Assembly: GCA_023015935.1 (NCBI GenBank)
Contig: JALKAY010000001.1
Span: forward strand, 124,874-188,873
Reading direction: 5' to 3'
Source of the DNA: Flavobacteriaceae bacterium F08102
GTDB taxonomy: Bacteria > Bacteroidota > Bacteroidia > Flavobacteriales > Flavobacteriaceae
DNA: 64,000 nucleotides
Part shown: positions 1-64,000 of the stretch, in pieces
How the letters are laid out: every line of letters begins with the position of its first letter
Position numbering within the stretch: the first letter of the stretch is position 1
Translations under genes and position numbers: made by a program
Notes under the pieces: generated by a model
What the model was told of the DNA's origin: nothing
Database searches by the model: none
The model's input: only the letters and a program-made list of their open reading frames with translations

Positions 1-1177
1 AGGCAAACTGCTTTTTCTGTATTTGAGTTATATATTCATTAGCATCGCAATTTTAACAAAAGGTCCCGTTGCCTTGTTGTTTATTTTTGGCTATATCATT
101 CCTGCAAAAATAATATTTAAAAGATCGTGGCGCTTGAGTATCCATCATGTTCTGGGAATTATCTTCTGTTTAATCATTAGTGCTAGCTGGTATGTATCCG
201 TAATTATAGAAAATCCTAAACTCTTGGATTACTTTATTAAAAAGCAACTTATTTCACGGATGACTAAAGCCTCTTTTAACCGGGCTAAACCCTTTTGGTA
301 TTATCTACCCATACTCATTGGCCTGCTCTTTCCTTGGTGGTTAAGTACGCTTCCTAATTTCAAAAAAAAACTTAAATCAATCAAGGAAAGCTCAACGGAA
401 AATAAGCTTTTACTTACTTCAAGTCTTGTTATGATTGTGCTATTTTCAATATTCACAACTAAACTCATTTTATATATCCTCCCTATGTTTTGGATGATCT
501 CTATTTTTATAGCAAGTCAACTAGCCCGTATTTCTACCTGCAATCGCACTATTCTATCAAAAAGTTATCTCGTACTACTGACTTGTATTTCTCTAGGATT
601 ATTTATCATTTGGATTATAGAACCAACATTTATTCATATTTCTATCTTGGGAGTGATGATTGCATTCACCGTTAATGCTGGTAGCTTTATGGTATACTAT
701 TTTATTAATTCAAACCAAGTCATTAAACCAGCTGCCATGGCCAGCGCATTCAGTATATCGCTGCTCCTTATCTCTGCCAAAACATTGAGTGAAAACTCAT
801 CCCTGATTAATTCTACCAAGGATATGGTCCATTTTATAGACCATACCTCAATAGATTCAACGAAAACCATTTTGGTATATGACTATTTATTGAGCTCCAT
901 TCCAATGTATACAAGCGATTTACAAATTACCCTAAAATACAAACACAACACTACGGCTCGTGAAACCCTATTTGAAAATGATCAGACTTATCGGGATCAT
1001 CTATGGGATATAAATGAACCCGCTATAATTCCCAAAATTGATTCAATCTCCCAAAAACCAAACACCTTTTTAATGGTGCGAAATAGCTCAAAATTAGCTC
1101 CAGAACTCAGCTTCCTAAAACACAATTTCAACAAGACGAAGCACTATCCAAAATGGACCATTTATTACCATAGGTAA
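1..1177 (+). CDS. ArnT/PMT-like membrane glycosyltransferase, 3' part
   Basis: The frame is open from the first bases of the window, so the true start lies outside; about 392 residues are visible. The visible part begins in a hydrophobic segment followed by LTKGPVALL, a motif typical of GT-C fold transferases of the ArnT/PMT family, which move a sugar from a polyprenyl-phosphate donor to lipid A or protein on the periplasmic face. At least seven further hydrophobic segments follow, then a hydrophilic tail of about 120 residues that would be periplasmic. The catalytic acidic N-terminal loop is not in the window, so substrate and activity cannot be judged. Confidence 0.7.
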   Translation, partial: GKLLFLYLSYIFISIAILTKGPVALLFIFGYIIPAKIIFKRSWRLSIHHVLGIIFCLIISASWYVSVIIENPKLLDYFIKKQLISRMTKASFNRAKPFWYYLPILIGLLFPWWLSTLPNFKKKLKSIKESSTENKLLLTSSLVMIVLFSIFTTKLILYILPMFWMISIFIASQLARISTCNRTILSKSYLVLLTCISLGLFIIWIIEPTFIHISILGVMIAFTVNAGSFMVYYFINSNQVIKPAAMASAFSISLLLISAKTLSENSSLINSTKDMVHFIDHTSIDSTKTILVYDYLLSSIPMYTSDLQITLKYKHNTTARETLFENDQTYRDHLWDINEPAIIPKIDSISQKPNTFLMVRNSSKLAPELSFLKHNFNKTKHYPKWTIYYHR

Positions 1178-1364
1178 GCAAATACTACCCGCTGCACTAG
1201 TTTAAATCGATCCCCCTAGTCGCAATTCCAAATCATCCTTTGATACTTCTCGATCAACGGTGCTTAATTCGATAAGTTTTGTTATTTTTATCCGTCAACA
1301 GTAAACATTGGTATCCCTGTTCTAGTTCAATTCACTGAGCAAAATCCATTAAATTGTTGGTGCT

Positions 1365-1378
1365 GTACAAATTCGTAC
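1365..1378. promoter_or_regulatory. 14-bp palindrome upstream of the Crp/Fnr gene
   Basis: GTACAAATTCGTAC has 5-4-5 geometry with one mismatch and lies about 60 bp before the start of the regulator. The half-site differs from the GTAAC boxes found elsewhere in the window, so autoregulation by the same protein is only a guess. The rest of 1178-1432 shows no gene and no clear -7 element. Confidence 0.3.
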
Positions 1379-1432
1379 AAATCATTTTTTTGATAGAATA
1401 AACAGACCCATTAAATAGCCGAATATCTCTAT

Positions 1433-2068
1433 ATGAATTTACAAGAATTAAAATCGAGTTATGGACACATATTCGAAGCTGCATTAATCAATGAGATTAT
1501 GCAATCAGGTACCTATAAGGAAATCCCCGAAGGCCAAACCATGATGGAGATAGGTGACTATATTAAAACGATGCCATTAATTATCTCTGGAGCCATTAAA
1601 ATCTTAAGAGAAGATAGCGAGGGGGATGAATTACTGTTGTACTATTTAGAAAAAGGAGACACCTGTTCTATCACCATGTCGTGTTGTTTGGGTCAACAAC
1701 GAAGTGAAATTAGAGCCATCGCAGAAATGGATACCCAATTGATTTTGGTTCCAGTGGGTAAAATGGAAGAATGGACAAAAACCTATAAATCGTGGAGAAA
1801 TTTCGTTTTTGAAAGTTATCACAATCGAATTAATGAATTGCTTAGCACTTTAGACAAAGTTGTATTTAACCAAATGGATCAACGACTTATCCAATATTTA
1901 AAAGAAAAAGTAAGAATCAATAAAAGCACTATAGTAAAAAATACGCATCAAGAAATTGCCTATGATCTCTATACGTCGAGAGTTGTCATTTCGCGACTTT
2001 TAAAAAAATTAGAGCAAATGGGGAAAATTGAACTTCACAGAAGTTATGTGAAAATCATAGAATTATAG
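1433..2068 (+). CDS. Crp/Fnr family transcriptional regulator
   Basis: A 211-residue protein with an N-terminal cyclic-nucleotide-binding-type beta roll (about 25-115), a long dimer helix, and a C-terminal winged helix (about 150-211). The recognition helix contains ISRLL, matching the Ser and Arg that FNR uses for DNA contact, but the preceding FNR Glu is replaced by Val. This fits a half-site other than TTGAT. All three cysteines (C78, C84, C85) cluster in the ligand-pocket region; FNR-type N-terminal iron-sulfur cysteines are absent. The 3' neighbour is a rhodanese, and GTAAC-N4-GTTAC palindromes precede sulfur-related genes. I infer that it activates those promoters in response to a thiol-reactive or sulfur signal; the effector is unknown. 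Confidence 0.85.
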   Translation: MNLQELKSSYGHIFEAALINEIMQSGTYKEIPEGQTMMEIGDYIKTMPLIISGAIKILREDSEGDELLLYYLEKGDTCSITMSCCLGQQRSEIRAIAEMDTQLILVPVGKMEEWTKTYKSWRNFVFESYHNRINELLSTLDKVVFNQMDQRLIQYLKEKVRINKSTIVKNTHQEIAYDLYTSRVVISRLLKKLEQMGKIELHRSYVKIIEL

Positions 2069-2075
2069 TCAAAGT

Positions 2076-2120
2076 GTAACTTAAGATACTGTAGATATAC
2101 GATCATTCACATTACTTTTG
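2076..2120 (+). promoter_or_regulatory. GTAAC-box plus -7 element of the rhodanese promoter
   Basis: The palindrome GTAACTTAAGATAC (2076-2089) is followed by TACTTTTG (2113-2120), a perfect Bacteroidota -7 element. Their centres are 34 bp apart. No TTG occurs at the -33 position, as expected for an activator-dependent promoter. The same arrangement recurs at 10076 and 11807. Confidence 0.65.
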
Positions 2121-2258
2121 TGGTGATAAAATTTTACAAGAGGTACAAGGTGGCCCATCCAACAAAACAAATCCGCATACAATAAATGTAAGGACGGCAA
2201 CTTATCATCAAAAAAACGTGAATAAAGACACTATTAATGAATTAAAAACCACTATTCT

Positions 2259-2627
2259 ATGAAAAAAATTATCTTATTATTAATCACCTTTTTCTGTCTC
2301 GGTATCGAGGCAAATGCACAAGAAAACGAACGGATTACCTTACTAGATGTAGCTACCTTTAAAGACTCAACACAATACAAAAACGTACAGTTGGTAGATG
2401 TAAGAACCGCAAAGGAATTTAATGCGGGTAATATTAAAGGGTCTGTAAATATTGATTATTACCAACAAGATACGTTTAAAACCAGTGTTGAAAAATTAGA
2501 TAAGTCAAAGCCCGTTTACCTGTATTGCCGGTCTGGAGGTAGAAGTCATAAAGCTGCCGTTCAACTTGAAAAACTCGGATTTACTAAAATTTATGATTTA
2601 AAAGGAGGATATCTCGGTTGGAAATAA
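2259..2627 (+). CDS. Secreted single-domain rhodanese
   Basis: A 122-residue protein with a signal peptide (cleavage near residue 20, ending ANAQ) and one rhodanese domain. The VDVRTAKEF motif and the active-site loop YCRSGGRS with catalytic C90 are present, so it should form a cysteine persulfide and transfer sulfane sulfur in the periplasm. It follows the Crp/Fnr gene by about 190 bp with its own promoter containing a GTAAC palindrome. Single-domain rhodaneses often accompany sulfide oxidation or polysulfide handling, consistent with the flavoprotein at 10135. The sulfur donor and acceptor cannot be told from sequence. Confidence 0.88.
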   Translation: MKKIILLLITFFCLGIEANAQENERITLLDVATFKDSTQYKNVQLVDVRTAKEFNAGNIKGSVNIDYYQQDTFKTSVEKLDKSKPVYLYCRSGGRSHKAAVQLEKLGFTKIYDLKGGYLGWK

Positions 2628-2713
2628 ATAATCCGATGCATAGATAACCTATCGAAAACTGTTAAATCACACCAATAACTAGCAGATAATAAAAAGGTGT
2701 AAACTATTTTTTA

Positions 2714-2751
2714 TACCTTTACTAACCATTTGGTTAAACTATTTGGTTAAA
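2714..2751 (+). promoter_or_regulatory. TetR gene promoter and autoregulatory operator
   Basis: TACCTTTA (2714-2721, one mismatch to the -7 consensus) is followed at once by the palindrome TAACCA-TT-TGGTTA (2723-2736). ATTTGGTTAAA occurs twice as a direct repeat (2728-2738 and 2741-2751), ending at the ATG. A repressor bound here would cover the transcription start, which fits TetR autorepression. Confidence 0.5.
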
Positions 2752-3366
2752 ATGAAAAAAAAGAGAGATAAAAATACGGAAGAGCAAATTTTAGAAGCTG
2801 CAAAACACATCTTTCAGGCGAAGGGAATGGATGGAGCACGTATGCAAGAAATAGCAGACAAAGCCAACATAAATAAAGCGATGCTTCATTACTATTTTCG
2901 AAATAAAAAAATGCTTTTTGACGCTGTATTTAAACAAGCTTTTTCTTTAATAGCCCCTCCATTAAACAGCATATTAAACGACGATTCATCTATTGAAGAA
3001 AAGATTCGAAACTTCACATCGAATTATACAACTTTTATGATGAAGCACCCTTATTTACCTAATTTCATCGTTCAAGAGCTCAATAGAAATGGTGACTTTA
3101 TCCAAAAGCTAAAGCAAGCAACTGGATTTCCAAACTTGGATAAATTTAAAACACAAGTAGATAAGGAGGTCCTTTTAGGCAAGTTAAAACCGATAGATTC
3201 TGATCAACTTTTTGTCAATATTATAGCGCTGAATGTATTTCCCTTTTTAGGAAAACCATTAATTAAAATTTTCACAAACAAAGACGACAAAGCTTACGAA
3301 GATTTCATAGAGAGTCGCAAAATTGAAGTCGCCAACTTTATCATCAATTCTATAAAAAGCGTATAA
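2752..3366 (+). CDS. TetR/AcrR family transcriptional regulator
   Basis: 204 residues from the ATG; a TTG three codons earlier is open but would lie inside the likely operator. The N-terminal helix-turn-helix is clear (about 8-55, including ADKANINKAMLHYYFRNK). The C-terminal ligand domain is variable and gives no inducer. It is the first gene of an exporter operon (TolC, adaptor, OsmC, ABC ATPases and permeases) and stops 1 base before the TolC start. By position it resembles the TetR gene heading the E. coli ybhGFSR cluster and most likely represses the operon until an exported compound binds. Confidence 0.88.
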   Translation: MKKKRDKNTEEQILEAAKHIFQAKGMDGARMQEIADKANINKAMLHYYFRNKKMLFDAVFKQAFSLIAPPLNSILNDDSSIEEKIRNFTSNYTTFMMKHPYLPNFIVQELNRNGDFIQKLKQATGFPNLDKFKTQVDKEVLLGKLKPIDSDQLFVNIIALNVFPFLGKPLIKIFTNKDDKAYEDFIESRKIEVANFIINSIKSV

Positions 3367-3367
3367 A

Positions 3368-4621
3368 ATGAAACAACGGCTCCTCATTTTACTATTTTTT
3401 AATACAATTCCAAGCTTTTCACAACAATCGATAACGCTTGAGCAATGTTACGAGCTAGCAAATGTACATTATCCAATTGCCAAACAAACCCAATTACTAG
3501 AAACGCAACACCAACTCGAAGCTGCGATTATTTCAAAAACAAGCTTACCACAAATCAATCTGAATGCACAAGCCACGTACCAGTCAGATGTTATCGAAAT
3601 CCCTATTCCGAATACCTCCATTGACCCGCTTCATAAAGATCAGTATCGCGCTACACTATCCATCAACCAACTTATATTTAATGGAGGAGCAACGAAATCT
3701 TCCTTACACGTAAAAGCCACCCAACTTCAGGCCTCACAAAAACAAGTGGAAGTCAGCCTTTACGCACTAAAACAACAAATTAATCAACACTATTTCTCCA
3801 TTTTATTAGCACAAGAGCTAAAAAAATTACTCGAAACCAAAGCATTCGAACTCAACGCCAAACTCAAAGAAGTACAATCAGCAGTAACATATGGAACGCT
3901 ATTGGCCATTTCTGAAAAGGTTTTAAAAGCAGAATTACTGAAAATTAACCAGCAAATTCTCGAAGTCGACAATACGAAAACCACGCTCATTGAAACACTT
4001 TCATCAATTATTGGACTATCCTTACCCACCTCAACTCACTTTGAGAATCAATTCATTGCCCCCTCCTTAAACAACGAACTTCAAAGGCCTGAACTCGAAT
4101 TATTCGAACTCAAAAAAGACGAAATTGAACAACGAAGATCACTACTTGCAACAGAAAATTCACCTAAAATCATAGGATTCGCAACTACAGGTTATGGCAA
4201 TCCGGGTCTTAATATGCTCGACAATACATTTCAGCCATTCTATACCGTTGGCGTTAAAGTATACTGGAATGTATTTGACTGGAATTCCAACAAAAAAAAG
4301 CGCGAATCACTATCGATCAATAAAGACTTGATTGAAACTGAAGCAGAAGTATTTAAATTAACAACCTCCATAGCGCTACATCAGCAACAAAAGGAAATAG
4401 AAAAAATTAATGCCTTAATCACCGCTGATAACAACATTATCAAACTTCGCCAAGAAGTTCTTCAGGCGACAAATTCACAACTCAAAAATGGCATCATCAC
4501 AGCTTCCGCCTATCTTACCGAACTCACCAATTTATACGAAGCTGAAAACACTTTGATAAAACACAAAATTCAATTACAACTCGCAAAAGCAAATTACAAC
4601 GTACTAAAGGGACACCAATGA
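3368..4621 (+). CDS. TolC family outer membrane efflux protein
   Basis: 417 residues with a signal peptide ending SFSQ and the alternating helical/beta-strand pattern of outer membrane efflux channels (two repeats, long coiled helices rich in Gln, Lys and Glu). It would form the trimeric exit duct for the ABC exporter encoded downstream. The ATG of the next gene overlaps its stop (ATGA at 4618), which suggests translational coupling to the adaptor. Confidence 0.88.
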   Translation: MKQRLLILLFFNTIPSFSQQSITLEQCYELANVHYPIAKQTQLLETQHQLEAAIISKTSLPQINLNAQATYQSDVIEIPIPNTSIDPLHKDQYRATLSINQLIFNGGATKSSLHVKATQLQASQKQVEVSLYALKQQINQHYFSILLAQELKKLLETKAFELNAKLKEVQSAVTYGTLLAISEKVLKAELLKINQQILEVDNTKTTLIETLSSIIGLSLPTSTHFENQFIAPSLNNELQRPELELFELKKDEIEQRRSLLATENSPKIIGFATTGYGNPGLNMLDNTFQPFYTVGVKVYWNVFDWNSNKKKRESLSINKDLIETEAEVFKLTTSIALHQQQKEIEKINALITADNNIIKLRQEVLQATNSQLKNGIITASAYLTELTNLYEAENTLIKHKIQLQLAKANYNVLKGHQ

Positions 4622-5526
4622 AAAACTACACGTACATATTAGGAATAAGCATAATTTTTACAAGTCTATTTTCCTGTGGAAACGACCTTGAAAAGGCCGA
4701 CGGATACGGAAATTTTGAAGCTACGGAAATAACGATTTCGGCTGAAAACAACGGAAAATTAATGCAATTAGACATCAATGAAGGAGATCAACTTAAAATA
4801 GGTCAATTTATAGGCTATATCGACACCATCCCATTGGCACTTAAACGTGAACAATTAGCCATTTCTAAAACCGTAATAAATTCAAAATCCAAAGGCGTTT
4901 TATCACAGATCAATGTTTTAAAAACCAAATTAAAAACAGCTAACATCCAGAGAGCACGAATTGAAAACCTAATAAAAGATCATGCTGGAACCCAAAAACA
5001 ATTAGATGATGTAACAGGAGAAATTGAGGTGATTAAAAGCCAAATAAGAAGTGTAGAAATCCAAAATTCACCAGTGGTCAACGAATTAAAAAGCATTGAT
5101 ATTCAGTTAAAAGAAATTGATGATCAAATCCAAAAAAATAAAATCATCAATCCTATAAATGGAACCGTTTTAACCAAATATGCAGAAGCAAATGAAATTG
5201 TATCCTTTGGAAAACCACTCTATAAAATCGCCGACTTAAGCACCATGCTGTTACGGGTTTATCTAAGTGAACCCCAATTAGCAAGTGTAAAACTCGGGCA
5301 AGAAGTGACGGTTAAAATTGATGACCATGACGAAATGAAATCGTACAAAGGTACGATAAGTTGGATAGCGTCTGAAGCAGAATTCACGCCAAAAATAATT
5401 CAAACGAAGGAAGAACGTGTGGCCTTAGTTTATGCTGTAAAAATAACGGTTGTGAATGATGGAAGTTTAAAAATTGGTATGCCCTCAGAAATGTGGATAA
5501 CAAATGATCCGAAAACAGCTACTTAA
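4618..5526 (+). CDS. HlyD-like periplasmic adaptor lipoprotein of ABC exporter
   Basis: 302 residues. The N-terminus has a lipoprotein signal with lipobox SLFSC, so it should be anchored to a membrane. A short biotinyl-lipoyl half (GKLMQLDINEGDQLKIGQ), a coiled-coil hairpin (about 85-170) and a beta-barrel domain follow, the order of MacA/YbhG adaptors. It bridges the inner-membrane permeases and TolC. It overlaps the TolC gene by 4 bases and is followed by 181 noncoding bases before OsmC. Confidence 0.85.
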   Translation: MKNYTYILGISIIFTSLFSCGNDLEKADGYGNFEATEITISAENNGKLMQLDINEGDQLKIGQFIGYIDTIPLALKREQLAISKTVINSKSKGVLSQINVLKTKLKTANIQRARIENLIKDHAGTQKQLDDVTGEIEVIKSQIRSVEIQNSPVVNELKSIDIQLKEIDDQIQKNKIINPINGTVLTKYAEANEIVSFGKPLYKIADLSTMLLRVYLSEPQLASVKLGQEVTVKIDDHDEMKSYKGTISWIASEAEFTPKIIQTKEERVALVYAVKITVVNDGSLKIGMPSEMWITNDPKTAT

Positions 5527-5575
5527 AATTGAACTATGTACAGAAGCACTCATAACAATTAACAAAGTTGCCGAG

Positions 5576-5589
5576 AACCTTTAAAGGTT
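5576..5589. promoter_or_regulatory. Perfect 14-bp palindrome AACCTTTAAAGGTT
   Basis: A perfect inverted repeat inside the exporter operon, between the adaptor and OsmC genes. It has no loop and no T-run, so it is more likely a protein site than a terminator. Its binder is unknown. Confidence 0.25.
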
Positions 5590-5636
5590 TAAAAAGCTCT
5601 TAGAAAAAGAAAACAATTAACAATACTATATAAAAG

Positions 5637-5650
5637 TAACCAACTGTTTC
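5637..5650. promoter_or_regulatory. Possible second TetR operator
   Basis: TAACCA-AC-TGTTTC matches the operator at 2723-2736 (TAACCA-TT-TGGTTA) at 10 of the 12 arm positions. It lies about 58 bp upstream of the OsmC start. It could give the OsmC-ABC half of the operon its own TetR-controlled promoter, although I see no good -7 element. Confidence 0.35.
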
Positions 5651-5707
5651 AAAAATACGTGAAGAATTATTTCCCTATATTCAATAAAACATTAAAGATA
5701 AATTAAA

Positions 5708-6166
5708 ATGGAAAAACATAATTACAACGTCAACATTCATTGGACGCAAGATCGTAAAGGAATGATGTGTTCACCAGAGATACAAAAAAAAGAATCAAAC
5801 GAAGCAAACTGTATAGAGGTGGCTACACCACCAGAATTTGACCGCGGAATTCCAAATATTTGGACACCAGAACATTTATTTACTGCAGCCGTCAGCAGCT
5901 GTTTAATGACCACTTTTTTGGCTATTGCCGAATATTCCAAATTAGAATTCGTCAGTTTTAATTGTCGATCAAAAGGCATTTTAGAAAAAGTAGATGGCAA
6001 GTACAAAATTAGCGAGGTGCATTTGTTTCCAGAAGTAGTCATTTTAGACGAGTCGAAACGAGAACGGGCTGAACGCATCTTAGAAAAATCAGAAAAAGCC
6101 TGTTTAATTTCAAATTCTATTACCTCCAAAGTCACAATGAAAACTAAAATTAGTATTAAAAACTAA
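5708..6166 (+). CDS. OsmC family (per)sulfide/peroxide-reactive protein
   Basis: 152 residues with the OsmC/Ohr fold pattern and its two conserved cysteines, C65 (AVSSCLMTTF) and C132 (SEKACLISNS). OsmC proteins reduce organic hydroperoxides, and some family members act on persulfides, through such cysteine pairs in the cytoplasm. It sits between the adaptor and the first ATPase of the ABC exporter, 6 bases before the latter, so it belongs to the TetR operon. Its presence suggests that the exported or inducing compounds are thiol-reactive. Confidence 0.85.
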   Translation: MEKHNYNVNIHWTQDRKGMMCSPEIQKKESNEANCIEVATPPEFDRGIPNIWTPEHLFTAAVSSCLMTTFLAIAEYSKLEFVSFNCRSKGILEKVDGKYKISEVHLFPEVVILDESKRERAERILEKSEKACLISNSITSKVTMKTKISIKN

Positions 6167-6172
6167 TAAGAA

Positions 6173-7078
6173 ATGCGTATTTCTGTAAGTCACATAAGCA
6201 AATCGTACAAACAGGTAAAAGCGTTGCACGATATTTCCTTTGAGGTAAAACCCAATGAGATTTTTGGCCTTATTGGACCTGATGGTGCTGGTAAAACCAC
6301 ATTATTTCGGATTTTAACAACACTCCTATTTCCTGATAAAGGCAATGCAACAGTTGCTGATTTTGATGTGATTACAGAGTATAAACAAATTAGAAACAGC
6401 GTTGGGTATATGCCTGGAAAATTTTCTCTCTATCAAGATTTAACCGTTGAAGAAAACTTAACTTTTTTTGCAACAATCTTTGGAACAACCATCGAAGAAA
6501 ACTACGACTTGATCAAAGATATTTATATTCAAATAGCTCCTTTTAAAGACCGTCGTGCGGGCAAATTATCTGGGGGTATGAAGCAAAAACTAGCTTTGTG
6601 TTGTGCTTTAATTCACAAACCTAAAGTGCTGTTTTTAGATGAACCAACAACAGGCGTTGACCCCGTATCCAGAAAAGAATTTTGGGAAATGTTGAAGCGG
6701 CTACAACAAAAAAACATTACTATTTTGGTATCCACACCCTATATGGATGAAGCTTCCTTATGCGATCGGATTGCCCTCATTCAAGATGGAAAAATACTAG
6801 AAATCGATACCCCTGAGGCCATTGTAAACCAATATCCAAAACAAATTTACAACATTCGTGCCAATAAGATGTATCAACTTATCCAATATGTAAAAGCCTA
6901 TGAATTTAATCACAGTGTGTATCCTTTTGGAACCTACGTGCATTACACAGATCGTAGGCCTGATTTTAACCCAGAAGATTTAAAAAGGTACTTAGCATCA
7001 AAAAATATTTTCGATGTAGAAATTAAAAAAACAGAAGCAACCATTGAAGATACTTTTATGGAATTAGCAAGAAAATGA
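6173..7078 (+). CDS. ABC exporter ATPase 1 (YbhF N-half type)
   Basis: 301 residues. Walker A is GPDGAGKTT, the signature is LSGGMKQKL and Walker B is VLFLDEPTTGVDP. The switch-loop His is replaced by Pro (STPYMDEA). E. coli YbhF fuses two ATPase domains, and this protein resembles the N-terminal one. It overlaps the next gene by 4 bases (ATGA). With ATPase 2 it should form a heterodimer with one consensus and one degenerate ATP site. Confidence 0.88.
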   Translation: MRISVSHISKSYKQVKALHDISFEVKPNEIFGLIGPDGAGKTTLFRILTTLLFPDKGNATVADFDVITEYKQIRNSVGYMPGKFSLYQDLTVEENLTFFATIFGTTIEENYDLIKDIYIQIAPFKDRRAGKLSGGMKQKLALCCALIHKPKVLFLDEPTTGVDPVSRKEFWEMLKRLQQKNITILVSTPYMDEASLCDRIALIQDGKILEIDTPEAIVNQYPKQIYNIRANKMYQLIQYVKAYEFNHSVYPFGTYVHYTDRRPDFNPEDLKRYLASKNIFDVEIKKTEATIEDTFMELARK

Positions 7079-7803
7079 ATACGAAAAACGTCATACAAGT
7101 AGAAGGTCTAACCAAAATGTTTGGTGATTTTACAGCAGTAAACTCGCTCACTTTTAATGTCGGTAAAGGCGAAATCTTTGGCTTTTTAGGTGCGAATGGC
7201 GCAGGAAAAACAACCGCTATGAAAATGCTAATAGGCATTTCTACGCCGACATCTGGCAAAGCCTATGTTGCTGGTTTTAACGTATTCACACAAGCAGAAG
7301 ACATCAAAAAAAACATTGGCTATATGAGTCAGAAGTTTGCGTTGTATGACGATTTAACAGTTAAAGAGAATATTACTTTTTTTGGCGGTATATACGGATT
7401 ATCCAGAAAAATAATCAAAGAAAAATCAGCCGTTTTAATTACAGAATTAGGTCTGGAAAAAGTAGCTAACACCTTTGTTGGATCACTCCCTATAGGCTGG
7501 AAACAAAAATTATCTTTTTCGGTGTCTTTACTTCATGACCCTACAATTGTGTTTTTAGACGAGCCTACAGGAGGAGTAGATCCAATTACTCGGCGACAAT
7601 TTTGGGAAATGATTTACAAAGCCGCAAATCAAGGCACAACCGTTTTTGTAACCACACATTATATGGATGAAGCAGAATATTGTGATAGAGTATCCATCAT
7701 GGTTAATGGAAAAATTGAAGCCTTAGACACCCCTAAAAAACTAAAAGAACAATTCAGTACAAATACAATAAATGATGTATTTTTAAAGCTAGCCAGGGGA
7801 TGA
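7075..7803 (+). CDS. ABC exporter ATPase 2 (YbhF C-half type)
   Basis: 242 residues. Walker A GANGAGKTT, Walker B IVFLDEPTGGVDP and the switch His (TTHYMDEA) are intact. The signature LSGGQ is degenerate (SLPIGWKQKL), as in the C-terminal half of YbhF. ATPase 1 supplies the good signature, so the pair should have one active composite site. Start and stop overlap both neighbours by 4 bases, indicating tight coupling with ATPase 1 and the first permease. Confidence 0.88.
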   Translation: MNTKNVIQVEGLTKMFGDFTAVNSLTFNVGKGEIFGFLGANGAGKTTAMKMLIGISTPTSGKAYVAGFNVFTQAEDIKKNIGYMSQKFALYDDLTVKENITFFGGIYGLSRKIIKEKSAVLITELGLEKVANTFVGSLPIGWKQKLSFSVSLLHDPTIVFLDEPTGGVDPITRRQFWEMIYKAANQGTTVFVTTHYMDEAEYCDRVSIMVNGKIEALDTPKKLKEQFSTNTINDVFLKLARG

Positions 7804-8906
7804 AAAGGTTCGTTGGTTTCATTAAAAAAGAATTCTACCATATACTTAGAGATAGACGATCGTTGTTTATACTCTTCGGAATGCCAATTGCACAAATATT
7901 ACTTTTTGGTTTTGCCATAACCAATGAAATCAACAATGTAGACATTGCGATCTTAGACCATTCAAACGATTCAACGACCGAAGAAATAATCCATAAAATT
8001 TCAGCATCAGAATATTTCAGTATCAAACAAATGATTACGAAGGAATCAGATATTGCTGCTGTTTTTCAAAAAGGACAAGTAAAAGCCGTTTTAAATTTTG
8101 AAAAAGATTTTGGACAAAACCTAATTAAAGACCACAAAGCAACCATTCAAATTTTAACAGATGCCACAGACCCAAATACGGCAAATACCATTAGCAATTA
8201 TGTAAATTCTATCCTTCAAGGATACCAAAAGGAAGTAAACAAAGAGGTAGTCATTTTATATCAAATAGTACCCCAGACACGCATGGTGTACAATCCAGAA
8301 CTAAAAAGTGTATACATGTTTGTTCCGGGCGTGATGACAATTATTTTGATGTTGGTCTCTGCAATGATGACTTCTATATCAATTACGCGAGAAAAGGAAT
8401 TAGGAACTATGGAAATTCTTTTAGTTTCACCGTTAAAACCAATTCAGGTAATTATTGGTAAGGTATTTCCGTACATTTTCCTATCTATCATTAACGCAGT
8501 AGTCATTGTCTTATTAAGCATTTTTATCTTTAATATGCCCGTTCAAGGAAGTTTGTTTTTATTGGCTTTAGAAAGCATCCTTTTTATTATCAACGCATTG
8601 GCTTTAGGCATTTTAATTTCAACTATTTCAGCCACCCAACAAACCGCCATGATGATTTCCTTAATGGGATTGATGCTTCCTGTGATTTTATTATCTGGCT
8701 TTATTTTCCCGATATCGAGTATGCCATTTCCTTTGCAGGTGATTAGCAATATCATTCCTGCCAAATGGTTTATCATCATCATTAAAGGCATTATGCTAAA
8801 AGGTGTTGGCTTACAATTTATATGGAAAGAAACCCTGATTCTATTGGGAATGACCATATTCTTTATCGCATTAAGCGTAAAGAAATATAAAATAAGATTA
8901 GCGTGA
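7800..8906 (+). CDS. ABC-2 type permease 1 (YbhS/YbhR-like)
   Basis: 368 residues: one N-terminal membrane segment, a periplasmic domain of about 130 residues, then five membrane segments, the usual layout of ABC-2 drug exporters. The motif TREKELGTMEILLVSPLKP is typical of the family. It pairs with the permease at 8948 to make the membrane channel for the two ATPases. The substrate is not evident from sequence. Confidence 0.88.
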   Translation: MKRFVGFIKKEFYHILRDRRSLFILFGMPIAQILLFGFAITNEINNVDIAILDHSNDSTTEEIIHKISASEYFSIKQMITKESDIAAVFQKGQVKAVLNFEKDFGQNLIKDHKATIQILTDATDPNTANTISNYVNSILQGYQKEVNKEVVILYQIVPQTRMVYNPELKSVYMFVPGVMTIILMLVSAMMTSISITREKELGTMEILLVSPLKPIQVIIGKVFPYIFLSIINAVVIVLLSIFIFNMPVQGSLFLLALESILFIINALALGILISTISATQQTAMMISLMGLMLPVILLSGFIFPISSMPFPLQVISNIIPAKWFIIIIKGIMLKGVGLQFIWKETLILLGMTIFFIALSVKKYKIRLA

Positions 8907-8927
8907 AAGAATCGACAAAGATTCTTT
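8906..8927 (+). other. Intercistronic hairpin between the two permeases
   Basis: AAAGAATC and GATTCTTT flank a 6-base loop directly after the first permease stop. There is no long T-run, so it may be a processing or stability element rather than a full terminator. Confidence 0.35.
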
Positions 8928-8947
8928 CTTTCGACGTGTGAAATTCT

Positions 8948-10069
8948 ATGAAAACAATTCTATACATCATACAAAAAGAGTTTAAACAAATCTTCAGAAA
9001 TAAAGGCATGCTTCCTATTATTTTTGTTTTACCCATATTACAACTCGTGATCCTGTCGAATGCTGCTACTTTTGAAGTTAAGCACATTAAATTTGGCTAT
9101 TTAGATAATGATCATACGTCAACATCAAGAGCGTTAATTGAACAATTTAATGCATCAACCTATTTTGATGTTATAACAGATTTTCCGTCGGAAGCGATAG
9201 CGAGTGCTGCTATGCTCAAAGGAGAGGTTGATGTTGTTTTAGAAATCCCACCCTTTTTTGAACGCGATTTACAAAAAGAAAAATACAACAATTTAGGGGT
9301 AACTATTAATGCTATTGATGGAGCAGCTGCGGGGGTTGAAAATGTATATGTCACACAGATTGTACAAAACTTTAATCAGCGATTAAACGTTGAATTAATG
9401 CAACCTTCCGACCAACAAATACAACCAATGCGTATTGAAACAATTCCTTTATTCTGGTATAATGAAACCTTAAATTACAAAACCTTTATGGTTCCCGGCA
9501 TATTGGTTTTATTAGTTACGATGATTACCTTATTTCTTTCAGGAATGAATATTGTTCGTGAAAAGGAAATTGGGACTTTAGAACAAATCAATGTAACACC
9601 CATAAAAAAAAGTCAATTTATTATTGGTAAACTATTTCCGTTTTGGGTAATTGGAATGGGCTTGCTAACCGTTGGATTACTCTTAGCAAAACTAATATTC
9701 AACGTCCCAATGCTTGGTAGTTTAGCACTAATGTATTTTTATACTTCCATATATATCTTAGTGATTTTAGGTATTGGTTTATTCATCTCAAACTTTACTG
9801 ACACACAACAACAAGCCATGTTTATTGCATGGTTCTTTACAGTAATTTTTATTTTGATGAGTGGCTTATTTACCCCTATCGAAAGCATGCCCAAATGGGC
9901 TCAGCTCATTACGGAATTTAACCCGATAAAGTATTTTGTAGAAGTCATGCGAATGGTCATGCTTAAAGGTTCTGGACTTATCGATATACTTCCCCAATTA
10001 CTTAAAACCTTACTCTATGCGGTAGTCATGAATGGCCTGGCAGTTTGGAGCTATAAAAAAACGATTTAA
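8948..10069 (+). CDS. ABC-2 type permease 2 (YbhR-like)
   Basis: 373 residues with the same layout as permease 1 (an N-terminal membrane helix, a large periplasmic domain, five C-terminal helices) and the family motif REKEIGTLEQINVTP. Sequence between the two permeases is clearly diverged, as in the YbhS/YbhR pair, so the channel is probably a heterodimer. This is the last gene of the TetR-headed operon; the next gene has its own GTAAC-box promoter. Confidence 0.88.
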   Translation: MKTILYIIQKEFKQIFRNKGMLPIIFVLPILQLVILSNAATFEVKHIKFGYLDNDHTSTSRALIEQFNASTYFDVITDFPSEAIASAAMLKGEVDVVLEIPPFFERDLQKEKYNNLGVTINAIDGAAAGVENVYVTQIVQNFNQRLNVELMQPSDQQIQPMRIETIPLFWYNETLNYKTFMVPGILVLLVTMITLFLSGMNIVREKEIGTLEQINVTPIKKSQFIIGKLFPFWVIGMGLLTVGLLLAKLIFNVPMLGSLALMYFYTSIYILVILGIGLFISNFTDTQQQAMFIAWFFTVIFILMSGLFTPIESMPKWAQLITEFNPIKYFVEVMRMVMLKGSGLIDILPQLLKTLLYAVVMNGLAVWSYKKTI

Positions 10070-10075
10070 AGCTGT

Positions 10076-10119
10076 GTAACTCAGGTTACTGTGCACAATA
10101 AATACTCGCCCTATCTTTA
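10076..10119 (+). promoter_or_regulatory. GTAAC-box plus -7 element of the flavoprotein promoter
   Basis: GTAACTCAGGTTAC (10076-10089) has perfect 5-bp arms. TATCTTTA (10112-10119) is a near-consensus -7 element centred exactly 33 bp downstream. No -33 TTG is present. The layout matches the boxes at 2076 and 11807. Confidence 0.65.
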
Positions 10120-10134
10120 TATAAATTTTAGGAT

Positions 10135-11592
10135 ATGGCTAAAATAGTTATTCTTGGAGCTGGAATTTCAGGACATGTTGCAGCTTCACATTTACGTAGA
10201 AAATTACCGAAGATACATGAGATTATTGTGGTGTCACCCAATAGTAATTACCAATGGATTCCTTCCAATATTTGGGTGGGTGTTGGTCGAATGAAATCTA
10301 AACAAATCCTATTCCCACTAGCTCCTCTATACAAAAAGAAAGGCATCGGTTTTAAACAAGCCAAAGTGGTGTCTTTTCATCCAGAAGGAGATGCTCACGA
10401 ACAGAAGCCTTACATCCTGGCTAGTTATGTGGCAGGAGCGCTCAAAGGACAGGATGAGAAAGTAAGCTATGACTATCTTATCAATGCAACCGGACCAAAA
10501 TTAAATTTTGAAGCAACAGAAGGATTGATACCGGGTACCAATAACACCTATTCCGTATGTACCTATACACATGCTGAGCATGCATGGAATGGCTTAAAGG
10601 AGCTCATTAATGAAATGAAGGGTGGTAAGAAGGCGAAAATTCTTATCGGAACGGGGCATGCAAAAGCTACCTGTCAAGGTGCAGCATTTGAATACATACT
10701 CAATGTTGAACAAGAATTGCGAAAACACAACGTAAGGGATATGGCAGAGATTACCTGGATCTCTAATGAATATAAGCTTGGTGACTTTGGCATGGATGGG
10801 ATGTTGTTGAGTTATGGTAGTATGACGATGAAATCACACGAAATGGTAGAGATGGTGTTTGAAGATCGAGACATTAAATGGATCCTTGGTGCAGGTGTAC
10901 ATAAACTTGATCATGGAATTGCATATTACGAGAATTTAGACGGAGAAACTAAAACAGAAGTCTTTGATTTTGCCATGCTCATTCCTACTTTCTCAGGACA
11001 TGGTTTTAAAGCTTATGACCGAGACCATAGAGACATCACTGACAAACTTTTTAAGGGATTTATGCTTGTTGACGCTGATTATACTCAAAAACCCTATGAA
11101 GAATGGACCGTACAAGACTGGCCAGAAACTTATCAAAACCCGTCGTATAAAAACATTTTTGCTCCCGGCATAGCATTTGCACCACCACATAGTATTTCTA
11201 AACCTAGAAAGAATAAAAATGGTACAGAAATTTTTCCTGCGCCCCCAAGAACTGGTATGCCATCAGGTATTACCGCCAAAGTAGTCGCTGACAATATTAT
11301 TGACTCTATAAAATCGGGCAACGAAAAACGTACTCATAAAGGCTCTATGGGGAATATGGGAGCCGCCTGTATCGCTTCCGCTGGGTTTGGATTAACCTCA
11401 GGTAGTGGAATCAGCATTACCACATTTCCCATTGTTCCAGATTATATAAAGTATCCTAAAACACAAGGAAGACAACTAGGCAAAACATTTGGTGAAATTG
11501 GCTTAGCTGGACATTGGCTGAAACTAGCCCTACATTATGCCTTTATTTACAAAGCTAAAATGCATCCATTTTGGTGGTTAATTCCCGAATAA
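10135..11592 (+). CDS. Sulfide:quinone-reductase-like FAD oxidoreductase
   Basis: 485 residues. The N-terminal FAD fold reads VILGAGISGHVAASHLRRKL, and the body resembles type III sulfide:quinone reductases (SPNSNYQWIPSNIWVGVG, INATGPKLNF, ADYTQKPYEEW, PPRTGMPSG). Cysteines that could form the redox/polysulfide site are C142, C180 (GHAKATCQGAA) and C412 (MGAACIASAG). Such enzymes oxidise sulfide to sulfane sulfur at the membrane and pass electrons to quinone. An alternative is a related flavoprotein of unknown substrate. The rhodanese at 2259 shares the same type of promoter and could process the product. Confidence 0.75.
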   Translation: MAKIVILGAGISGHVAASHLRRKLPKIHEIIVVSPNSNYQWIPSNIWVGVGRMKSKQILFPLAPLYKKKGIGFKQAKVVSFHPEGDAHEQKPYILASYVAGALKGQDEKVSYDYLINATGPKLNFEATEGLIPGTNNTYSVCTYTHAEHAWNGLKELINEMKGGKKAKILIGTGHAKATCQGAAFEYILNVEQELRKHNVRDMAEITWISNEYKLGDFGMDGMLLSYGSMTMKSHEMVEMVFEDRDIKWILGAGVHKLDHGIAYYENLDGETKTEVFDFAMLIPTFSGHGFKAYDRDHRDITDKLFKGFMLVDADYTQKPYEEWTVQDWPETYQNPSYKNIFAPGIAFAPPHSISKPRKNKNGTEIFPAPPRTGMPSGITAKVVADNIIDSIKSGNEKRTHKGSMGNMGAACIASAGFGLTSGSGISITTFPIVPDYIKYPKTQGRQLGKTFGEIGLAGHWLKLALHYAFIYKAKMHPFWWLIPE

Positions 11593-11603
11593 AACTAAAC
11601 ATT

Positions 11604-11741
11604 ATGACACATCGTATCACAAAATATCAACGTTTTAAAATGAAGAATCCAATTCTTCAGTTTTTTAAATTTCTGTATTTAAGTATTAAAATACTGTTCG
11701 TGGTAGCAGGAGGTCACGGCGGAACACGAAAGGCAAACTGA
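11604..11741 (+). CDS. 45-residue basic protein with GGHGGTR tail
   Basis: An ATG 11 bases after the flavoprotein stop opens a 45-codon frame. The protein has a basic N-terminus (MTHRITKYQRFKMK), a hydrophobic central helix (about 19-36) and the tail AGGHGGTRKAN. A strong terminator follows 31 bases later, so the gene closes the transcript. I do not know its function. A single membrane helix with a glycine/histidine tail beside a membrane-associated flavoprotein suggests a small subunit or anchor. Confidence 0.6.
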   Translation: MTHRITKYQRFKMKNPILQFFKFLYLSIKILFVVAGGHGGTRKAN

Positions 11742-11772
11742 CATTGGTCAGTAGGTAGGTTGGTTAATGATG

Positions 11773-11801
11773 AAAAACACCTTCTTGTAAGGTGTTTTTT
11801 T
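11773..11801 (+). terminator. Rho-independent terminator after the flavoprotein operon
   Basis: AAAAACACCTT pairs with AAGGTGTTTTT (11-bp stem) around the 5-base loop CTTGT and continues into a T-run. It ends the transcript of the flavoprotein and its small partner. Confidence 0.85.
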
Positions 11802-11806
11802 AGTTG

Positions 11807-11850
11807 GTAACCTAAGTTACCGTCTATTTAATAAAGTAATCCTATTTTTG
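11807..11850 (+). promoter_or_regulatory. GTAAC-box plus -7 element of the RND operon
   Basis: GTAACCTAAGTTAC (11807-11820) has perfect arms. TATTTTTG (11843-11850) is a perfect -7 element with its centre 33 bp downstream, placing the box near -40, the class II activator position. No -33 TTG is present. Confidence 0.7.
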
Positions 11851-11869
11851 CTTTGTAAATAAAATAGAT

Positions 11870-13177
11870 ATGACCAAAAACCTTATTAACCTATTTTTTT
11901 TAAGCTTTGTTTCAATACTTCAAGCGCAAGAAATTTTACCCATTTCTAAATCAGAGGTACTCAATAAAGTGACCCAAGAGAATATTTCCTTAAAAATTTC
12001 TGAACAAGATTTTTTTCAAGCAAGAGCTGATTATAGACAAACCAACGCTCTATTTCTACCCAATATTTTGGCATCACACACAGGCATTGCCACAACAAAT
12101 CCGTTAATGGCTTTCGGTGCTAAATTAAATCAAGAAATTTTAACGCAAAGTGATTTCAATCCTCTCCTACTCAACAATCCATCACAAACAAAGAACTTTG
12201 CTACAAAATTTGAAATTGAGCAACCACTTATAAACATAGATGGTATTTTTCAACGTAAAGCTGCCAAATCCAAAATGGAAGCAATGTCGTTACAGCAGCA
12301 AAGAACAGCAGACCAAATTTCGCTGGAAGTTGAGAGAGCCTATATGCAATTACAATTAGCTTACAAAGGAGTAGAAGTCATTGAAAAAGCGTTAAAAACA
12401 GCACTAAACAATAAAAAGTTAGCAGATAACCGATTCAAACAAGGATACCTACAACGCGCAGATGTTCTTAATGTTGAAGTACGCGTCACTGAAATTCAAA
12501 ATCAATTACAGACTGCGAAAAGTAATGTCCAAAATGCCTCTAACTACCTCTCATTTTTAATGAATGAATCAACTGATGTCATCTATCAACCTATTGATAG
12601 CCTATCCAAAACAACCCTTGGAGTCCATGTTGTCAACAGTGTGCCTGAAAATCGGGCAGACATTAAAGCTATGCAATTGGCTTCAGAAGCCTATAAAGAA
12701 ATCAATACTGCTGATAAAATGGCTTTTCTTCCTCGCTTAAATGCATTTGGCAGTTATGAATTATACGATGACAATATTTTCCAAGGCAATGCCAACGGGT
12801 ATTTGGTGGGTGCCAAATTAAGTTGGGATCTTTTTCAAGGTTCCAAACGATTTGGAAAAGCACAAAAAAGTAAAGCAGAATATGAAAAAGCAAAATTACA
12901 ATACGATCGATACCTTGCCCAAAGTAATTTAGAATTAAACAAAGCTAAACGTATGCTCGTAGATGCAGAAAACAAATTAAATCTAACCACCTTAGCGTTA
13001 GCGCAATCTAGTGAATCAATGAGAATAAGAACAAATAGATTTAAAGAAGGTTTAGAAAAAACATCAGATTTATTAAAAGCAGAAACTCAATATGCCCAAA
13101 AGCAATTAGAATATTATCAAACGATTTTCGAATTTAATTATGCTCAAGCATACCTAAGCTATTTAACCAAAGAATAA
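11870..13177 (+). CDS. TolC family outer membrane channel of RND pump
   Basis: 435 residues with a signal peptide ending LQAQ and typical outer membrane efflux repeats. The second repeat includes GAKLSWDLFQGSKRFGKAQ, characteristic of the strand region. It is the first gene of a five-gene operon with an RND adaptor, RND pump and two small proteins. Its stop overlaps the next start (TAATG). The GTAAC-box promoter links it to the rhodanese and flavoprotein. Confidence 0.9.
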   Translation: MTKNLINLFFLSFVSILQAQEILPISKSEVLNKVTQENISLKISEQDFFQARADYRQTNALFLPNILASHTGIATTNPLMAFGAKLNQEILTQSDFNPLLLNNPSQTKNFATKFEIEQPLINIDGIFQRKAAKSKMEAMSLQQQRTADQISLEVERAYMQLQLAYKGVEVIEKALKTALNNKKLADNRFKQGYLQRADVLNVEVRVTEIQNQLQTAKSNVQNASNYLSFLMNESTDVIYQPIDSLSKTTLGVHVVNSVPENRADIKAMQLASEAYKEINTADKMAFLPRLNAFGSYELYDDNIFQGNANGYLVGAKLSWDLFQGSKRFGKAQKSKAEYEKAKLQYDRYLAQSNLELNKAKRMLVDAENKLNLTTLALAQSSESMRIRTNRFKEGLEKTSDLLKAETQYAQKQLEYYQTIFEFNYAQAYLSYLTKE

Positions 13178-14265
13178 TGACCACTATGAAAAAAAACATT
13201 TCCCTCGCTATACTGCTACCATTATTTGTGATAATCACGAGTTGCGGCAATACCTCCAATGAAAAAGCAGCAGATACCACTGAAGCTATTAAAGTAAAAG
13301 TACAACAAGTGGCAAAAACCAACAATGCTTCTTTTTTATCTGTAAGCGGTAAAATTCAAGCAGTCAACAACGCTGATTTGAGTACGCGAATGATGGGCTT
13401 TGTCAATAAGGTCTATGTAAAGGTAGGCGACAAAGTTACCAAGGGACAATTATTGGTTTCTATCAATAATGCCGACTTACAAGCGAAAAGTGCGCAAACA
13501 AAAGCAAGCGTAATGGAAGCTACTGCAGCTTTTGAAAATGCACAAAAAGATTATACCCGATTTAAAAATTTATTTGCTGATAACAGTGCTTCGCAAAAAG
13601 AATTAGACGATATAACCACCGCATATGAAATGGCAAAAGCTCGATTAGAGGCAGCTAAACAGATGAATAATGAAGTAAATGCTCAATTTACCTACGCGAA
13701 TATACGAGCGCCATTTAGCGGGGTTATTACTGCCAAAACGGTTGAACAAGGAGATATGGCAAATCCAGGCACTCCTTTAATTTCTATAGAATCTCCTGGG
13801 AATTTTGAAGTAATTGCCATGGTACCAGAAACAGAAATATCACAGATTAAAAATGGCATGCAGGTCGATATAAATGTTTCATCTATCAATCAATTTTTAA
13901 AAGGAAAAGTAACCGAAGTGAGCACATCAGCCAAAAATACGGGAAGCCAATATTTAGTAAAAATTTCCATAGACAAAACCCAAGCACCAATTCTATCTGG
14001 CATGTTTGCAACCGTTATATTTCCTCTCGAACCAACCACAAATACGGAAATGATTTTACTTCCCACATCCGTTATTGTCAATCAAGGACAATTATCGGGT
14101 GTATACACGGTAAGTCAAAGCAACAAAGCACTATTACGATGGTTGCGCCTTGGTAAAACCTATGGAGACCAGGTAGAAGTCTTATCTGGCCTAGCTGCAG
14201 ACGAAACATATATCACCTCTGCAGAAGGAAAACTGTATAACGGAGCAAAAATAACAATCCAATAA
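13177..14265 (+). CDS. RND periplasmic adaptor lipoprotein
   Basis: 362 residues from the first ATG; an ATG three codons later (13186) is equally possible. The lipobox is IITSC. The domain order is that of MFP adaptors: lipoyl half (VYVKVGDKVTKGQLLVSI), a coiled hairpin, the second lipoyl half (IRAPFSGVITAKTVEQGDM) and a beta-barrel plus membrane-proximal domain. It connects the RND pump to the TolC protein. Confidence 0.9.
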   Translation: MTTMKKNISLAILLPLFVIITSCGNTSNEKAADTTEAIKVKVQQVAKTNNASFLSVSGKIQAVNNADLSTRMMGFVNKVYVKVGDKVTKGQLLVSINNADLQAKSAQTKASVMEATAAFENAQKDYTRFKNLFADNSASQKELDDITTAYEMAKARLEAAKQMNNEVNAQFTYANIRAPFSGVITAKTVEQGDMANPGTPLISIESPGNFEVIAMVPETEISQIKNGMQVDINVSSINQFLKGKVTEVSTSAKNTGSQYLVKISIDKTQAPILSGMFATVIFPLEPTTNTEMILLPTSVIVNQGQLSGVYTVSQSNKALLRWLRLGKTYGDQVEVLSGLAADETYITSAEGKLYNGAKITIQ

Positions 14266-14275
14266 TCTCAGGATA

Positions 14276-17200
14276 ATGAAAGAAGGTATCGCAGGCAAAG
14301 TTGCAAAAATCTTTATACAATCAAAACTCACTGTCCTTTTAATGATCGTATTTATGGTCATTGGAGTGTACAGCTCATTTTTAATTCCACGGGAAGAAGA
14401 ACCGCAAATTGATGTCCCCATGGCAGATATTTTTGTGGGATATCCAGGCGCTAGTCCAACCGAAGTAGAATCAAGAGTTATAAAGCCTTTAGAAAAGTTA
14501 ATTTCCAATATAAAAGGCGTTGAATACGTGTATTCCACCTCAATGAAAGAACAAGGAATGGTCATTGTTCAATTTTATGTAGGTGAAGATATTGAGCGTT
14601 CATTTGTGAAGCTTTACAACGAAATAAACAAACACATGGACCAAATGCCAGCAGGGGTAACGTTTCCGCTTGTTAAGACTCGAGCTATTGACGATGTTCC
14701 AATGTTAGGCGTAACCTTGTGGAGTGAAAACTATAACGACTACCAATTAGGTCAAATTGCCCAAGAATTAGAAAGCGAAATTAAAAAGGTAAATGATGTT
14801 GCCATAACTCATAAAATTGGCGGTAGAAACCGTCAACTACGCGTTGTCTTGGACAAGGATAAAATGGCTGCTAGCGGATTAGACTTCATGTCTATTTCTG
14901 AAATGATAAAAGCCAATAATGCACAATTAACCTCCGGTAGTTTTGATAAAAATGACACTGAATTCATTGTCAACACGGGTAATTTTTTGACTTCGGCAAC
15001 CGATGTTGAAAATTTAGTAGTAGGAGTTCAACAAAATCGTCCCGTATATTTAAAACAGGTAGCTACCATCATTGACGGTCCAGAAGTACCTCAGAATTAT
15101 GTAAATTTAGGGTTCGGACAGGCAAGTGAAAAAGCACAAATCTATCATTCAACCTACCCAGCAGTTACCATTTCAATTGCAAAAAGAAAAGGCGCTGATG
15201 CGATGAAAATTTCTGAAGTAATCCTCGATAAGATTGAACACTTAAAAAAGAGTTTAATTCCTGACGAAGTTCACGTTGAAATTACAAGAAACTATGGAGA
15301 AACAGCTTCACACAAAGTAACTGAATTACTATGGCACCTTATCGGCTCTATCTTTGCCGTTACATTGGTCGTAATGTTAGCCATGGGTTGGCGTGGTGGT
15401 CTTGTTGTATTTTTATCGGTACCCATAACCTTTGCTCTTACCTTATTGAGCTATTATATTCTCGACTATACGTTAAATCGCATTACACTTTTTGCTTTGG
15501 TATTTGTTACGGGTATTGTTGTAGACGATTCCATTATTATTGCCGAAAACATGCACCGGCATTTTAAAATGAAGCGCTTGCCATTTAAACAAGCCGCACT
15601 TTATGCAATCAACGAAGTAGGAAATCCAACCATCTTAGCAACCTTAACTGTAATTGCGTCTGTATTGCCTATGGCGTTTGTTTCTGGACTTATGGGACCC
15701 TATATGGCACCTATGCCAATTGGAGCTTCAATTGCGATGATTTTATCCTTATTTGTTGCCCTTACCATCACCCCCTATTTAGGCGTTATCTTCTTACGTG
15801 AAAGAGCAAAAAAAGGAAAAAAAGAAAAAATTGAGAAACCTTTAGAACAAACGTTAATTTATAAAATTTACCATAAATTTCAAAACCCACTTCTAGAGAG
15901 TAAAGCAAAACGTTGGTTGTTTTTAGGCGGAACATTTGCTATACTACTCTTAACAATGCTGCTCTTTTACACTAAATCAGTCGCAGTTAAAATGTTACCA
16001 TTTGACAATAAGAATGAATTCCAAGTAGTCATTGATATGCCTGAAGGAACCACCCTAGAACGTACTGCAGTGGTTGCTAAGGAAATTTCTCACTATCTAT
16101 CTACAAGACCTGAGGTTGAAAATTACCAGAATTACGTCGGTACTTCGGCTCCAATCACCTTTAACGGCTTGGTAAGACATTACGACTTACGTGGAGGTAG
16201 TAATATGGCAGATATCCAAGTAAATTTAATTGACAAAGAAGAACGAAGTGCACAAAGTCATGATATTGCCAAATTATTGCGTCCTGATATTCAAAAAATA
16301 GGTTTAAAGTACAATGCTAATATAAAATTGGTTGAAGTTCCTCCAGGGCCGCCAGTGTTATCTACCATTGTAGCCGAAGTCTACGGTCCCGATTACAAGG
16401 AACAAATAAAAATTGCTGACAACATCCAAACCATTCTTAAAAATACAGAAGATGTGGTTGATATTGATTGGATGGTAGAAGCAAATCAAGTGACTTACGA
16501 ATTCGTCATCAATAGAGAAAAATCAATGCTCTATGGAGTAACCCCTCAGCAAATTACCCAAACGATGAATTTGGCTATGTCTAATAGAAGTGTAACCAAT
16601 TTATACGATGAAAATGCACACCATCAAGTTGGTGTTGTCTTAGCTTTAGATGAAAAAGAGAAATCAACAATTGCTGACATCTCACAACTTAAGGTAAAAT
16701 CATCCGAAGGAACCATGATTCCTATTGCTGATTTGGTCGATATTCATACCACAACCAGTGATAAAAGTATTTATCGTAAAAACCAAAAACGCGTGGTGTA
16801 CGTAATGGCCGATATGGCAGGTAAATTAGAAAGTCCAGCCTATGCAATTTTAGGCATGGAAAAAAAATTAAAAGAGATTGAGTTACCAGAAGGATACACC
16901 TTAAATGAAATGTATTTAGGTCAACCAGATTATGAAGATAATTATACGGTAAAATGGGATGGGGAATGGCAAATTACCCTCGAAGTATTTAGAGATTTAG
17001 GCATCGCTTTTTTAGGGGCTATTATTTTAATTTACATCTTAATTGTTGGATGGTTTCAAAACTTTAAAGCTCCCATTGTAATGATGGTAGCCATACCATT
17101 ATCGTTAATTGGAATAATTTTAGGCCATTGGATTATGGGTGCCTTTTTTACCGCAACCTCCTTTATTGGTATGATCGCATTAGCGGGAATTATGGTGCGA

Positions 17201-17470
17201 AATTCTGTACTTTTAATTGATTTTATCAATTTGCGATTAGACGATGGGATCCCTTTAAAACAAGCTGTTATTGAAGCAGGAGCCGTTCGTACTACACCGA
17301 TCTTATTGACAGCCGGAACTGTTGTTATTGGTGCTTTTGTTATCCTCTTTGACCCAATCTTTCAAGGGTTAGCTATTTCCTTGATGGGAGGAACAATTGT
17401 TTCAACCGTCTTTACATTGTTGGTGGTACCCTTAGTATATTTTATGATTGAACGTAAAAAACACAATTAA
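14276..17470 (+). CDS. RND efflux transporter permease subunit
   Basis: 1064 residues, normal RND length, with twelve membrane helices and two large periplasmic loops. The N-terminus reads LIPREEEPQIDVP, and helix 4 holds the acidic pair D417-D418 (VVDDSIIIAEN) expected for proton relay. It lacks the HME-type DFGxxxDGA motif, so it belongs to the broad AcrB-like group rather than metal pumps. Its promoter contains the GTAAC box and its 3' neighbours are a PII-like and a YgaP-like protein. A cargo linked to sulfur metabolism is my inference. Confidence 0.9.
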   Translation: MKEGIAGKVAKIFIQSKLTVLLMIVFMVIGVYSSFLIPREEEPQIDVPMADIFVGYPGASPTEVESRVIKPLEKLISNIKGVEYVYSTSMKEQGMVIVQFYVGEDIERSFVKLYNEINKHMDQMPAGVTFPLVKTRAIDDVPMLGVTLWSENYNDYQLGQIAQELESEIKKVNDVAITHKIGGRNRQLRVVLDKDKMAASGLDFMSISEMIKANNAQLTSGSFDKNDTEFIVNTGNFLTSATDVENLVVGVQQNRPVYLKQVATIIDGPEVPQNYVNLGFGQASEKAQIYHSTYPAVTISIAKRKGADAMKISEVILDKIEHLKKSLIPDEVHVEITRNYGETASHKVTELLWHLIGSIFAVTLVVMLAMGWRGGLVVFLSVPITFALTLLSYYILDYTLNRITLFALVFVTGIVVDDSIIIAENMHRHFKMKRLPFKQAALYAINEVGNPTILATLTVIASVLPMAFVSGLMGPYMAPMPIGASIAMILSLFVALTITPYLGVIFLRERAKKGKKEKIEKPLEQTLIYKIYHKFQNPLLESKAKRWLFLGGTFAILLLTMLLFYTKSVAVKMLPFDNKNEFQVVIDMPEGTTLERTAVVAKEISHYLSTRPEVENYQNYVGTSAPITFNGLVRHYDLRGGSNMADIQVNLIDKEERSAQSHDIAKLLRPDIQKIGLKYNANIKLVEVPPGPPVLSTIVAEVYGPDYKEQIKIADNIQTILKNTEDVVDIDWMVEANQVTYEFVINREKSMLYGVTPQQITQTMNLAMSNRSVTNLYDENAHHQVGVVLALDEKEKSTIADISQLKVKSSEGTMIPIADLVDIHTTTSDKSIYRKNQKRVVYVMADMAGKLESPAYAILGMEKKLKEIELPEGYTLNEMYLGQPDYEDNYTVKWDGEWQITLEVFRDLGIAFLGAIILIYILIVGWFQNFKAPIVMMVAIPLSLIGIILGHWIMGAFFTATSFIGMIALAGIMVRNSVLLIDFINLRLDDGIPLKQAVIEAGAVRTTPILLTAGTVVIGAFVILFDPIFQGLAISLMGGTIVSTVFTLLVVPLVYFMIERKKHN

Positions 17471-17471
17471 T

Positions 17472-17777
17472 ATGAAACTAGTCATCGTTACCAGTGTAGA
17501 ACAATTTCAACAAGACGTTTTGAAATTGTTTAAAAAAGCAAATATTGAAAATTTAAGTAGTGCTGATATTGACGGTCATAAAAACACCTCCGCAATGTTA
17601 TTGAGAACGAATTGGTTTTCTAGTGAAAAGCAGGGAAATGAATCTAGCTTATTTTTTTCCTTTACCGAAGATGAAAATATTGAGACCTTATTTAATTTAA
17701 TAAAAGAATTTAATCGTTCAATCGAGACGAACAATCCGATACGTGCTGTCGTAGTACCTATCGAAAAATATATATAA
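17472..17777 (+). CDS. Small PII-like (ferredoxin-fold) protein, unassigned
   Basis: 101 residues from the ATG 1 base after the RND stop; an in-frame ATG at 17448 would lie inside the RND gene. The pattern ([20 protein letters not shown] at the start, [11 protein letters not shown] at the end) suggests a compact beta-alpha-beta fold like PII or DUF3240 proteins, which are often encoded beside RND pumps. The assignment is tentative. No signal peptide is present, so it should act in the cytoplasm, perhaps modulating the pump. Confidence 0.6.
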
Positions 17778-17794
17778 ATGAAAATTCATCCAAC

Positions 17795-17980
17795 ATGTTA
17801 AACACGTATTTCAGAGCCATTGTAGGGGGGTTAGTGCTTGTCAGTGTATTGCTAACCCAATATGTGAATCCAAACTGGGTTTGGTTTACCGTATTTATTG
17901 GAGTAAATCTATTTCAATCGGCCTTCACTAAGTGGTGCCTTTTAGAAATTATTTTAAAAAGATTAGGGGTAAAAAACTAA
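17795..17980 (+). CDS. YgaP-type (DUF2892) two-helix membrane protein
   Basis: 61 residues with two hydrophobic helices and the family pattern [20 protein letters not shown] followed by [12 protein letters not shown]. In E. coli YgaP this membrane region is fused to a rhodanese domain. Here it is a separate gene ending the RND operon, whose promoter box is shared with the secreted rhodanese at 2259. It may anchor or assist sulfur transfer at the inner membrane. Confidence 0.85.
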
Positions 17981-17992
17981 GATTATCTTGGG

Positions 17993-19423
17993 TTAATCCA
18001 TGTTAAAAGTACACCCTAACCCAACATAATTAGCCCTTAATCCTGTATTACGCTGATAATTATTATACCTTAAATCAATATTTTTTAAGCCCAACTTCCA
18101 AACGTGTGCATTACTAAAAATATCCGTGTAACTCACACCAAATCCGTATTGATTCGCATTAAATTCCGACAAATCATAATCAGAAGTATAAAACTCACTG
18201 GTTGACCTATTTTCTTCGTATGGAGCAAAATAGTCTACTTGTGTTTGATTGTAATATCGATAAGAAGGATACAAGGTGAATTTATCTGAAATTTTTATGG
18301 GTACTTCAAGACTCGCGGTATTTGACTTAATTCCCCAATCATCAAAATAATATCGATAATAACTACGCAATGAGATTACTTCATTAATGAAATAATTAAA
18401 GCGAAATCCTATGGGAATTTTCAATCTATCCGAAGGTAATCGTTCGATGTCATCTGCCAACTGAAAAACATCTTTATTGCTTGAGGAAGTGTAATTAGGT
18501 ATACTCGAAGCATTGCCAATATAATAATTATTCACATCCGAAAAATAGACACGCTGCATTGGATTAGAAAGCCATCCCTGTTGCTTAACCACATCTATAA
18601 AAATTGAAAACTGAGCATTTTTAGACACTATTTGGCCGAAGCTCAATGATATGGAATACGAATTTCTCCCTTTACGTTTAATGGTTTCAAACCCGTTCAA
18701 CGGACGCCAATTTAATGAGGCATTTCCAGATTGATCCAGAATGGTTACTCCTTCAAAAAAACCATCATTTTGATCACCATTTACCTCATCATAGGCCTTA
18801 AGTTCAGTCGGGTAAACAGGGCTCCAAGTGTCTAAATATACCTTAACGCTAGCCCCTAGGGTTGTATTTTTCTCATTGTATAGCTTTGTTAATCCGCCAC
18901 CAAATCCTATAGAAGTATAATCAAACTCATTAGCAAACGACAGGTCAGCATTCCATATCGTATTTCGATCATCAGAACTATGCGCATAATCTACATTAAC
19001 ACTAGTCCAAACATCAGCACGCGATGCTCCGGATGAACTAACCCACGGGCTACCTATTACATCTCCCACAGCCTTCTGCCTATCGTCATCATCATCCTCA
19101 TTTCTAGAAGCCCCCGAAATATCGAATGGATTTCCGTTACTAGAAGATGCTGAAGTATAGGCTGAAAATCCAGCATCTACAGTTAAGACATCATCCTCAT
19201 TCATCGGAATACTCACGACAATTGTCGCTGTTAAATCGGTTAACTCCTCCGTTCCTATCCCTCCAGTAACAGAAGCATTATTTCCATCTTGCGTAAAGTA
19301 ACTGCTCAAAAAGTCAACTTCAGTTGCCTCCAAGACTCTTTTTTTATACACCAAGGTTGAATCTCTTTGAGCCGAAAGTTGCCCCATAAATCCAAACACC
19401 ATTAATATGAATATTTTTTTCAT
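17993..19423 (-). CDS. DUF3570 outer-membrane-type protein with two SGASR motifs
   Basis: 476 residues with a signal peptide (ends LSAQ) and a beta-rich, aromatic-rich sequence compatible with an outer membrane barrel, ending in a hydrophobic strand. SGASR occurs twice, at residues 103-107 and 131-135, flanking an Asp-rich stretch (109-114). SGA[ST] resembles the tetrad that ApbE modifies with FMN; the ApbE gene is two genes upstream. The order thioredoxin, ApbE, DUF4266, DUF3570 recurs in other bacteria as far as I recall. The exact role is unknown; flavinylation is an inference. Confidence 0.75.
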   Translation of the reverse strand: MKKIFILMVFGFMGQLSAQRDSTLVYKKRVLEATEVDFLSSYFTQDGNNASVTGGIGTEELTDLTATIVVSIPMNEDDVLTVDAGFSAYTSASSSNGNPFDISGASRNEDDDDDRQKAVGDVIGSPWVSSSGASRADVWTSVNVDYAHSSDDRNTIWNADLSFANEFDYTSIGFGGGLTKLYNEKNTTLGASVKVYLDTWSPVYPTELKAYDEVNGDQNDGFFEGVTILDQSGNASLNWRPLNGFETIKRKGRNSYSISLSFGQIVSKNAQFSIFIDVVKQQGWLSNPMQRVYFSDVNNYYIGNASSIPNYTSSSNKDVFQLADDIERLPSDRLKIPIGFRFNYFINEVISLRSYYRYYFDDWGIKSNTASLEVPIKISDKFTLYPSYRYYNQTQVDYFAPYEENRSTSEFYTSDYDLSEFNANQYGFGVSYTDIFSNAHVWKLGLKNIDLRYNNYQRNTGLRANYVGLGCTFNMD

Positions 19424-19432
19424 TTATTCTTT

Positions 19433-19645
19433 TTAATTACATCCACAACCACCGCCTGTTTTACCTCCATTTGCTCCAGAGGCACCTTCTCGATAGACTT
19501 GAAATGCTGTTTTAAATCGATCAATTTTTTTCTGTGCCAACATCATATCCGGATCGCTTAGATTGACTTTTTCATATTCCTTTACCGCTACACAAGAGCT
19601 ACAAAACCCTACTAAAATTACGAGTACTAATGCTTTTTTAATCAT
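19433..19645 (-). CDS. DUF4266 small lipoprotein with GGGCGCN tail
   Basis: 70 residues. An N-terminal hydrophobic segment carries C15 and C18 (VGFCSSC), a plausible lipobox. The middle has the conserved LSDPDMMLAQKK. The end is glycine-rich and finishes in GGGCGCN with C67 and C69. It overlaps the ApbE gene by 8 bases and lies 9 bases before DUF3570. A terminal Cys-x-Cys could bind metal or carry redox or covalent modification. No experimental function is known to me. Confidence 0.75.
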   Translation of the reverse strand: MIKKALVLVILVGFCSSCVAVKEYEKVNLSDPDMMLAQKKIDRFKTAFQVYREGASGANGGKTGGGCGCN

Positions 19646-20630
19646 TTTTATATGGGTTTAATTTTATATTCTTTGAAGTGCTAATCGTGTTGTGTTCATC
19701 TACAATGATACATTCTACGCCCTTTAGTTGATTGACAAAGTCAATGCCCGTCTCTTTCCCCATCACAAAAATTGAGGTTGCTAACGCATCAGCCAGTTCA
19801 GCCGATTTTGTAAAAACAGAAACACTGAGTATTCCTATTGCCGGATAACCCGTTCTAGGATCAATAATATGCGTGTACAACACATTGTCAAATGTTACAT
19901 ATTTCTCATAATTTCCAGAGGTAACCACTGCGCTATTACTAATTGGCATCCAAGAAAACACATGATCTTTATTCAAGGGATTCACGATAGCGACCATCCA
20001 ATCTTTTCCATTGGGTTGGACTCCCCAAGTACTCAGGTCTCCTGAGGCATTGATAATCCCTCCCTGTACTCCCTTTTCAATCAAAAGCGCTTTAGCTTTG
20101 TCAGCAGCATATCCTTTCCCAATTCCTCCAAAGCCAATTTTCATACCTTTTTGATCAAGATATACCGAATGATTCTCTTCGTTTAAGGCAATATGTTCAT
20201 ACCCTACTTTTGCTACTGATTCTTTAATAGATTCTTTTGAAGGCATCTCCTTCATACTTCCGTCAAAATGCCATACTTTATCCATGGAAGCATAGCTTAT
20301 ATCAAATGCTCCTTCGGTTAATTTCGATAGGTTAATAGCCCGTTTAATCAGCTGATACAATTCCTCGTCGACAACCACCGGAGCAATGCCTGCCCCCCTA
20401 TTAATAGCGGCAGTTTGAGTACTTGAATCCCAGGACGAAATTAACTTTTCAATTCTTGTAATTTCATGTACAGCCAAATCTATATATCCATTTCCCTCCT
20501 TTTCATTGTCCGCAACTACCGTAATATCAAATCTACTCCCCATTAAGGTAAGAGCTCTATGATACACCTGCTGGCTAAATGTTGTCGTAGTCACCAAGAA
20601 AAAACACAAGAAATAGCGTTTATTTTTCAA
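19638..20630 (-). CDS. apbE: FAD:protein FMN transferase (ApbE)
   Basis: 330 residues with a signal peptide (ends TFSQ), so it works outside the cytoplasm. Family motifs are present: GGIGKGYAAD, INASGDL, HIIDPRTGYP and ELADALATS. ApbE moves FMN from FAD onto a Ser/Thr in a [ST]GA[ST] motif of exported redox proteins. No Rnf, Nqr or FMN_bind target is encoded nearby, so its substrate is probably in this operon. It overlaps the thioredoxin gene by 11 bases and the DUF4266 gene by 8. Confidence 0.9.
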   Translation of the reverse strand: MKNKRYFLCFFLVTTTTFSQQVYHRALTLMGSRFDITVVADNEKEGNGYIDLAVHEITRIEKLISSWDSSTQTAAINRGAGIAPVVVDEELYQLIKRAINLSKLTEGAFDISYASMDKVWHFDGSMKEMPSKESIKESVAKVGYEHIALNEENHSVYLDQKGMKIGFGGIGKGYAADKAKALLIEKGVQGGIINASGDLSTWGVQPNGKDWMVAIVNPLNKDHVFSWMPISNSAVVTSGNYEKYVTFDNVLYTHIIDPRTGYPAIGILSVSVFTKSAELADALATSIFVMGKETGIDFVNQLKGVECIIVDEHNTISTSKNIKLNPYKND

Positions 20631-21060
20631 AGGCTTTCAGTTTATTAAAATACGCTGTTGGACTCATCTTTTCATAGCCCATACTTCCCAACACATCACC
20701 ACGAGCATTGAGTACTACAACATATGGAAAATATCCATTTGGATTGTATTTTTCGGCCAATTTAGCATTGTGCTCTTGTTGATCTTTTGACAGTGCATTT
20801 TTCCTTTTTCGAGGAAAATCTGCTTTTAGCATAACAAAATGATCTTTTGCTAAGGCTTTAAATTCTGTTGTACTCCAAATCTCCTTTGCTAGTTTAATAC
20901 AAGGCGCACACCAATCTGAGCCTTGAAAAACAAGAATAATAGCATTGTTTTTTTCAGCTGCTGTTTTTTTCGCCTTCGAAAAATCGGTATACCATTCTTG
21001 TGCAAAAACTCCCTGTACAACAACCAAGACCGTTACAATACTCATCAGTATTTTTTTCAT
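20620..21060 (-). CDS. Secreted thioredoxin-like protein
   Basis: 146 residues with a signal peptide (ends VFAQ) and a thioredoxin fold with active site WCAPC (C51 and C54). It would act as a periplasmic thiol reductase or oxidase. It starts 2 bases after the adaptor stop and overlaps ApbE. A likely client is the Cys-rich DUF4266 lipoprotein, whose terminal Cys-x-Cys may need reduction. Confidence 0.87.
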   Translation of the reverse strand: MKKILMSIVTVLVVVQGVFAQEWYTDFSKAKKTAAEKNNAIILVFQGSDWCAPCIKLAKEIWSTTEFKALAKDHFVMLKADFPRKRKNALSKDQQEHNAKLAEKYNPNGYFPYVVVLNARGDVLGSMGYEKMSPTAYFNKLKAFEK

Positions 21061-21062
21061 AA

Positions 21063-22229
21063 TTACTCCATAATTAGATTAAAGGCTCCTTTAATTAAAA
21101 ACTCAGCACCTTGCTTAAAGTCGTCTGTATCTACAATTTGTACATAGTCGTTATTTCGTTGCCCTACTTTCACTAAGCGTTGACTAAATGTTAAATCTTT
21201 CAGGCGTTCTAGTACAAAATAGTCGTTATCAATAGCTACTACAGCGTCAATGGGTAAGGCAGGAAACTCTGATGAAGTTGTTATAATTTCACCTTCAATA
21301 TACATTCCAGGCGCAAATAATTTAGCATCACTCTTATTGACTAAATCGGCATGTACCTCAATTGTACGTTCCTCAGGACTGATCGTTTTATTCACCAAAT
21401 GGACTTTCCCCATATAAACGTTATCTGTATCATTTTGCAATCTTACATGTACAATTTGCCCTTCTTTTACCAAGGGAAGATCTTGTTCATATATTTTTAA
21501 TGAAATGTGTAGATCATTGGTATTCGTAATAGTCAATGCTACATCAGAAGGGTTTAAAAACATTCCTTTCGTTGCTTTGATCGAGGTTACATATCCCGAT
21601 ATTGGCGCAATGACCGGAATGATAGATTGCATGTTTTCTGCCTTTAAGGTAGAGGAATTAATTCGCATTAGGCTTAATTTCTTCTTAAGGGATTCGTATT
21701 GTGTCTTCGTTACGTTGTAGTCTGCTTCCGCTTTTAAAAAATTCTTTTTAGAAGTAACGTTATCGGCTAATAACTCCTTTTGTCGTTCATAATTTGATTG
21801 CAAAAAATTTAACCTTCCTTTCGCCTCTAAAAAATCTTGTTGTACCTGTACATAAGAAGGGTTTTCTATAGTAAATAAAACGGCTCCTTTTTTTACGTAT
21901 TCTCCAGGTAGTAGTTTTAGCTCCTTTACATACCCTTCAAAATACGCACTAACATCAACTTGATTTTGAGGTGGAACTTCAAACTGTCCATTTGCTTTGA
22001 CTATCTTGTGAAAGGGTTGAGGGGTTATTTTACCAAGCTTCATCTGACCAGCATCAAACTGTGCCTTAGTCAATTTAATGGTCTCCTGCTCCACTGCTTC
22101 CGCTGGAGTGTCAAGTTGAAGTACCTCAACTCTTCCTTTAGAATTACAAGAAGTCAAGAAGATCGTTACAAGGAGTAAACCGTTTATCAGGTAGTGGTGA
22201 AACGTTAATTTATGATTGTTATCTCTCAT
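21063..22229 (-). CDS. CusB-like RND adaptor lipoprotein
   Basis: 388 residues with lipobox FLTSC and adaptor domains in order: lipoyl half (GYVKELKLLPGEYVKKG), a coiled hairpin, the second lipoyl half (VIAPISGYVTSIKATKGMFL) and beta-barrel domains. It lies 2 bases after the pump gene. The partner pump has the heavy-metal RND motif, so this is the metal-efflux adaptor; the N-terminal methionine cluster of E. coli CusB is not obvious. Confidence 0.88.
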   Translation of the reverse strand: MRDNNHKLTFHHYLINGLLLVTIFLTSCNSKGRVEVLQLDTPAEAVEQETIKLTKAQFDAGQMKLGKITPQPFHKIVKANGQFEVPPQNQVDVSAYFEGYVKELKLLPGEYVKKGAVLFTIENPSYVQVQQDFLEAKGRLNFLQSNYERQKELLADNVTSKKNFLKAEADYNVTKTQYESLKKKLSLMRINSSTLKAENMQSIIPVIAPISGYVTSIKATKGMFLNPSDVALTITNTNDLHISLKIYEQDLPLVKEGQIVHVRLQNDTDNVYMGKVHLVNKTISPEERTIEVHADLVNKSDAKLFAPGMYIEGEIITTSSEFPALPIDAVVAIDNDYFVLERLKDLTFSQRLVKVGQRNNDYVQIVDTDDFKQGAEFLIKGAFNLIME

Positions 22230-22231
22230 GG

Positions 22232-25200
22232 TTAATTCATTAAAAAGTTCAATGCTAATACAGTATTATTATATCCGTTCAAACTCTGTAAATATGTAAT
22301 TTTAATATTCTTTGCACTCTCTAAAAGTTGAACGTATTGTAAGAAATCTATCTCGCCACTTTTAAAGGCTTTAACAGCACTCGTGGTTAATTCATTCGAC
22401 AGTTTTTTTCCAGTTTCTTCGTAATATTCAACCGCTTGTTTGAATTTTTTTAAGTCGGCAAGTAAGTTATCGTAAGTTGCTTGTAATTGCTTTTTATAAT
22501 TTGCTAGTTCATCAGCTGCGATTAATACCCCTGTTTTTGCCGCCTTGATTTTAGATTTATGTTCTCCAAACCATAAAGGGACTGACAGACCAACCTGAAA
22601 ACCGTTATAGCGTTTCGTTGTAACATCATTATTAAACCCTTGAAATACAGATAGATGAATGTCTGGCAATAAACGTTGTTTTTCTAAACTGAGCGAAGAT
22701 TGTGCAATAGATTCTGCCACTTCGTGAAGTGATACCCCTGCATGGTTTTCAATAGAGAATCCATTTAGTTTTAGTTTAGGTAATACCATTTCTGCCACTT
22801 CAATTAAGGTGTCGCTTTGCATCCACATACCAAGCATCGTTTTTGCTTTTAAAACATCTTCCTTCGCTTGTGTTAGTGCAATTGCTACCTCTTTTTGTTT
22901 GGTTTCGGCCATTAATTTTTCAAGCAAATTTGTTTCTCCAACGGCATACCTCTTTTTAGCTGCGTTTAAGAAATGACTGTATAAACTATCCAGATAGCTA
23001 TACTGCTTTACTAGGCTATTTCGGTAAACCACATTGTAATATGCTGAATACACTCCTTTAATTACTTCTCGTTCTTTTAATTGGTATTCATACGTTGCTC
23101 TTTTCACCTTATGCTTTAACAGATTTCGTTGCGCACCATAAACGGTTGGAAATTGTAAGGATTGACTTATACCCCAGACCTTTAACGGCAACCCATCTTC
23201 CGTTAAATTATTTTGATCACTATTGTAGTAGACTTGGGTTTTATCTATATTCAAGCCACTCCCAATAAGTTGATTAGACTGATCAATTCTATTTGCGTAT
23301 GCATGAAGTCCTTTATTATTTTCAATGGCTAATTTAACCGCTTGTTCCACGGTAAGTGGGGCTTGTTGAGCCTTCCCTACAAAGGGGAAAAATAAAAGGA
23401 ATACAATAACTAAAGAGGTGCCTTTTCTATTTATTTTCTTTTTCAAAAAAGGGATCTCTTTATCAAATATCGCATACAAAATCGGAAGAACAACAAGTGT
23501 CAAAACAGTAGCACTGATTAATCCTCCCACCACAACAGTGGCTAGTGGTCGTTGAACCTCAGCCCCAGCAGAGGTTGAAATTGCCATGGGTAAAAAACCT
23601 AAAGCAGCAGCAGAAGCAGTTAGCAAAACAGGTCTCAACCTATTTCGTGTTCCTGTTATAATTCGCTGATTAATATCTGTTATTCCCTTTGCTTTAAGCG
23701 CTTTAAATTCTTCAATAAGTACAATCCCATTTAAAACTGCAATACCAAAAAGGGCTATAAAACCTACTCCTGCAGATATGCTAAAAGGCAAATCACGCAC
23801 ATAGAGTAACAAAACTCCTCCAATAGCCGCTAAGGGTATTGCACTATAAATCATCAAGGCCTCTTTAACCGAATTAAACGCAAAATAAAGCAAGATAAAA
23901 ATTAAGACCAGCGCAATGGGTACGGCAATCATTAATCGGGTAGTTGCTGTTCTTAAATTTTCAAATTGTCCGCCATAACTAATGGAATATCCCGTTGGAA
24001 TATCAATTTCTTTATCAATAATTGCTTGTACATCATTAACCACCGATTCCAAATCACGATTTCTAACATTCACTCCAACTACCACACGTCGCTTAGTATT
24101 ATCACGTGAAATTTTTGCTGGCCCTTTGGTATATGTGATGTTAGCAAATTCACTTAATGGTAATTTTGTTCCGTTGGGCAAGTCAACAGACGCCCTTTTT
24201 AAATCATCTATATCTGCTCTATGTGCTTGATCATAGCGCAATACCAAATCAAATTGTTTTTCCCCTTCAAAAACAGTCCCCGCAGTTTTCCCAGCAAACC
24301 CCATCGATATGACCGCATTTAAATCTTCAATATTCAATCCGTATTTCGCTATTTTTTGCCGATCATACCGCACGGTCATCTGTGGTAATCCCGCTGTTTT
24401 TTCAACAGAGATATCCGCTGCACCATCCACATTCTGGATGGCGGCTTGAATTTCTAATGCTTTTTTATACAACACATCCAAATCTTCCCCAAAAACTTTT
24501 ATTGCTAAATCCGCTCGAACCCCAGTTATCAATTCATTAAATCGCATTTCAATAGGTTGGGTAAACTCATAGTCTACCCCTGCTATTACCGATAATGCCT
24601 CTTTAAATTTATTGGCCAATTCATCTTTCGATGAAGCAGACACCCATTCCTTTTTAGGTTTTAGTTTGATAATCACATCACTTTCTTCCATCGACATAGG
24701 GTCAGTAGGAACCTCAGCGGCCCCTATACGGCTCACAACTTGCTCTACTTCCGGAAATTGCTTCAAAATCGTTTCCATTTTTGTGGTAGCTTCAATAGTT
24801 TTAGCAAGTGACAATCCCGTTTTCAACACGGGTTGTATCACAAAATCCCCTTCGTCTAGCGTTGGAACAAATTCACCTCCCATTCTCGAGAATAAAAATC
24901 CTGTAAGTACAAACAATCCAATTGCCATCCCTAAAACAATTTTCTTTTTATGTAAAGCCCAACGAATAACGGGTTCGTAAATTCTTTCTAAGAAAGAAAT
25001 GAGTTTCATCGAAATCGTTTTCTTTTCAATTTTCGCTGGTTTTATAAAAAGAGAAGCCATTACTGGAATATAGGTGAAACATAAAATCATAGCTCCTATA
25101 AGAGCAAAACAAAAAACCAATGCCATTGGACGAAACATTTTACCTTCAACGTTGACTAAAGACAAAATTGGAATAAAAACAATAATAATGATAAGCTGTC

Positions 25201-26566
25201 CAAACACTGCAGAATTCATCATTTTATTAGCACTTTTAAACGTAATTTTATCAATTGCCGTTTGTCTTTCTCTTTTCGGTAGTGCTAGTAAAGAAGTTCG
25301 TTGACTTGTAATTTTGAAGGCAATAAATTCAACAACAATAACCGCACCATCTATGATAATACCAAAATCAATAGCCCCTAAGCTCATTAGGTTCGCATCT
25401 ACCCCAAAAAGATACATTAACGAAAGTGCAAATAATAAACTCAAGGGAATAACCGACGCAACGACTAAACCAGAACGCAAATTCCCCAAGAGCAATACCA
25501 CGACAAAAATGACAATTAAGCATCCTAAAATTAGGTTTTCTGCAATCGTAAAAGTAGTTTTTCCAATGAGTTCACTTCGTTCTAAAAACGGATTAATTGA
25601 AATTCCTTCAGGCAGGGATTTTTGAATTTCTGCCACCCGTTGTTTTACCGATTCAATTACAGCTTTGGAATTAGCATCTTTCAGCATCATGACTTGTCCT
25701 AATACTTTTTCTCCTTCTCCATTTCCGGTGATGGCACCAAAACGATTGGCATGACCAAATCCCACATTCGCAATATCTCTAATATAAACAGGAAGGTTTC
25801 CTTTTTGACCAACGACAATGCGCTTAATATCATCTAACGAAGTGACAAGTCCCTCTCCTCTGATAAAATAAGTTTCATTTGTTTTTTCAATATAACTTCC
25901 ACCAGCAACACTATTATTCTTTTCCAGTGCCGTAAAAACATCTTCTATAGCGATATCCATTGCTCGAAGTCGTTCAGGATTAACCGCAACTTCATAGGTT
26001 TTTAAATACCCTCCCCAGGTATTTACTTCCACAACACCGGGAATTCCTGAGAGTTGTCGCTTTATAACCCAATCTTGAATGGTTCGAACGTCTGACAAAG
26101 AATACTGCTCCTTATGCTTATCATCTACATCAATTATATACTGATAGATTTCACCTAATCCGGTAGATATTGGCCCCATAAAAGGCGTTCCAAAGCCTGC
26201 AGGAATTTTTTCTTCGGCACTTTTCAGTTTTTCAGCAATGAGTTGTCTAGGTAAATAAGTTCCCATTGACTCTTCAAAAACAACGGTTACAACAGATAGT
26301 CCAAACTTTGAAATAGAACGAATTTCTTTTACGCCAGGTAAATTAGCCATCTCCAACTCAACAGGGTAGGTCAAAAATTTTTCAACATCTTCGGTCGCTA
26401 AATTCCTTGAGGTAGTAATTACTTGTACCTGATTATTCGTAATATCTGGTACAGCACCTATCGCTATGTTAAATAAAGAAAAAATACCAAAGCCAGCGAT
26501 AGCGGCCATAAATAGCATTACGATGAGCTTGTGGTGAATACTGTATTGAATGATACGTTGTAACAT
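22232..26566 (-). CDS. CusA/CzcA heavy-metal RND pump fused to a TolC domain
   Basis: 1444 residues. Residues 1 to about 1035 form a complete RND pump with the HME motif DFGIIIDGA (D400 and D406) and EFVPTLDEGDF. A hydrophobic segment then ends VGKAQQ (A1066), looking like an internal signal peptide, followed by a TolC domain of about 375 residues (LTVEQAVKLAIENNKGL onward). One polypeptide thus supplies the inner-membrane pump and the outer-membrane channel. Cu(I)/Ag(I) or Zn/Co/Cd are possible cargos. The CusRS-like two-component genes upstream favour copper or silver. Confidence 0.92.
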   Translation of the reverse strand: MLQRIIQYSIHHKLIVMLFMAAIAGFGIFSLFNIAIGAVPDITNNQVQVITTSRNLATEDVEKFLTYPVELEMANLPGVKEIRSISKFGLSVVTVVFEESMGTYLPRQLIAEKLKSAEEKIPAGFGTPFMGPISTGLGEIYQYIIDVDDKHKEQYSLSDVRTIQDWVIKRQLSGIPGVVEVNTWGGYLKTYEVAVNPERLRAMDIAIEDVFTALEKNNSVAGGSYIEKTNETYFIRGEGLVTSLDDIKRIVVGQKGNLPVYIRDIANVGFGHANRFGAITGNGEGEKVLGQVMMLKDANSKAVIESVKQRVAEIQKSLPEGISINPFLERSELIGKTTFTIAENLILGCLIVIFVVVLLLGNLRSGLVVASVIPLSLLFALSLMYLFGVDANLMSLGAIDFGIIIDGAVIVVEFIAFKITSQRTSLLALPKRERQTAIDKITFKSANKMMNSAVFGQLIIIIVFIPILSLVNVEGKMFRPMALVFCFALIGAMILCFTYIPVMASLFIKPAKIEKKTISMKLISFLERIYEPVIRWALHKKKIVLGMAIGLFVLTGFLFSRMGGEFVPTLDEGDFVIQPVLKTGLSLAKTIEATTKMETILKQFPEVEQVVSRIGAAEVPTDPMSMEESDVIIKLKPKKEWVSASSKDELANKFKEALSVIAGVDYEFTQPIEMRFNELITGVRADLAIKVFGEDLDVLYKKALEIQAAIQNVDGAADISVEKTAGLPQMTVRYDRQKIAKYGLNIEDLNAVISMGFAGKTAGTVFEGEKQFDLVLRYDQAHRADIDDLKRASVDLPNGTKLPLSEFANITYTKGPAKISRDNTKRRVVVGVNVRNRDLESVVNDVQAIIDKEIDIPTGYSISYGGQFENLRTATTRLMIAVPIALVLIFILLYFAFNSVKEALMIYSAIPLAAIGGVLLLYVRDLPFSISAGVGFIALFGIAVLNGIVLIEEFKALKAKGITDINQRIITGTRNRLRPVLLTASAAALGFLPMAISTSAGAEVQRPLATVVVGGLISATVLTLVVLPILYAIFDKEIPFLKKKINRKGTSLVIVFLLFFPFVGKAQQAPLTVEQAVKLAIENNKGLHAYANRIDQSNQLIGSGLNIDKTQVYYNSDQNNLTEDGLPLKVWGISQSLQFPTVYGAQRNLLKHKVKRATYEYQLKEREVIKGVYSAYYNVVYRNSLVKQYSYLDSLYSHFLNAAKKRYAVGETNLLEKLMAETKQKEVAIALTQAKEDVLKAKTMLGMWMQSDTLIEVAEMVLPKLKLNGFSIENHAGVSLHEVAESIAQSSLSLEKQRLLPDIHLSVFQGFNNDVTTKRYNGFQVGLSVPLWFGEHKSKIKAAKTGVLIAADELANYKKQLQATYDNLLADLKKFKQAVEYYEETGKKLSNELTTSAVKAFKSGEIDFLQYVQLLESAKNIKITYLQSLNGYNNTVLALNFLMN

Positions 26567-26593
26567 TTTCTAAACGGTTATTTTAACAAAAAT

Positions 26594-26655
26594 CAAATCT
26601 AGTTTTACTCCTTAATGACTCTCTAAAAGGCCCCTTAAGATTTGCTTAAAATTTA
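26594..26655 (-). promoter_or_regulatory. Pump promoter with 11-bp tandem repeats
   Basis: Written on the + strand, CTTAAGATTTG (26634-26644) and CTTAAAATTTA (26645-26655) are tandem 11-bp repeats; the second reaches into the kinase stop codon. A further partial copy lies at 26611-26621. A perfect -7 element (TAGATTTG on the - strand) spans 26601-26594, and no -33 TTG is present. This fits activation by the OmpR-type regulator encoded upstream. Confidence 0.6.
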
Positions 26656-28019
26656 ATTATAAAGGTGGTACTAACACCATATTTACTTTCTACTCGAATT
26701 GTTGCATTAATGGCATCGGCTGCTTTTTTAGCAATGGACAAACCTAAACCATTGCCAACGATATTTTTATGCTCCAAAGCATTTGATCTAAAAAAATGGT
26801 TAAAAATCATATTCAAATCCTCTTTCTTAATACCAATTCCTTGGTCCTTTATGGTACATATTACCTTTGTGTCCACTCGTTTTAGATGTACATAAATCGT
26901 TGTTCTTTCTTTAGCATACTTCACGGCATTCCCAAAAACATTCCCTATAATCAAACGAGCATAATATTCAGAAACCATTGGCTCTACGGCAAGGTCATTT
27001 CTGAAATTTACGATCAAATCTTTTGCTGTAATTTCTTCTTTATATCTTGAAATAATTTCATCAATTAAAGTGGCTAACGAAACAGAAATATCCGATGGAA
27101 TTTTCGTATCTGAATCAAATCTTGCCAACAACAAAAGTTGCTCAATCGTTTCTGTCATCCGATTAATTTCGCCTAGGCTAAAAATAATCTTCTCCTCATA
27201 TTCTGAAGGCTCTCGAGGCTTTCGAAGCAAAACTTCTAAGGTACCACGCAAGGTTGCTAATGGTGTTCGCAATTCATGAGAAGCATCTGAAGTAAATTGA
27301 CGTTCTCGTTCTATGGCATTTTCTATCCGTTGTAATAAGGCATTTATCTCGGTAGACAAATCAAATAATTCATCTTTATTTGGGGGTAAGGGGACACGTT
27401 CATTTAAATTGTTTTTGGTAATTCTACTCGTTGTGTCCGTGACCAATTTAACAGGCTTAATACTTCTTCCAGCAATGTATTTTGAAATGAAATAAAGACT
27501 CGCTAAAAGAACGAGGTAAACAACGAGCAAAATATTTCTCAAATACACCAGAACCATTTTAGAAGATTCAAAGGACATTGCGGCAATAATATACCCCTTT
27601 AAAATTCCGTCCTGCTCTATCCGTAATTGAATTTGCCTAATAGCTCTATCATTCAAATGCTCATTAAAGCTCCCCCCAAAAGTAGCCTTCGTTTTAAATT
27701 TAAGTTTGTTTTCTTTAAGGTTTGGAGAGCGATCCATAAACGCACCGTTTTTATCTAAAATTTGAATAAATACTGGATTTACTTGGGCTTCTCTATGTTC
27801 ACGTTCTTCCCACTCCTTTTTATTCTTTATTTTTATACTATCTCCAACAATTTTTATTTCATCGATATGTTTTTCTGCTTCATAAGACAAATCGCCATCT
27901 ATGTTACGATAAACAACCCCCTTTACAACAAAATACACCACCACAAAAGCAACAGCCATAATGATGGTCGTAACAATCATATAATGTAATGCAATTCTAT
28001 TTTTATAGCTTAAATTCAT
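26646..28019 (-). CDS. CusS-like sensor histidine kinase
   Basis: 457 residues: a membrane helix, a periplasmic sensor region of about 130 residues, a second helix, HAMP (ITKNNLNERVPL), a HisKA domain with H248 (ASHELRTPL) and a HATPase domain (GNVFGNAVKYA, DQGIGI, GNGLGLSIAK). Its start overlaps the regulator stop (ATGA). It probably senses periplasmic metal for the efflux operon it precedes. Confidence 0.9.
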   Translation of the reverse strand: MNLSYKNRIALHYMIVTTIIMAVAFVVVYFVVKGVVYRNIDGDLSYEAEKHIDEIKIVGDSIKIKNKKEWEEREHREAQVNPVFIQILDKNGAFMDRSPNLKENKLKFKTKATFGGSFNEHLNDRAIRQIQLRIEQDGILKGYIIAAMSFESSKMVLVYLRNILLVVYLVLLASLYFISKYIAGRSIKPVKLVTDTTSRITKNNLNERVPLPPNKDELFDLSTEINALLQRIENAIERERQFTSDASHELRTPLATLRGTLEVLLRKPREPSEYEEKIIFSLGEINRMTETIEQLLLLARFDSDTKIPSDISVSLATLIDEIISRYKEEITAKDLIVNFRNDLAVEPMVSEYYARLIIGNVFGNAVKYAKERTTIYVHLKRVDTKVICTIKDQGIGIKKEDLNMIFNHFFRSNALEHKNIVGNGLGLSIAKKAADAINATIRVESKYGVSTTFIIKF

Positions 28020-28684
28020 TCTTCTCTCACAATATAACCAACACCTCTCACAGTTTGAATGTAATTCTCTTCTTTCCCTAGGTTTAATTTTTTTCGAAGA
28101 GAATTAATAAACACATCAATAACTCCGGTATTGTAATCAACGTGAATATCCCAAACACTTTCGATAATACGAGAGCGTCTACATACCCTTCCCTTATTGC
28201 GAAGTAGGTATTCTAACAAGGCAAATTCCTTTTGAGTTAAACGTATTTCTTCCCCTCCTTTAAACACTTGATGGGTTGTTGTATTTAATGAAATAGAACC
28301 TACTTTAAACAGCGAATGTTCCCCTGATTTTGGACGTAACTGTACTTTTATACGCTCCAAAAGTTCTTCAAAATGAAAGGGCTTCTTGATATAATCATTC
28401 GCCCCTGATTGGAGTCCAAAAACTGTTTCGTCTGTCGTATCTTTTGCGGTTAAAAAAATAATTGGTGTTTCTACAAAGTCTTTCCTAAATTGCCGACACA
28501 CTTCGATACCACTCATTCCGGGAACCATCCAGTCTAATAGGAGTAAATCGTATTCACCTGAAAGGGCCATCTGTAATCCTTTTTTACCATCTTCGGCAAT
28601 ATCCACAAAATACGACTCCTCTTCGAGCCCTTGTTTTAGAAAGTTAAATATGCCTGGTTCATCTTCAATTACAAGTATTCGCAT
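28016..28684 (-). CDS. CusR-like OmpR-family response regulator
   Basis: 222 residues: receiver domain with phospho-acceptor D51 (LLLLDWMVPG) and conserved Lys (DYIKKPF), then a C-terminal winged helix (LTQKEFALLEYLLRNKGRV, TVRGVGYIV). It is the first gene of an eight-gene - strand operon running to 17993. Tandem 11-bp repeats lie 34-55 bp upstream of its start and before the pump gene, so it probably controls both. Confidence 0.9.
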   Translation of the reverse strand: MRILVIEDEPGIFNFLKQGLEEESYFVDIAEDGKKGLQMALSGEYDLLLLDWMVPGMSGIEVCRQFRKDFVETPIIFLTAKDTTDETVFGLQSGANDYIKKPFHFEELLERIKVQLRPKSGEHSLFKVGSISLNTTTHQVFKGGEEIRLTQKEFALLEYLLRNKGRVCRRSRIIESVWDIHVDYNTGVIDVFINSLRKKLNLGKEENYIQTVRGVGYIVREE

Positions 28685-28717
28685 GATACAAAGGTCATTT
28701 TAAAGGTTAAATTTCAC

Positions 28718-28739
28718 CTTAGTGGTTTCTTAAGATTTA
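28718..28739 (-). promoter_or_regulatory. Tandem 11-bp repeats upstream of the response regulator
   Basis: On the + strand, CTTAGTGGTTT (28718-28728) and CTTAAGATTTA (28729-28739) are adjacent. The second matches the pump-promoter repeat at 26634 at 10 of 11 positions. OmpR-family dimers bind head-to-tail on repeats of about this period, so autoregulation is likely. Confidence 0.5.
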
Positions 28740-29171
28740 ATTAATAAGCTTGAATAAACCGTTTAATAATACGTTAAATACTGTGAATTACAATATAATC
28801 CTCACATAATAACCTAGTTTACAAGTAATTTTGGGTTAGTCTAAATAAAAAGAAGTGTATAAAATACTGAAAATAATTACGCTACGCTAAACCCCATAAG
28901 CGGCCTACACTCTCCTCATTGATTTTATTCAGGTCATCACTCGGTGAAATTGCTGTCTCATCGTTATCCAGGTAGTTTCAACCCCTGAAGCAACCAACTA
29001 AAAGAAAAGCCCCAAAATATCATTGAACCCCTTTTCCAGGTACGCTATTTTTTAAATTTTTCCACGGGTTATTCGCCCCAATGTGATTATTTTTAAAAGG
29101 CAAGGGGGACAATATACAATTCATTGCTAATTCCTTTTAATATTTTATAAAGTTATTTTAGTCACTTCTAC
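28740..29171. other. Gene-poor stretch with a short coding-like fragment
   Basis: No complete gene is seen. On the - strand, 28882-28977 reads as an open fragment of 31 codons without a start, containing DETAISPSDDLNKINEES and ending in a stop. Its residue mix looks protein-like, so it may be the tail of a lost gene. A TAATTTTG at 28826-28833 on the + strand faces no gene. Confidence 0.25.
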
Positions 29172-30731
29172 TTATTCTTTGGCGTAATCAAGATTGTAAT
29201 ACCCTCCGCGATTTTCCTTTCGCGCTAAGGATTGCTGGATAATTAAATGTGCTATATTGACCATATTTCGGAGTTGAGAAAGCGCTGTATTAAGTGTATA
29301 TTTTTGATAGAGTGCTTCTGTTTCAAAATATATTTTCTCCAATTGTCTCGTGGCTTTTAGTAAATCAGCATTATTTCTGACCACTCCCACATAGCTTCGC
29401 ATTAACTGTTGCAGTTCATTAGTTTTTTGTTGAATAATTTCCGAATTATCCAATATAACAGTTCCCTCATCATTCCATTCGGGAATAATCTTGGTAACAG
29501 GTGAAGGCGGATGATTACAGAGGTATTGAAAAATACGATCAGCATACACCAAGGCTTCCAGCAATGAATTAGACGCTAGACGATTAGCTCCATGTAATCC
29601 TGTATATGAACATTCTCCACAGGCGAAAAGATTTTTTAACGAAGTTTTCCCATTCATATCAACAACAATCCCGCCACATAGGTAATGTGATGCCGGGACC
29701 ACAGGAATCCAATCATTTGCCAAATTGATACCCATCTTTGAGCAAGTTTGATAAATGTTAGGAAAATGATTTTTGAAATCAACGGTATTCAAATGCGTAC
29801 AATCTAAATAAACACAATCATCGCCAGAATTCTTCATTTCAGCATGGATTGCACGTGAAACAATATCCCGTGAGGCCAACTCTCCTCGCTCATCGTAATT
29901 TAACATAAATCGCTCTCCTTTTTTATTCCGTAAAAACGCTCCAAATCCCCGTACAGCCTCAGAAATCAAAAATGACGCTCCACTTTTCCCATCATATAAT
30001 GAGGTAGGATGAAACTGAACAAACTCCATATTTTTAATGCGAACCATGGCACGATAAGCCATTGCAATCCCATCACCTGTAGCCACTGAAGGATTCGTGG
30101 TGTGTCCATATACTTGTCCTATGCCCCCTGAAGCTAATGTTGTGCAATCTGCTTTTATTGGAAAAATCCGTCCCGAGATTTGGTCTAAAACATATGCCCC
30201 GTAACAAAAATTCACATTGGGCATTTCATTTGAAAAATGATGTTCAGTAATCAAATCTATCGCAAAGTGATGTGGAAGCAATTTAATATTTGGTAGTTGA
30301 TTACTGCGTTCTAAAAGGGAGCGCTCTATTTCCTGACCAGTCGTATCTTTATGATGAACTACCCTAAATTCAGAATGGCCACCTTCTCTCCCTAACGTAA
30401 GTTCGCCATAGGTGTCCGTATCAAAATTCGCTCCCCAATGAATTAATTCTCTCAATCTTTTAGGACCATCTTTTATTACCATTTCCACGACCGATTTATC
30501 ACAAAGACCATCCCCTGCAATAAGTGTGTCTTCAATGTGTTTCTGGAAAGAGTCTTCCTTCAAATCAACGACTGCAGCTACACCTCCTTGAGCGTATTTA
30601 GTATTCGACTCTGCTTCATCCCCTTTCGTTACAACCGTTATTTTTTTCATCGGAAATTTTTCCGCAAGTTTCACCGCTAAAGTTAAACCAGCGACTCCTG
30701 AACCGATAATCAAAAAATTGACTTCCTCCAT
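29172..30731 (-). CDS. nadB: L-aspartate oxidase
   Basis: 519 residues with an FAD-binding N-terminus (LIIGSGVAGLTLAVKLAEK) and succinate-dehydrogenase-family motifs (KYAQGGVAAVVD, HPTSLY, RGFGAFLRNKKGERFM, SRAIHAEM, ASHYLCGGIVVD, HGANRLASNSLLEALVYA). It oxidises L-aspartate to iminoaspartate, the first step of de novo NAD synthesis. Its start shares one base with the nadA stop, so the two are co-transcribed. nadC is not in the window. Confidence 0.95.
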   Translation of the reverse strand: MEEVNFLIIGSGVAGLTLAVKLAEKFPMKKITVVTKGDEAESNTKYAQGGVAAVVDLKEDSFQKHIEDTLIAGDGLCDKSVVEMVIKDGPKRLRELIHWGANFDTDTYGELTLGREGGHSEFRVVHHKDTTGQEIERSLLERSNQLPNIKLLPHHFAIDLITEHHFSNEMPNVNFCYGAYVLDQISGRIFPIKADCTTLASGGIGQVYGHTTNPSVATGDGIAMAYRAMVRIKNMEFVQFHPTSLYDGKSGASFLISEAVRGFGAFLRNKKGERFMLNYDERGELASRDIVSRAIHAEMKNSGDDCVYLDCTHLNTVDFKNHFPNIYQTCSKMGINLANDWIPVVPASHYLCGGIVVDMNGKTSLKNLFACGECSYTGLHGANRLASNSLLEALVYADRIFQYLCNHPPSPVTKIIPEWNDEGTVILDNSEIIQQKTNELQQLMRSYVGVVRNNADLLKATRQLEKIYFETEALYQKYTLNTALSQLRNMVNIAHLIIQQSLARKENRGGYYNLDYAKE

Positions 30732-31660
30732 TATTTAGATAATTGAAGCATCTGCTCAATGGGCAAAATGGCCTTTTTCCGTATTTCCTCAGAAATCTCA
30801 ATCTGTGGAGTTTCATTGTGTAAACAGTCATACAATTTTTGCATGGTGTTCATTTTCATAAATCCACATTCGCTACAGGCGCAGGTATTGTCCTCTTCTG
30901 CTGGTGCCGGAATCAAAACCGTTTGCGGAACTTCTTGTTGCATTTTATGAAGTATTCCTGCTTCGGTTGCAACGATAAATTTTTCAGTAGGATGATCTTT
31001 TACATACTTTATCATTCCTGCTGTAGATCCAATATAAACAGCCGTTTTCAAAATATGACTTTCGCTTTCAGGGTGTGCTATAATTTTCGCATCTGGATGT
31101 TCTTCATACAGCTTCAAAAGCTTATCTATTGAAAAGGCTTCATGTACAATGCAGGCACCATCCCAAAGCAGCATTTCTCTCCCCGTCTTTTTTTGGATGT
31201 ATTTTCCTAAATTTTTGTCCGGAGCAAATATAATTGGTACGTCTTTTGGAACAGAGTTTACAATTTTTTCAGCATTAGATGAGGTACAAATAATATCACT
31301 TAAGGCTTTTACCTCAGCCGAACAATTCACGTACGTTATCACGGTATGGTTTGGATGTGCTTCAACTAATTTTCGAAATGCTTCCGGTGGACAAGAATCT
31401 GCCAAGGAGCATCCAGCCATTAAATCAGGCAATAGAACTTTTTTTGAAGGGTTCAATATTTTCGCAGTTTCTGCCATAAAATGAACGCCGGCAAAAACAA
31501 TAATATCGGCATCTATTTCAGCCGCTTTTTGAGAAAGCCCCAAACTATCTCCTACATAATCTGCTACATCTTGAATTTCTGGCACTTGGTAGTAATGAGC
31601 AAGGATTACAGCATTTTTTTCCTTCTTAAGCTCCGTTATCTTTTGTGAAAGATTCATCAT
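30731..31660 (-). CDS. nadA: Quinolinate synthase
   Basis: 309 residues. NadA condenses iminoaspartate with dihydroxyacetone phosphate using a [4Fe-4S] cluster. Visible motifs include [54 protein letters not shown] and the late [12 protein letters not shown], which supply the cluster cysteines. It lies upstream of nadB with a 1-base overlap. A well-formed Bacteroidota promoter sits 22 bp upstream. Confidence 0.95.
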
Positions 31661-31681
31661 AATTAAAAGGTTATTTTTTTA

Positions 31682-31710
31682 CAAAAATACGTTGAAAATA
31701 GGAGTGCCAA
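31682..31710 (-). promoter_or_regulatory. nadAB promoter
   Basis: On the - strand TTG (31710-31708), 18 bp, then TATTTTTG (31689-31682), a full match to the Bacteroidota -33/-7 consensus, placed 22 bp before the nadA start. Confidence 0.75.
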
Positions 31711-32148
31711 AATCAATAATGAACAAAATAACAGCGATTCTATGTATTATGGAATTATTTATTTACTTGGCAATTTAAAAACGCAATTTGGCGATAAAAT
31801 TACCGCTTCAAATGTAGCCTATTTATGACATTTGTCAGTTGTTCAGATGAAAATTTCGATATACTTGGATTTCCTTTCTGGTGGATACATATTCGTTTAA
31901 ATTCGCGTAGGTTTAACTACAGGCTTCTGTTTTTACAAAAAAAATAGTGAATCATATTGTCAGATACCCAATTTTTCTCTGTAATTTTCTCGATATAGTT
32001 CAAAAATATTCTTAATTTAAAAGGTTTTTATACATTCTCTGACTACTTCGGTTTAAGGCCATACCTATTGAAACATTCATTTTAGCATGGCTAATACGGA
32101 ATGCCCAACAATTTTCAGTACGCTTTGGATGAAAATTTTCCTTTTTGC
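31711..32148. other. Gene-poor stretch between nadA and the sigma factor
   Basis: No supported gene. A 40-codon frame at 31825-31947 (+) contains CSDENFDILGFPFWW. The LGFPF phrase recalls small uncharacterised flavobacterial membrane proteins, but the frame is short and lacks a promoter, so I treat it as unproven or decayed. Confidence 0.2.
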
Positions 32149-32163
32149 TTACAAATTTTGTAA
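32149..32163. promoter_or_regulatory. 15-bp palindrome upstream of the ECF sigma gene
   Basis: TTACAAA-T-TTTGTAA is a perfect inverted repeat 39 bp before the sigma factor start. It may be an operator; the binder is unknown. Confidence 0.35.
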
Positions 32164-32202
32164 CCGAATTAACCATACTGCATCTAACGATAAAATAGGA
32201 TT

Positions 32203-32886
32203 ATGAGTGACCACGAAACCCTAAAAAAAATGTCAATTGTTTCAACATCACTAATGCCAGATATTTTGGTAGTAGAAAAAATATTGAACGGTCAATCAGA
32301 ACTTTTCGAAATTTTAATGAGACGCTACAACGAACTACTATACAGAACAATTCGGAGTTATATTAACATTGAAACAGATGTAGAGGATACGATGCAAGAT
32401 GCCTATGTTAAAGCATTCCAAAAATTACATCAATTTAAAAACGAAGCAATGTTTTCAACTTGGTTGGTTCGGATTGGAATCAATGAGGCTCTACAGCGAA
32501 TTCGAAAATCAAAAAAACATCAAACACTCGATATTATGCAAGAAAATGGGGTCCTTCAAATCGCTGATACAACATGTATGAATCCAGAAATCAATACCAT
32601 CTACAACGAATCGACTGCTTTTATTGAAAAAGCCATTGATGCATTACCATACAAATATAAAATTGTGTATATGCTAAAAGAAGTAGAAGGTATGGAAATT
32701 ACCGAAATCTCAAACGCGCTTGATTTGACTAAAAGCAATATAAAAGTACGACTCCACAGAGCTAAAAACATGATGAAAGAATATCTTCTAAACGCTACAA
32801 ACACCCGAGATGTTTTTGAATTTGGAAACTTTAAATGTGATCGGATCGTTAAAAGTGTAATGAGACAAATTAAAACAATCCAATAA
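32203..32886 (+). CDS. ECF RNA polymerase sigma factor, orphan
   Basis: 227 residues with sigma-70 region 2 (DTMQDAYVKAFQKLHQF, FSTWLVRIGINEALQRIRKSK) and region 4 (LPYKYKIVYMLKEVEGMEITEISNALDLTKSNIKVRLHRA). No anti-sigma gene is adjacent: a tRNA region follows. An extra tail of about 30 residues (VFEFGNFKCDRIVKSVM) with a lone Cys lies beyond region 4. The true start could be a later Met (residue 10 or 18); the N-terminal 20 residues are not conserved-looking. Confidence 0.85.
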   Translation: MSDHETLKKMSIVSTSLMPDILVVEKILNGQSELFEILMRRYNELLYRTIRSYINIETDVEDTMQDAYVKAFQKLHQFKNEAMFSTWLVRIGINEALQRIRKSKKHQTLDIMQENGVLQIADTTCMNPEINTIYNESTAFIEKAIDALPYKYKIVYMLKEVEGMEITEISNALDLTKSNIKVRLHRAKNMMKEYLLNATNTRDVFEFGNFKCDRIVKSVMRQIKTIQ

Positions 32887-32940
32887 CCCTCTTTCTCGTC
32901 TTATCATACCGTCACACCTATACCATTGCAGTTCTGCGAC

Positions 32941-33155
32941 TGCGGGATTGAGCGCCAATAATTGGTCTGCTAGAGCAACTTTAGCGAAAGACCAACCGGA
33001 GCGAAGCGGTTCGACTCCCTTCAGCAAACAAAAAAACCCTCCGAGAGGAGGTTTTTGAAGTGCGGCTGAATGGCGTGGCGCAATTTAGAGGTCTAGCAGA
33101 CCTCTGAATTACGACGGCGAGAAAATGCGGCTGCGGTTCGACCCCTGATGCAAGC
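32941..33155. repeat. Decayed tRNA-like fragments upstream of tRNA-Leu
   Basis: Two + strand fragments keep the T-arm end of a tRNA: 33006-33025 contains GGTTCGACTCCCTTCAGC, identical to 18 bases of the tRNA-Leu on the opposite strand, and 33133-33155 carries the similar GCGGTTCGACCCC. TGCGGCTGAA at 33061-33070 repeats the start of the block at 33196. Each fragment is followed by an A-run and a CCTCC/GGAGG hairpin. An 8-bp inverted repeat with a 3-base loop (AGAGGTCT/AGACCTCT, 33087-33105) lies inside. None folds as a complete tRNA by eye. Confidence 0.5.
33030..33056. terminator. Hairpin terminator, upstream copy
   Basis: CCTCC (33038-33042) and GGAGG (33047-33051) enclose the loop GAGA, flanked by an A-run and a T-run, so it can work in both directions. 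It ends the sigma factor transcript or the decayed tRNA-like unit and resembles the terminator at 33159. Confidence 0.65.
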
Positions 33156-33158
33156 AAT

Positions 33159-33191
33159 AAAAAAAGCCTCCCTAAAAAGGAGGCTTTTTTT
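33159..33191. terminator. Bidirectional terminator after tRNA-Leu
   Basis: GCCTCC (33166-33171) pairs with GGAGGC (33179-33184) around a 7-base loop, with A7 before and T7 after. For the - strand tRNA-Leu it lies 5 bases beyond the gene's 3' end. Confidence 0.8.
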
Positions 33192-33195
33192 GTTG

Positions 33196-33277
33196 TGCGG
33201 CTGAAGGGAGTCGAACCCCCACACCTTTCGGCACCAGATCCTAAGTCTGGCGTGTCTACCAATTCCACCACAGCCGC
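33196..33277 (-). tRNA. tRNA-Leu, anticodon TAG
   Basis: Reading the - strand, GCGGCTG and CAGCCGC form the 7-bp acceptor with discriminator A. The anticodon arm CCAGA-CTTAGGA-TCTGG gives anticodon TAG. A variable arm (TGCCGAAAGGTG region) marks it as class II, as leucine tRNAs are. The T-arm contains GGTTCGACTCC. CCA is not encoded. Confidence 0.93.
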
Positions 33278-33363
33278 AACATTACTTGTTATTCTTTACT
33301 GTAAATTGGGCTGCAAATATACGCAATCTTCCCAAATAGCAAACCGTTCATCTATATTTTTCT

Positions 33364-33371
33364 TACATTTG
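33364..33371 (+). promoter_or_regulatory. -7 element of the M20 peptidase gene
   Basis: TACATTTG matches the Bacteroidota -7 consensus fully, 22 bp before the ATG. No clear -33 TTG is seen. Confidence 0.45.
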
Positions 33372-33393
33372 AATATAAAATATACTTTTAACA

Positions 33394-34785
33394 ATGAATG
33401 AACTTAATACCTACCTGTCTGAACATAAAAATCGATTTATTGATGAATTAATCGAAATCCTCAAAATCCCATCAATTAGTGCCGATTCTGCTTTTAGTCA
33501 AGATGTCTTTGACATGGCAGAGGCGGTGAAGAAAAGCCTAGAAGATGCGGGATGTTCTAAGGTGGAAATATGTGAAACTCCAGGCTATCCTATAGTATAT
33601 GGAGAAAAAATCATCGATCCTTCTTTGCCAACCATATTAGTGTATGGTCATTATGACGTCCAACCACCAGACCCTATTAATCTATGGAATTCCCCTCCTT
33701 TTGAACCCGTCATAAAAACCACCAAAATACATCCTGAGGGAGCCATTTTTGCACGTGGAGCTTGTGATGATAAAGGACAAATGTATATGCACATAAAAGC
33801 CTTAGAGTTTATGTGTTCCACCAATCAACTTCCGTGTAATGTAAAATTCATGATTGAAGGAGAAGAAGAAATTGGCTCAGAGAGTTTAGCGTGGTTTGTT
33901 AAAAACCATCAGGAAAAATTAGCGAATGACATCATCTTAATTTCCGACACAGGGATGATTAGCAATGACCAACCTTCCATAACTACGGGTCTACGCGGAC
34001 TGAGTTATGTAGAAGTAGAGGTAACGGGCCCTAATCGTGATTTGCATTCTGGAATTTACGGAGGTGCTGTGGCTAATCCAATCAACGTATTAGCCAAAAT
34101 GATTGCCTCTCTTCACGATGAAAACAATCACATTACCATTCCTGGATTTTACGATAAAGTTGAAGAATTATCTCCGGAGGAACGTGCAGAAATGGCAAAG
34201 GCTCCTTTTTCATTAGAACAATATAAAAAGGATCTTGATATAGATGCAGTCTATGGTGAAAAAGGGTATACAACAAATGAGCGTAATTCTATCCGACCAA
34301 CCCTAGATGTCAATGGTATTTGGGGAGGATATACTGGTGAAGGAGCTAAAACCGTCATTGCCAGTAAGGCTTATGCCAAAATCTCAATGCGCTTAGTACC
34401 ACACCAAGATTGGAAAGAAATTACCCAACTTTTCAAAACCCATTTTGAATCTATTGCACCCAAGGGAGTCAAAGTTGTTGTTACACCCCATCACGGTGGA
34501 CAAGGGTATGTAACTCCCATTGATAATATTGGGTACAAAGCAGCTTCCATGGCCTATGCCGAAACGTTCGGGAAAACACCAATTCCACAGCGAAGTGGTG
34601 GAAGTATTCCGATTGTCTCATTGTTTGAGCAAGAATTAAAAAGTAAAACAATTCTAATGGGCTTCGGTTTAGACAGTGACGCTATTCATTCTCCCAATGA
34701 GCATTTCGGTATTTTTAATTATTTAAAAGGAATTGCTACTATTCCACTCTTTTACAAATATTACACAGCCTTATCAAAAAAATAA
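33394..34785 (+). CDS. M20 family dipeptidase
   Basis: 463 residues, usual for M20 di-/carboxypeptidases of the CNDP-like group. Metal and catalytic motifs are present: YGHYDVQPPDP, ARGACDDKGQMYMHI, EGEEEIGSES and, late, the conserved His in GFGLDSDAIHSPNEHFG. It has no signal peptide, so it should cleave peptides in the cytoplasm with two metal ions. It lies 11 bases before an exported S9 peptidase, and together they could complete peptide breakdown. Confidence 0.92.
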   Translation: MNELNTYLSEHKNRFIDELIEILKIPSISADSAFSQDVFDMAEAVKKSLEDAGCSKVEICETPGYPIVYGEKIIDPSLPTILVYGHYDVQPPDPINLWNSPPFEPVIKTTKIHPEGAIFARGACDDKGQMYMHIKALEFMCSTNQLPCNVKFMIEGEEEIGSESLAWFVKNHQEKLANDIILISDTGMISNDQPSITTGLRGLSYVEVEVTGPNRDLHSGIYGGAVANPINVLAKMIASLHDENNHITIPGFYDKVEELSPEERAEMAKAPFSLEQYKKDLDIDAVYGEKGYTTNERNSIRPTLDVNGIWGGYTGEGAKTVIASKAYAKISMRLVPHQDWKEITQLFKTHFESIAPKGVKVVVTPHHGGQGYVTPIDNIGYKAASMAYAETFGKTPIPQRSGGSIPIVSLFEQELKSKTILMGFGLDSDAIHSPNEHFGIFNYLKGIATIPLFYKYYTALSKK

Positions 34786-34796
34786 CTTAATTTTTA

Positions 34797-37121
34797 ATGA
34801 AAAATACTTTATCCCTGCTTATCATAGCACTTTTTCTTGCCAATTGCCATACACCATCGACCCAAGAAAAAGGGGCTTTAACCAACGCTGATTACCTACG
34901 TGCTACCAAGCATTTAGGAAGATATATGAATCCTTTAGTTTACGATCAAATTAAAAATGGATGGTGGACCCAAAACGGAAATTACATCTATCGAAAATCG
35001 ATTCATGGTGGGCATCAATTTGTGTTTGTAGATATTTCTACCAAGCATAAAAAATCGGCTTTTGATCATGAACGACTCGCTAAGGAACTTTCAAAATTAG
35101 TAGGTGAACAATACACTGCAAGTACGTTACCATTTACAAGTTTTGATCAAAAAGAAGGGAACTATATTGATTTTACCTGTAAGGGGAAATCATATCGCTG
35201 CGATTTAAACACGTATGCTTTGTCAGAAAACAAGGATAAAAGCTCATCTTCAAAAGCCAATGAAGTTCTCTCACCCAACGGCAAGTTGGCTGCCTTTATT
35301 AAAGATTACAACCTTTGGGTGAGAAATGTTGAAACCAATTTAGTACAACAGCTAACGTTTGATGGAAAAAAAGATTACGGATATGCTACCAATAATGCTG
35401 GATGGACTAAAAGCGATAAACCCGTTCTTGCTTGGTCACCCAATTCAGATAAAATCGCTACGTTTCGTCAAGATGCACGAGGCGTAAAAGAAATGTATTT
35501 GACATCAACAAACGTTGGCCATCCAAAATTAGAAGCATGGAAACATCCATTACCTGGAGACAGTATCGTTTTTAAAATTGAACGTATTATTATTGAAGTA
35601 ACGCCTAAGGCTAAGATCATTCCTTTAAACATTCCTCCCGATTTTCAACGTTCTACCACCACCGATCATATCGCAGGTAGAAATGGAGAATTATTAGATG
35701 TTCAATGGAAGGATGATGGAACCCAATTGGCTTTTATATCATCTTCTCGAGATCATAAAATTGCCCATTTACAAATCGCAGATGCACAATCAGGAAATGT
35801 AACATCAATTCTTAAAGAACATGTTGACACATATTATGAATCTGGTGTTAAAAAGGAAAATTGGCATGTATTATTTGATTCTAATGAAGTGATTTGGTTT
35901 TCTGAACGGGATAATTGGGGGCATTTATACTTATATGATATTCAAGGTAATTTAAAACACCAAATTACTAAAGGAGAATGGGCTGTACAACAACTTCTTC
36001 ATATTGACCCCATCCATCGGGAACTACGATTTACTGCGGGAGGTAAAGAAAGTGGAAATCCGTATCATAAATATTTATATAAAATAGGATTTGACGGAGC
36101 TAATATGATCACTTTAACTCCAGACACTGGGGATCACCGCGTAATAGCTTCACCTGATTGGACTTATTTTATTGACACCTATTCTACAACAAATACCCCT
36201 CCTATTTCTGTAGTTCGTGATCTACAAGGAACCCTCATAATGTCTTTAGAAAAAGCCAATATTGACGCATTAAAAGCAGCCAATTGGCAACAACCTATTG
36301 AATTTACCGTAAAAGCTAGAGATCATAAAACAGATTTATATGGCTTACTCTATTTACCGAGTTCTTATGACGCACATAAATCGTACCCAGTACTGAATTA
36401 CATCTACCCTGGCCCGCAAACCGGAAGCATTAGCGATTATAGTTTTAAAGCCGCTAGAAGAGACTTTCAAGCTGTGGCAGAACTAGGGTTTATCGTAATG
36501 GCTGTAGATGCAATGGGAACCCCGGGAAGATCAAAATCATTTCACGATGCCTATTACGGAAATATGGGGGATAATGGTTTACCTGACAATATAACCGCCA
36601 TTAAACAATTGGCAGCACAGTATAAAGGAATGGATACAACCCGTGTTGGAATCTGGGGACATTCAGGGGGTGGATTTGCTTCAACAAGAGCCCTATTTCA
36701 ATATCCCAATTTTTATGACGTTGCAGTTTCTGGATCAGGAAATCATGACAATAGAAATTATGAAGCAGATTGGGGAGAGAAATGGCATGGACTCTTAACT
36801 TATTACGATCAAAATGATCGTGAATCTAACGGTTCTTCAAACTATGACAGTCAAGCCAATCAATTATTAGCAAAAAATTTAAAAGGACACCTATTAATTA
36901 CGCATGGTAGTATGGATGACAATGTTCACCCTTCTAATACAATGCTGGTTGTAGAGGAATTAATTCGAGCTAATAAGGATTTTGACATGATCATTTTTCC
37001 TAACAAACGCCATGGATATGGAGACATGACCAATTATATGACTCGAAAACGGTGGGATTATTTTGTTACACATTTATTAGGTGTTGATCCTCCTAAAGAA
37101 TTTAGTCTAGACGAATTTTAA
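34797..37121 (+). CDS. S9 family prolyl dipeptidyl peptidase (DPP IV-like), exported
   Basis: 774 residues: a lipoprotein-type signal (LFLANC), a beta-propeller DPP IV N-terminal domain (about 90-480) and an alpha/beta-hydrolase domain. The triad is visible: S623 in GHSGGG, an Asp at 707/708 in GSMDDNVHP, and H739 in NKRHGYG. It should release N-terminal Xaa-Pro or similar dipeptides at the cell envelope. It follows the M20 peptidase by 11 bases and is closed by a strong terminator. Confidence 0.92.
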   Translation: MKNTLSLLIIALFLANCHTPSTQEKGALTNADYLRATKHLGRYMNPLVYDQIKNGWWTQNGNYIYRKSIHGGHQFVFVDISTKHKKSAFDHERLAKELSKLVGEQYTASTLPFTSFDQKEGNYIDFTCKGKSYRCDLNTYALSENKDKSSSSKANEVLSPNGKLAAFIKDYNLWVRNVETNLVQQLTFDGKKDYGYATNNAGWTKSDKPVLAWSPNSDKIATFRQDARGVKEMYLTSTNVGHPKLEAWKHPLPGDSIVFKIERIIIEVTPKAKIIPLNIPPDFQRSTTTDHIAGRNGELLDVQWKDDGTQLAFISSSRDHKIAHLQIADAQSGNVTSILKEHVDTYYESGVKKENWHVLFDSNEVIWFSERDNWGHLYLYDIQGNLKHQITKGEWAVQQLLHIDPIHRELRFTAGGKESGNPYHKYLYKIGFDGANMITLTPDTGDHRVIASPDWTYFIDTYSTTNTPPISVVRDLQGTLIMSLEKANIDALKAANWQQPIEFTVKARDHKTDLYGLLYLPSSYDAHKSYPVLNYIYPGPQTGSISDYSFKAARRDFQAVAELGFIVMAVDAMGTPGRSKSFHDAYYGNMGDNGLPDNITAIKQLAAQYKGMDTTRVGIWGHSGGGFASTRALFQYPNFYDVAVSGSGNHDNRNYEADWGEKWHGLLTYYDQNDRESNGSSNYDSQANQLLAKNLKGHLLITHGSMDDNVHPSNTMLVVEELIRANKDFDMIIFPNKRHGYGDMTNYMTRKRWDYFVTHLLGVDPPKEFSLDEF

Positions 37122-37168
37122 CTGTTTTCTTAAACGCATACAGAACTAAATAATATTCACACACCAAT

Positions 37169-37209
37169 AAAAAAGGCTGGGAGAATTAGTGCTTCACCCA
37201 GCCTTTTTT
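37169..37209 (+). terminator. Terminator after the peptidase operon
   Basis: A 13-bp stem, AAAAAAGGCTGGG with CCCAGCCTTTTTT, around a 15-base loop. The A-run and T-run make it usable from both sides, including the convergent PhnA-like gene. Confidence 0.85.
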
Positions 37210-37260
37210 GATATATACAAATCCAAACTATTCAATAGATTTTAGCCTATATATAAAGAT

Positions 37261-37839
37261 TTATACTTTCTTTACATACTTAGTAATAATCACAATTTGT
37301 TGTCCATCTACTTTCCCTTCAATATATTCGGCATTCTCATTATCCAAAGAAATTCTTCGTACCGTTGTTCCGCGTTTAGCAACCATACTCGACCCTTTAA
37401 CTTGTAAATCTTTTATTAAGACTACATTATCTCCAGCTGATAAAATTACGCCATTTGAGTCACGATGAATTATCTTTTCGCTCTCTTCTAATCCTTCACC
37501 GGTTGCCTGCGCCCATTTTAATTCATCCTCTTCTAAATAAAGCATATCTAATAAATCTTGTGGCCAACCTTCATTTTTTAACCGAGATAACATCCTCCAT
37601 GCCAACACTTTGACAGGCGTAAACTCGCTCCACATACTATCATTTAAACAACGCCAATGATTAACATCCATTAAACTTGGATCTTCAATCTGACTTTTAC
37701 AAACATCACAAAGTAAAGCAGAGCCATCGATCCCTCCAGTTGACACAGGTGGCACCTCATAAACACTAAGATTCTGTGTACTTCCACACAATTCACACGA
37801 AGACCCACTTCGATCCATTAGTTTACTTTCTACACTCAT
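37261..37839 (-). CDS. PhnA domain protein
   Basis: 192 residues from the ATG at 37839. A TTG six codons upstream is open but overlaps the -7 element, so it is rejected. The N-terminus carries a zinc ribbon (CELCGSTQNL, LCDVC), and the C-terminal PhnA domain contains VILSAGDNVVLIKDL and KRGTTVRRI. Despite the name, PhnA-type proteins are not shown to act on phosphonates; the role is unclear. It is transcribed alone from a good promoter. Confidence 0.9.
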   Translation of the reverse strand: MSVESKLMDRSGSSCELCGSTQNLSVYEVPPVSTGGIDGSALLCDVCKSQIEDPSLMDVNHWRCLNDSMWSEFTPVKVLAWRMLSRLKNEGWPQDLLDMLYLEEDELKWAQATGEGLEESEKIIHRDSNGVILSAGDNVVLIKDLQVKGSSMVAKRGTTVRRISLDNENAEYIEGKVDGQQIVIITKYVKKV

Positions 37840-37854
37840 AATAAAGATTTTTTG

Positions 37855-37884
37855 CAAAAGTACTATTAAAGCTTAATTAAGCAA
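37855..37884 (-). promoter_or_regulatory. Promoter of the PhnA-like gene
   Basis: On the - strand TTG (37884-37882), 19 bp, TACTTTTG (37862-37855): a full consensus match 15 bp upstream of the chosen ATG, and it decides that start. Confidence 0.75.
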
Positions 37885-38292
37885 GAAATTTCTCACCAAA
37901 TTAAGTCTATTACCTATTTCTACTCAACATTCATTAAACTATCAATCATCTCATTACTAGGTTATTACAACCATTTCACATAGCGTAAATTCGCCAGATT
38001 TTCATTAATTCTACGAACCTCTTAATGCATATCTACAATAAAAATTTGATTGAAGAATGCCCTTCAAAATTGATTTGGGCGTTCATATTTTCAATATGAG
38101 ACTAGTTTATGTTACCCCTTAAGAAACAGGTACTAAATAAATTAAAATAGGTGATTAAATCGAAAAGATTTGCTACAACTGAATGGAAAATATCGCAAAA
38201 ATGAAAGGTAATGAGGTTGATTAAACGATTTAATGATAATTCTATAATGAACAATCATAATCGTAATAATGAATCAAGAATTATATAAATAG
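37885..38292. other. Gene-free AT-rich stretch
   Basis: I see no gene, clear promoter or repeat here. Only frames of 24 codons or fewer with no coding character were found. Confidence 0.5.
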
Positions 38293-38577
38293 CTAGGATA
38301 TTTTCAATCCTTTGGTCGTTTCAGATTTACGCGCAGGTGTAATTTTAGCTATTACCTCTTCAGCGAATTCGTAATCTATTTTTCTAAAACGATCTTTAGC
38401 ATATGCGTGGTATCCGCTACTCAACGACTTTACTTCTTGTAGAATTAGTCCTCCATCATACGGATTGAAGCCGACTACTGTGTAGATTTCATACTGTTTT
38501 AATCCCCCTAGTTTATACCATCTTCTTCGTGAATCAATACAAACCACCTTATCTCCGACCTTAAATTTACTCCCCAT
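38293..38577 (-). CDS. Small SH3-like protein, paralogue A
   Basis: 94 residues, unrecognised family. It begins with KFKVGDKVVCIDSRRRW and continues with YTVVGFNPYDGGLILQEVKS and YHAYAKDRFRKI, a pattern of short beta strands like KOW/SH3 barrels. It is a clear paralogue of the protein at 38704. The tail after residue 70 is lysine-rich and differs between the two. No signal peptide is present, so it should be cytoplasmic; the function is unknown. Confidence 0.7.
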   Translation of the reverse strand: MGSKFKVGDKVVCIDSRRRWYKLGGLKQYEIYTVVGFNPYDGGLILQEVKSLSSGYHAYAKDRFRKIDYEFAEEVIAKITPARKSETTKGLKIS

Positions 38578-38703
38578 TTAAAAATAAATTATTTTAATTA
38601 AAAAATCCTTTATTTCTTTTTCATATCACAATAATAGGGAATATCTTTTGAAGTACAACTAAATGAGATGTTAAAATTATCCTTAAAATTTGGTAATTAA
38701 TGA

Positions 38704-38955
38704 TTAGGCTGCTACTTGGTAATTTTTGTATCGTGCATATAAATTACAAGCAAATTCTTCTCCTACTTTTCTAAATCTATGAGCGGCATAAGCGTTGTAA
38801 CCACTGCTTGGACTTTTAATTTCTTCGAGTATGAGTCCTCCGTCATAAGGGTTAAAGCCAGCTACGGTATACACCATATTCTCAGCCAAATTCCCTAATC
38901 TATGCCATCTTCTTTTAGCATTAACGCAAATTACTTTGTCTCCGATATTAAACAT
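38704..38955 (-). CDS. Small SH3-like protein, paralogue B
   Basis: 83 residues. NIGDKVICVNAKRRWHRLG, YTVAGFNPYDGGLILEE and YNAYAAHRFRKV match paralogue A almost residue for residue over about 65 positions. The two genes are 126 bases apart in the same direction, a tandem duplication. The core GFNPYDGGLIL is identical. Function unknown; similar small proteins occur in bacteroidotal phages and chromosomes. Confidence 0.7.
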   Translation of the reverse strand: MFNIGDKVICVNAKRRWHRLGNLAENMVYTVAGFNPYDGGLILEEIKSPSSGYNAYAAHRFRKVGEEFACNLYARYKNYQVAA

Positions 38956-39069
38956 ACTATAAAATTTTTGGATTACATATATAAAACAATTAGAACTTAA
39001 AAAATCCCCTTAAAATTTTAAATTATTTTACATAATAATGGCAAATCCATGAAAGTCAGTAAAAAAATA

Positions 39070-40326
39070 TCAAAACGTTCTACTTGGATTAAAAGGATCT
39101 ATGTTCATCATAAGTGATCGATGACACAAAATCTCACTTACTAATTTTCCCGTTGCCGGACCAAGACTCCAGCCCATCATAGAATGACCCGAAGCTAAAG
39201 TTAAATTATCAAAATTCTTTACTCGTCCGATATAAGGAAGTCCATCAGGTGAAACTGGTCGCAAACCACATTTTGCATCGTCTATTTCTTCTGCATGTAT
39301 ACGCAGTCCTTTATAATAACGTTCAGCAGCCTTTGCTATTGCAGTAACTCGTTCTTTTTTAATAGCGTGATTAAGTCCAGAAAATTCCATCGTACCTGCA
39401 AACCTCGTAAAACCATTCATAGGAGTGACCGCCACCTTCGATTCCATTAAGATAGCTGGATAATTAATCCCTGTAGAACGATGAACATCTATGCGATATC
39501 CTTTGCCTCCTTCCATGGGAATGCTTAGTCCCACTTTTTTTACCAATACGCCTGACCAACTTCCTGATCCTAGTACAAATTCATCCGCTCGATACACGTT
39601 TTTATCTGTGGTGACACTTATTATTTTAGAACCACTGCGGTTAAAATCCACTACCTCTTCACCTGTCTTAAACACCACCCCTTTCTGCCTTAAAAAGGAT
39701 TTCATTTTTTGCATAATTTCAGTAGGCGTTGTATGCGCATCACACGTATAATGCACAGCACATTGCACATCATCTGCTACATTAGGCTCGAGTTTACGCA
39801 ATTCATTTCGAGATAGCATTTCAATGGCAAGACCTTCTGATTTTGCTCTTTCTGCAATTTTCCGTTCTGACGCTCCAGTTTTTTCAGTACGATGTAGCAT
39901 TAAAATCCCTCGCTTATCCCACTGAAAGCTTCCTAAATCTCCTGAATCAAGCATTTCTTGATACAGTTCTTTACTGTGAAGGTTAATATCTCTAATTACT
40001 GAAATTGCCTTTTCAACTTTCTCTTGGGTTGACGATTTTTTAAAATACCAACTCCACTTCAAGAAGTCTTTATCTAAACGAGGTTTCATATAAAACGGAC
40101 TAGCGCTATTAAACATCCATTTGATCCCTTTGTTAATCATTCCTGGAGCGGCTAAACTAATTATATGACTTGGAGTGATGTAACCTGCATTTACATAAGA
40201 TGCACCGCCGCTAGCACCAGTCATAGCCGTTTTATCGATGATAGTTACTTCACAACCTTCTTTTACTAAATAATAGGCAGTGTTCACCCCAATCACTCCA
40301 CCCCCAATAATAATCACTTTTTTCAT
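39070..40326 (-). CDS. D-hydroxyproline dehydrogenase-like FAD oxidoreductase
   Basis: 418 residues of the DadA/glycine oxidase family with an N-terminal FAD motif (IIIGGGVIGVNTAYYLVKEG) and a C-terminal GLRPVSPDGLPYIGR plus GHSMMGWSLGPATGK. In the neighbourhood of a hydroxyproline epimerase, the likely reaction is oxidation of cis-4-hydroxy-D-proline to 1-pyrroline-4-hydroxy-2-carboxylate, feeding the deaminase at 43297. A general D-amino acid dehydrogenase is the alternative; context decides. Confidence 0.85.
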   Translation of the reverse strand: MKKVIIIGGGVIGVNTAYYLVKEGCEVTIIDKTAMTGASGGASYVNAGYITPSHIISLAAPGMINKGIKWMFNSASPFYMKPRLDKDFLKWSWYFKKSSTQEKVEKAISVIRDINLHSKELYQEMLDSGDLGSFQWDKRGILMLHRTEKTGASERKIAERAKSEGLAIEMLSRNELRKLEPNVADDVQCAVHYTCDAHTTPTEIMQKMKSFLRQKGVVFKTGEEVVDFNRSGSKIISVTTDKNVYRADEFVLGSGSWSGVLVKKVGLSIPMEGGKGYRIDVHRSTGINYPAILMESKVAVTPMNGFTRFAGTMEFSGLNHAIKKERVTAIAKAAERYYKGLRIHAEEIDDAKCGLRPVSPDGLPYIGRVKNFDNLTLASGHSMMGWSLGPATGKLVSEILCHRSLMMNIDPFNPSRTF

Positions 40327-40410
40327 TCACACAATATTGTTAATTCTTAACATTTATCAATTGGCATTGGCAGATCTATTATTCTTATTAAAAGAAAATT
40401 TCATTTTGCT

Positions 40411-41418
40411 TCATAACACCTGAAACCCCAATGCATAAGGATCATCCTCTGTATCAATTGACAGGGTATTATACCCATATATTTTGGCCCACCCTTTGAT
40501 GCTTGGAATAATGGCTTTATAAGATCCTAACCTTGTTTCTTCCTGTATACAACCTTCAAAACAACTTCCAATAAAACTCTCATGAATATATGGTTCGCCA
40601 ACATGTAGCCTTCCTTTTACGTATAATTGTGCCATGCGCGCTGAGGTTCCTGTTCCACAGGGAGATCTATCAATTGCACTAGCGCCATAAAAAACAGCAT
40701 TACGACCATTTGAAGTCGCACTTAACGGTTTTCCCGTCCATAACATATGACTTACCCCATGAATCGTTTCGTCTTCGGGATGTATAAATTGATTTGGGTA
40801 TTTTTGATTAATTCGTTCACGCATCACTTGGGAATATTGAATAATTTTTGAAGCTGAAAAATTCGACAACCCTGGATAGTTCTTTTGCGGATCTACAATT
40901 GCATAATAATTGCCTCCATAGGCAACGTCAAAAACAATTTCACCAAGCTCAGGACAATCAATCGTTAACTCAGTGGCCGCCAAATAGCTCTTAACATTCG
41001 TTAGTTTTACCCATTTAACTTTTCCGCATTCTTGATGATATTCAATTTCTACAAGCCCTGCTGGAGCCTCCATCCTTATTTTTCCTGGAATCTTTGGCCT
41101 AATTAACCCCTCTTCAATCCCAACTGTAATCGTTCCTATCGTTCCGTGGCCACACATTGGTAAACAGCCAGATGTTTCAATAAATAAAACAGCCACATCG
41201 TTTTCAGGATTATGTGGCGGGAAAAGGATACTTCCGCTCATCATATCATGCCCTCGCGGCTCAAACATTAAGCCTGTACGAATCCAATCGTACGTTGTCA
41301 AGAAATGTTGTCGCTTTTCACTCATAGAATTTCCCTGCAAACGAGGAGCTCCAGTTTTCACTACGCGAACGGGATTTCCACAAGTGTGCGCATCGATACA
41401 TTCAAAAATTTTTTTCAT
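40411..41418 (-). CDS. 4-hydroxyproline 2-epimerase
   Basis: 335 residues of the proline racemase family. Both catalytic cysteines are present: C89 in MCGHGTIG and C254 in RSPCGTGTS. This identifies a racemase/epimerase rather than the 3-hydroxyproline dehydratase subgroup, which has Thr at the second site. It converts trans-4-hydroxy-L-proline to cis-4-hydroxy-D-proline, the first step of the pathway formed with its three neighbours. Confidence 0.92.
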   Translation of the reverse strand: MKKIFECIDAHTCGNPVRVVKTGAPRLQGNSMSEKRQHFLTTYDWIRTGLMFEPRGHDMMSGSILFPPHNPENDVAVLFIETSGCLPMCGHGTIGTITVGIEEGLIRPKIPGKIRMEAPAGLVEIEYHQECGKVKWVKLTNVKSYLAATELTIDCPELGEIVFDVAYGGNYYAIVDPQKNYPGLSNFSASKIIQYSQVMRERINQKYPNQFIHPEDETIHGVSHMLWTGKPLSATSNGRNAVFYGASAIDRSPCGTGTSARMAQLYVKGRLHVGEPYIHESFIGSCFEGCIQEETRLGSYKAIIPSIKGWAKIYGYNTLSIDTEDDPYALGFQVL

Positions 41419-41479
41419 GTTAATTCCTTATTGATCCCATAAAAAATATAATAAGTGCTCACGACTATTTGTATTTTCA

Positions 41480-43060
41480 TCAATGTTTTACCTCTATACG
41501 GCCATCAACCGTACGTATAATGCCTAACGGATTATTTTCTTTTAGCACATCTGGCAGTAATTCATCTGGCCAATCTTGAAAGCTTATCGGCCTCACCCAT
41601 CGTCTAATAGAATGAATTCCAACAGCGGTAAATCGACTGTCTGTTGATGCGGGATATGGGCCTCCGTGATTCATCGCGGGACACACTTCTACCCCTGTTG
41701 GAACTCCGTTAAAAATAAGTCTACCAACCCTTCTTTCTAGGGCATCCACAGCCGATTTATAATGTACAATTTCGTTGTCATCACTAATAATGGTCCCTGT
41801 TAATTGCCCTTCTAAATTATCAATTATTTGAGTCAATTGCATTACATCTTCACAGGCAACAATCAATGAAAAGGGTCCAAACACTTCTTGATGCAATGTA
41901 GGGTTATTTAAAAAGATCTCGCCTGGAACAAATACGACCGCTTGGTGTGCATGATTTGCCAATATTTGGTCTTTTGAATTGGCAAGGACAACCGTACCCC
42001 TTTGTGTGGATGCGATTTCTTTTAATTGCTCATACGCATGGTGAATATTAGGATGCAACATACACCCCGGCTCTATTTGCAAAATCTCATGAGCCAATTG
42101 ATTAGAAAAAGTCTGGAGTGCTTCCCCCTTAATTCCAAGGATTAATCCTGGATTAGTACAAAACTGCCCAGTCCCCAACGTAATCGAATGAGCATACGTT
42201 TTAGCTAATTCATTGGCACGGTTAGCAAGTGCCTTTGGAAACATAAGTACCGGATTAATACTTCCCATTTCTGCAAAAACGGGAATGGGTTCTTTTCGTT
42301 GAGCCGCTATATCATATAAAGCACGCCCCCCCTTAATACTTCCCGTAAAACCAACACCTTTAATAAATTCATGACTTACCAACTGTTTTCCGACCTCAAT
42401 TCCCCTACTATTTAAATTTGAAAAGACCCCATTTGGCATCCCCGTTTTTTCAGCTGCTTTGATGACGGCAGAGGCAACTAACTCACCAGTTCCTGCATGC
42501 ATAGGATGCGATTTTACAATCACTGGACACCCAGCCGCTAAAGCCGCCGCTGTATCTCCACCAGCAGTAGAATAAGCTAAAGGGAAATTACTTGCTCCAA
42601 AAACAGCGATAGGACCTATTGGAATGTACATTTTACGAAGATCAGGTTTTGCTAAAGGACGTCGATTGGGGTCTCCATGATCGATAGTTGCTTCTACCCA
42701 ATCTCCTTGGCTTACTAATGCTGCAAAACTCTTTAACTGTCCAATTGTTCTACCTCGCTCTCCGATGGCTCTTCCCTCTGGAAGCCCTGATTCAGCACAG
42801 TACATTTTAATAAGAGTTTCATCCAAACTCATTATCTCATCAGCAATACAATTTAAAAATTCAGACCGCCTCCTGTTTGACAATTTACTAAACGTAGAAA
42901 ATGCCTGACGTGCCAACACGGCAGCACGATCTATCTCGGCAGCTGTAGCTTCCGTAAAAACCGGATCATTTGCTTTATTTTCAATCGGATTAAAAGTTTG
43001 ATAACGTACATTTCCTGTTGCTGACAATGTATTACCTATATAATTTTTTCCTGTAATCAT
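41480..43060 (-). CDS. 2,5-dioxovalerate (KGSA) dehydrogenase
   Basis: 526 residues, matching the longer NADP-type aldehyde dehydrogenases that oxidise alpha-ketoglutarate semialdehyde. Catalytic residues are E264 (FAEMGSINP) and C301 (GTGQFCTNPG); FGASNFPLAYSTAGGDTA is typical of the subgroup. It performs the last step of hydroxyproline breakdown, yielding 2-oxoglutarate for the TCA cycle. It lies between the epimerase and the deaminase on the same strand. Confidence 0.92.
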   Translation of the reverse strand: MITGKNYIGNTLSATGNVRYQTFNPIENKANDPVFTEATAAEIDRAAVLARQAFSTFSKLSNRRRSEFLNCIADEIMSLDETLIKMYCAESGLPEGRAIGERGRTIGQLKSFAALVSQGDWVEATIDHGDPNRRPLAKPDLRKMYIPIGPIAVFGASNFPLAYSTAGGDTAAALAAGCPVIVKSHPMHAGTGELVASAVIKAAEKTGMPNGVFSNLNSRGIEVGKQLVSHEFIKGVGFTGSIKGGRALYDIAAQRKEPIPVFAEMGSINPVLMFPKALANRANELAKTYAHSITLGTGQFCTNPGLILGIKGEALQTFSNQLAHEILQIEPGCMLHPNIHHAYEQLKEIASTQRGTVVLANSKDQILANHAHQAVVFVPGEIFLNNPTLHQEVFGPFSLIVACEDVMQLTQIIDNLEGQLTGTIISDDNEIVHYKSAVDALERRVGRLIFNGVPTGVEVCPAMNHGGPYPASTDSRFTAVGIHSIRRWVRPISFQDWPDELLPDVLKENNPLGIIRTVDGRIEVKH

Positions 43061-43296
43061 TCTTTATTTTTACTAATGGTTATTGTAAATAATGGGTGTG
43101 TCTATTAGAGAAATTAATTATGTCCTGGGCTATTTGGTCTTAATCATATCCACCTGCGCAGTTGAGACAAACTCCTTTTAATACTATTTCAACACAAGTA
43201 AATCAACATACACTTAACAACACCAATCATAACAACATCCGTTTCATGTATGAAATGTTAATTCAAAATTCACAGCTTGGGCTAATTTCAAGCCTC

Positions 43297-44217
43297 TTAA
43301 ACTGTGAGATTTTTGTAGTCAGGCAAGATTGGTCTATTGGCCAATCCTTTTTTAATAATAGCCTGAACCTTCTCTCGTTCAGCTCCAAACAACGGCATTC
43401 TTGGCGCCCTTACCATTTCTGTTCCAATTCCCGTATGTACTTCTGCCAACTTAATATTTTGTACTAATTTAGGATTAATATCTAATTCTAACAAGGGGAA
43501 AAACCAGCGATAAATCGCTATAGCCTCTTGAATGCGTCCTGCCTTTTGCAATTCGTAAATTGCAACCGTTTCAGCAGGAAAGGCACAAACTAAACCGGCA
43601 ATCCATCCATCCGCACCCATCAATAAACTTTCTAACGCGATTGTATCTACGCCCGTCATAATCTTAAGTCTATCGCCAAAACGATTTTTTATTCTAGTTA
43701 CATTGGAAATATCGCGCGTTGATTCTTTTACTGCCTCAATATTTTGACACGACAATAGATCTTCAAACATATCCAAGGTAACTTCAATTTTATAATCTAC
43801 AGGATTATTATAAATCATAATCGGCAACGAAGTACTGTTTGCAATTGCCTTAAAATAGGTCACCGTCTCAACATCTCCCGCTTTATAGCGCATCGGAGGA
43901 AGTACCATTAAGCCACTTGCTCCATCCTTTTCTGCAATTTTTGCTGCAGCAATAGCTCCTTGCGTAGTTTGTTCAGCAATGTTTAAAAGTACCGGTATTT
44001 TGCCATCTACAATATTTACTGCCGTTTGAGTAAGCGTTCTTTTCTCTTCACTACGCAAGGTACTTGCTTCCCCCAAGGTTCCCCCTAAAACAATACCGTG
44101 AACCCCAGCTTCCATTTGAGCCCTAATATTAATTTCAAACATAGCTAAATCTAGTTCATCCTCTTGTGTAAATTTAGTCGTGACTGCGGGCATCACCCCT
44201 TTCCATTGTATTTGCAT
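43297..44217 (-). CDS. DHDPS-family 1-pyrroline-4-hydroxy-2-carboxylate deaminase
   Basis: 306 residues of the DapA/NAL TIM-barrel family. The Schiff-base lysine is K164 (IEAVKEST) and the catalytic Tyr is Y136 (MIYNNP). It is most likely not lysine synthesis dapA, because it sits in a hydroxyproline cluster where a DapA-like deaminase converts 1-pyrroline-4-hydroxy-2-carboxylate to alpha-ketoglutarate semialdehyde. It is the first gene of the cluster, divergent from the AraC regulator. Confidence 0.88.
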   Translation of the reverse strand: MQIQWKGVMPAVTTKFTQEDELDLAMFEINIRAQMEAGVHGIVLGGTLGEASTLRSEEKRTLTQTAVNIVDGKIPVLLNIAEQTTQGAIAAAKIAEKDGASGLMVLPPMRYKAGDVETVTYFKAIANSTSLPIMIYNNPVDYKIEVTLDMFEDLLSCQNIEAVKESTRDISNVTRIKNRFGDRLKIMTGVDTIALESLLMGADGWIAGLVCAFPAETVAIYELQKAGRIQEAIAIYRWFFPLLELDINPKLVQNIKLAEVHTGIGTEMVRAPRMPLFGAEREKVQAIIKKGLANRPILPDYKNLTV

Positions 44218-44356
44218 GTTCGTTTATTTTAAGGTAAAATTAATCTAACACTAAGAGAAAAATAAACCATATTTATCCAAAAATGATACTATATTATCCT
44301 TTATAATTAAAAACAAACGTATTTTGCGTAAGAATAGCCCATAACAGGATAGGAAA

Positions 44357-45199
44357 ATGAAAGTATTACCCTTTAAAATATCAAAGCCAGAAAAAACAGC
44401 ATTGGTCTATCAAGAAGACCGTGGCGAGGCGTTTTATAATAAGTATCATCAACACAAAGAAATTCAACTGAGTCATATCGTTTATGGGGAAGGCACTCTA
44501 CTAATTGGCGATTCAGTTCATCACTATCAGGCGGGGGACTTTTTACTCATTGGAGGAAACTTACCGCATGTATTTAGAAGTGAAGTAATTCCAGGAAAAG
44601 ACACCCTGATGTATTCCCTATTTTTTGATGAGCACGCGTTCGGAACCTATTTTTTTACCTTAAATGAATTTAACACATTACAACCCGTATTGGCTAATTC
44701 TAAATATGGCGTAAAAATAAATTCACATAAGGAGGTCTTAAAAAAATTGTTTTTAGCCTTAAAACATGCAGATCCATTAGAACGATTTATTTTGTGTATG
44801 AAAATATTGCAAACGATAAGTAAAGCGAATACCTCTCGTTTATCGAGCTTTATTTATCCAAAAAACTATACGGATACCGAAGGGAAACGTATGAGTGCTG
44901 TGTTTGATTATACTATGCAACACTATATAGAGGATATACATTTGGCTAAAATTGCGCAAATTGCCAATCTAACTCCAAATGCATTCTGTAAATATTTTAA
45001 ACAACGCACAAACAAAACGTACATTCAATTCTTAACTGAGTTACGCATCACCTTTGCCTGTAAATTATTACTTAAAAACAAGGATTTATCCATTGCTCAG
45101 GTTGCTTATCAATCTGGATTTAAAAATATATCTAACTTCAACAGGCAGTTTAAAAAGCAACAAAAAATGACCCCGTTGCAGTATAGAGCTTCGTCTTGA
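44357..45199 (+). CDS. AraC family regulator of the hydroxyproline cluster
   Basis: 280 residues: an N-terminal cupin domain (HQHKEIQLSHIVYGEGTLLIGD) for ligand sensing, and a C-terminal double helix-turn-helix (IHLAKIAQIANLTPNAFCKYF, LSIAQVAYQSGFKNISNFNRQFKK). It is divergent from the deaminase gene with 139 bases between, a shared control region in which I could not fix an operator. It probably activates the catabolic genes when hydroxyproline or an intermediate is present. Confidence 0.88.
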   Translation: MKVLPFKISKPEKTALVYQEDRGEAFYNKYHQHKEIQLSHIVYGEGTLLIGDSVHHYQAGDFLLIGGNLPHVFRSEVIPGKDTLMYSLFFDEHAFGTYFFTLNEFNTLQPVLANSKYGVKINSHKEVLKKLFLALKHADPLERFILCMKILQTISKANTSRLSSFIYPKNYTDTEGKRMSAVFDYTMQHYIEDIHLAKIAQIANLTPNAFCKYFKQRTNKTYIQFLTELRITFACKLLLKNKDLSIAQVAYQSGFKNISNFNRQFKKQQKMTPLQYRASS

Positions 45200-45276
45200 A
45201 CAAAAAAATAAACTCGAAATATTTGCGAATTCAATTTTTTATTCAACATGGTATGCGCTATCTCTAAACAGATAAT

Positions 45277-45617
45277 ATACAACTACTTAAAACCAAAGAA
45301 TAAGGAATGCAACATTTTTGGAAACTTGAAAAAGCATTCATGAAAGATATTATAGAAGAATATCAAGCACCAAAACCTTCCACACTACCATAGCAACCTT
45401 GTTAAAACGCATAATTAAAAAGAGCTATGTAAATTACAAAGCCTATGGAAACTCACGTGAATATTACCCTGTAATTAAAAAAGAAGACTACTTCTCTAGT
45501 CAAGTGAATGGCATGATAAAAACATTCTTTAATGATTCGGCCTGTCAATTCGCTTCATTCTTCATAAAAGAAACACCATTGAAAAAAAAAAACTTGAAGA
45601 ATTAAACCAAGAACTTT
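45277..45617 (+). pseudogene. Decayed BlaI/MecI-family repressor
   Basis: Translated pieces align in order with the intact BlaI protein encoded at 54099-54467. 45277-45390 gives QLLKTKE, a stop, then MQHFWKLEKAFMKDIIEEY and PKPS. After a frameshift near 45385 comes TTIATLLKRIIKKSYV and KAYGNSREYYPVIKKEDY through ASFFIKE. A second frameshift in an A-run near 45590 leads to KKLEELNQEL. It thus has one nonsense codon and at least two frameshifts. No BlaR1-type partner gene follows, so the whole module has been lost apart from this relic. Confidence 0.8.
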
Positions 45618-45627
45618 CACACCCCCC

Positions 45628-45981
45628 TTATAGACGATCTAATTCTACTTTCATTTTTTTAGTTAAACCAGCCACCACTAAATCGTACGAATGATCTACT
45701 AATTCAAAAATAAAAGGAGTTTGAAGACACTCTATCCGTACGGTATTCCAGTGTTTTTTATTCATGTGAAAACCCGGTGTAATTTCTTCATATTCCTCTC
45801 GTAATTCTATGGCTTTTTCAGGATCACATTTTAAATTAACCTGTGGTGGAATTCGCTCTAGACCAGTCAAGGCAAACATCTTTCCCATTACTTTAAAAAC
45901 GAGGGTATGCTCATCAAAAGGAAAGTGTTCAGTCACTCCTTTTTTAGATAAACAATACTCCCTAAATTCTTCAATATTCAT
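45628..45981 (-). CDS. MmcQ/YjbR family protein
   Basis: 117 residues with the family pattern: CLSKKGVTEHFPFDEHTLVFKVMGKMFAL near the N-terminus, LKCDPEKAIELREEY in the middle and HWNTVRIE later. The fold is CyaY-like with proposed DNA binding; the cellular role is not established. It is the last gene of a - strand run after the DUF4260 gene. Confidence 0.87.
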   Translation of the reverse strand: MNIEEFREYCLSKKGVTEHFPFDEHTLVFKVMGKMFALTGLERIPPQVNLKCDPEKAIELREEYEEITPGFHMNKKHWNTVRIECLQTPFIFELVDHSYDLVVAGLTKKMKVELDRL

Positions 45982-46068
45982 CGTAACGCAGCTATCTTCG
46001 AGCTTAAATATGTTTAGTATATTCTACCGAAATAAAAAGTATCCTTCGATCATTCACGTATTCGTTCG

Positions 46069-46425
46069 TTAACGCGCTTTCCCAATTTTCCCCAAATGAG
46101 TATCTTGAAAAGAAGATGGATATTTTAAACCATAACCGAAAATTCGATCAAGACTGGCATGCCCAAAGAGAATAATCCCTGCAAATTGGAGATATTGAGA
46201 TTGTACCGTCCATCCAATCATTAAAATTAAAAGTGCAATGCCCTTATGATGAAATAAATTATAGGTAAAGGCTCCTACTTTGGTATTCACTAAATACCCC
46301 AACATTCCAATATCTGGAACTAAAATGAAGAGAACGTACCACCACCATTCCATTCCAAGACTCTTAAATAGCCAAATGGACAAACCAAACATCACAAATT
46401 CTTCAAGCTTAATAGCGGTTTTCAT
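46069..46425 (-). CDS. DUF4260 membrane protein
   Basis: 118 residues with four hydrophobic segments and the family phrases PDIGMLGYLVN, NLFHHKGIAL and GHASLDRIFGYGLKY. The His and Asp residues lie near membrane boundaries. It overlaps the cyclase gene by 4 bases. Function is unknown. Confidence 0.87.
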   Translation of the reverse strand: MKTAIKLEEFVMFGLSIWLFKSLGMEWWWYVLFILVPDIGMLGYLVNTKVGAFTYNLFHHKGIALLILMIGWTVQSQYLQFAGIILFGHASLDRIFGYGLKYPSSFQDTHLGKIGKAR

Positions 46426-47156
46426 GATTTTAAAATTTCATATAACACAGGTTTTGAGGGAGTTGCATCATTTTCAAATGATGCAATTTGTATATTTAAA
46501 AAATAGGTTCCATCAGCAATTGCATTTGGCACAAAAATTAACTCTGTAATGGTTGCATCATACCGTATTTTACCTGCAGTATTCCAAAATGAATTATGTG
46601 CTGCCAACACGCCCTCATCTTTCTCACGGTCTACACTCGGCAAGTCAATGAGCAAATGTTTAATACCCTTTTCTTTTAGATATTCAGTAGCTTCCTCAAG
46701 CAGGTATGGTGGATTAGAATGCGAGTAGTTTCTAGATAATTTATCAAGGGTATTAGGCAAGGTTCGTATAATGATAGCTTCCCTTTTTTTATTCCCAAGT
46801 AAAAATTGAATTTGCTTTTTAGAAATAACAAAATCCTCACCGGCTTTTTCAGGGGCAACGGTGATTAATTCAGCAAAATAAAAGAATTGTTTGAGTTGTT
46901 TATTTATCGAAATAAATTCTTTGGTAATATGCCCTACACATTCTGTATGTGTGCCATGTGCATGTGGGTTAAAGCTAATCGTATTAAAATTAACAGGGTC
47001 TTTTTTCTTTACACTTTGAATTTTTTTAAAACTTGGCGCATTTTGATACCAAGCAATTACATTTTGCCTAGACATTTGTAATGGCATTGAAATATCTAAA
47101 GCTTGACTTAAGTCAATTCGATGTTTTTTTGAATTGTAATGTATCGTTGCAATCAT
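46422..47156 (-). CDS. Cyclase family (kynurenine formamidase-like) metal hydrolase
   Basis: 244 residues of the cyclase/kynurenine formamidase family. The metal-binding motif appears as HAHGTHTECVGH, with Glu in place of the usual Asp. LLIDLPSVDREKDEGVLAAHN is also typical. It may hydrolyse an N-formyl or similar amide; the substrate is not evident and no kynurenine genes are nearby. It overlaps the DUF4260 gene and follows hemW by 78 bases. Confidence 0.82.
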   Translation of the reverse strand: MIATIHYNSKKHRIDLSQALDISMPLQMSRQNVIAWYQNAPSFKKIQSVKKKDPVNFNTISFNPHAHGTHTECVGHITKEFISINKQLKQFFYFAELITVAPEKAGEDFVISKKQIQFLLGNKKREAIIIRTLPNTLDKLSRNYSHSNPPYLLEEATEYLKEKGIKHLLIDLPSVDREKDEGVLAAHNSFWNTAGKIRYDATITELIFVPNAIADGTYFLNIQIASFENDATPSKPVLYEILKS

Positions 47157-47234
47157 TCTTCAAATATACTTTTTTTAAACAAACAGCACAATCCTTTTTT
47201 TATTAGATCACAACGAAAAAACACGCCTAAAACA

Positions 47235-48362
47235 TCAATCCACAAAAAATAAATCGGAGGCTAATCCATCACTTAAAAACTTTCCCTTCGCGGTTGTTTT
47301 CAAACACTCATTTTCTAGCATTAGCAACCCATCTTGTAGTGGTTTTTGGGCAGCTTTAAGTAAGCGAATGCGATCGCTTTCTTCACCAATGGAAGCCAAA
47401 ACATTGAGGTCAATTCCCCACATTGTTCGAAGACCGGTCATAATTAATTCATTCAGCTGATCTTGTACACTTAACTCCTCATTTTCAGAAGGTAAACAAT
47501 GTGCATTTATTGATTTTATATACTTGGCATTATTGGCCACATTCCAACTCCGATGCTTTCCTGAATACGAATGTGCCGAAGGACCAATGCCCAAATAGGG
47601 AACCTTTTGCCAATACGAAGTATTATGCCTAGCATAAAATCCTGGCTTGGCAAAATTAGAAATTTCATATCCGTCAAAACCGTTATCATCAGCCGCTTTT
47701 ACCAATATTTCAAAATGTGTAGCTGCCAAATTTTCGTCAAGTTCTGGGTATTTTTTATGCTTAATAAATGCTGCCAACGCTGTTTTGGGCTCTACGGTCA
47801 AGGCATAACTAGAGAGGTGTTGAATACCCAAATCAAAACCCATCTGTAAATTTTCCAACCAACGTTCTTCACTCAATCCCGGTATACCGTAAATTAAATC
47901 AATACTTACATTGCCTATAACCGACAAAGCATCGGCAACAGCGCGATAGGCTTCTTCCTCTGTGTGTGCCCTATTCATCATGCGTAATTCTGGAGCGAAA
48001 AACGACTGAACCCCAATACTCATCCTATTTACACCGCCTTGACTGTATTCTTTAATTCGCGATAATTGTAAATCATCTGGATTTGCCTCAAGGGTAATTT
48101 CCACCTCACTTTCTACCGAATAATTGACATAAATTTGGCCTAAAATTCGATCTAATTCCGAAGGTGTTAACAACGAAGGCGTACCTCCGCCAAAATAAAT
48201 CGTAGCAACATGCTGTGATCCTAATTCATCCTTACGCATAGATAACTCACTAATCAAGGCTTGAATCATATCTTCTTTTCGTTTTAATGAAGTTGAAAAA
48301 TGAAAATCACAGTAATGACATGCCTGTTTACAAAAGGGAATATGAAGATAAAGTCCAGCCAT
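47235..48362 (-). CDS. hemW: Radical SAM heme chaperone HemW
   Basis: 375 residues from the ATG that starts MAGLYLHIPFC; twenty more codons are open upstream but do not look conserved. The radical SAM motif CKQACHYC (CxxxCxxC) binds a [4Fe-4S] cluster, and GGGTPSLL and GVNRMSIGVQSF are HemW/HemN family motifs. As HemW it binds heme and delivers it to respiratory enzymes rather than oxidising coproporphyrinogen. It lies downstream of ruvC on the same strand. Confidence 0.9.
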   Translation of the reverse strand: MAGLYLHIPFCKQACHYCDFHFSTSLKRKEDMIQALISELSMRKDELGSQHVATIYFGGGTPSLLTPSELDRILGQIYVNYSVESEVEITLEANPDDLQLSRIKEYSQGGVNRMSIGVQSFFAPELRMMNRAHTEEEAYRAVADALSVIGNVSIDLIYGIPGLSEERWLENLQMGFDLGIQHLSSYALTVEPKTALAAFIKHKKYPELDENLAATHFEILVKAADDNGFDGYEISNFAKPGFYARHNTSYWQKVPYLGIGPSAHSYSGKHRSWNVANNAKYIKSINAHCLPSENEELSVQDQLNELIMTGLRTMWGIDLNVLASIGEESDRIRLLKAAQKPLQDGLLMLENECLKTTAKGKFLSDGLASDLFFVD

Positions 48363-48550
48363 CGTTTCGCCTATTGGTATTTTTTCTTTAATAATTTCCA
48401 AAATACAAATTCCAAATAACAACCAATTATTAAAAATAAATCCTCAAAATCAACACATAAAAATTGACCTTCGTTGATGTATTCGTTTTATACTTGAAAT
48501 CTGAATCTTTTTTTGGAATTTGACATTTGCTAATTCAGTTGAGTCCTCAC

Positions 48551-49102
48551 TCACTTCCGGACCTTCGCACTATTTTGTTTCACAAACGCTCCCCATCCAG
48601 TATAACTTTTCCCTGTGCTTATTTTACCTTCATTATAAAAATGACATACTGCAGCTGCCAAGCCATCCGTTGAATCCAGATTTTTTGGCAAACACTTTAA
48701 ACTCAGTAGGCTTTGTAGCATTTTCGCTACTTGTTCTTTACTTGCGTTTCCATTTCCAGTAATAGCCATTTTTATTTTTTTGGGAGAATATTCTGTAATG
48801 GGAATTTCTCTTGACAATCCTGCTGCCATCGCTACACCTTGCGCTCGTCCGAGCTTTAACATACTCTGAACATTTTTTCCGAAAAAAGGAGCTTCAATCG
48901 CTATTTCATCGGGATGAAAAGTTTCTATTAGCTCTATTGTACGCTCAAAAATCAACTTTAACTTCACGTAATGGTCATCGTATTTTTGCAAAAGCAACTC
49001 ATTCATCTGTATAAATTCCATTTGTTTATTGACCACCTTTATCAAGCCGAATCCCATAATGGTGGTTCCAGGATCAATCCCTAAAATGATTTTTTCTGAC
49101 AT
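48551..49102 (-). CDS. ruvC: Holliday junction resolvase RuvC
   Basis: 183 residues from the ATG; two TTG codons just upstream are ignored. Catalytic acids are visible: D10 (LGIDPGTT), a Glu in IAIEAPFFG and the late Asp pair region [22 protein letters not shown] and [21 protein letters not shown] are family motifs. It cuts Holliday junctions with RuvAB during recombination. It is divergent from the flippase gene. Confidence 0.94.
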
Positions 49103-49157
49103 CAACAATTAATTAGTTACTTTGCACTTTCGATATCATTGACCAAAGCGCTATTCC

Positions 49158-50108
49158 TTGTCCTACAAAACTAAACAATTCTTATTCTTTATCCTCAAAG
49201 TGGCTGTGGTAATTGGAGCTGCTTATTTTATTTATCAAAAAATAGGCGCTCATGAGACGGTTTCAGTTGGTGATTTCATTGACATTCTACAAAAAAATCT
49301 TGTTAAAAATCCGATCTATATTTTCATTTTACTCCTCTTCTCCTTACTAAATTGGGTTCTGGAAATTAAAAAATGGCAACACTTAGTTTCTTACATTAAA
49401 CCCATTTCCTTTTCAAATGCCACAAAACAAAGTTTAGGATCCTTAACAGCTTCCTTACTCACACCAAATAGAATTGGTGAATATGGAGCAAAAGCCATGT
49501 ATTATAAAAAAGGAAATCGCCGTAAGGTGATGCTACTAAATCTTATTAGCAACATGGCACAGATGGCTGTTACGGTTGTTCTTGGACTCATAAGTCTGAG
49601 CTATTTTTTCATACAGCACCCCGAAATTTTGGCAAACACAACGAGAGCCTTTTGGATTTACCTAGGCATTACCCTTCTTATCTTTAGTCTAGGAACAGTG
49701 ATTACCCTAAAAAAAATTCGAGGGTTCTACATTGATAAAATCAAACACTTTATCTATAAAATCCCCATCCCACTCACTAAAACCACCATGTTTTTTTCCT
49801 TTTTTCGATATGTAATTTTTTCACATCAGCTGTATTATTTATTGTGGATTTTTAGAGTACACATCGAATACGTTGACGCTATCAGTGCGATCGGTGCTAT
49901 GTATCTTATTGCCTCAATCATCCCAAGTATCTCATTTTTCGATTGGCTCATAAAAGGTTCCGTAGCGGTTTGGGTATTTGCCTTTTATGGCGCAGAAGAA
50001 TTCGTCATTGTAAGTCTTAGCTTATTCATGTGGTTCATGAATTTTGGCCTTCCTGCTTTAGTAGGAAGTTATTATGTCATAAATTTCAAGCTCAATCAAC
50101 GCCTATGA
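49158..50108 (+). CDS. Flippase-like (LPG synthase TM region) membrane protein
   Basis: 316 residues with about eight membrane helices and the family phrase SLTASLLTPNRIGEYGAKAMYY. No ATG is available; the frame opens after a TGA and TTG at 49158 is the best start. Members are related to the membrane part of MprF and are thought to flip lipids or lipid-linked sugars. It overlaps the GT2 gene by 4 bases, so a joint role in envelope glycan or lipid synthesis is likely. Confidence 0.82.
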   Translation: MSYKTKQFLFFILKVAVVIGAAYFIYQKIGAHETVSVGDFIDILQKNLVKNPIYIFILLLFSLLNWVLEIKKWQHLVSYIKPISFSNATKQSLGSLTASLLTPNRIGEYGAKAMYYKKGNRRKVMLLNLISNMAQMAVTVVLGLISLSYFFIQHPEILANTTRAFWIYLGITLLIFSLGTVITLKKIRGFYIDKIKHFIYKIPIPLTKTTMFFSFFRYVIFSHQLYYLLWIFRVHIEYVDAISAIGAMYLIASIIPSISFFDWLIKGSVAVWVFAFYGAEEFVIVSLSLFMWFMNFGLPALVGSYYVINFKLNQRL

Positions 50109-51226
50109 CACTTACACTGATTATTATTAGCTGTACTTACACATTTCTCATAGTGGCATTCTATAGAGGTATTGATGCTGTACCTGAAACTATACACCGT
50201 CATACTAATACGCCTACTACCCACTTTTCAGTACTGATTCCTTTTCGAAATGAAGCAACCTACCTCCCAAATTTACTCGTGAGTTTAGCAAATTTAAATT
50301 ACCCCAGGGCTCGTTTTGAAGTGCTTTTCATCGATGATGCTTCCACAGATACATCGCTCGAAATTGTTCAAACCTTTAGTAAAACCTCAGGGTTAGACAT
50401 AAAAATTATCAGCAATATTCATTGCACAAATTCCCCCAAAAAAGATGCAATAAACTTAGCCATCCAACATGCCAAATACCCGTGGATTGTCACAACAGAT
50501 GCCGATGTCATCCTCCCGACAAACTGGCTTAAAATTTTTGATCAATACATTCAAAATCACCCATCTAAACTCCTCGTTGGACCCGTAAAATATATTTCTA
50601 CACCTGGATGGCTAGCCAATTTCCAAGCCTTAGATCAACTAAGCCTACAGGCTTCCACACTGGGCGGATTTGGAATACAACACCCCTTTCTTTGCAGTGG
50701 TGCCAACCTGTGTTATGAAAAAAAATCCTTTCTTGAAATACATCCTTATAAACAAAATAGCCATATCGCCAGTGGAGATGATATTTTCTTACTTCATCAA
50801 TTTAAAAAACACTTTCCTCAACAGGTTCATTTTGTAAAATCTACTGAGGTACTCGTTCATACCTATCCCGAAAACACGTGGAAAGACCTCATCCAACAAC
50901 GCTTACGATGGGCCGCTAAAACCAATCTAGTACACCATAATTTCACAAATCTTGTCGGTACTTTCGTGATTGGTGCTAACGCAGCATGGATCATAAGTTT
51001 ATTCCTTTTATTCACACAGCATTGGGTTATTGGACTTGTTTTTTTAGGAATAAAATACAGTATAGATTATCTACTGTTAGCTAAGACGGCAAAGATTTGG
51101 AAACACCATTTTTCAGGGATAACCTATATCCTAAGCGCTTTATTCTATCCCTTTTTTATTTTTTACATAGGATTTCTTTCTCTGTTTTCTACCTATACAT
51201 GGAAAGGAGCAATTTATAAAAAATAG
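50105..51226 (+). CDS. Family 2 membrane glycosyltransferase
   Basis: 373 residues from the ATG that overlaps the flippase stop. An N-terminal helix precedes a GT-A domain with FSVLIPFRNEATYLPNLL, the DD motif (FIDDASTDTS), the DAD motif (TTDADVILP) and QQRLRW, as in processive or membrane-linked GT2 enzymes. Three C-terminal helices follow. It should transfer a sugar at the cytoplasmic face; donor and acceptor are unknown. Confidence 0.87.
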   Translation: MTLTLIIISCTYTFLIVAFYRGIDAVPETIHRHTNTPTTHFSVLIPFRNEATYLPNLLVSLANLNYPRARFEVLFIDDASTDTSLEIVQTFSKTSGLDIKIISNIHCTNSPKKDAINLAIQHAKYPWIVTTDADVILPTNWLKIFDQYIQNHPSKLLVGPVKYISTPGWLANFQALDQLSLQASTLGGFGIQHPFLCSGANLCYEKKSFLEIHPYKQNSHIASGDDIFLLHQFKKHFPQQVHFVKSTEVLVHTYPENTWKDLIQQRLRWAAKTNLVHHNFTNLVGTFVIGANAAWIISLFLLFTQHWVIGLVFLGIKYSIDYLLLAKTAKIWKHHFSGITYILSALFYPFFIFYIGFLSLFSTYTWKGAIYKK

Positions 51227-51276
51227 GACAAGCATTCATTTTCAGGGAACGTACAAACAGCGTTACAAAACTCAGG

Positions 51277-51762
51277 CTACATCGTTCTTACCACCACCAC
51301 CAATCGATATTGAGATTTAACGAAAATTCCACGTTTTACCGCAGGTTTCATACTCGGGAGCGCATCTATACTCTGCCGTACTATACTATCAAATGCAGGG
51401 ATTTGCTCTTTGATAATATCAGGAGAATCAACGTTGACTGTACTGGCAGTTCCTGATTGATCAATTAGGATATCTACATTAGCCACATCGTTGACTTTTT
51501 TTTTCACAACCAACTTATGTTCAGCAAAAAATGCTGATAATTTTTCAATAATAGACGTTTCAAAACAATCCTTTTGATTATCGCTTTCGGCATAATTTTC
51601 GCAATCAGAAAAGATGGGGTATACATCCACTGAGGTGCAATCAATAATCGTATCTATCAGCTTAAAGTTACTCATCGCCTCCGATGTCTTACGCGTTGAA
51701 AACAATTCGCACGAACTGAATAAAACGATTAAAAAAAATACCGAGATGACTTGCCTTACCAT
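51277..51762 (-). CDS. Lipoprotein with TonB C-terminal-like domain
   Basis: 161 residues: a lipobox (LFSSC) and an exported domain whose end, ALPSMKPAVKRGIFVKSQYRL, matches the core of TonB C-terminal domains (LPxMxPA...RG..V...Y.L). It lacks the proline-rich linker and membrane anchor of a classical TonB. It lies near the BlaR1-like protein that carries two such domains. The role is unknown. Confidence 0.7.
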   Translation of the reverse strand: MVRQVISVFFLIVLFSSCELFSTRKTSEAMSNFKLIDTIIDCTSVDVYPIFSDCENYAESDNQKDCFETSIIEKLSAFFAEHKLVVKKKVNDVANVDILIDQSGTASTVNVDSPDIIKEQIPAFDSIVRQSIDALPSMKPAVKRGIFVKSQYRLVVVVRTM

Positions 51763-51945
51763 ACGTGGATAGTTTCACGACGAAAATACGATTTTTTCAC
51801 AAAACAATTTCTCCATTTCTGTTTCCATATATAAAGCCTTCTTGATTGCTTTACTTTATTGATTTGCATAATGTGCTGATGTTTCATCACTTTGTTCAGA
51901 ACTACATCTATTTAAATAGCAGCATTGTGATAAATTCCAATAATT

Positions 51946-52080
51946 TTAGCTATTTTTTTTGAGCGAAGGAGGCTCTACTTCCCATAATACGCGGAGTGCA
52001 TTTTGATATTCTCCTGCTGACAGGATGGTATCTACAAGCAACAAAACCGAAGATTGTGCTTCGGTTTTAAAGAGGCTCAC
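51946..52080 (-). other. Coding-like 44-codon frame overlapping a terminator
   Basis: A GTG- or TTG-started frame on the - strand contains VDTILSAGEYQNALRVLWEV, which reads like a TPR helix pair. It overlaps the hairpin at 52043-52068. It may be a relic of a lost gene or chance. Nothing else is seen in 51763-52143. Confidence 0.2.
52043..52068 (-). terminator. Terminator of the BlaI/BlaR1-like operon
   Basis: AAAACCGAAG and CTTCGGTTTT form a perfect 10-bp stem around ATTGTG, about 75 bases beyond the M56 gene stop. The A-run and T-run allow use in both directions. Confidence 0.65.
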
Positions 52081-52143
52081 CAATAAAAAATAGACTTATA
52101 ATCGTATATCGCAGGCTAAACTGACTATTTTATAATCATTGCA

Positions 52144-54084
52144 TTAACCCTCTACTTGTAAGGTAATCGGTAAGGTATACATCACTCCAACATTTTTCCC
52201 ATGATGTTTCGCCGGCGTCATTTTAGGTAATAATTTCACTACCCTAATGGCCTCCGCTTCTAATTGTTCATGCGAACCTCTGGCAACTATATGGTTAATA
52301 GTACCATCCCGATCAATCAAAAACTGAAGTAAAACTCTATGCCTTCCGGCGGGTAATCCTATACGTTTACTAAAGCCTGTATTGTATTTTTCATTTATGT
52401 GCTTTCTGATTTCATCTTGAAAACATCTTCTAATTTCCTCTACCGTCCCAGTACATCCAGGAAAAACAGGGGCATTTTCAACGATGGCAAACTGTACTTG
52501 ACTTGTTTCATCTATTGTATTGGCTGTAGGGAGGTTATTGGCTTGTATTTCTCTCACTTTATTGATTCCTGCGTCAACGGTAGGGCCCCCATCCATATCT
52601 GCCACCTGCAGAGTAATAGGCAGTGTATACTTCACTCCAACAGCTTGACCATGTTGCTTGCCAGGAACCATTTTTGGCAGCAAGGAAATTACTCTCTTCG
52701 CCTCTTCTTCCAATTTTCCATGTGGACCCCTTGCCTTGATATCAGAAATATTTCCTGTTTTGTCAATAGTAAACTGAACGTATAAGCGTTTTCTCCCAGG
52801 GGCTAATCCAAGCGTTCCGGCTAAACTGCTATTAAATTTTTTATTAATATGTTTTCTAATTTCATCTTGCAGACACTTTCGCATTTCTTCTTTTGTCCCA
52901 GTACACCCAGGAAATATTGGGGCATCTTCAATTAGTGCGAAGAGCATATCAGACTCCTCTCCCGTCAATTTTCCTTCATCAGTTACATAATTTATATATT
53001 TCTTATCATTTTTTACTTTAAAGATCTCATACTTACCAATTAACGAACCCGACGTATCACGCGTCATCTCCATCCATCCATCAAATGCAGCTTTTTCTTC
53101 AGGCGACAAGTCTTCATACTTTATTAGCTCTCCATCAAGTTCTAACCCAGAACCAATATAAAAATAAGCGCCCCAATTTGGCTTTTCCACCACCTCATCA
53201 TTCGCAGCTTCTATAGAAATCTCCTCCTTTTCGCAAGAAGTATACAACAACATTCCTCCTAATATGGGAATCAACAGCAGGTATTTCAATTTTCTAAGCT
53301 GATTTGATTTTTTCTTGTTCAACATGATTATGCGTTTTTTAATTAATGAATGTTTTAAAAATGGATTGACAAATGAATAATTGTCTACCCCAAAAGAATA
53401 GGAGAGCAAATGATTAAAATAACTCGACTTATCGTGATATTTCACCGCTTTTTCATCTGCGATAAATTCGTGTAATTCAGCAATTCTATTTTGATACAAA
53501 TAACTAAAGGGATTAAACCAAGCAACCATTTTTTGTATTTCAAAAAAGAGTAAATCGATACTGTGATATTGCCTCACATGCACCATCTCATGCGTGATCA
53601 CTTGTTCGTAATTCGCGGGAGGAATTTTAACACCAATAAAAATATAGCGAAAGAAAGAATAAGCCTCATTATACTTCATCCAAACCAAGTTAACCCCTTC
53701 CTTTTTCTCCACTGGATGGGTTGCAATGATCGTTCGTAATTTATAGAGTCGAATAACAAAAAGGATTCCCATTACGACCATTCCGAACACAAACAAACCT
53801 TTAATCATCCAAAGTAATAAGGTAGACCAACTAAATTGATCTCGAATCATTGCAGAAGGCGTAATCAATACTTCTGGCATGGCGGTTATATATGCTTGGT
53901 ATGTTTCAGGCACAAAACGTTGCACGCGTTTCACACTTAATAATGGAATGACATACGCAAAACAGGATGTGAGTAAAAGATACCCCCGATTGATTTGAAA
54001 AAACGTTTCTCGTTTTAAAAACAAATCATAAGCAGCCAAAAAAAATGCCTGAAATAATAATACTTTAATAAAATAGTCTAACAT
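52144..54084 (-). CDS. BlaR1-like M56 metallopeptidase with two TonB C-terminal domains
   Basis: 646 residues. The N-terminal 260 residues have membrane helices and the M56 zinc site H165-E166-xx-H169 (THEMVHVRQYH). A further helix near residue 275 (YLLLIPILGGMLLYTSCEKEE) leads to a periplasmic part with two TonB C-terminal-like domains, about 388-494 and 538-646, both starting AP(I/V)FPGCTGT and ending YTLPITLQV. It lies 14 bases after a BlaI-type repressor, so it is probably the protease that relieves repression. The duplicated domains may sense envelope status or link to TonB-type transport. Confidence 0.88.
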   Translation of the reverse strand: MLDYFIKVLLFQAFFLAAYDLFLKRETFFQINRGYLLLTSCFAYVIPLLSVKRVQRFVPETYQAYITAMPEVLITPSAMIRDQFSWSTLLLWMIKGLFVFGMVVMGILFVIRLYKLRTIIATHPVEKKEGVNLVWMKYNEAYSFFRYIFIGVKIPPANYEQVITHEMVHVRQYHSIDLLFFEIQKMVAWFNPFSYLYQNRIAELHEFIADEKAVKYHDKSSYFNHLLSYSFGVDNYSFVNPFLKHSLIKKRIIMLNKKKSNQLRKLKYLLLIPILGGMLLYTSCEKEEISIEAANDEVVEKPNWGAYFYIGSGLELDGELIKYEDLSPEEKAAFDGWMEMTRDTSGSLIGKYEIFKVKNDKKYINYVTDEGKLTGEESDMLFALIEDAPIFPGCTGTKEEMRKCLQDEIRKHINKKFNSSLAGTLGLAPGRKRLYVQFTIDKTGNISDIKARGPHGKLEEEAKRVISLLPKMVPGKQHGQAVGVKYTLPITLQVADMDGGPTVDAGINKVREIQANNLPTANTIDETSQVQFAIVENAPVFPGCTGTVEEIRRCFQDEIRKHINEKYNTGFSKRIGLPAGRHRVLLQFLIDRDGTINHIVARGSHEQLEAEAIRVVKLLPKMTPAKHHGKNVGVMYTLPITLQVEG

Positions 54085-54098
54085 AATTGCACTTTAAC

Positions 54099-54467
54099 CT
54101 ATTCAGATTTTTTAACCTCTTCAAGAATCCGCTCTAACTCTGTCAAACTCACATCATTTTTTTTCACAAAAAAGGAGACCATACGCTTAAAAGAACCTCC
54201 AAAATAGCCTTCCATCAATTTGTGAAGACTTTGATTACTGTAAGTCTCTTTATCTACAATTGGAAAATATTTGTAGCCCTTCCCAAACACTTTATGATCC
54301 ACAAATTTTTTGTCTTCCAAAATTCGCACAATAGTTGATACCGTATTATACGCCGGTTTTGGTTCAGGCAACTCTTCGAGAATTTCCTTTACTGTACACA
54401 TTTCAAGCTTCCATAATTTTTGCATTATTTGCTCTTCAGCCTTTGTTAATTGTCGCATCGTTTTCAT
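54099..54467 (-). CDS. BlaI/MecI/CopY family repressor
   Basis: 122 residues: a winged helix (QLTKAEEQIMQKLWKLEMCT, PKPAYNTVSTIVRILEDKKFV) and a dimerising C-terminal helix bundle. Family members bind palindromes at their own promoter and are cleaved after signalling by a BlaR1-type protease, which here is the next gene. A promoter fully covered by dyad half-sites lies just upstream. Confidence 0.92.
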   Translation of the reverse strand: MKTMRQLTKAEEQIMQKLWKLEMCTVKEILEELPEPKPAYNTVSTIVRILEDKKFVDHKVFGKGYKYFPIVDKETYSNQSLHKLMEGYFGGSFKRMVSFFVKKNDVSLTELERILEEVKKSE

Positions 54468-54496
54468 AATTGTAATATTATTATAGTTTAGTTGAT

Positions 54497-54539
54497 CAAA
54501 TATACAACTATTTTTATAGTTGCAACTATTATTTTAGTT
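54497..54539 (-). promoter_or_regulatory. blaI promoter and operator array
   Basis: On the - strand TTG (54525-54523), 18 bp, TATATTTG (54504-54497) is a full consensus promoter. CAACTAT/ATAGTTG half-sites alternate across it: 54505-54511, 54516-54522, 54523-54529, with a partial TAGTT at 54535. ATAGTTGCAACTAT (54516-54529) is a perfect 14-bp palindrome. Repressor bound here would block the polymerase. Confidence 0.75.
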
Positions 54540-55597
54540 CTTTTTTACAAAATTGCGCAATTTTTGTGAAGCACAATCAACAAAATCTGCCGAGTGGGCT
54601 TTTTACTAACTATCATAAAACGGGTTGAATTCGGTGGTCAATTTTCAAGCTGAGTCATTATACCTTTCAGATGCCTTAGTATATCGATTTAGCAGTAACT
54701 GTTTAAACGTTTATCGTTTGCTTTACTCGAACTATTAAAGCATTTTCCAAAACAAAATTCCGCTCAACGAGAAAGGATTCGTCGATTAAAAAGCAGCAAC
54801 GTTCTTTTTTTCAGTATGTAAATTTAATCCTAACTCAGAAGTTCTTTTGCTTTTACACAAAAAGAAAACTCCTTTAAAAGTGACCCTAAAGGAGTTTCTT
54901 ACAATAACTAACCTATAATAAATAAAAGAATTAGAAACGTTAGGTCATTTCATAACCCTCTATTAATTGAAAGAATTGAAAGACACCAAGCCTCTTCAAC
55001 CTCACAATATTCAGTAAAAGTAATTAGCCAACTAAGATTCTACAAGAGGGTATTTCCCCTTTCTAACAGGGGTTTTTCCCGTGTAACTTTTTCGCGCTTC
55101 TTACCGAAGTCCTCTTCAAGAAACAGCAAAATATTGTATATCCAATTAAAATTGATGTAATGATATTCGATAAAACTCCTTAACTCCCAAATAGAGTGTG
55201 TAAGTACTGTAGCTTCAAAGCACATACGCGTAAGGCAACCAACATAATGCGCAGGTCTCAAACATAGAGAAACAGCAAAAGCTCTCTAATGGAGCTATTT
55301 GCACATTTTCTGAAATTGGGTTGACTTTATCAGTAGCAACTTTTCCTTTCGAAAAAATTGTATTTTATAATTTGACTGTAAATGTTTCTTTTTAGGGACT
55401 TTGTAAAAAGTTTACTTTATGTTTCACTTACACTAATAAAACAACCCGCCAATAAAAATTCCTACCCAAAAAAACAAAAAAATCAATAAATTTATATTAC
55501 TCCACTCATTTACAGCGCTTTAAAGTCAGCAAAAAACACTCTAAGGTTCTTAAAAAACAATCCTAATACTTCTCTATACAGCCCAAAAACCCATTTT
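54540..55597. other. Gene-free 1 kb stretch with one hairpin
   Basis: No convincing gene is seen on either strand. AAACTCCTTTA (54866-54876) and TAAAGGAGTTT (54887-54897) form an 11-bp hairpin of terminator type that belongs to no visible gene. It could mark the end of a small RNA or a lost gene. An open frame at 55040-55261 (-) has no coding character that I recognise. Confidence 0.4.
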
Positions 55598-57163
55598 TTA
55601 ATGCAATTGATACTGAGCGGCGAGGGCTCTAAATTGATCTAATTGTTCTGCTTGCCAGGCTTCCCCTTTTCCGAGTTCATCCCCTAAAATTTTCGCAACG
55701 AAAGGAGCTGATTCACTAGCCGCTTTTGCATTTAAAAACAACATTCGCACACGTCTAGCAAGTACATCTTCTACCGTTCTTGCCATCTCAAATTTCACTG
55801 CCCAAACTACTTCGGCTTTTAAAAAAGGGAGTTGCGGATGAATTTTTTCTCCAAGCCATGGTTGCGAACCAATTAATTGCTCAATCCCTACAACATCTGT
55901 ACCGTATATATACAAATGATTTTTCCGATCTACGGTTGGTGTAGCTCCATGAATAGCTAAGGATTTGGTCACGCATTTTACAGCGGGTAATTTCCCCACT
56001 AAAATGGCTTTATTTAATGTGTCTTGTGCCATCCGCCGATAGGTAGTCCATTTTCCACCGGTAATAGTGATTAAATTTGATGCAGAAACGATGACCTTAT
56101 GACTTCTTGAAATCTCTTTGGTTTTAGCCGATGGATTTTTAGGGGCTGCTAACGGACGCAACCCTGCATAAACACTCAATACATCAGTTTTCTTGAGGGG
56201 TCTAGATAAATACAAATTGGCTGTATTTAAAATAAATTCAACTTCTTTATCCAACGGCTTTGGCTCTATACTATGACTATCTAACAGCGTATCGGTAGTC
56301 CCTATAATCACTTTATCATGCCAAGGTACCAAGAATAAAATGCGTCCATCAGATGTATGCGGTATCATAACAGCATCGTCTCCTGGTAAAAAACACCGAT
56401 CAACAACAAGGTGAATACCTTGACTCGGACGAACCATGGGTTTGGCATTCACATTATCCATTTGCAAAATTTCATCAGTAAACACCCCTGTAGCATTGAT
56501 AACCACCGTTCCTTTAAGCTGATAAGATTGACGTGTTTCACAATCAATAACCTCCACTCCATTAACCTTCCCATCAAGACCTTTACGCAATCCCGTTACT
56601 TTACAATAATTCAAAATCGTGGCGCCTTTTTCAATTCCAGTTTGCGCCAAATTCAATGCTAACCTAGCATCATCAAATTGACCGTCGAAATAGACTACAC
56701 CACCTTTTAAGTGATTTTCTTTTAAGGTAGTCAAACGTCTCAATGTATATTCTCTAGAAATTCGACTCGATTTACCAAGACTTAATTTTCCTGCCAAAAA
56801 ATCATATAATTTAAGTCCAACCGTATAAAACAAACTATCCCACCAAGAATAATTTGGTATAATAAAAGATTGATTATGCACCAAATGAGGCGCATTTCGA
56901 AACAATAACCCACGTTCATACAGCGCTTCTTTAACCAAATCAACATTCCCTTGCGCTAAATATCGAACACCTCCATGCACCAATTTGGTACTTCGACTAG
57001 AGGTTCCTTTAGCAAAATCTAGTTGTTCTAACAACACTGTTTTATAACCACGAGTAACACTGTCAACGGCAATGCCTAACCCTGAAGCTCCACCACCAAT
57101 GACAATAACATCCCAGTGTTTGGTGTTCGCTATTTCTTTTAAAAGCTCTTCTCTACTTCGCAA
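55598..57163 (-). CDS. glpD: Aerobic glycerol-3-phosphate dehydrogenase
   Basis: 521 residues: FAD motif VIVIGGGASGLGIAVDSVTRG, GlpD signature SSRSTKLVHGGVRYL, and a C-terminal alpha-helical domain. It oxidises glycerol-3-phosphate to dihydroxyacetone phosphate at the inner membrane and passes electrons to quinone. No glpK or glpF is adjacent. It is divergent from a DeoR-type regulator with 174 bases between, which points to control by that protein. Confidence 0.92.
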   Translation of the reverse strand: MRSREELLKEIANTKHWDVIVIGGGASGLGIAVDSVTRGYKTVLLEQLDFAKGTSSRSTKLVHGGVRYLAQGNVDLVKEALYERGLLFRNAPHLVHNQSFIIPNYSWWDSLFYTVGLKLYDFLAGKLSLGKSSRISREYTLRRLTTLKENHLKGGVVYFDGQFDDARLALNLAQTGIEKGATILNYCKVTGLRKGLDGKVNGVEVIDCETRQSYQLKGTVVINATGVFTDEILQMDNVNAKPMVRPSQGIHLVVDRCFLPGDDAVMIPHTSDGRILFLVPWHDKVIIGTTDTLLDSHSIEPKPLDKEVEFILNTANLYLSRPLKKTDVLSVYAGLRPLAAPKNPSAKTKEISRSHKVIVSASNLITITGGKWTTYRRMAQDTLNKAILVGKLPAVKCVTKSLAIHGATPTVDRKNHLYIYGTDVVGIEQLIGSQPWLGEKIHPQLPFLKAEVVWAVKFEMARTVEDVLARRVRMLFLNAKAASESAPFVAKILGDELGKGEAWQAEQLDQFRALAAQYQLH

Positions 57164-57202
57164 GTATCATTTCTTTTACTGTTGTTTACTTACTATATAT
57201 TT

Positions 57203-57268
57203 CAAATATACGCATATTTCTAGTAAAACGAAAGAAATCAAAACTAAGCAAAGAAAATCGAAAGCAGC
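57203..57268. promoter_or_regulatory. glpD promoter with four 10-bp-phased repeats
   Basis: On the - strand, TATATTTG (57210-57203) is a perfect -7 element for glpD. From 57229 the + strand reads four 10-base units starting with C: CGAAAGAAAT, CAAAACTAAG, CAAAGAAAAT and CGAAAGCAGC. Helically phased direct repeats over the -33 region suit a DeoR-family regulator. Confidence 0.45.
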
Positions 57269-57337
57269 TGCCAAACGAGCATATCCGAATTATTTTAGTC
57301 AGTTTGGTTATCTTTACCCACAAGAAGTCACATTTTC

Positions 57338-58090
57338 ATGGAACGACATCAACTCATATTAGAGAAATTACAAAAGGAAAAGTTCATAACGGTTGCAGAA
57401 CTATGCACCTTCTTCAATGTATCTGCCGTCACCATTCGAAAAGATTTAAACTTACTCGAAGAAAAAGGTCTACTCTTTAGAACACATGGAGGTGCCTCAT
57501 TAGAAAACCCTTATATCAATGAAAGAGCTGTCAACGAAAAGGAAAAAATTTCGGTTGAAGAAAAAAATGGGATTGCCCAAGCGGCCGCCCAATTAATCGT
57601 CTCAAACGACTCAATTCTCCTCGCTTCAGGTACTACTGTTCAAGCCTTGACAAAATTCATACAACCAAAAGAAAAATTGACAGTCATTACATCTTCATTG
57701 CACGTAGTTCTTCATCTTTTACCATTTACCAATATTGACCTATTACAATTAGGCGGTTACGTACGCCATAATTCCGCTTCGGTGGTTGGCGATTATGCAC
57801 AACAAATTTTAGCTAACGTTTCCTGTAGTAAACTATTCTTGGGTGTGGATGGAATTGACCTAAATTACGGCCTTTCTACAACAAACCTTGCAGAAGCACA
57901 ACTCAATCAAAAAATGCTTAGCTCAGCGCAAAAAATTATTGTCCTTGCCGACTCCTCAAAATTCGGCAAAAAAAGCTTTGCTAAAATTTGCAACCTCAAT
58001 CAAATTGACGAAATCATTACCGATTGTGGCATTGCTAATTCCATGGTAAAACAGCTCCAAGCCGAAGGAATTAAAGTTCGAATTGTTTAA
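57338..58090 (+). CDS. DeoR/GlpR family transcriptional regulator
   Basis: 250 residues: an N-terminal winged helix (EKFITVAELCTFFNVSAVTIRKDLNLLEEKGLLFRTHGGA is spread over residues 14-53) and a C-terminal sugar-phosphate isomerase-like sensor domain (LASGTTVQAL, GGYVRHNSASVVGDYA, LGVDGIDLNYGLS, VLADSSKFGKKSF). The likely ligand is glycerol-3-phosphate, because the gene is divergent from glpD; a different sugar phosphate cannot be excluded. Confidence 0.88.
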   Translation: MERHQLILEKLQKEKFITVAELCTFFNVSAVTIRKDLNLLEEKGLLFRTHGGASLENPYINERAVNEKEKISVEEKNGIAQAAAQLIVSNDSILLASGTTVQALTKFIQPKEKLTVITSSLHVVLHLLPFTNIDLLQLGGYVRHNSASVVGDYAQQILANVSCSKLFLGVDGIDLNYGLSTTNLAEAQLNQKMLSSAQKIIVLADSSKFGKKSFAKICNLNQIDEIITDCGIANSMVKQLQAEGIKVRIV

Positions 58091-58351
58091 TAGTCTTACT
58101 CCATGCAAAAAACACATAATAATACGCACCAAATTGAACAATCCTATATTCAGAAACAACAAGGGAGACTAATCTACCTGCCCTCACTCCTTTCTTATTC
58201 CAAAAACTTGACAAAAATCATTAAAGCGACAAAAATTGTGATACTTCACATACGATACATCACTCAAATGTGTTAATAATAGTAGTTAATGAACTAAAAT
58301 TATACAAATTGACGTTGTAATTTGCACGCTAAAAATATAGAACTTTATTTT

Positions 58352-60961
58352 ATGAAAAAAATACTGAAAATAGTCGGGATTATTTTAGCCATATTCCTTT
58401 TGGCGATCTTCATTATTCCAATTGCATTTGAAGGAAAAATTTTAGAATTGGTCAAAACAACGGCAAACAACAACCTCAATGCCACCGTAAATTACGAAGA
58501 TGGCTCTTTGAGTATATGGCGTAATTTCCCTAAGGCAGAAGTTTCACTATACGGCACCACCATTATTAACAAAGGGGATTTTGAAGGAGACACGCTTGTC
58601 TCTGCGAAAACCATTTCTTTACAGCTTCCGCTTCTTCAACTCTTTTCTTCAAATTCAGCCATTACCATCACAAAATTTACAATCGACGAAGCCAATCTAG
58701 ATATCAAAGTAAATAGCCATGGGAAGGCAAATTATGATATTGCCAAATCAGAACCAACAGACAACCCAGACACCTCCAACAACACCACAAACCCTTTACA
58801 ATTTAAATTAGCAGCGTATACCATCAAGAATAGCCGTATCTCTTATGACGATATAAACGGAAAAATAAAACTCCTATTAGATGACGTTAACCATTCAGGA
58901 TCAGGAGACCTTTCAGCAGAAACCTCTACCTTAAAAACAAACACTTCGGCTCTTGCCTCTTTTGAATTTGACAGCATTGCTTATTTAAACAAAAACACCC
59001 TACAACTCGATGCTGAAATTGGCATAGATCTCAATCAAAACAAATTTAGTTTTCTTGAAAACAAAGCATTAATCAACCAACTCCCATTAGTCTTTGATGG
59101 CTTTGTAAAAATGAATGAAACAAACCAAGAAATTGACCTGAGCTTTAAAACCCCCTCCTCTGATTTTAAAAATTTTTTAGCGGTCATTCCAGAAGTATAC
59201 TCTAAAAACATCACTGGAGTAACAACCACAGGAGCATTTACAGTTGATGGAACAATTGCAGGCATTGTCGATGAAACGCATATTCCAAAACTCAATATTC
59301 AAATTCATGCCGACAATGCATCCTTTAAATATCCCGACCTTCCTAAAACCGTTGAACACATCCATCTCAACACAGCCATTGTCAACACCACAGGCCTTGT
59401 AAAGGACACCTATGTCGATATGGATACACTTGCTTTTAAAATCGACCAAGAGGTGTTTCACGCCAAAGCAAAAATGACAGATCTTACTACGAATATGAAG
59501 GTAGATGCAGCGCTAAAAGGCGGACTGAATTTAGGTCATTTATCACAGATCTATCCAGCGGAAGCTTTTAAAACTTTAAAAGGAAAACTTTCTGTGAACG
59601 TAAAAACAAAATTCGATTCACAATCCATTGAACAAAAGAAATACCAAAACACCTACATCCAAGGAAAATTCGATTTGCGGAAATTTGAATTTGAATCAGA
59701 TGAACTGACCGATAAACTGTTTATAGAAAATGCTGGACTCAGCTTTAATAACGCAGCAGTAAATCTTAGAGAATTTTCTGCCAAAATGGGTCGAACAGAC
59801 TTTATGGCTCATGGAACGATTAAAAATCTACTCGGATTTTTATTCAATAAAGAAGATATTGAGGGCGATTTCGCACTTGACTCAAACGTCTTTGCCATTG
59901 ACGATTTCATGGTTGAAACAACAAGCAGTGCAAAGGATAGCACAAAAACAACCACTCCCGACGCTCAGATCAAAATCCCGTCTTTCCTCAATTGTACCTT
60001 TACAGCAAAAGCCAACACCGTACTATATGACAATATCACCCTAAAAGATGTTGCCGGAACATTGATCGTTAAAGACCAACAAGCAACACTTAAAAACGTG
60101 CGTTCTACTATTTTTGGCGGAAATTTAGACCTAAATGGAATGGTTTCTACTAAACAAGAACCTTCTACCTTTCGTATGGGCTTAGACATTAAAAGTTTTA
60201 ATATCGAATCATCGTTTGAGCAATTAGACTTACTAAAAGCCTTAGCCCCCATTGCTAGTATGTTAAATGGTAAGCTCAATTCAACAATTAATTTAGCCGG
60301 AACGTTAAACCCCGACTTTACGCCAATGCTAAGCAGCATTTCAGGCTCAGCAATGGCTGAAATACTCACGGCTACATTTAAAGAAAAAACACCGCTCTTG
60401 ACTAAGCTTGAAGAAAACCTCAACTTTATTCAATTAGACCAACTGAATTTAAACGACCTAAAAACCGCCCTCAACTTTTCAAATGGAAAAGTACAAATTG
60501 ACCCATTTACGCTCAAGTACAAGGACATTGCCATGGAAATTTCCGGTGGTCATGGTTTTGACAATACCTTAGGCTATACGGCTACCATGGATGTTCCTGT
60601 AAAGTATTTAGGTAAAGAAGGAGCTGCATTTTTAGCAAAGTTAGACCAAAACAAAAAAGAGGAAATCATCATCCCTATCAAAGCAATTATTGGAGGACAA
60701 CTTAAAAACCCTTCGGTTAGTACCGACTTAAAATCGGCCATGACTAATTTGAGCAAACAATTAATCAATCAACAAAAAGAGGAAATTAAAGACAAGGTAG
60801 GTGATAAATTAAATGAACTCCTCGGTGGTAAAAATACGCCTGCTGACAGCACGAAAGTAGACTCAATTAAACAAACCCCACAAGAACAGGCTAAAAACAA
60901 AGCGACAGATTTGTTGAAAGATCTGTTGGGAAAAAAGAAGAAGGATACGGTAAAAAAATAG
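58352..60961 (+). CDS. AsmA-like envelope protein
   Basis: 869 residues from the ATG preceding KKILKIVGIILAIF; a TTG ten codons earlier is less likely. One N-terminal membrane helix anchors a long periplasmic beta-rich body, with AsmA-type N-terminal (VNYEDGSLSIWRNFPKAEVSL) and C-terminal regions (LNGKLNSTINLAGTL). AsmA-family proteins form grooved bridges for lipid transfer between membranes. The Lys-rich tail (LLKDLLGKKKKD) is low-complexity. It is monocistronic by spacing. Confidence 0.88.
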   Translation: MKKILKIVGIILAIFLLAIFIIPIAFEGKILELVKTTANNNLNATVNYEDGSLSIWRNFPKAEVSLYGTTIINKGDFEGDTLVSAKTISLQLPLLQLFSSNSAITITKFTIDEANLDIKVNSHGKANYDIAKSEPTDNPDTSNNTTNPLQFKLAAYTIKNSRISYDDINGKIKLLLDDVNHSGSGDLSAETSTLKTNTSALASFEFDSIAYLNKNTLQLDAEIGIDLNQNKFSFLENKALINQLPLVFDGFVKMNETNQEIDLSFKTPSSDFKNFLAVIPEVYSKNITGVTTTGAFTVDGTIAGIVDETHIPKLNIQIHADNASFKYPDLPKTVEHIHLNTAIVNTTGLVKDTYVDMDTLAFKIDQEVFHAKAKMTDLTTNMKVDAALKGGLNLGHLSQIYPAEAFKTLKGKLSVNVKTKFDSQSIEQKKYQNTYIQGKFDLRKFEFESDELTDKLFIENAGLSFNNAAVNLREFSAKMGRTDFMAHGTIKNLLGFLFNKEDIEGDFALDSNVFAIDDFMVETTSSAKDSTKTTTPDAQIKIPSFLNCTFTAKANTVLYDNITLKDVAGTLIVKDQQATLKNVRSTIFGGNLDLNGMVSTKQEPSTFRMGLDIKSFNIESSFEQLDLLKALAPIASMLNGKLNSTINLAGTLNPDFTPMLSSISGSAMAEILTATFKEKTPLLTKLEENLNFIQLDQLNLNDLKTALNFSNGKVQIDPFTLKYKDIAMEISGGHGFDNTLGYTATMDVPVKYLGKEGAAFLAKLDQNKKEEIIIPIKAIIGGQLKNPSVSTDLKSAMTNLSKQLINQQKEEIKDKVGDKLNELLGGKNTPADSTKVDSIKQTPQEQAKNKATDLLKDLLGKKKKDTVKK

Positions 60962-61179
60962 GGAACAAAAATATTCTTTTGGACTTTCAGTAGTTTGATA
61001 CAAATTGCCTAAACAACCTTTACTTGTTTTACAGCAATCATAGCTTCGAACATACATAAATTATGGATTCATATTCCATTCCTGATGATAAACGAAGTAG
61101 CCTTAAAAAAGCCGTGATTAAACTATGTGATTGTTTTTTACCACATTAAAACTATTTTACCAAAAATCCGATGGATCCC

Positions 61180-61947
61180 TCAATCAATAATCCCCAAAAT
61201 ATTATTATATTCTTTTAATGAGACCACTTTACCACCTTTGGGAGGGTTAATTTTTAATGGCTTCGCTGGATTCAACAATACTTCTGTTGCGATAATTTTA
61301 GTCCCTTTTCCAAAATCAACTTCTAATATTAATCCCGGCAAACCTCCGTATTTATTAGGCCCATTACTCACTGGAATTTCCGGAGCATACCACGCGATAG
61401 TCGTCATATCTTTATATTCTATTTCAATCTCAAAACTCCCATTTTCTTTTTCAATACGCTTGCTATCTGAAATTACATTTTCGGTATAGGTTGCTTTATA
61501 GCAAACATATTTTCCAATTTTTTTCCGTTCGTTGTGAAGCTTCCAATTAAATCTCTCCAGAGAATCATTGATTATTAACTTCTCACTGAACGCATCAAAC
61601 TTCTGCTTATACATCCCTTCTTGAAAATTTTTATAATAATCTTGAAATGCCATTTTCCTGTTAATTTCAGGGTCAAGGCTTAATACTTCTTCCTCTTTAT
61701 AAATGGATTCTACTTTGTCAAACGTTAAGAAATAGGTTCTTTCGTTTGCTTTTTTTAACATTATAACGCTATTCAATAATGTATTCCGTCTCTCTAAGGA
61801 AATGCCCGGTTCTTTTAAAGCCTCATTCAATTCAGCATTCTCATATAAACTTCTATACGTTATTTTACCTTGGAAACGCTGAGCCACCACCGAACCAGAA
61901 TAAATTAACATTGCTAAGACCATTATAAGGCTCTTCCCACTGATCAT
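61180..61947 (-). CDS. GLPGLI family protein
   Basis: 255 residues from the ATG starting MISGKSL; an upstream in-frame start at 61977 would overlap a perfect -7 element (TAAGTTTG on the - strand, 61982-61975), so I reject it. It has a signal peptide (ends VVAQ) and the naming motif GGLPGLILEVDFG, with conserved GKYVCYKAT and TTIAWYAPEIP. The family is common in Bacteroidota and its function is unknown; a secreted or periplasmic location is likely. Confidence 0.92.
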   Translation of the reverse strand: MISGKSLIMVLAMLIYSGSVVAQRFQGKITYRSLYENAELNEALKEPGISLERRNTLLNSVIMLKKANERTYFLTFDKVESIYKEEEVLSLDPEINRKMAFQDYYKNFQEGMYKQKFDAFSEKLIINDSLERFNWKLHNERKKIGKYVCYKATYTENVISDSKRIEKENGSFEIEIEYKDMTTIAWYAPEIPVSNGPNKYGGLPGLILEVDFGKGTKIIATEVLLNPAKPLKINPPKGGKVVSLKEYNNILGIID

Positions 61948-62087
61948 TTTTTCATTTTTTAATTCTTTACTCCCCAAACTTACAATTATTTTTATGAAGG
62001 TTCTTCAAAAATTGATGCTCAAATCAAGGTAAAGAACAAGCGGGTTTCTTTTTCAAAATTTGTTAAAAGAATGAATTAGGAATGATC

Positions 62088-62309
62088 CTAAAATGTTCTA
62101 TTTCTTTGTCGCTTAAGAAAATATTCGCGCTTCATTGCATCAGATCGAAATTCGGAATTTTCAAAATAAACAACTTTCCATGGTCGTTTTGATTTCGTGT
62201 ATTTCGATAATCCCTGATTATGATTTGTTAGCCGCTCTTTCATATCTGCCGTATGACCAAAATAAAATGAACCATCCATTTCACTTTGTATAAAATAAAC
62301 ACAGTACAT
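62088..62309 (-). CDS. GIY-YIG nuclease domain protein
   Basis: 73 residues from the ATG at 62309 (MYCVYFIQS); a TTG seven codons upstream is less likely. The single-domain pattern CVYFIQSEMDGSFYFGHT, RLTNHNQG and a late Glu (KREYFLKRQ) fits UvrC/Slx1-like small endonucleases. Such stand-alone genes are common in flavobacteria and their role is unclear. Confidence 0.88.
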   Translation of the reverse strand: MYCVYFIQSEMDGSFYFGHTADMKERLTNHNQGLSKYTKSKRPWKVVYFENSEFRSDAMKREYFLKRQRNRTF

Positions 62310-62380
62310 ATATGCAAAGCTATGGTACAAATAATGAATCTAAGAAAACGAAAGAGAATTTAGGAATAACCCAAAAACAA

Positions 62381-62406
62381 AAAAGCATCCTGTTAAGGAA
62401 GCTTTT
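62381..62406 (-). terminator. Terminator after tRNA-Asp
   Basis: AAAAGCATCC and GGAAGCTTTT pair (one mismatch) around TGTTAA, about 70 bases beyond the 3' end of tRNA-Asp. Confidence 0.5.
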
Positions 62407-62474
62407 CATTGACTAACTCATTGAGTTAGGGTAGTTTGTAAAAAAACTACCAAAACAACACAACATTTTAATTG

Positions 62475-62548
62475 CGGTCTGGACGGGACTCGAACCCGCG
62501 ACCCCCTGCGTGACAGGCAGGTATTCTAACCAGCTGAACTACCAAACC
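62475..62548 (-). tRNA. tRNA-Asp, anticodon GTC
   Basis: On the - strand GGTTTGG pairs with CCAGACC (one G-T pair) as acceptor with discriminator G. The anticodon arm CCTGC-CTGTCAC-GCAGG gives GTC. The T-arm contains GGTTCGAGTCC. CCA is not encoded. Confidence 0.94.
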
Positions 62549-62613
62549 GTTGCTTTAAGCGGTTGCAAATATAAACTCGTTTTTTATATTGGCAAAGCCT
62601 TTTTTTAAGTTTC

Positions 62614-63537
62614 TTACAAAAATCTTTTTCGACTGATTAAATACGTCGTTAAAATTTGCTCAAATCCTTGGTTAATATCTACAGGAACATACTCAATTTC
62701 ATACTGCATACACTTCATTTTCAAACGATTGAAATAACTAGATACTGCAGCTTCATAATTTTCTTTAATCGTATCTGCATATAAATTTATAAAATCTCCA
62801 GTCTCAACATCTACAAAACGCTTAGGTGCGTTGTCAAATTCAAAATTCACCTCGTATTTTGCGTCAAAAGTATGAAATAGTACTACTTCGTGCTTATTAT
62901 ACTTTAAATGGCGTAGAGCCTCAAATAACTTTTCTTGATCAGCATTTGCCTGAAACATATCTGTAAAAAGGAAAATAAGAGATCGACGGTGAATTTTGTC
63001 AGCGATTTCATGTAGAGAAGCATAGGTTCTTGTTCGCGTTTGCTGTTTATCCCGTAAAACCGTATCTAACTGGTCTAACAACATCCGTCGATGACGTTCA
63101 CTTCCCTTTGCTGGCGCAAAATAAGTGGTTTTTTCTGCATACACACTTAATCCAAAGGCATCGCGCTGACGTTTCAAGATTTCTAAGAGTGCCGCAGCAG
63201 CAATCACAGAGAAACCGACCTTATTCAATTGATTTAAATGAATGGTATTTACTTGGGGATAGTGCATGGAAGAAGAGTTATCAATAATGATATGACTTCT
63301 CAAATTAGTTTCTTCTTCATACCGCTTGACAAATAACTTATCGGTCTTTGCATATAATTTCCAATCTATATGTCGCGTACTCTCCCCCTTATTATACAAA
63401 CGATGCTCGGCAAACTCTACCGAAAATCCATGAAACGGACTCTTGTGCAAACCGGTGATAAATCCCTCAACTACTTGTCTCGCCAAAAGATCTAAACTCT
63501 TTATCGCATCTATACTTTTTACTTCATTCAAAGCCAT
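62614..63537 (-). CDS. DUF58 domain protein (vWA-like)
   Basis: 307 residues with the DUF58 signature YNKGESTRHIDWKLYAKTDKLFVKRYEEE and a metal-site-like vWA start DNSSSMHYP. In flavobacteria such proteins are usually encoded with a MoxR ATPase and BatA/BatD proteins; those genes are not visible here, and the stretch downstream holds tRNA-Asp. It is probably cytoplasmic. It follows trxA on the same strand after a terminator. Confidence 0.9.
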   Translation of the reverse strand: MALNEVKSIDAIKSLDLLARQVVEGFITGLHKSPFHGFSVEFAEHRLYNKGESTRHIDWKLYAKTDKLFVKRYEEETNLRSHIIIDNSSSMHYPQVNTIHLNQLNKVGFSVIAAAALLEILKRQRDAFGLSVYAEKTTYFAPAKGSERHRRMLLDQLDTVLRDKQQTRTRTYASLHEIADKIHRRSLIFLFTDMFQANADQEKLFEALRHLKYNKHEVVLFHTFDAKYEVNFEFDNAPKRFVDVETGDFINLYADTIKENYEAAVSSYFNRLKMKCMQYEIEYVPVDINQGFEQILTTYLISRKRFL

Positions 63538-63718
63538 GATCCAAAGATACTAAAAAACCCTAGGTATCCCATCTTTTAAATTCGTTGCCATATGTACATC
63601 CCATGAACGAAACATTTCCAATCCAAAACAAATTTTAAGCAGTTTTTTCATCATCCTTGCTTTGAACAAAGTCTATTTCTAAAACTAAAATAACTTTACA
63701 AACATCAAGATTATACAG

Positions 63719-63755
63719 AAAAAAAGGGCTGTTTTTTGAAACAGCCCTTTTTTTT
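63719..63755. terminator. Terminator after trxA
   Basis: GGGCTGTTT (63726-63734) and AAACAGCCC (63739-63747) form a stem around TTTG, extended by an A-run and a T-run. It lies about 20 bases beyond the trxA stop. Nothing else is seen in 63538-63718. Confidence 0.85.
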
Positions 63756-63773
63756 AATTTTCTGTGCTAAAAC

Positions 63774-64000
63774 TTACATCAATGCATCTAATTTTTCTGC
63801 ATAGGTAGCTTTCGGCGCAACACCTACTTGCTTATCAACAACTTCACCATTCTTAAAAATCAAAACAGTTGGAATATTTCTAACACCATATTTGGCAGCG
63901 AATTCTTGATTTGCATCAACATCTAACTTACCAACTACTGCTTTACCTTCATAATCTGCATTTAATTCTTCTACAGTAGGAGCTAACATTCTACAAGGTC
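63774..64000 (-). CDS. trxA: Thioredoxin, 3' part
   Basis: The gene runs off the right edge. The last bases of the window encode GPC-R before MLAPTVEEL, so the frame continues upstream into the WCGPC active site. About 75 residues are visible, including VGKLDVDAN, the cis-Pro motif (VRNIPTVLIFKNGE) and VGVAPK, all typical of thioredoxin. It has no signal peptide in view; cytoplasmic disulfide reductase is the likely role. Confidence 0.9.
   Translation of the reverse strand, partial: PCRMLAPTVEELNADYEGKAVVGKLDVDANQEFAAKYGVRNIPTVLIFKNGEVVDKQVGVAPKATYAEKLDALM

Follow-up and report, generated by a model that had tools for sequence, protein, structure and literature searches.

A Crp/Fnr-family protein of a flavobacterium is, with a probability of about 0.78, a class II activator of a regulon for the oxidation and export of reactive sulfur, with GTAAC-N4-GTTAC as its operator. 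Its gene lies in the window analysed here, a stretch of 64,000 nt of Flavobacteriaceae bacterium F08102 (GCA_023015935.1, contig JALKAY010000001.1, positions 124,874-188,873, forward strand), together with three sites and their putative target genes (Table 1). According to the proposed mechanism, the protein would bind its operator as a dimer centred about 41 bp upstream of the transcription start, where the site would substitute for the -33 element in a TAnnTTTG-type promoter of Bacteroidota, and would act as an activator rather than as a repressor. Its targets in the window would be a secreted rhodanese, a sulfide:quinone reductase (SQR) with a 45-aa partner, and an operon coding for an outer-membrane efflux protein (OEP), an adaptor (MFP), an RND permease, the PII-like protein and a YgaP-type protein. 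In relatives, the regulon would extend to persulfide-dioxygenase-like, sulfite-export, sulfur-transport, cytochrome bd and other genes, often including that of the regulator itself, and the signal may be persulfide or polysulfide chemistry on C78, C84 and C85.

Table 1. Regulator, sites, promoter elements and putative target genes in the window (window coordinates)
Feature	Position	Strand	Remarks
Crp/Fnr-family regulator, 211 aa	1433..2068	+	Pfam PF00027 and PF13545 above cut-off
Regulator site 1	2076..2089	+	GTAACTTAAGATAC, 1 mismatch; 7 bp past regulator stop codon
-7-like element of site 1	2113..2120	+	TACTTTTG; 34 bp centre to centre
Single-domain rhodanese, 122 aa	2259..2627	+	PF00581 E 4.4e-22; Cys90; signal-peptide-like N-terminus (by eye)
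Regulator site 2	10076..10089	+	GTAACTCAGGTTAC, exact GTAAC-N4-GTTAC
-7-like element of site 2	10112..10119	+	TATCTTTA; 33 bp centre to centre
SQR-like flavoprotein, 485 aa	10135..11592	+	phmmer against SQR structures; Cys142/180/412
45-aa partner peptide	11604..11741	+	ends in GGHGG segment; tblastn in relatives
Regulator site 3	11807..11820	+	GTAACCTAAGTTAC, exact GTAAC-N4-GTTAC
-7-like element of site 3	11843..11850	+	TATTTTTG; 33 bp centre to centre
OEP, TolC family	11870..13177	+	PF02321
Periplasmic adaptor of RND pump	13177..14265	+	TIGR01730 221.6 bits, above cut-off
RND permease, 1064 aa	14276..17470	+	PF00873 E 1.6e-165; VDDS in TM4-like segment
PII-like small protein	17448..17777	+	conserved part 17475-17774; predicted fold
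YgaP-type transmembrane protein, 61 aa	17795..17980	+	PF11127 E 8.6e-11

An earlier note had claimed three GTAAC-N4-GTTAC palindromes in this region, two of which are exact, whereas the one at 2076 is imperfect because of one mismatch. The claimed distance of 33-34 bp to a TAnnTTT[GA] element was measured at all three sites (Table 1), and TTG is absent, as judged by eye, from its usual -33 place in the three promoters; the TG directly after the site is retained at 2076 and 10076 (also by eye). A site at the fixed spacing with at most one mismatch occurs three times in the window, against a mean of 0.013 expected from 300 order-2 Markov simulations, four of which gave one spaced site and none two, and this combination of site and spacing is far beyond chance. 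The same note had proposed comparing the frequency of the motif with that in random DNA, and here the spaced pattern stands well above chance, whereas the unspaced motif remains at background, with no enrichment in the window at up to two mismatches (23 observed, 21.9 expected). Nor is there any enrichment of unspaced sites in the whole genome as compared with the reversed motif used as control, either for exact sites (3 versus 9) or with at most one mismatch (84 versus 226), and enrichment of the unspaced motif was set aside as evidence, its counts being at background. The 33-spaced pattern with up to two mismatches was found at nine places of the 3.32-Mb genome (22 for the reversed control), namely the two of the window, which are free of mismatches, and seven with two mismatches each (none with just one); the site at 2076 falls outside this count because its spacing is 34. 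The third exact genomic site (C44:421086) was rejected as a target, as it sits within a 412-aa ORF, and a comparison of the -33 region against TAnnTTTG words at large was set aside, since most such words are unlikely to be promoters. In this genome, the operon for the persulfide-dioxygenase-like and SulP proteins (C11:407727-409127 with its neighbour) lacks a preceding site.

The regulon had been described as local, a limit that had to be abandoned, since spaced sites recur across the genomes of the family. A search of 149 Flavobacteriaceae genomes gave 353 occurrences of the spaced pattern and 11 of its reversed control, with a weaker enrichment outside the family (66 versus 16 controls in 192 genomes). 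The exact spacing of 33 is found at 175 sites of 80 named loci, with at most 4 sites at any other spacing, which bears out the fixed placement near -41 typical of class II operators, the value of -41 resting on an assumed start site. Background counts of the unspaced motif are what chance palindromes near AT-rich promoter-like words would give, but the spacing peak, the excess over the reversed control and the orthologous footprints are all present, and such an origin is extremely improbable.

The pattern also follows the regulator, as the earlier note had anticipated. Homologues of the protein at E ≤ 1e-20 were found in 126 of the 149 family genomes, and the spaced pattern is present in 82 of the 83 genomes with a close homologue versus 2 of the 23 with none at this threshold (Fisher p 7e-19), the no-homologue status of three genomes (G141, G147 and G148) being assigned by elimination, as was that of some no-match genomes of the 192-genome set. 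Ordered by the exponent of the best regulator E-value, the proportion is 36/36 at -86 or lower, 46/47 from -85 to -71, 22/33 from -70 to -56 and 1/10 from -55 to -21. A site lies within 350 bp behind the regulator gene in 57 of the 80 named loci; in 34 of the 80, a site together with a promoter is located upstream of the gene at no more than 700 bp. Both the presence and absence across genomes and the sites behind the gene back the link between regulator and site. Alternatively, the sites could belong to another Crp paralogue, the 1433 gene being merely a neighbour, and the genome does contain 10 first-look Crp-like candidates, only one of which passes E 1e-20; against this stand the location of the sites behind the regulator and the low counts in genomes with only distant homologues or none, which make a paralogue highly improbable. 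As judged from the genome sequences, the regulon is real and conserved across the family.

Regarding the target genes, the reading of the 10135 protein as SQR-like is strengthened by its matches to solved SQR structures (Aquifex SQR 3hyv, E 3.8e-33; 3sz0, E 4.6e-33) and by the alignment of Cys142, Cys180 and Cys412 with three cysteines of the Aquifex enzyme, which we take to be the catalytic ones, while the NCBIfam type III selenoprotein model yields only 58.6 of 525 bits. Homology and cysteines together predict a sulfide:quinone reductase activity. Its orthologue loci carry the site in 18 of 26 cases, the window's own included, and lack it in 8, and the 45-aa peptide was detected in 10 of 20 stretches from relatives, including all 9 that hold a full-length SQR. 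The OEP orthologue loci show the site at spacing 33 in 29 of 30 cases (own included), 27 of them exact, and the remaining one has its start just 9 bp away from the end of a contig. Another genus (locus L252) keeps the same order of ABC permease, site, SQR, 45-aa peptide, site and RND operon. In relatives, the RND operons contain the YgaP-type gene in 20/20 cases and the PII-like gene in 18/20. The two Asp of the VDDS motif presumably make the permease drug-type rather than metal-type, and its cargo may be reactive sulfur. For the PII-like protein (17475-17774; AlphaFold2 pLDDT 79.2; best Foldseek E 2.3e-5), all 50 Foldseek matches listed either have titles that name PII, GlnK/GlnZ, SbtB or PII-like proteins or are TT1020 entries. 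PII and PII-like proteins such as GlnK, SbtB and PotN bind transporters; the predicted fold is shared with them, but here the protein is encoded in an RND efflux operon.

The content of the regulon in relatives points in the same direction, as 101 of the 172 first genes behind 178 sites belong, according to Pfam, to seven sulfur-named families (39 MBL-rhodanese, 30 TauE, 11 SQR, 9 rhodanese, 7 SulP, 3 SoxC-like and 2 YeeE/YedE), which supports the proposed sulfur theme and includes the genes of sulfide and persulfide oxidation to be expected under a sulfane-sulfur sensor. The rest are 15 DUF983, 13 regulator, 10 FA-hydroxylase, 8 peroxiredoxin, 5 CydA, 5 YgaP-TM, 5 cytochrome c/Tll0287, 4 OEP and 6 other genes, with no ORF behind 6 sites. 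For some members, such as FA-hydroxylase and DUF983, a link to sulfur is not obvious. Promiscuity is common among thiol sensors, and the cytochrome bd and peroxiredoxin genes of the regulon would fit a redox or oxygen sensor whose loop cysteines answer peroxide, disulfide stress or a metal/Fe-S cofactor, the sulfur genes and cytochrome bd forming a low-oxygen programme. Such a sensor is a credible but unlikely alternative in view of the sulfur-named majority of first genes and of a protein with cysteines in one loop only and no N-terminal FNR cluster motif.

The regulator itself combines a cNMP-binding-type barrel with a Crp-type HTH, as expected for the Crp/Fnr family, and its AlphaFold2 model (mean pLDDT 82.5) matches Crp, FNR and NtcA in Foldseek. 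Its only cysteines, C78, C84 and C85, lie in a single CxxTxxCC loop, presumably the place where Crp holds the cAMP phosphate; the N-terminal [4Fe-4S] cysteine cluster is absent, so the protein is not an FNR proper. The loop is kept in 30/30 and 80/80 homologues, with exactly three cysteines in 30/30 and 77/80 of these possibly overlapping sets, and 20 chosen more distant homologues show C78 in 20, C84 in 18 and C85 in 17 cases. Because the pLDDT of residues 81-87 falls short of 50, the model was not used for distances between cysteines. The sample contains just one further genome of this genus (G119); the regulator homologue found there has C78 without C84 and C85, and yet the same two targets, SQR and RND, are likewise preceded by sites, so that the regulon can do without the complete triad. 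A more tentative idea, somewhat short of an even chance, is that this loop stands where the cyclic-nucleotide phosphate pocket would be and becomes persulfidated or sulfane-bridged, and that the regulon, reaching across the family and beyond, has as its constant member an RND pump equipped with a PII-like regulator and a YgaP-type membrane protein of its own, which would export (per)sulfide or polysulfide species.

Sediments and particles expose flavobacteria living on algal material to sulfide. Literature searches restricted to open-access full text turned up no regulator of their reactive-sulfur response. According to the accessible part of PMC7887784, in which 'regulat' does not occur, genes for persulfide dioxygenase-rhodanese are widespread in Bacteroidetes bins. 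For the family, the analysis offers a candidate regulator with its operator and a list of targets, together with a candidate Crp-family sensor of reactive sulfur, and it would link to sulfur an RND pump that has a PII-like partner.

Among known systems, class II activation by E. coli Crp/FNR employs an activator site near -41 that replaces the upstream promoter element. Domain architecture and site position are shared with the present protein, which differs in lacking the N-terminal cysteine cluster of FNR, in its half-site and in the Bacteroidota promoter element. Among PDB sequences, the regulator profile scores best against 3dv8 (E 2.2e-21), a Crp/Fnr-family protein of Eubacterium rectale whose entry title names no function; two of its loop cysteines align with those of the regulator, but its recognition helix contains Glu (HREVITR). 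Persulfide and sulfane-sulfur regulators such as CstR, SqrR/BigR, FisR and those of the MarR type control genes of the SQR, persulfide dioxygenase, rhodanese and sulfite-exporter types, and several are repressors. They would have thiol sensing in common with the candidate but belong to other protein families (for some of them, accessible parts of PMC7315123 and PMC9774590). A Crp-like protein is described in the former as persulfidated in sulfide-exposed A. baumannii, with an effect given there as not known.

The motif is not new, as it equals the HcpR2 consensus GTAACnnnnGTTAC published in PMC1274295, which the accessible part of that paper places upstream of hcp in genomes that possess HcpR2 (most Clostridium, Bacteroides, Thermotogales and Treponema denticola). 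A nitrosative-stress regulator of the HcpR2 type, with NO or a nitrogen oxide as signal and the sulfur genes as bystanders, would share with the 1433 protein the operator, the Crp/Fnr family and a residue other than Glu at the CRP-181 position. However, this residue is Pro in HcpR2 (same part of PMC1274295) and Val in 79/80 close homologues here, and the hcp target in anaerobes contrasts with sulfur targets and a cysteine triad loop. Moreover, hcp (PF03063) has a match in 1 of the 149 family genomes, in a 48-aa open frame, and none in the genome of the window, and it is absent from 20 listed downstream clusters (besides the regulator). An HcpR2/hcp function was rejected, as hcp is missing from the own genome and from all but one of the family, and a nitrosative-stress role is very unlikely.

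Returning to the 1433 protein, its recognition helix reads S182-R-V-V-I-S-R188, and the residue at CRP-181 may covary with the operator, although this is suggestive only. In 58 class-level regulator loci, a spaced GTAAC site (at most one mismatch, from 1.5 kb in front to 2.5 kb behind the regulator) accompanies Val in 16/28 and Glu in 4/30 cases (p 0.0007), these loci being a first set of 19 plus 39 added by ranking with gaps, the last five (G333, G264, G241, G161 and G205) out of ranking order and with the sites of G333 and G264 known beforehand. The exceptions L345 and L346 are Glu-type loci with exact GTAAC sites; without them and two loci of G322 and G292, the counts are 14/26 for Val versus 2/28 for Glu. 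In the first 19 loci, the whole-genome match count gives 11/12 versus 1/7. Finally, in the Glu-type locus L284, the matched region is followed after 8 bp by GTGAC-N4-GTCAC, at the place where its close Val relatives L282 and L286 have GTAAC-type sites.

Three GTAAC-N4-GTTAC palindromes had been claimed in the earlier note, of which two are exact and the third carries one mismatch (table), whereas the claimed placement 33-34 bp (centre to centre) before a TAnnTTT[GA] element was borne out at all three. Unspaced, the motif is at background both in the window and in its own genome (a 3.32-Mb assembly), where a third exact copy lies within a gene; with the spacing, 3 are observed in the window against 0.013 expected, and chance is excluded for this combination.

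Features of the window around the Crp/Fnr-family regulator
Feature	Position	Basis
Regulator	1433-2068 (+)	
GTAAC-N4-GTTAC with one mismatch, before the rhodanese	2076	window motif scan
TetR-to-permease cluster	2743-10069	
Exact GTAAC-N4-GTTAC, before the SQR	10076	window motif scan
SQR-like protein	10135	
45-aa peptide gene	11604-11741	
Exact GTAAC-N4-GTTAC, before the RND operon	11807	window motif scan
Outer-membrane component (OEP)	11870	
PII-like protein (conserved part 17475-17774)	17448-17777	

Across 149 family genomes, 353 exact sites lie 21-23 bp before TANNTTTR, whereas the reversed pattern gives 11; at least one such site is present in 107 of the genomes. When these genomes were grouped by the exponent of their best E-value in a search with the regulator protein, the pattern was present in 36/36 at -86 or lower, 46/47 at -85 to -71, 22/33 at -70 to -56 and 1/10 at -55 to -21, as compared to 2/23 without a match at 1e-20, which upholds the proposed co-occurrence with regulator orthologues in Flavobacteriaceae. 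Among the 12 genomes lacking the pattern in the -85 to -71 and -70 to -56 groups, inspection of the regulator locus (7-10 kb each) revealed, in seven, either a site spaced at 32-34 with no more than one mismatch or an exact site for which no -7 word fits, and in five neither kind within that distance. Outside the family the signal is present yet thinner (66 spaced matches versus 16 controls in 192 genomes).

The spacing itself is strikingly uniform. The 80 named regulator loci, 1.47 Mb in all (the closest are records of Cellulophaga, Aurantibacter, Robiginitalea, Maribacter, Aquimarina and other flavobacteria, with L146 titled Candidatus Rokubacteria), contain 222 exact sites, whereas the reversed control matches 8 times. 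A TAnnTTT[GA] element lies at a spacing of precisely 33 from 175 sites, every other distance occurring at most 4 times. By base composition of 174 distinct sites, T directly precedes 94%, and T and G directly follow in 64% each, so TG remains at the position expected for a -33 element. Bacteroidota transcription starts a few bases past TAnnTTTG, which would put the site centre near -41.

The three cysteines of the regulator all lie in GDTCSITMSCC, and CxxTxxCC is kept in 30/30 aligned homologues and in all 80 named loci. Among 20 distant homologues (42.7-55.2% identity; 12 picked for absence and 8 for presence of pattern matches), C78 is found in 20, C84 in 18 and C85 in 17. Against a strict need for all three cysteines, the homologue in G119, the sample's one other genome of the genus, lacks C84/C85 while its sulfur genes retain sites. 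Aligned by eye, the recognition helix SRVV(I/V)SR retains both arginines used by CRP (R180, R185) and has Val at the Glu181 position. The motif is already known for HcpR2, a Crp/Fnr regulator of hcp, and a passage of PMC1274295 ties it there to loss of this Glu, a link with which the Val is consistent. Covariation of Val or Glu with a nearby spaced site in 58 class-level loci is no more than suggestive and has exceptions. Two distant regulators (L345, L346; 33-35% identity), whose helix carries Glu and which keep C78 while lacking C84/C85, have an exact site directly 3' of the matched region.

A simple ORF rule defined the genes downstream of 178 spaced sites, and clustering them gave 21 clusters in at least three loci, the regulator being one; Pfam naming covered 18 representatives, and the clusters of OEP and adaptor proteins took their names from the window proteins that they match. 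A metallo-beta-lactamase with two rhodanese matches, presumably persulfide-dioxygenase-like, occurs in 50 loci. Other Pfam-named sulfur-type clusters are rhodanese, TauE sulfite exporter, SulP, two Sulf_transp (YeeE/YedE) and Mo-co sulfite-oxidase-like, and a pyridine-nucleotide oxidoreductase cluster is SQR-like; the rest are cytochrome bd I and II, TPMT, 1-Cys peroxiredoxin, thioredoxin, YgaP-type TM, HMA, cytochrome c/Tll0287, DUF983 and FA-hydroxylase. A first gene was called behind 172 sites, 101 of them in seven families (MBL-rhodanese, TauE, SQR, rhodanese, SulP, SoxC-like, YeeE); of six classed 'other', three resemble, by eye, truncated SQR, PDO-like and TauE proteins. Membership differs from one genome to another, since the persulfide-dioxygenase-like/SulP operon of the window's genome (in the stretch L190, C11:404000-418000, outside the window) has no site in front. 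Its persulfide-dioxygenase-like and SulP proteins are 71% and 44% identical to relatives' regulon members.

Beyond site, spacing and gene content, which computation establishes, we infer that sulfide-derived polysulfide or persulfide would modify the loop cysteines, and the modified dimer would then bind the site and recruit polymerase to promoters that lack a good -33 element. SQR, rhodanese and, in other genomes, dioxygenase, exporters and cytochrome bd would remove or tolerate sulfur, the RND pump exporting a product. Reactive-sulfur regulators are known from other protein families, whereas this candidate is Crp/Fnr; in the open-access full text searched, neither control of such a regulon by a Crp/Fnr protein nor this RND pump as its constant member was found.

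The earlier sulfide:quinone-reductase-like reading is supported by solved SQR relatives and three aligned cysteines, making this a probable SQR. Its orthologues occur in 26/149 genomes, own included: 12 loci have a site spaced 32-34 from a promoter element (exact in 5, with one mismatch in 7), six others an exact site for which no -7 word fits, and eight no site. In G119, SQR, RND operon and cydAB are grouped together, with sites. The 45-aa peptide gene follows SQR; its product, which has a conserved GGHGGTR-type tail, is found alongside it in 9/9 stretches holding full-length SQR, and also occurs in a genome (G110, L270) without an SQR match at 1e-60. Between rhodanese and SQR lie TetR, OEP, HlyD, OsmC, two ABC ATPases and two permeases, a cluster that in G063 (L194) is for the most part found close to the regulator and whose permease end adjoins SQR in G054 (L252); the window scan yields the three spaced sites only, none of them belonging to this cluster.

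Orthologues of the RND operon's OEP occur in 58/149 genomes, and 29 of 30 fetched loci, the window's included, have a site at spacing 33 (27 exact, 2 with one mismatch), the 30th having only 9 bp of upstream DNA. The VDD pair of the permease points to a pump of the drug type rather than the metal type. In other genomes, the YgaP-type protein follows the OEP-MFP-RND genes in 20/20 stretches and the small protein at 17475 in 18/20. The latter is predicted to have a PII-like fold; its window copy matches no Pfam family above cut-off, and 3/19 members of its group give weak P-II matches. This PII-like protein is encoded, and conserved, within an RND efflux operon.
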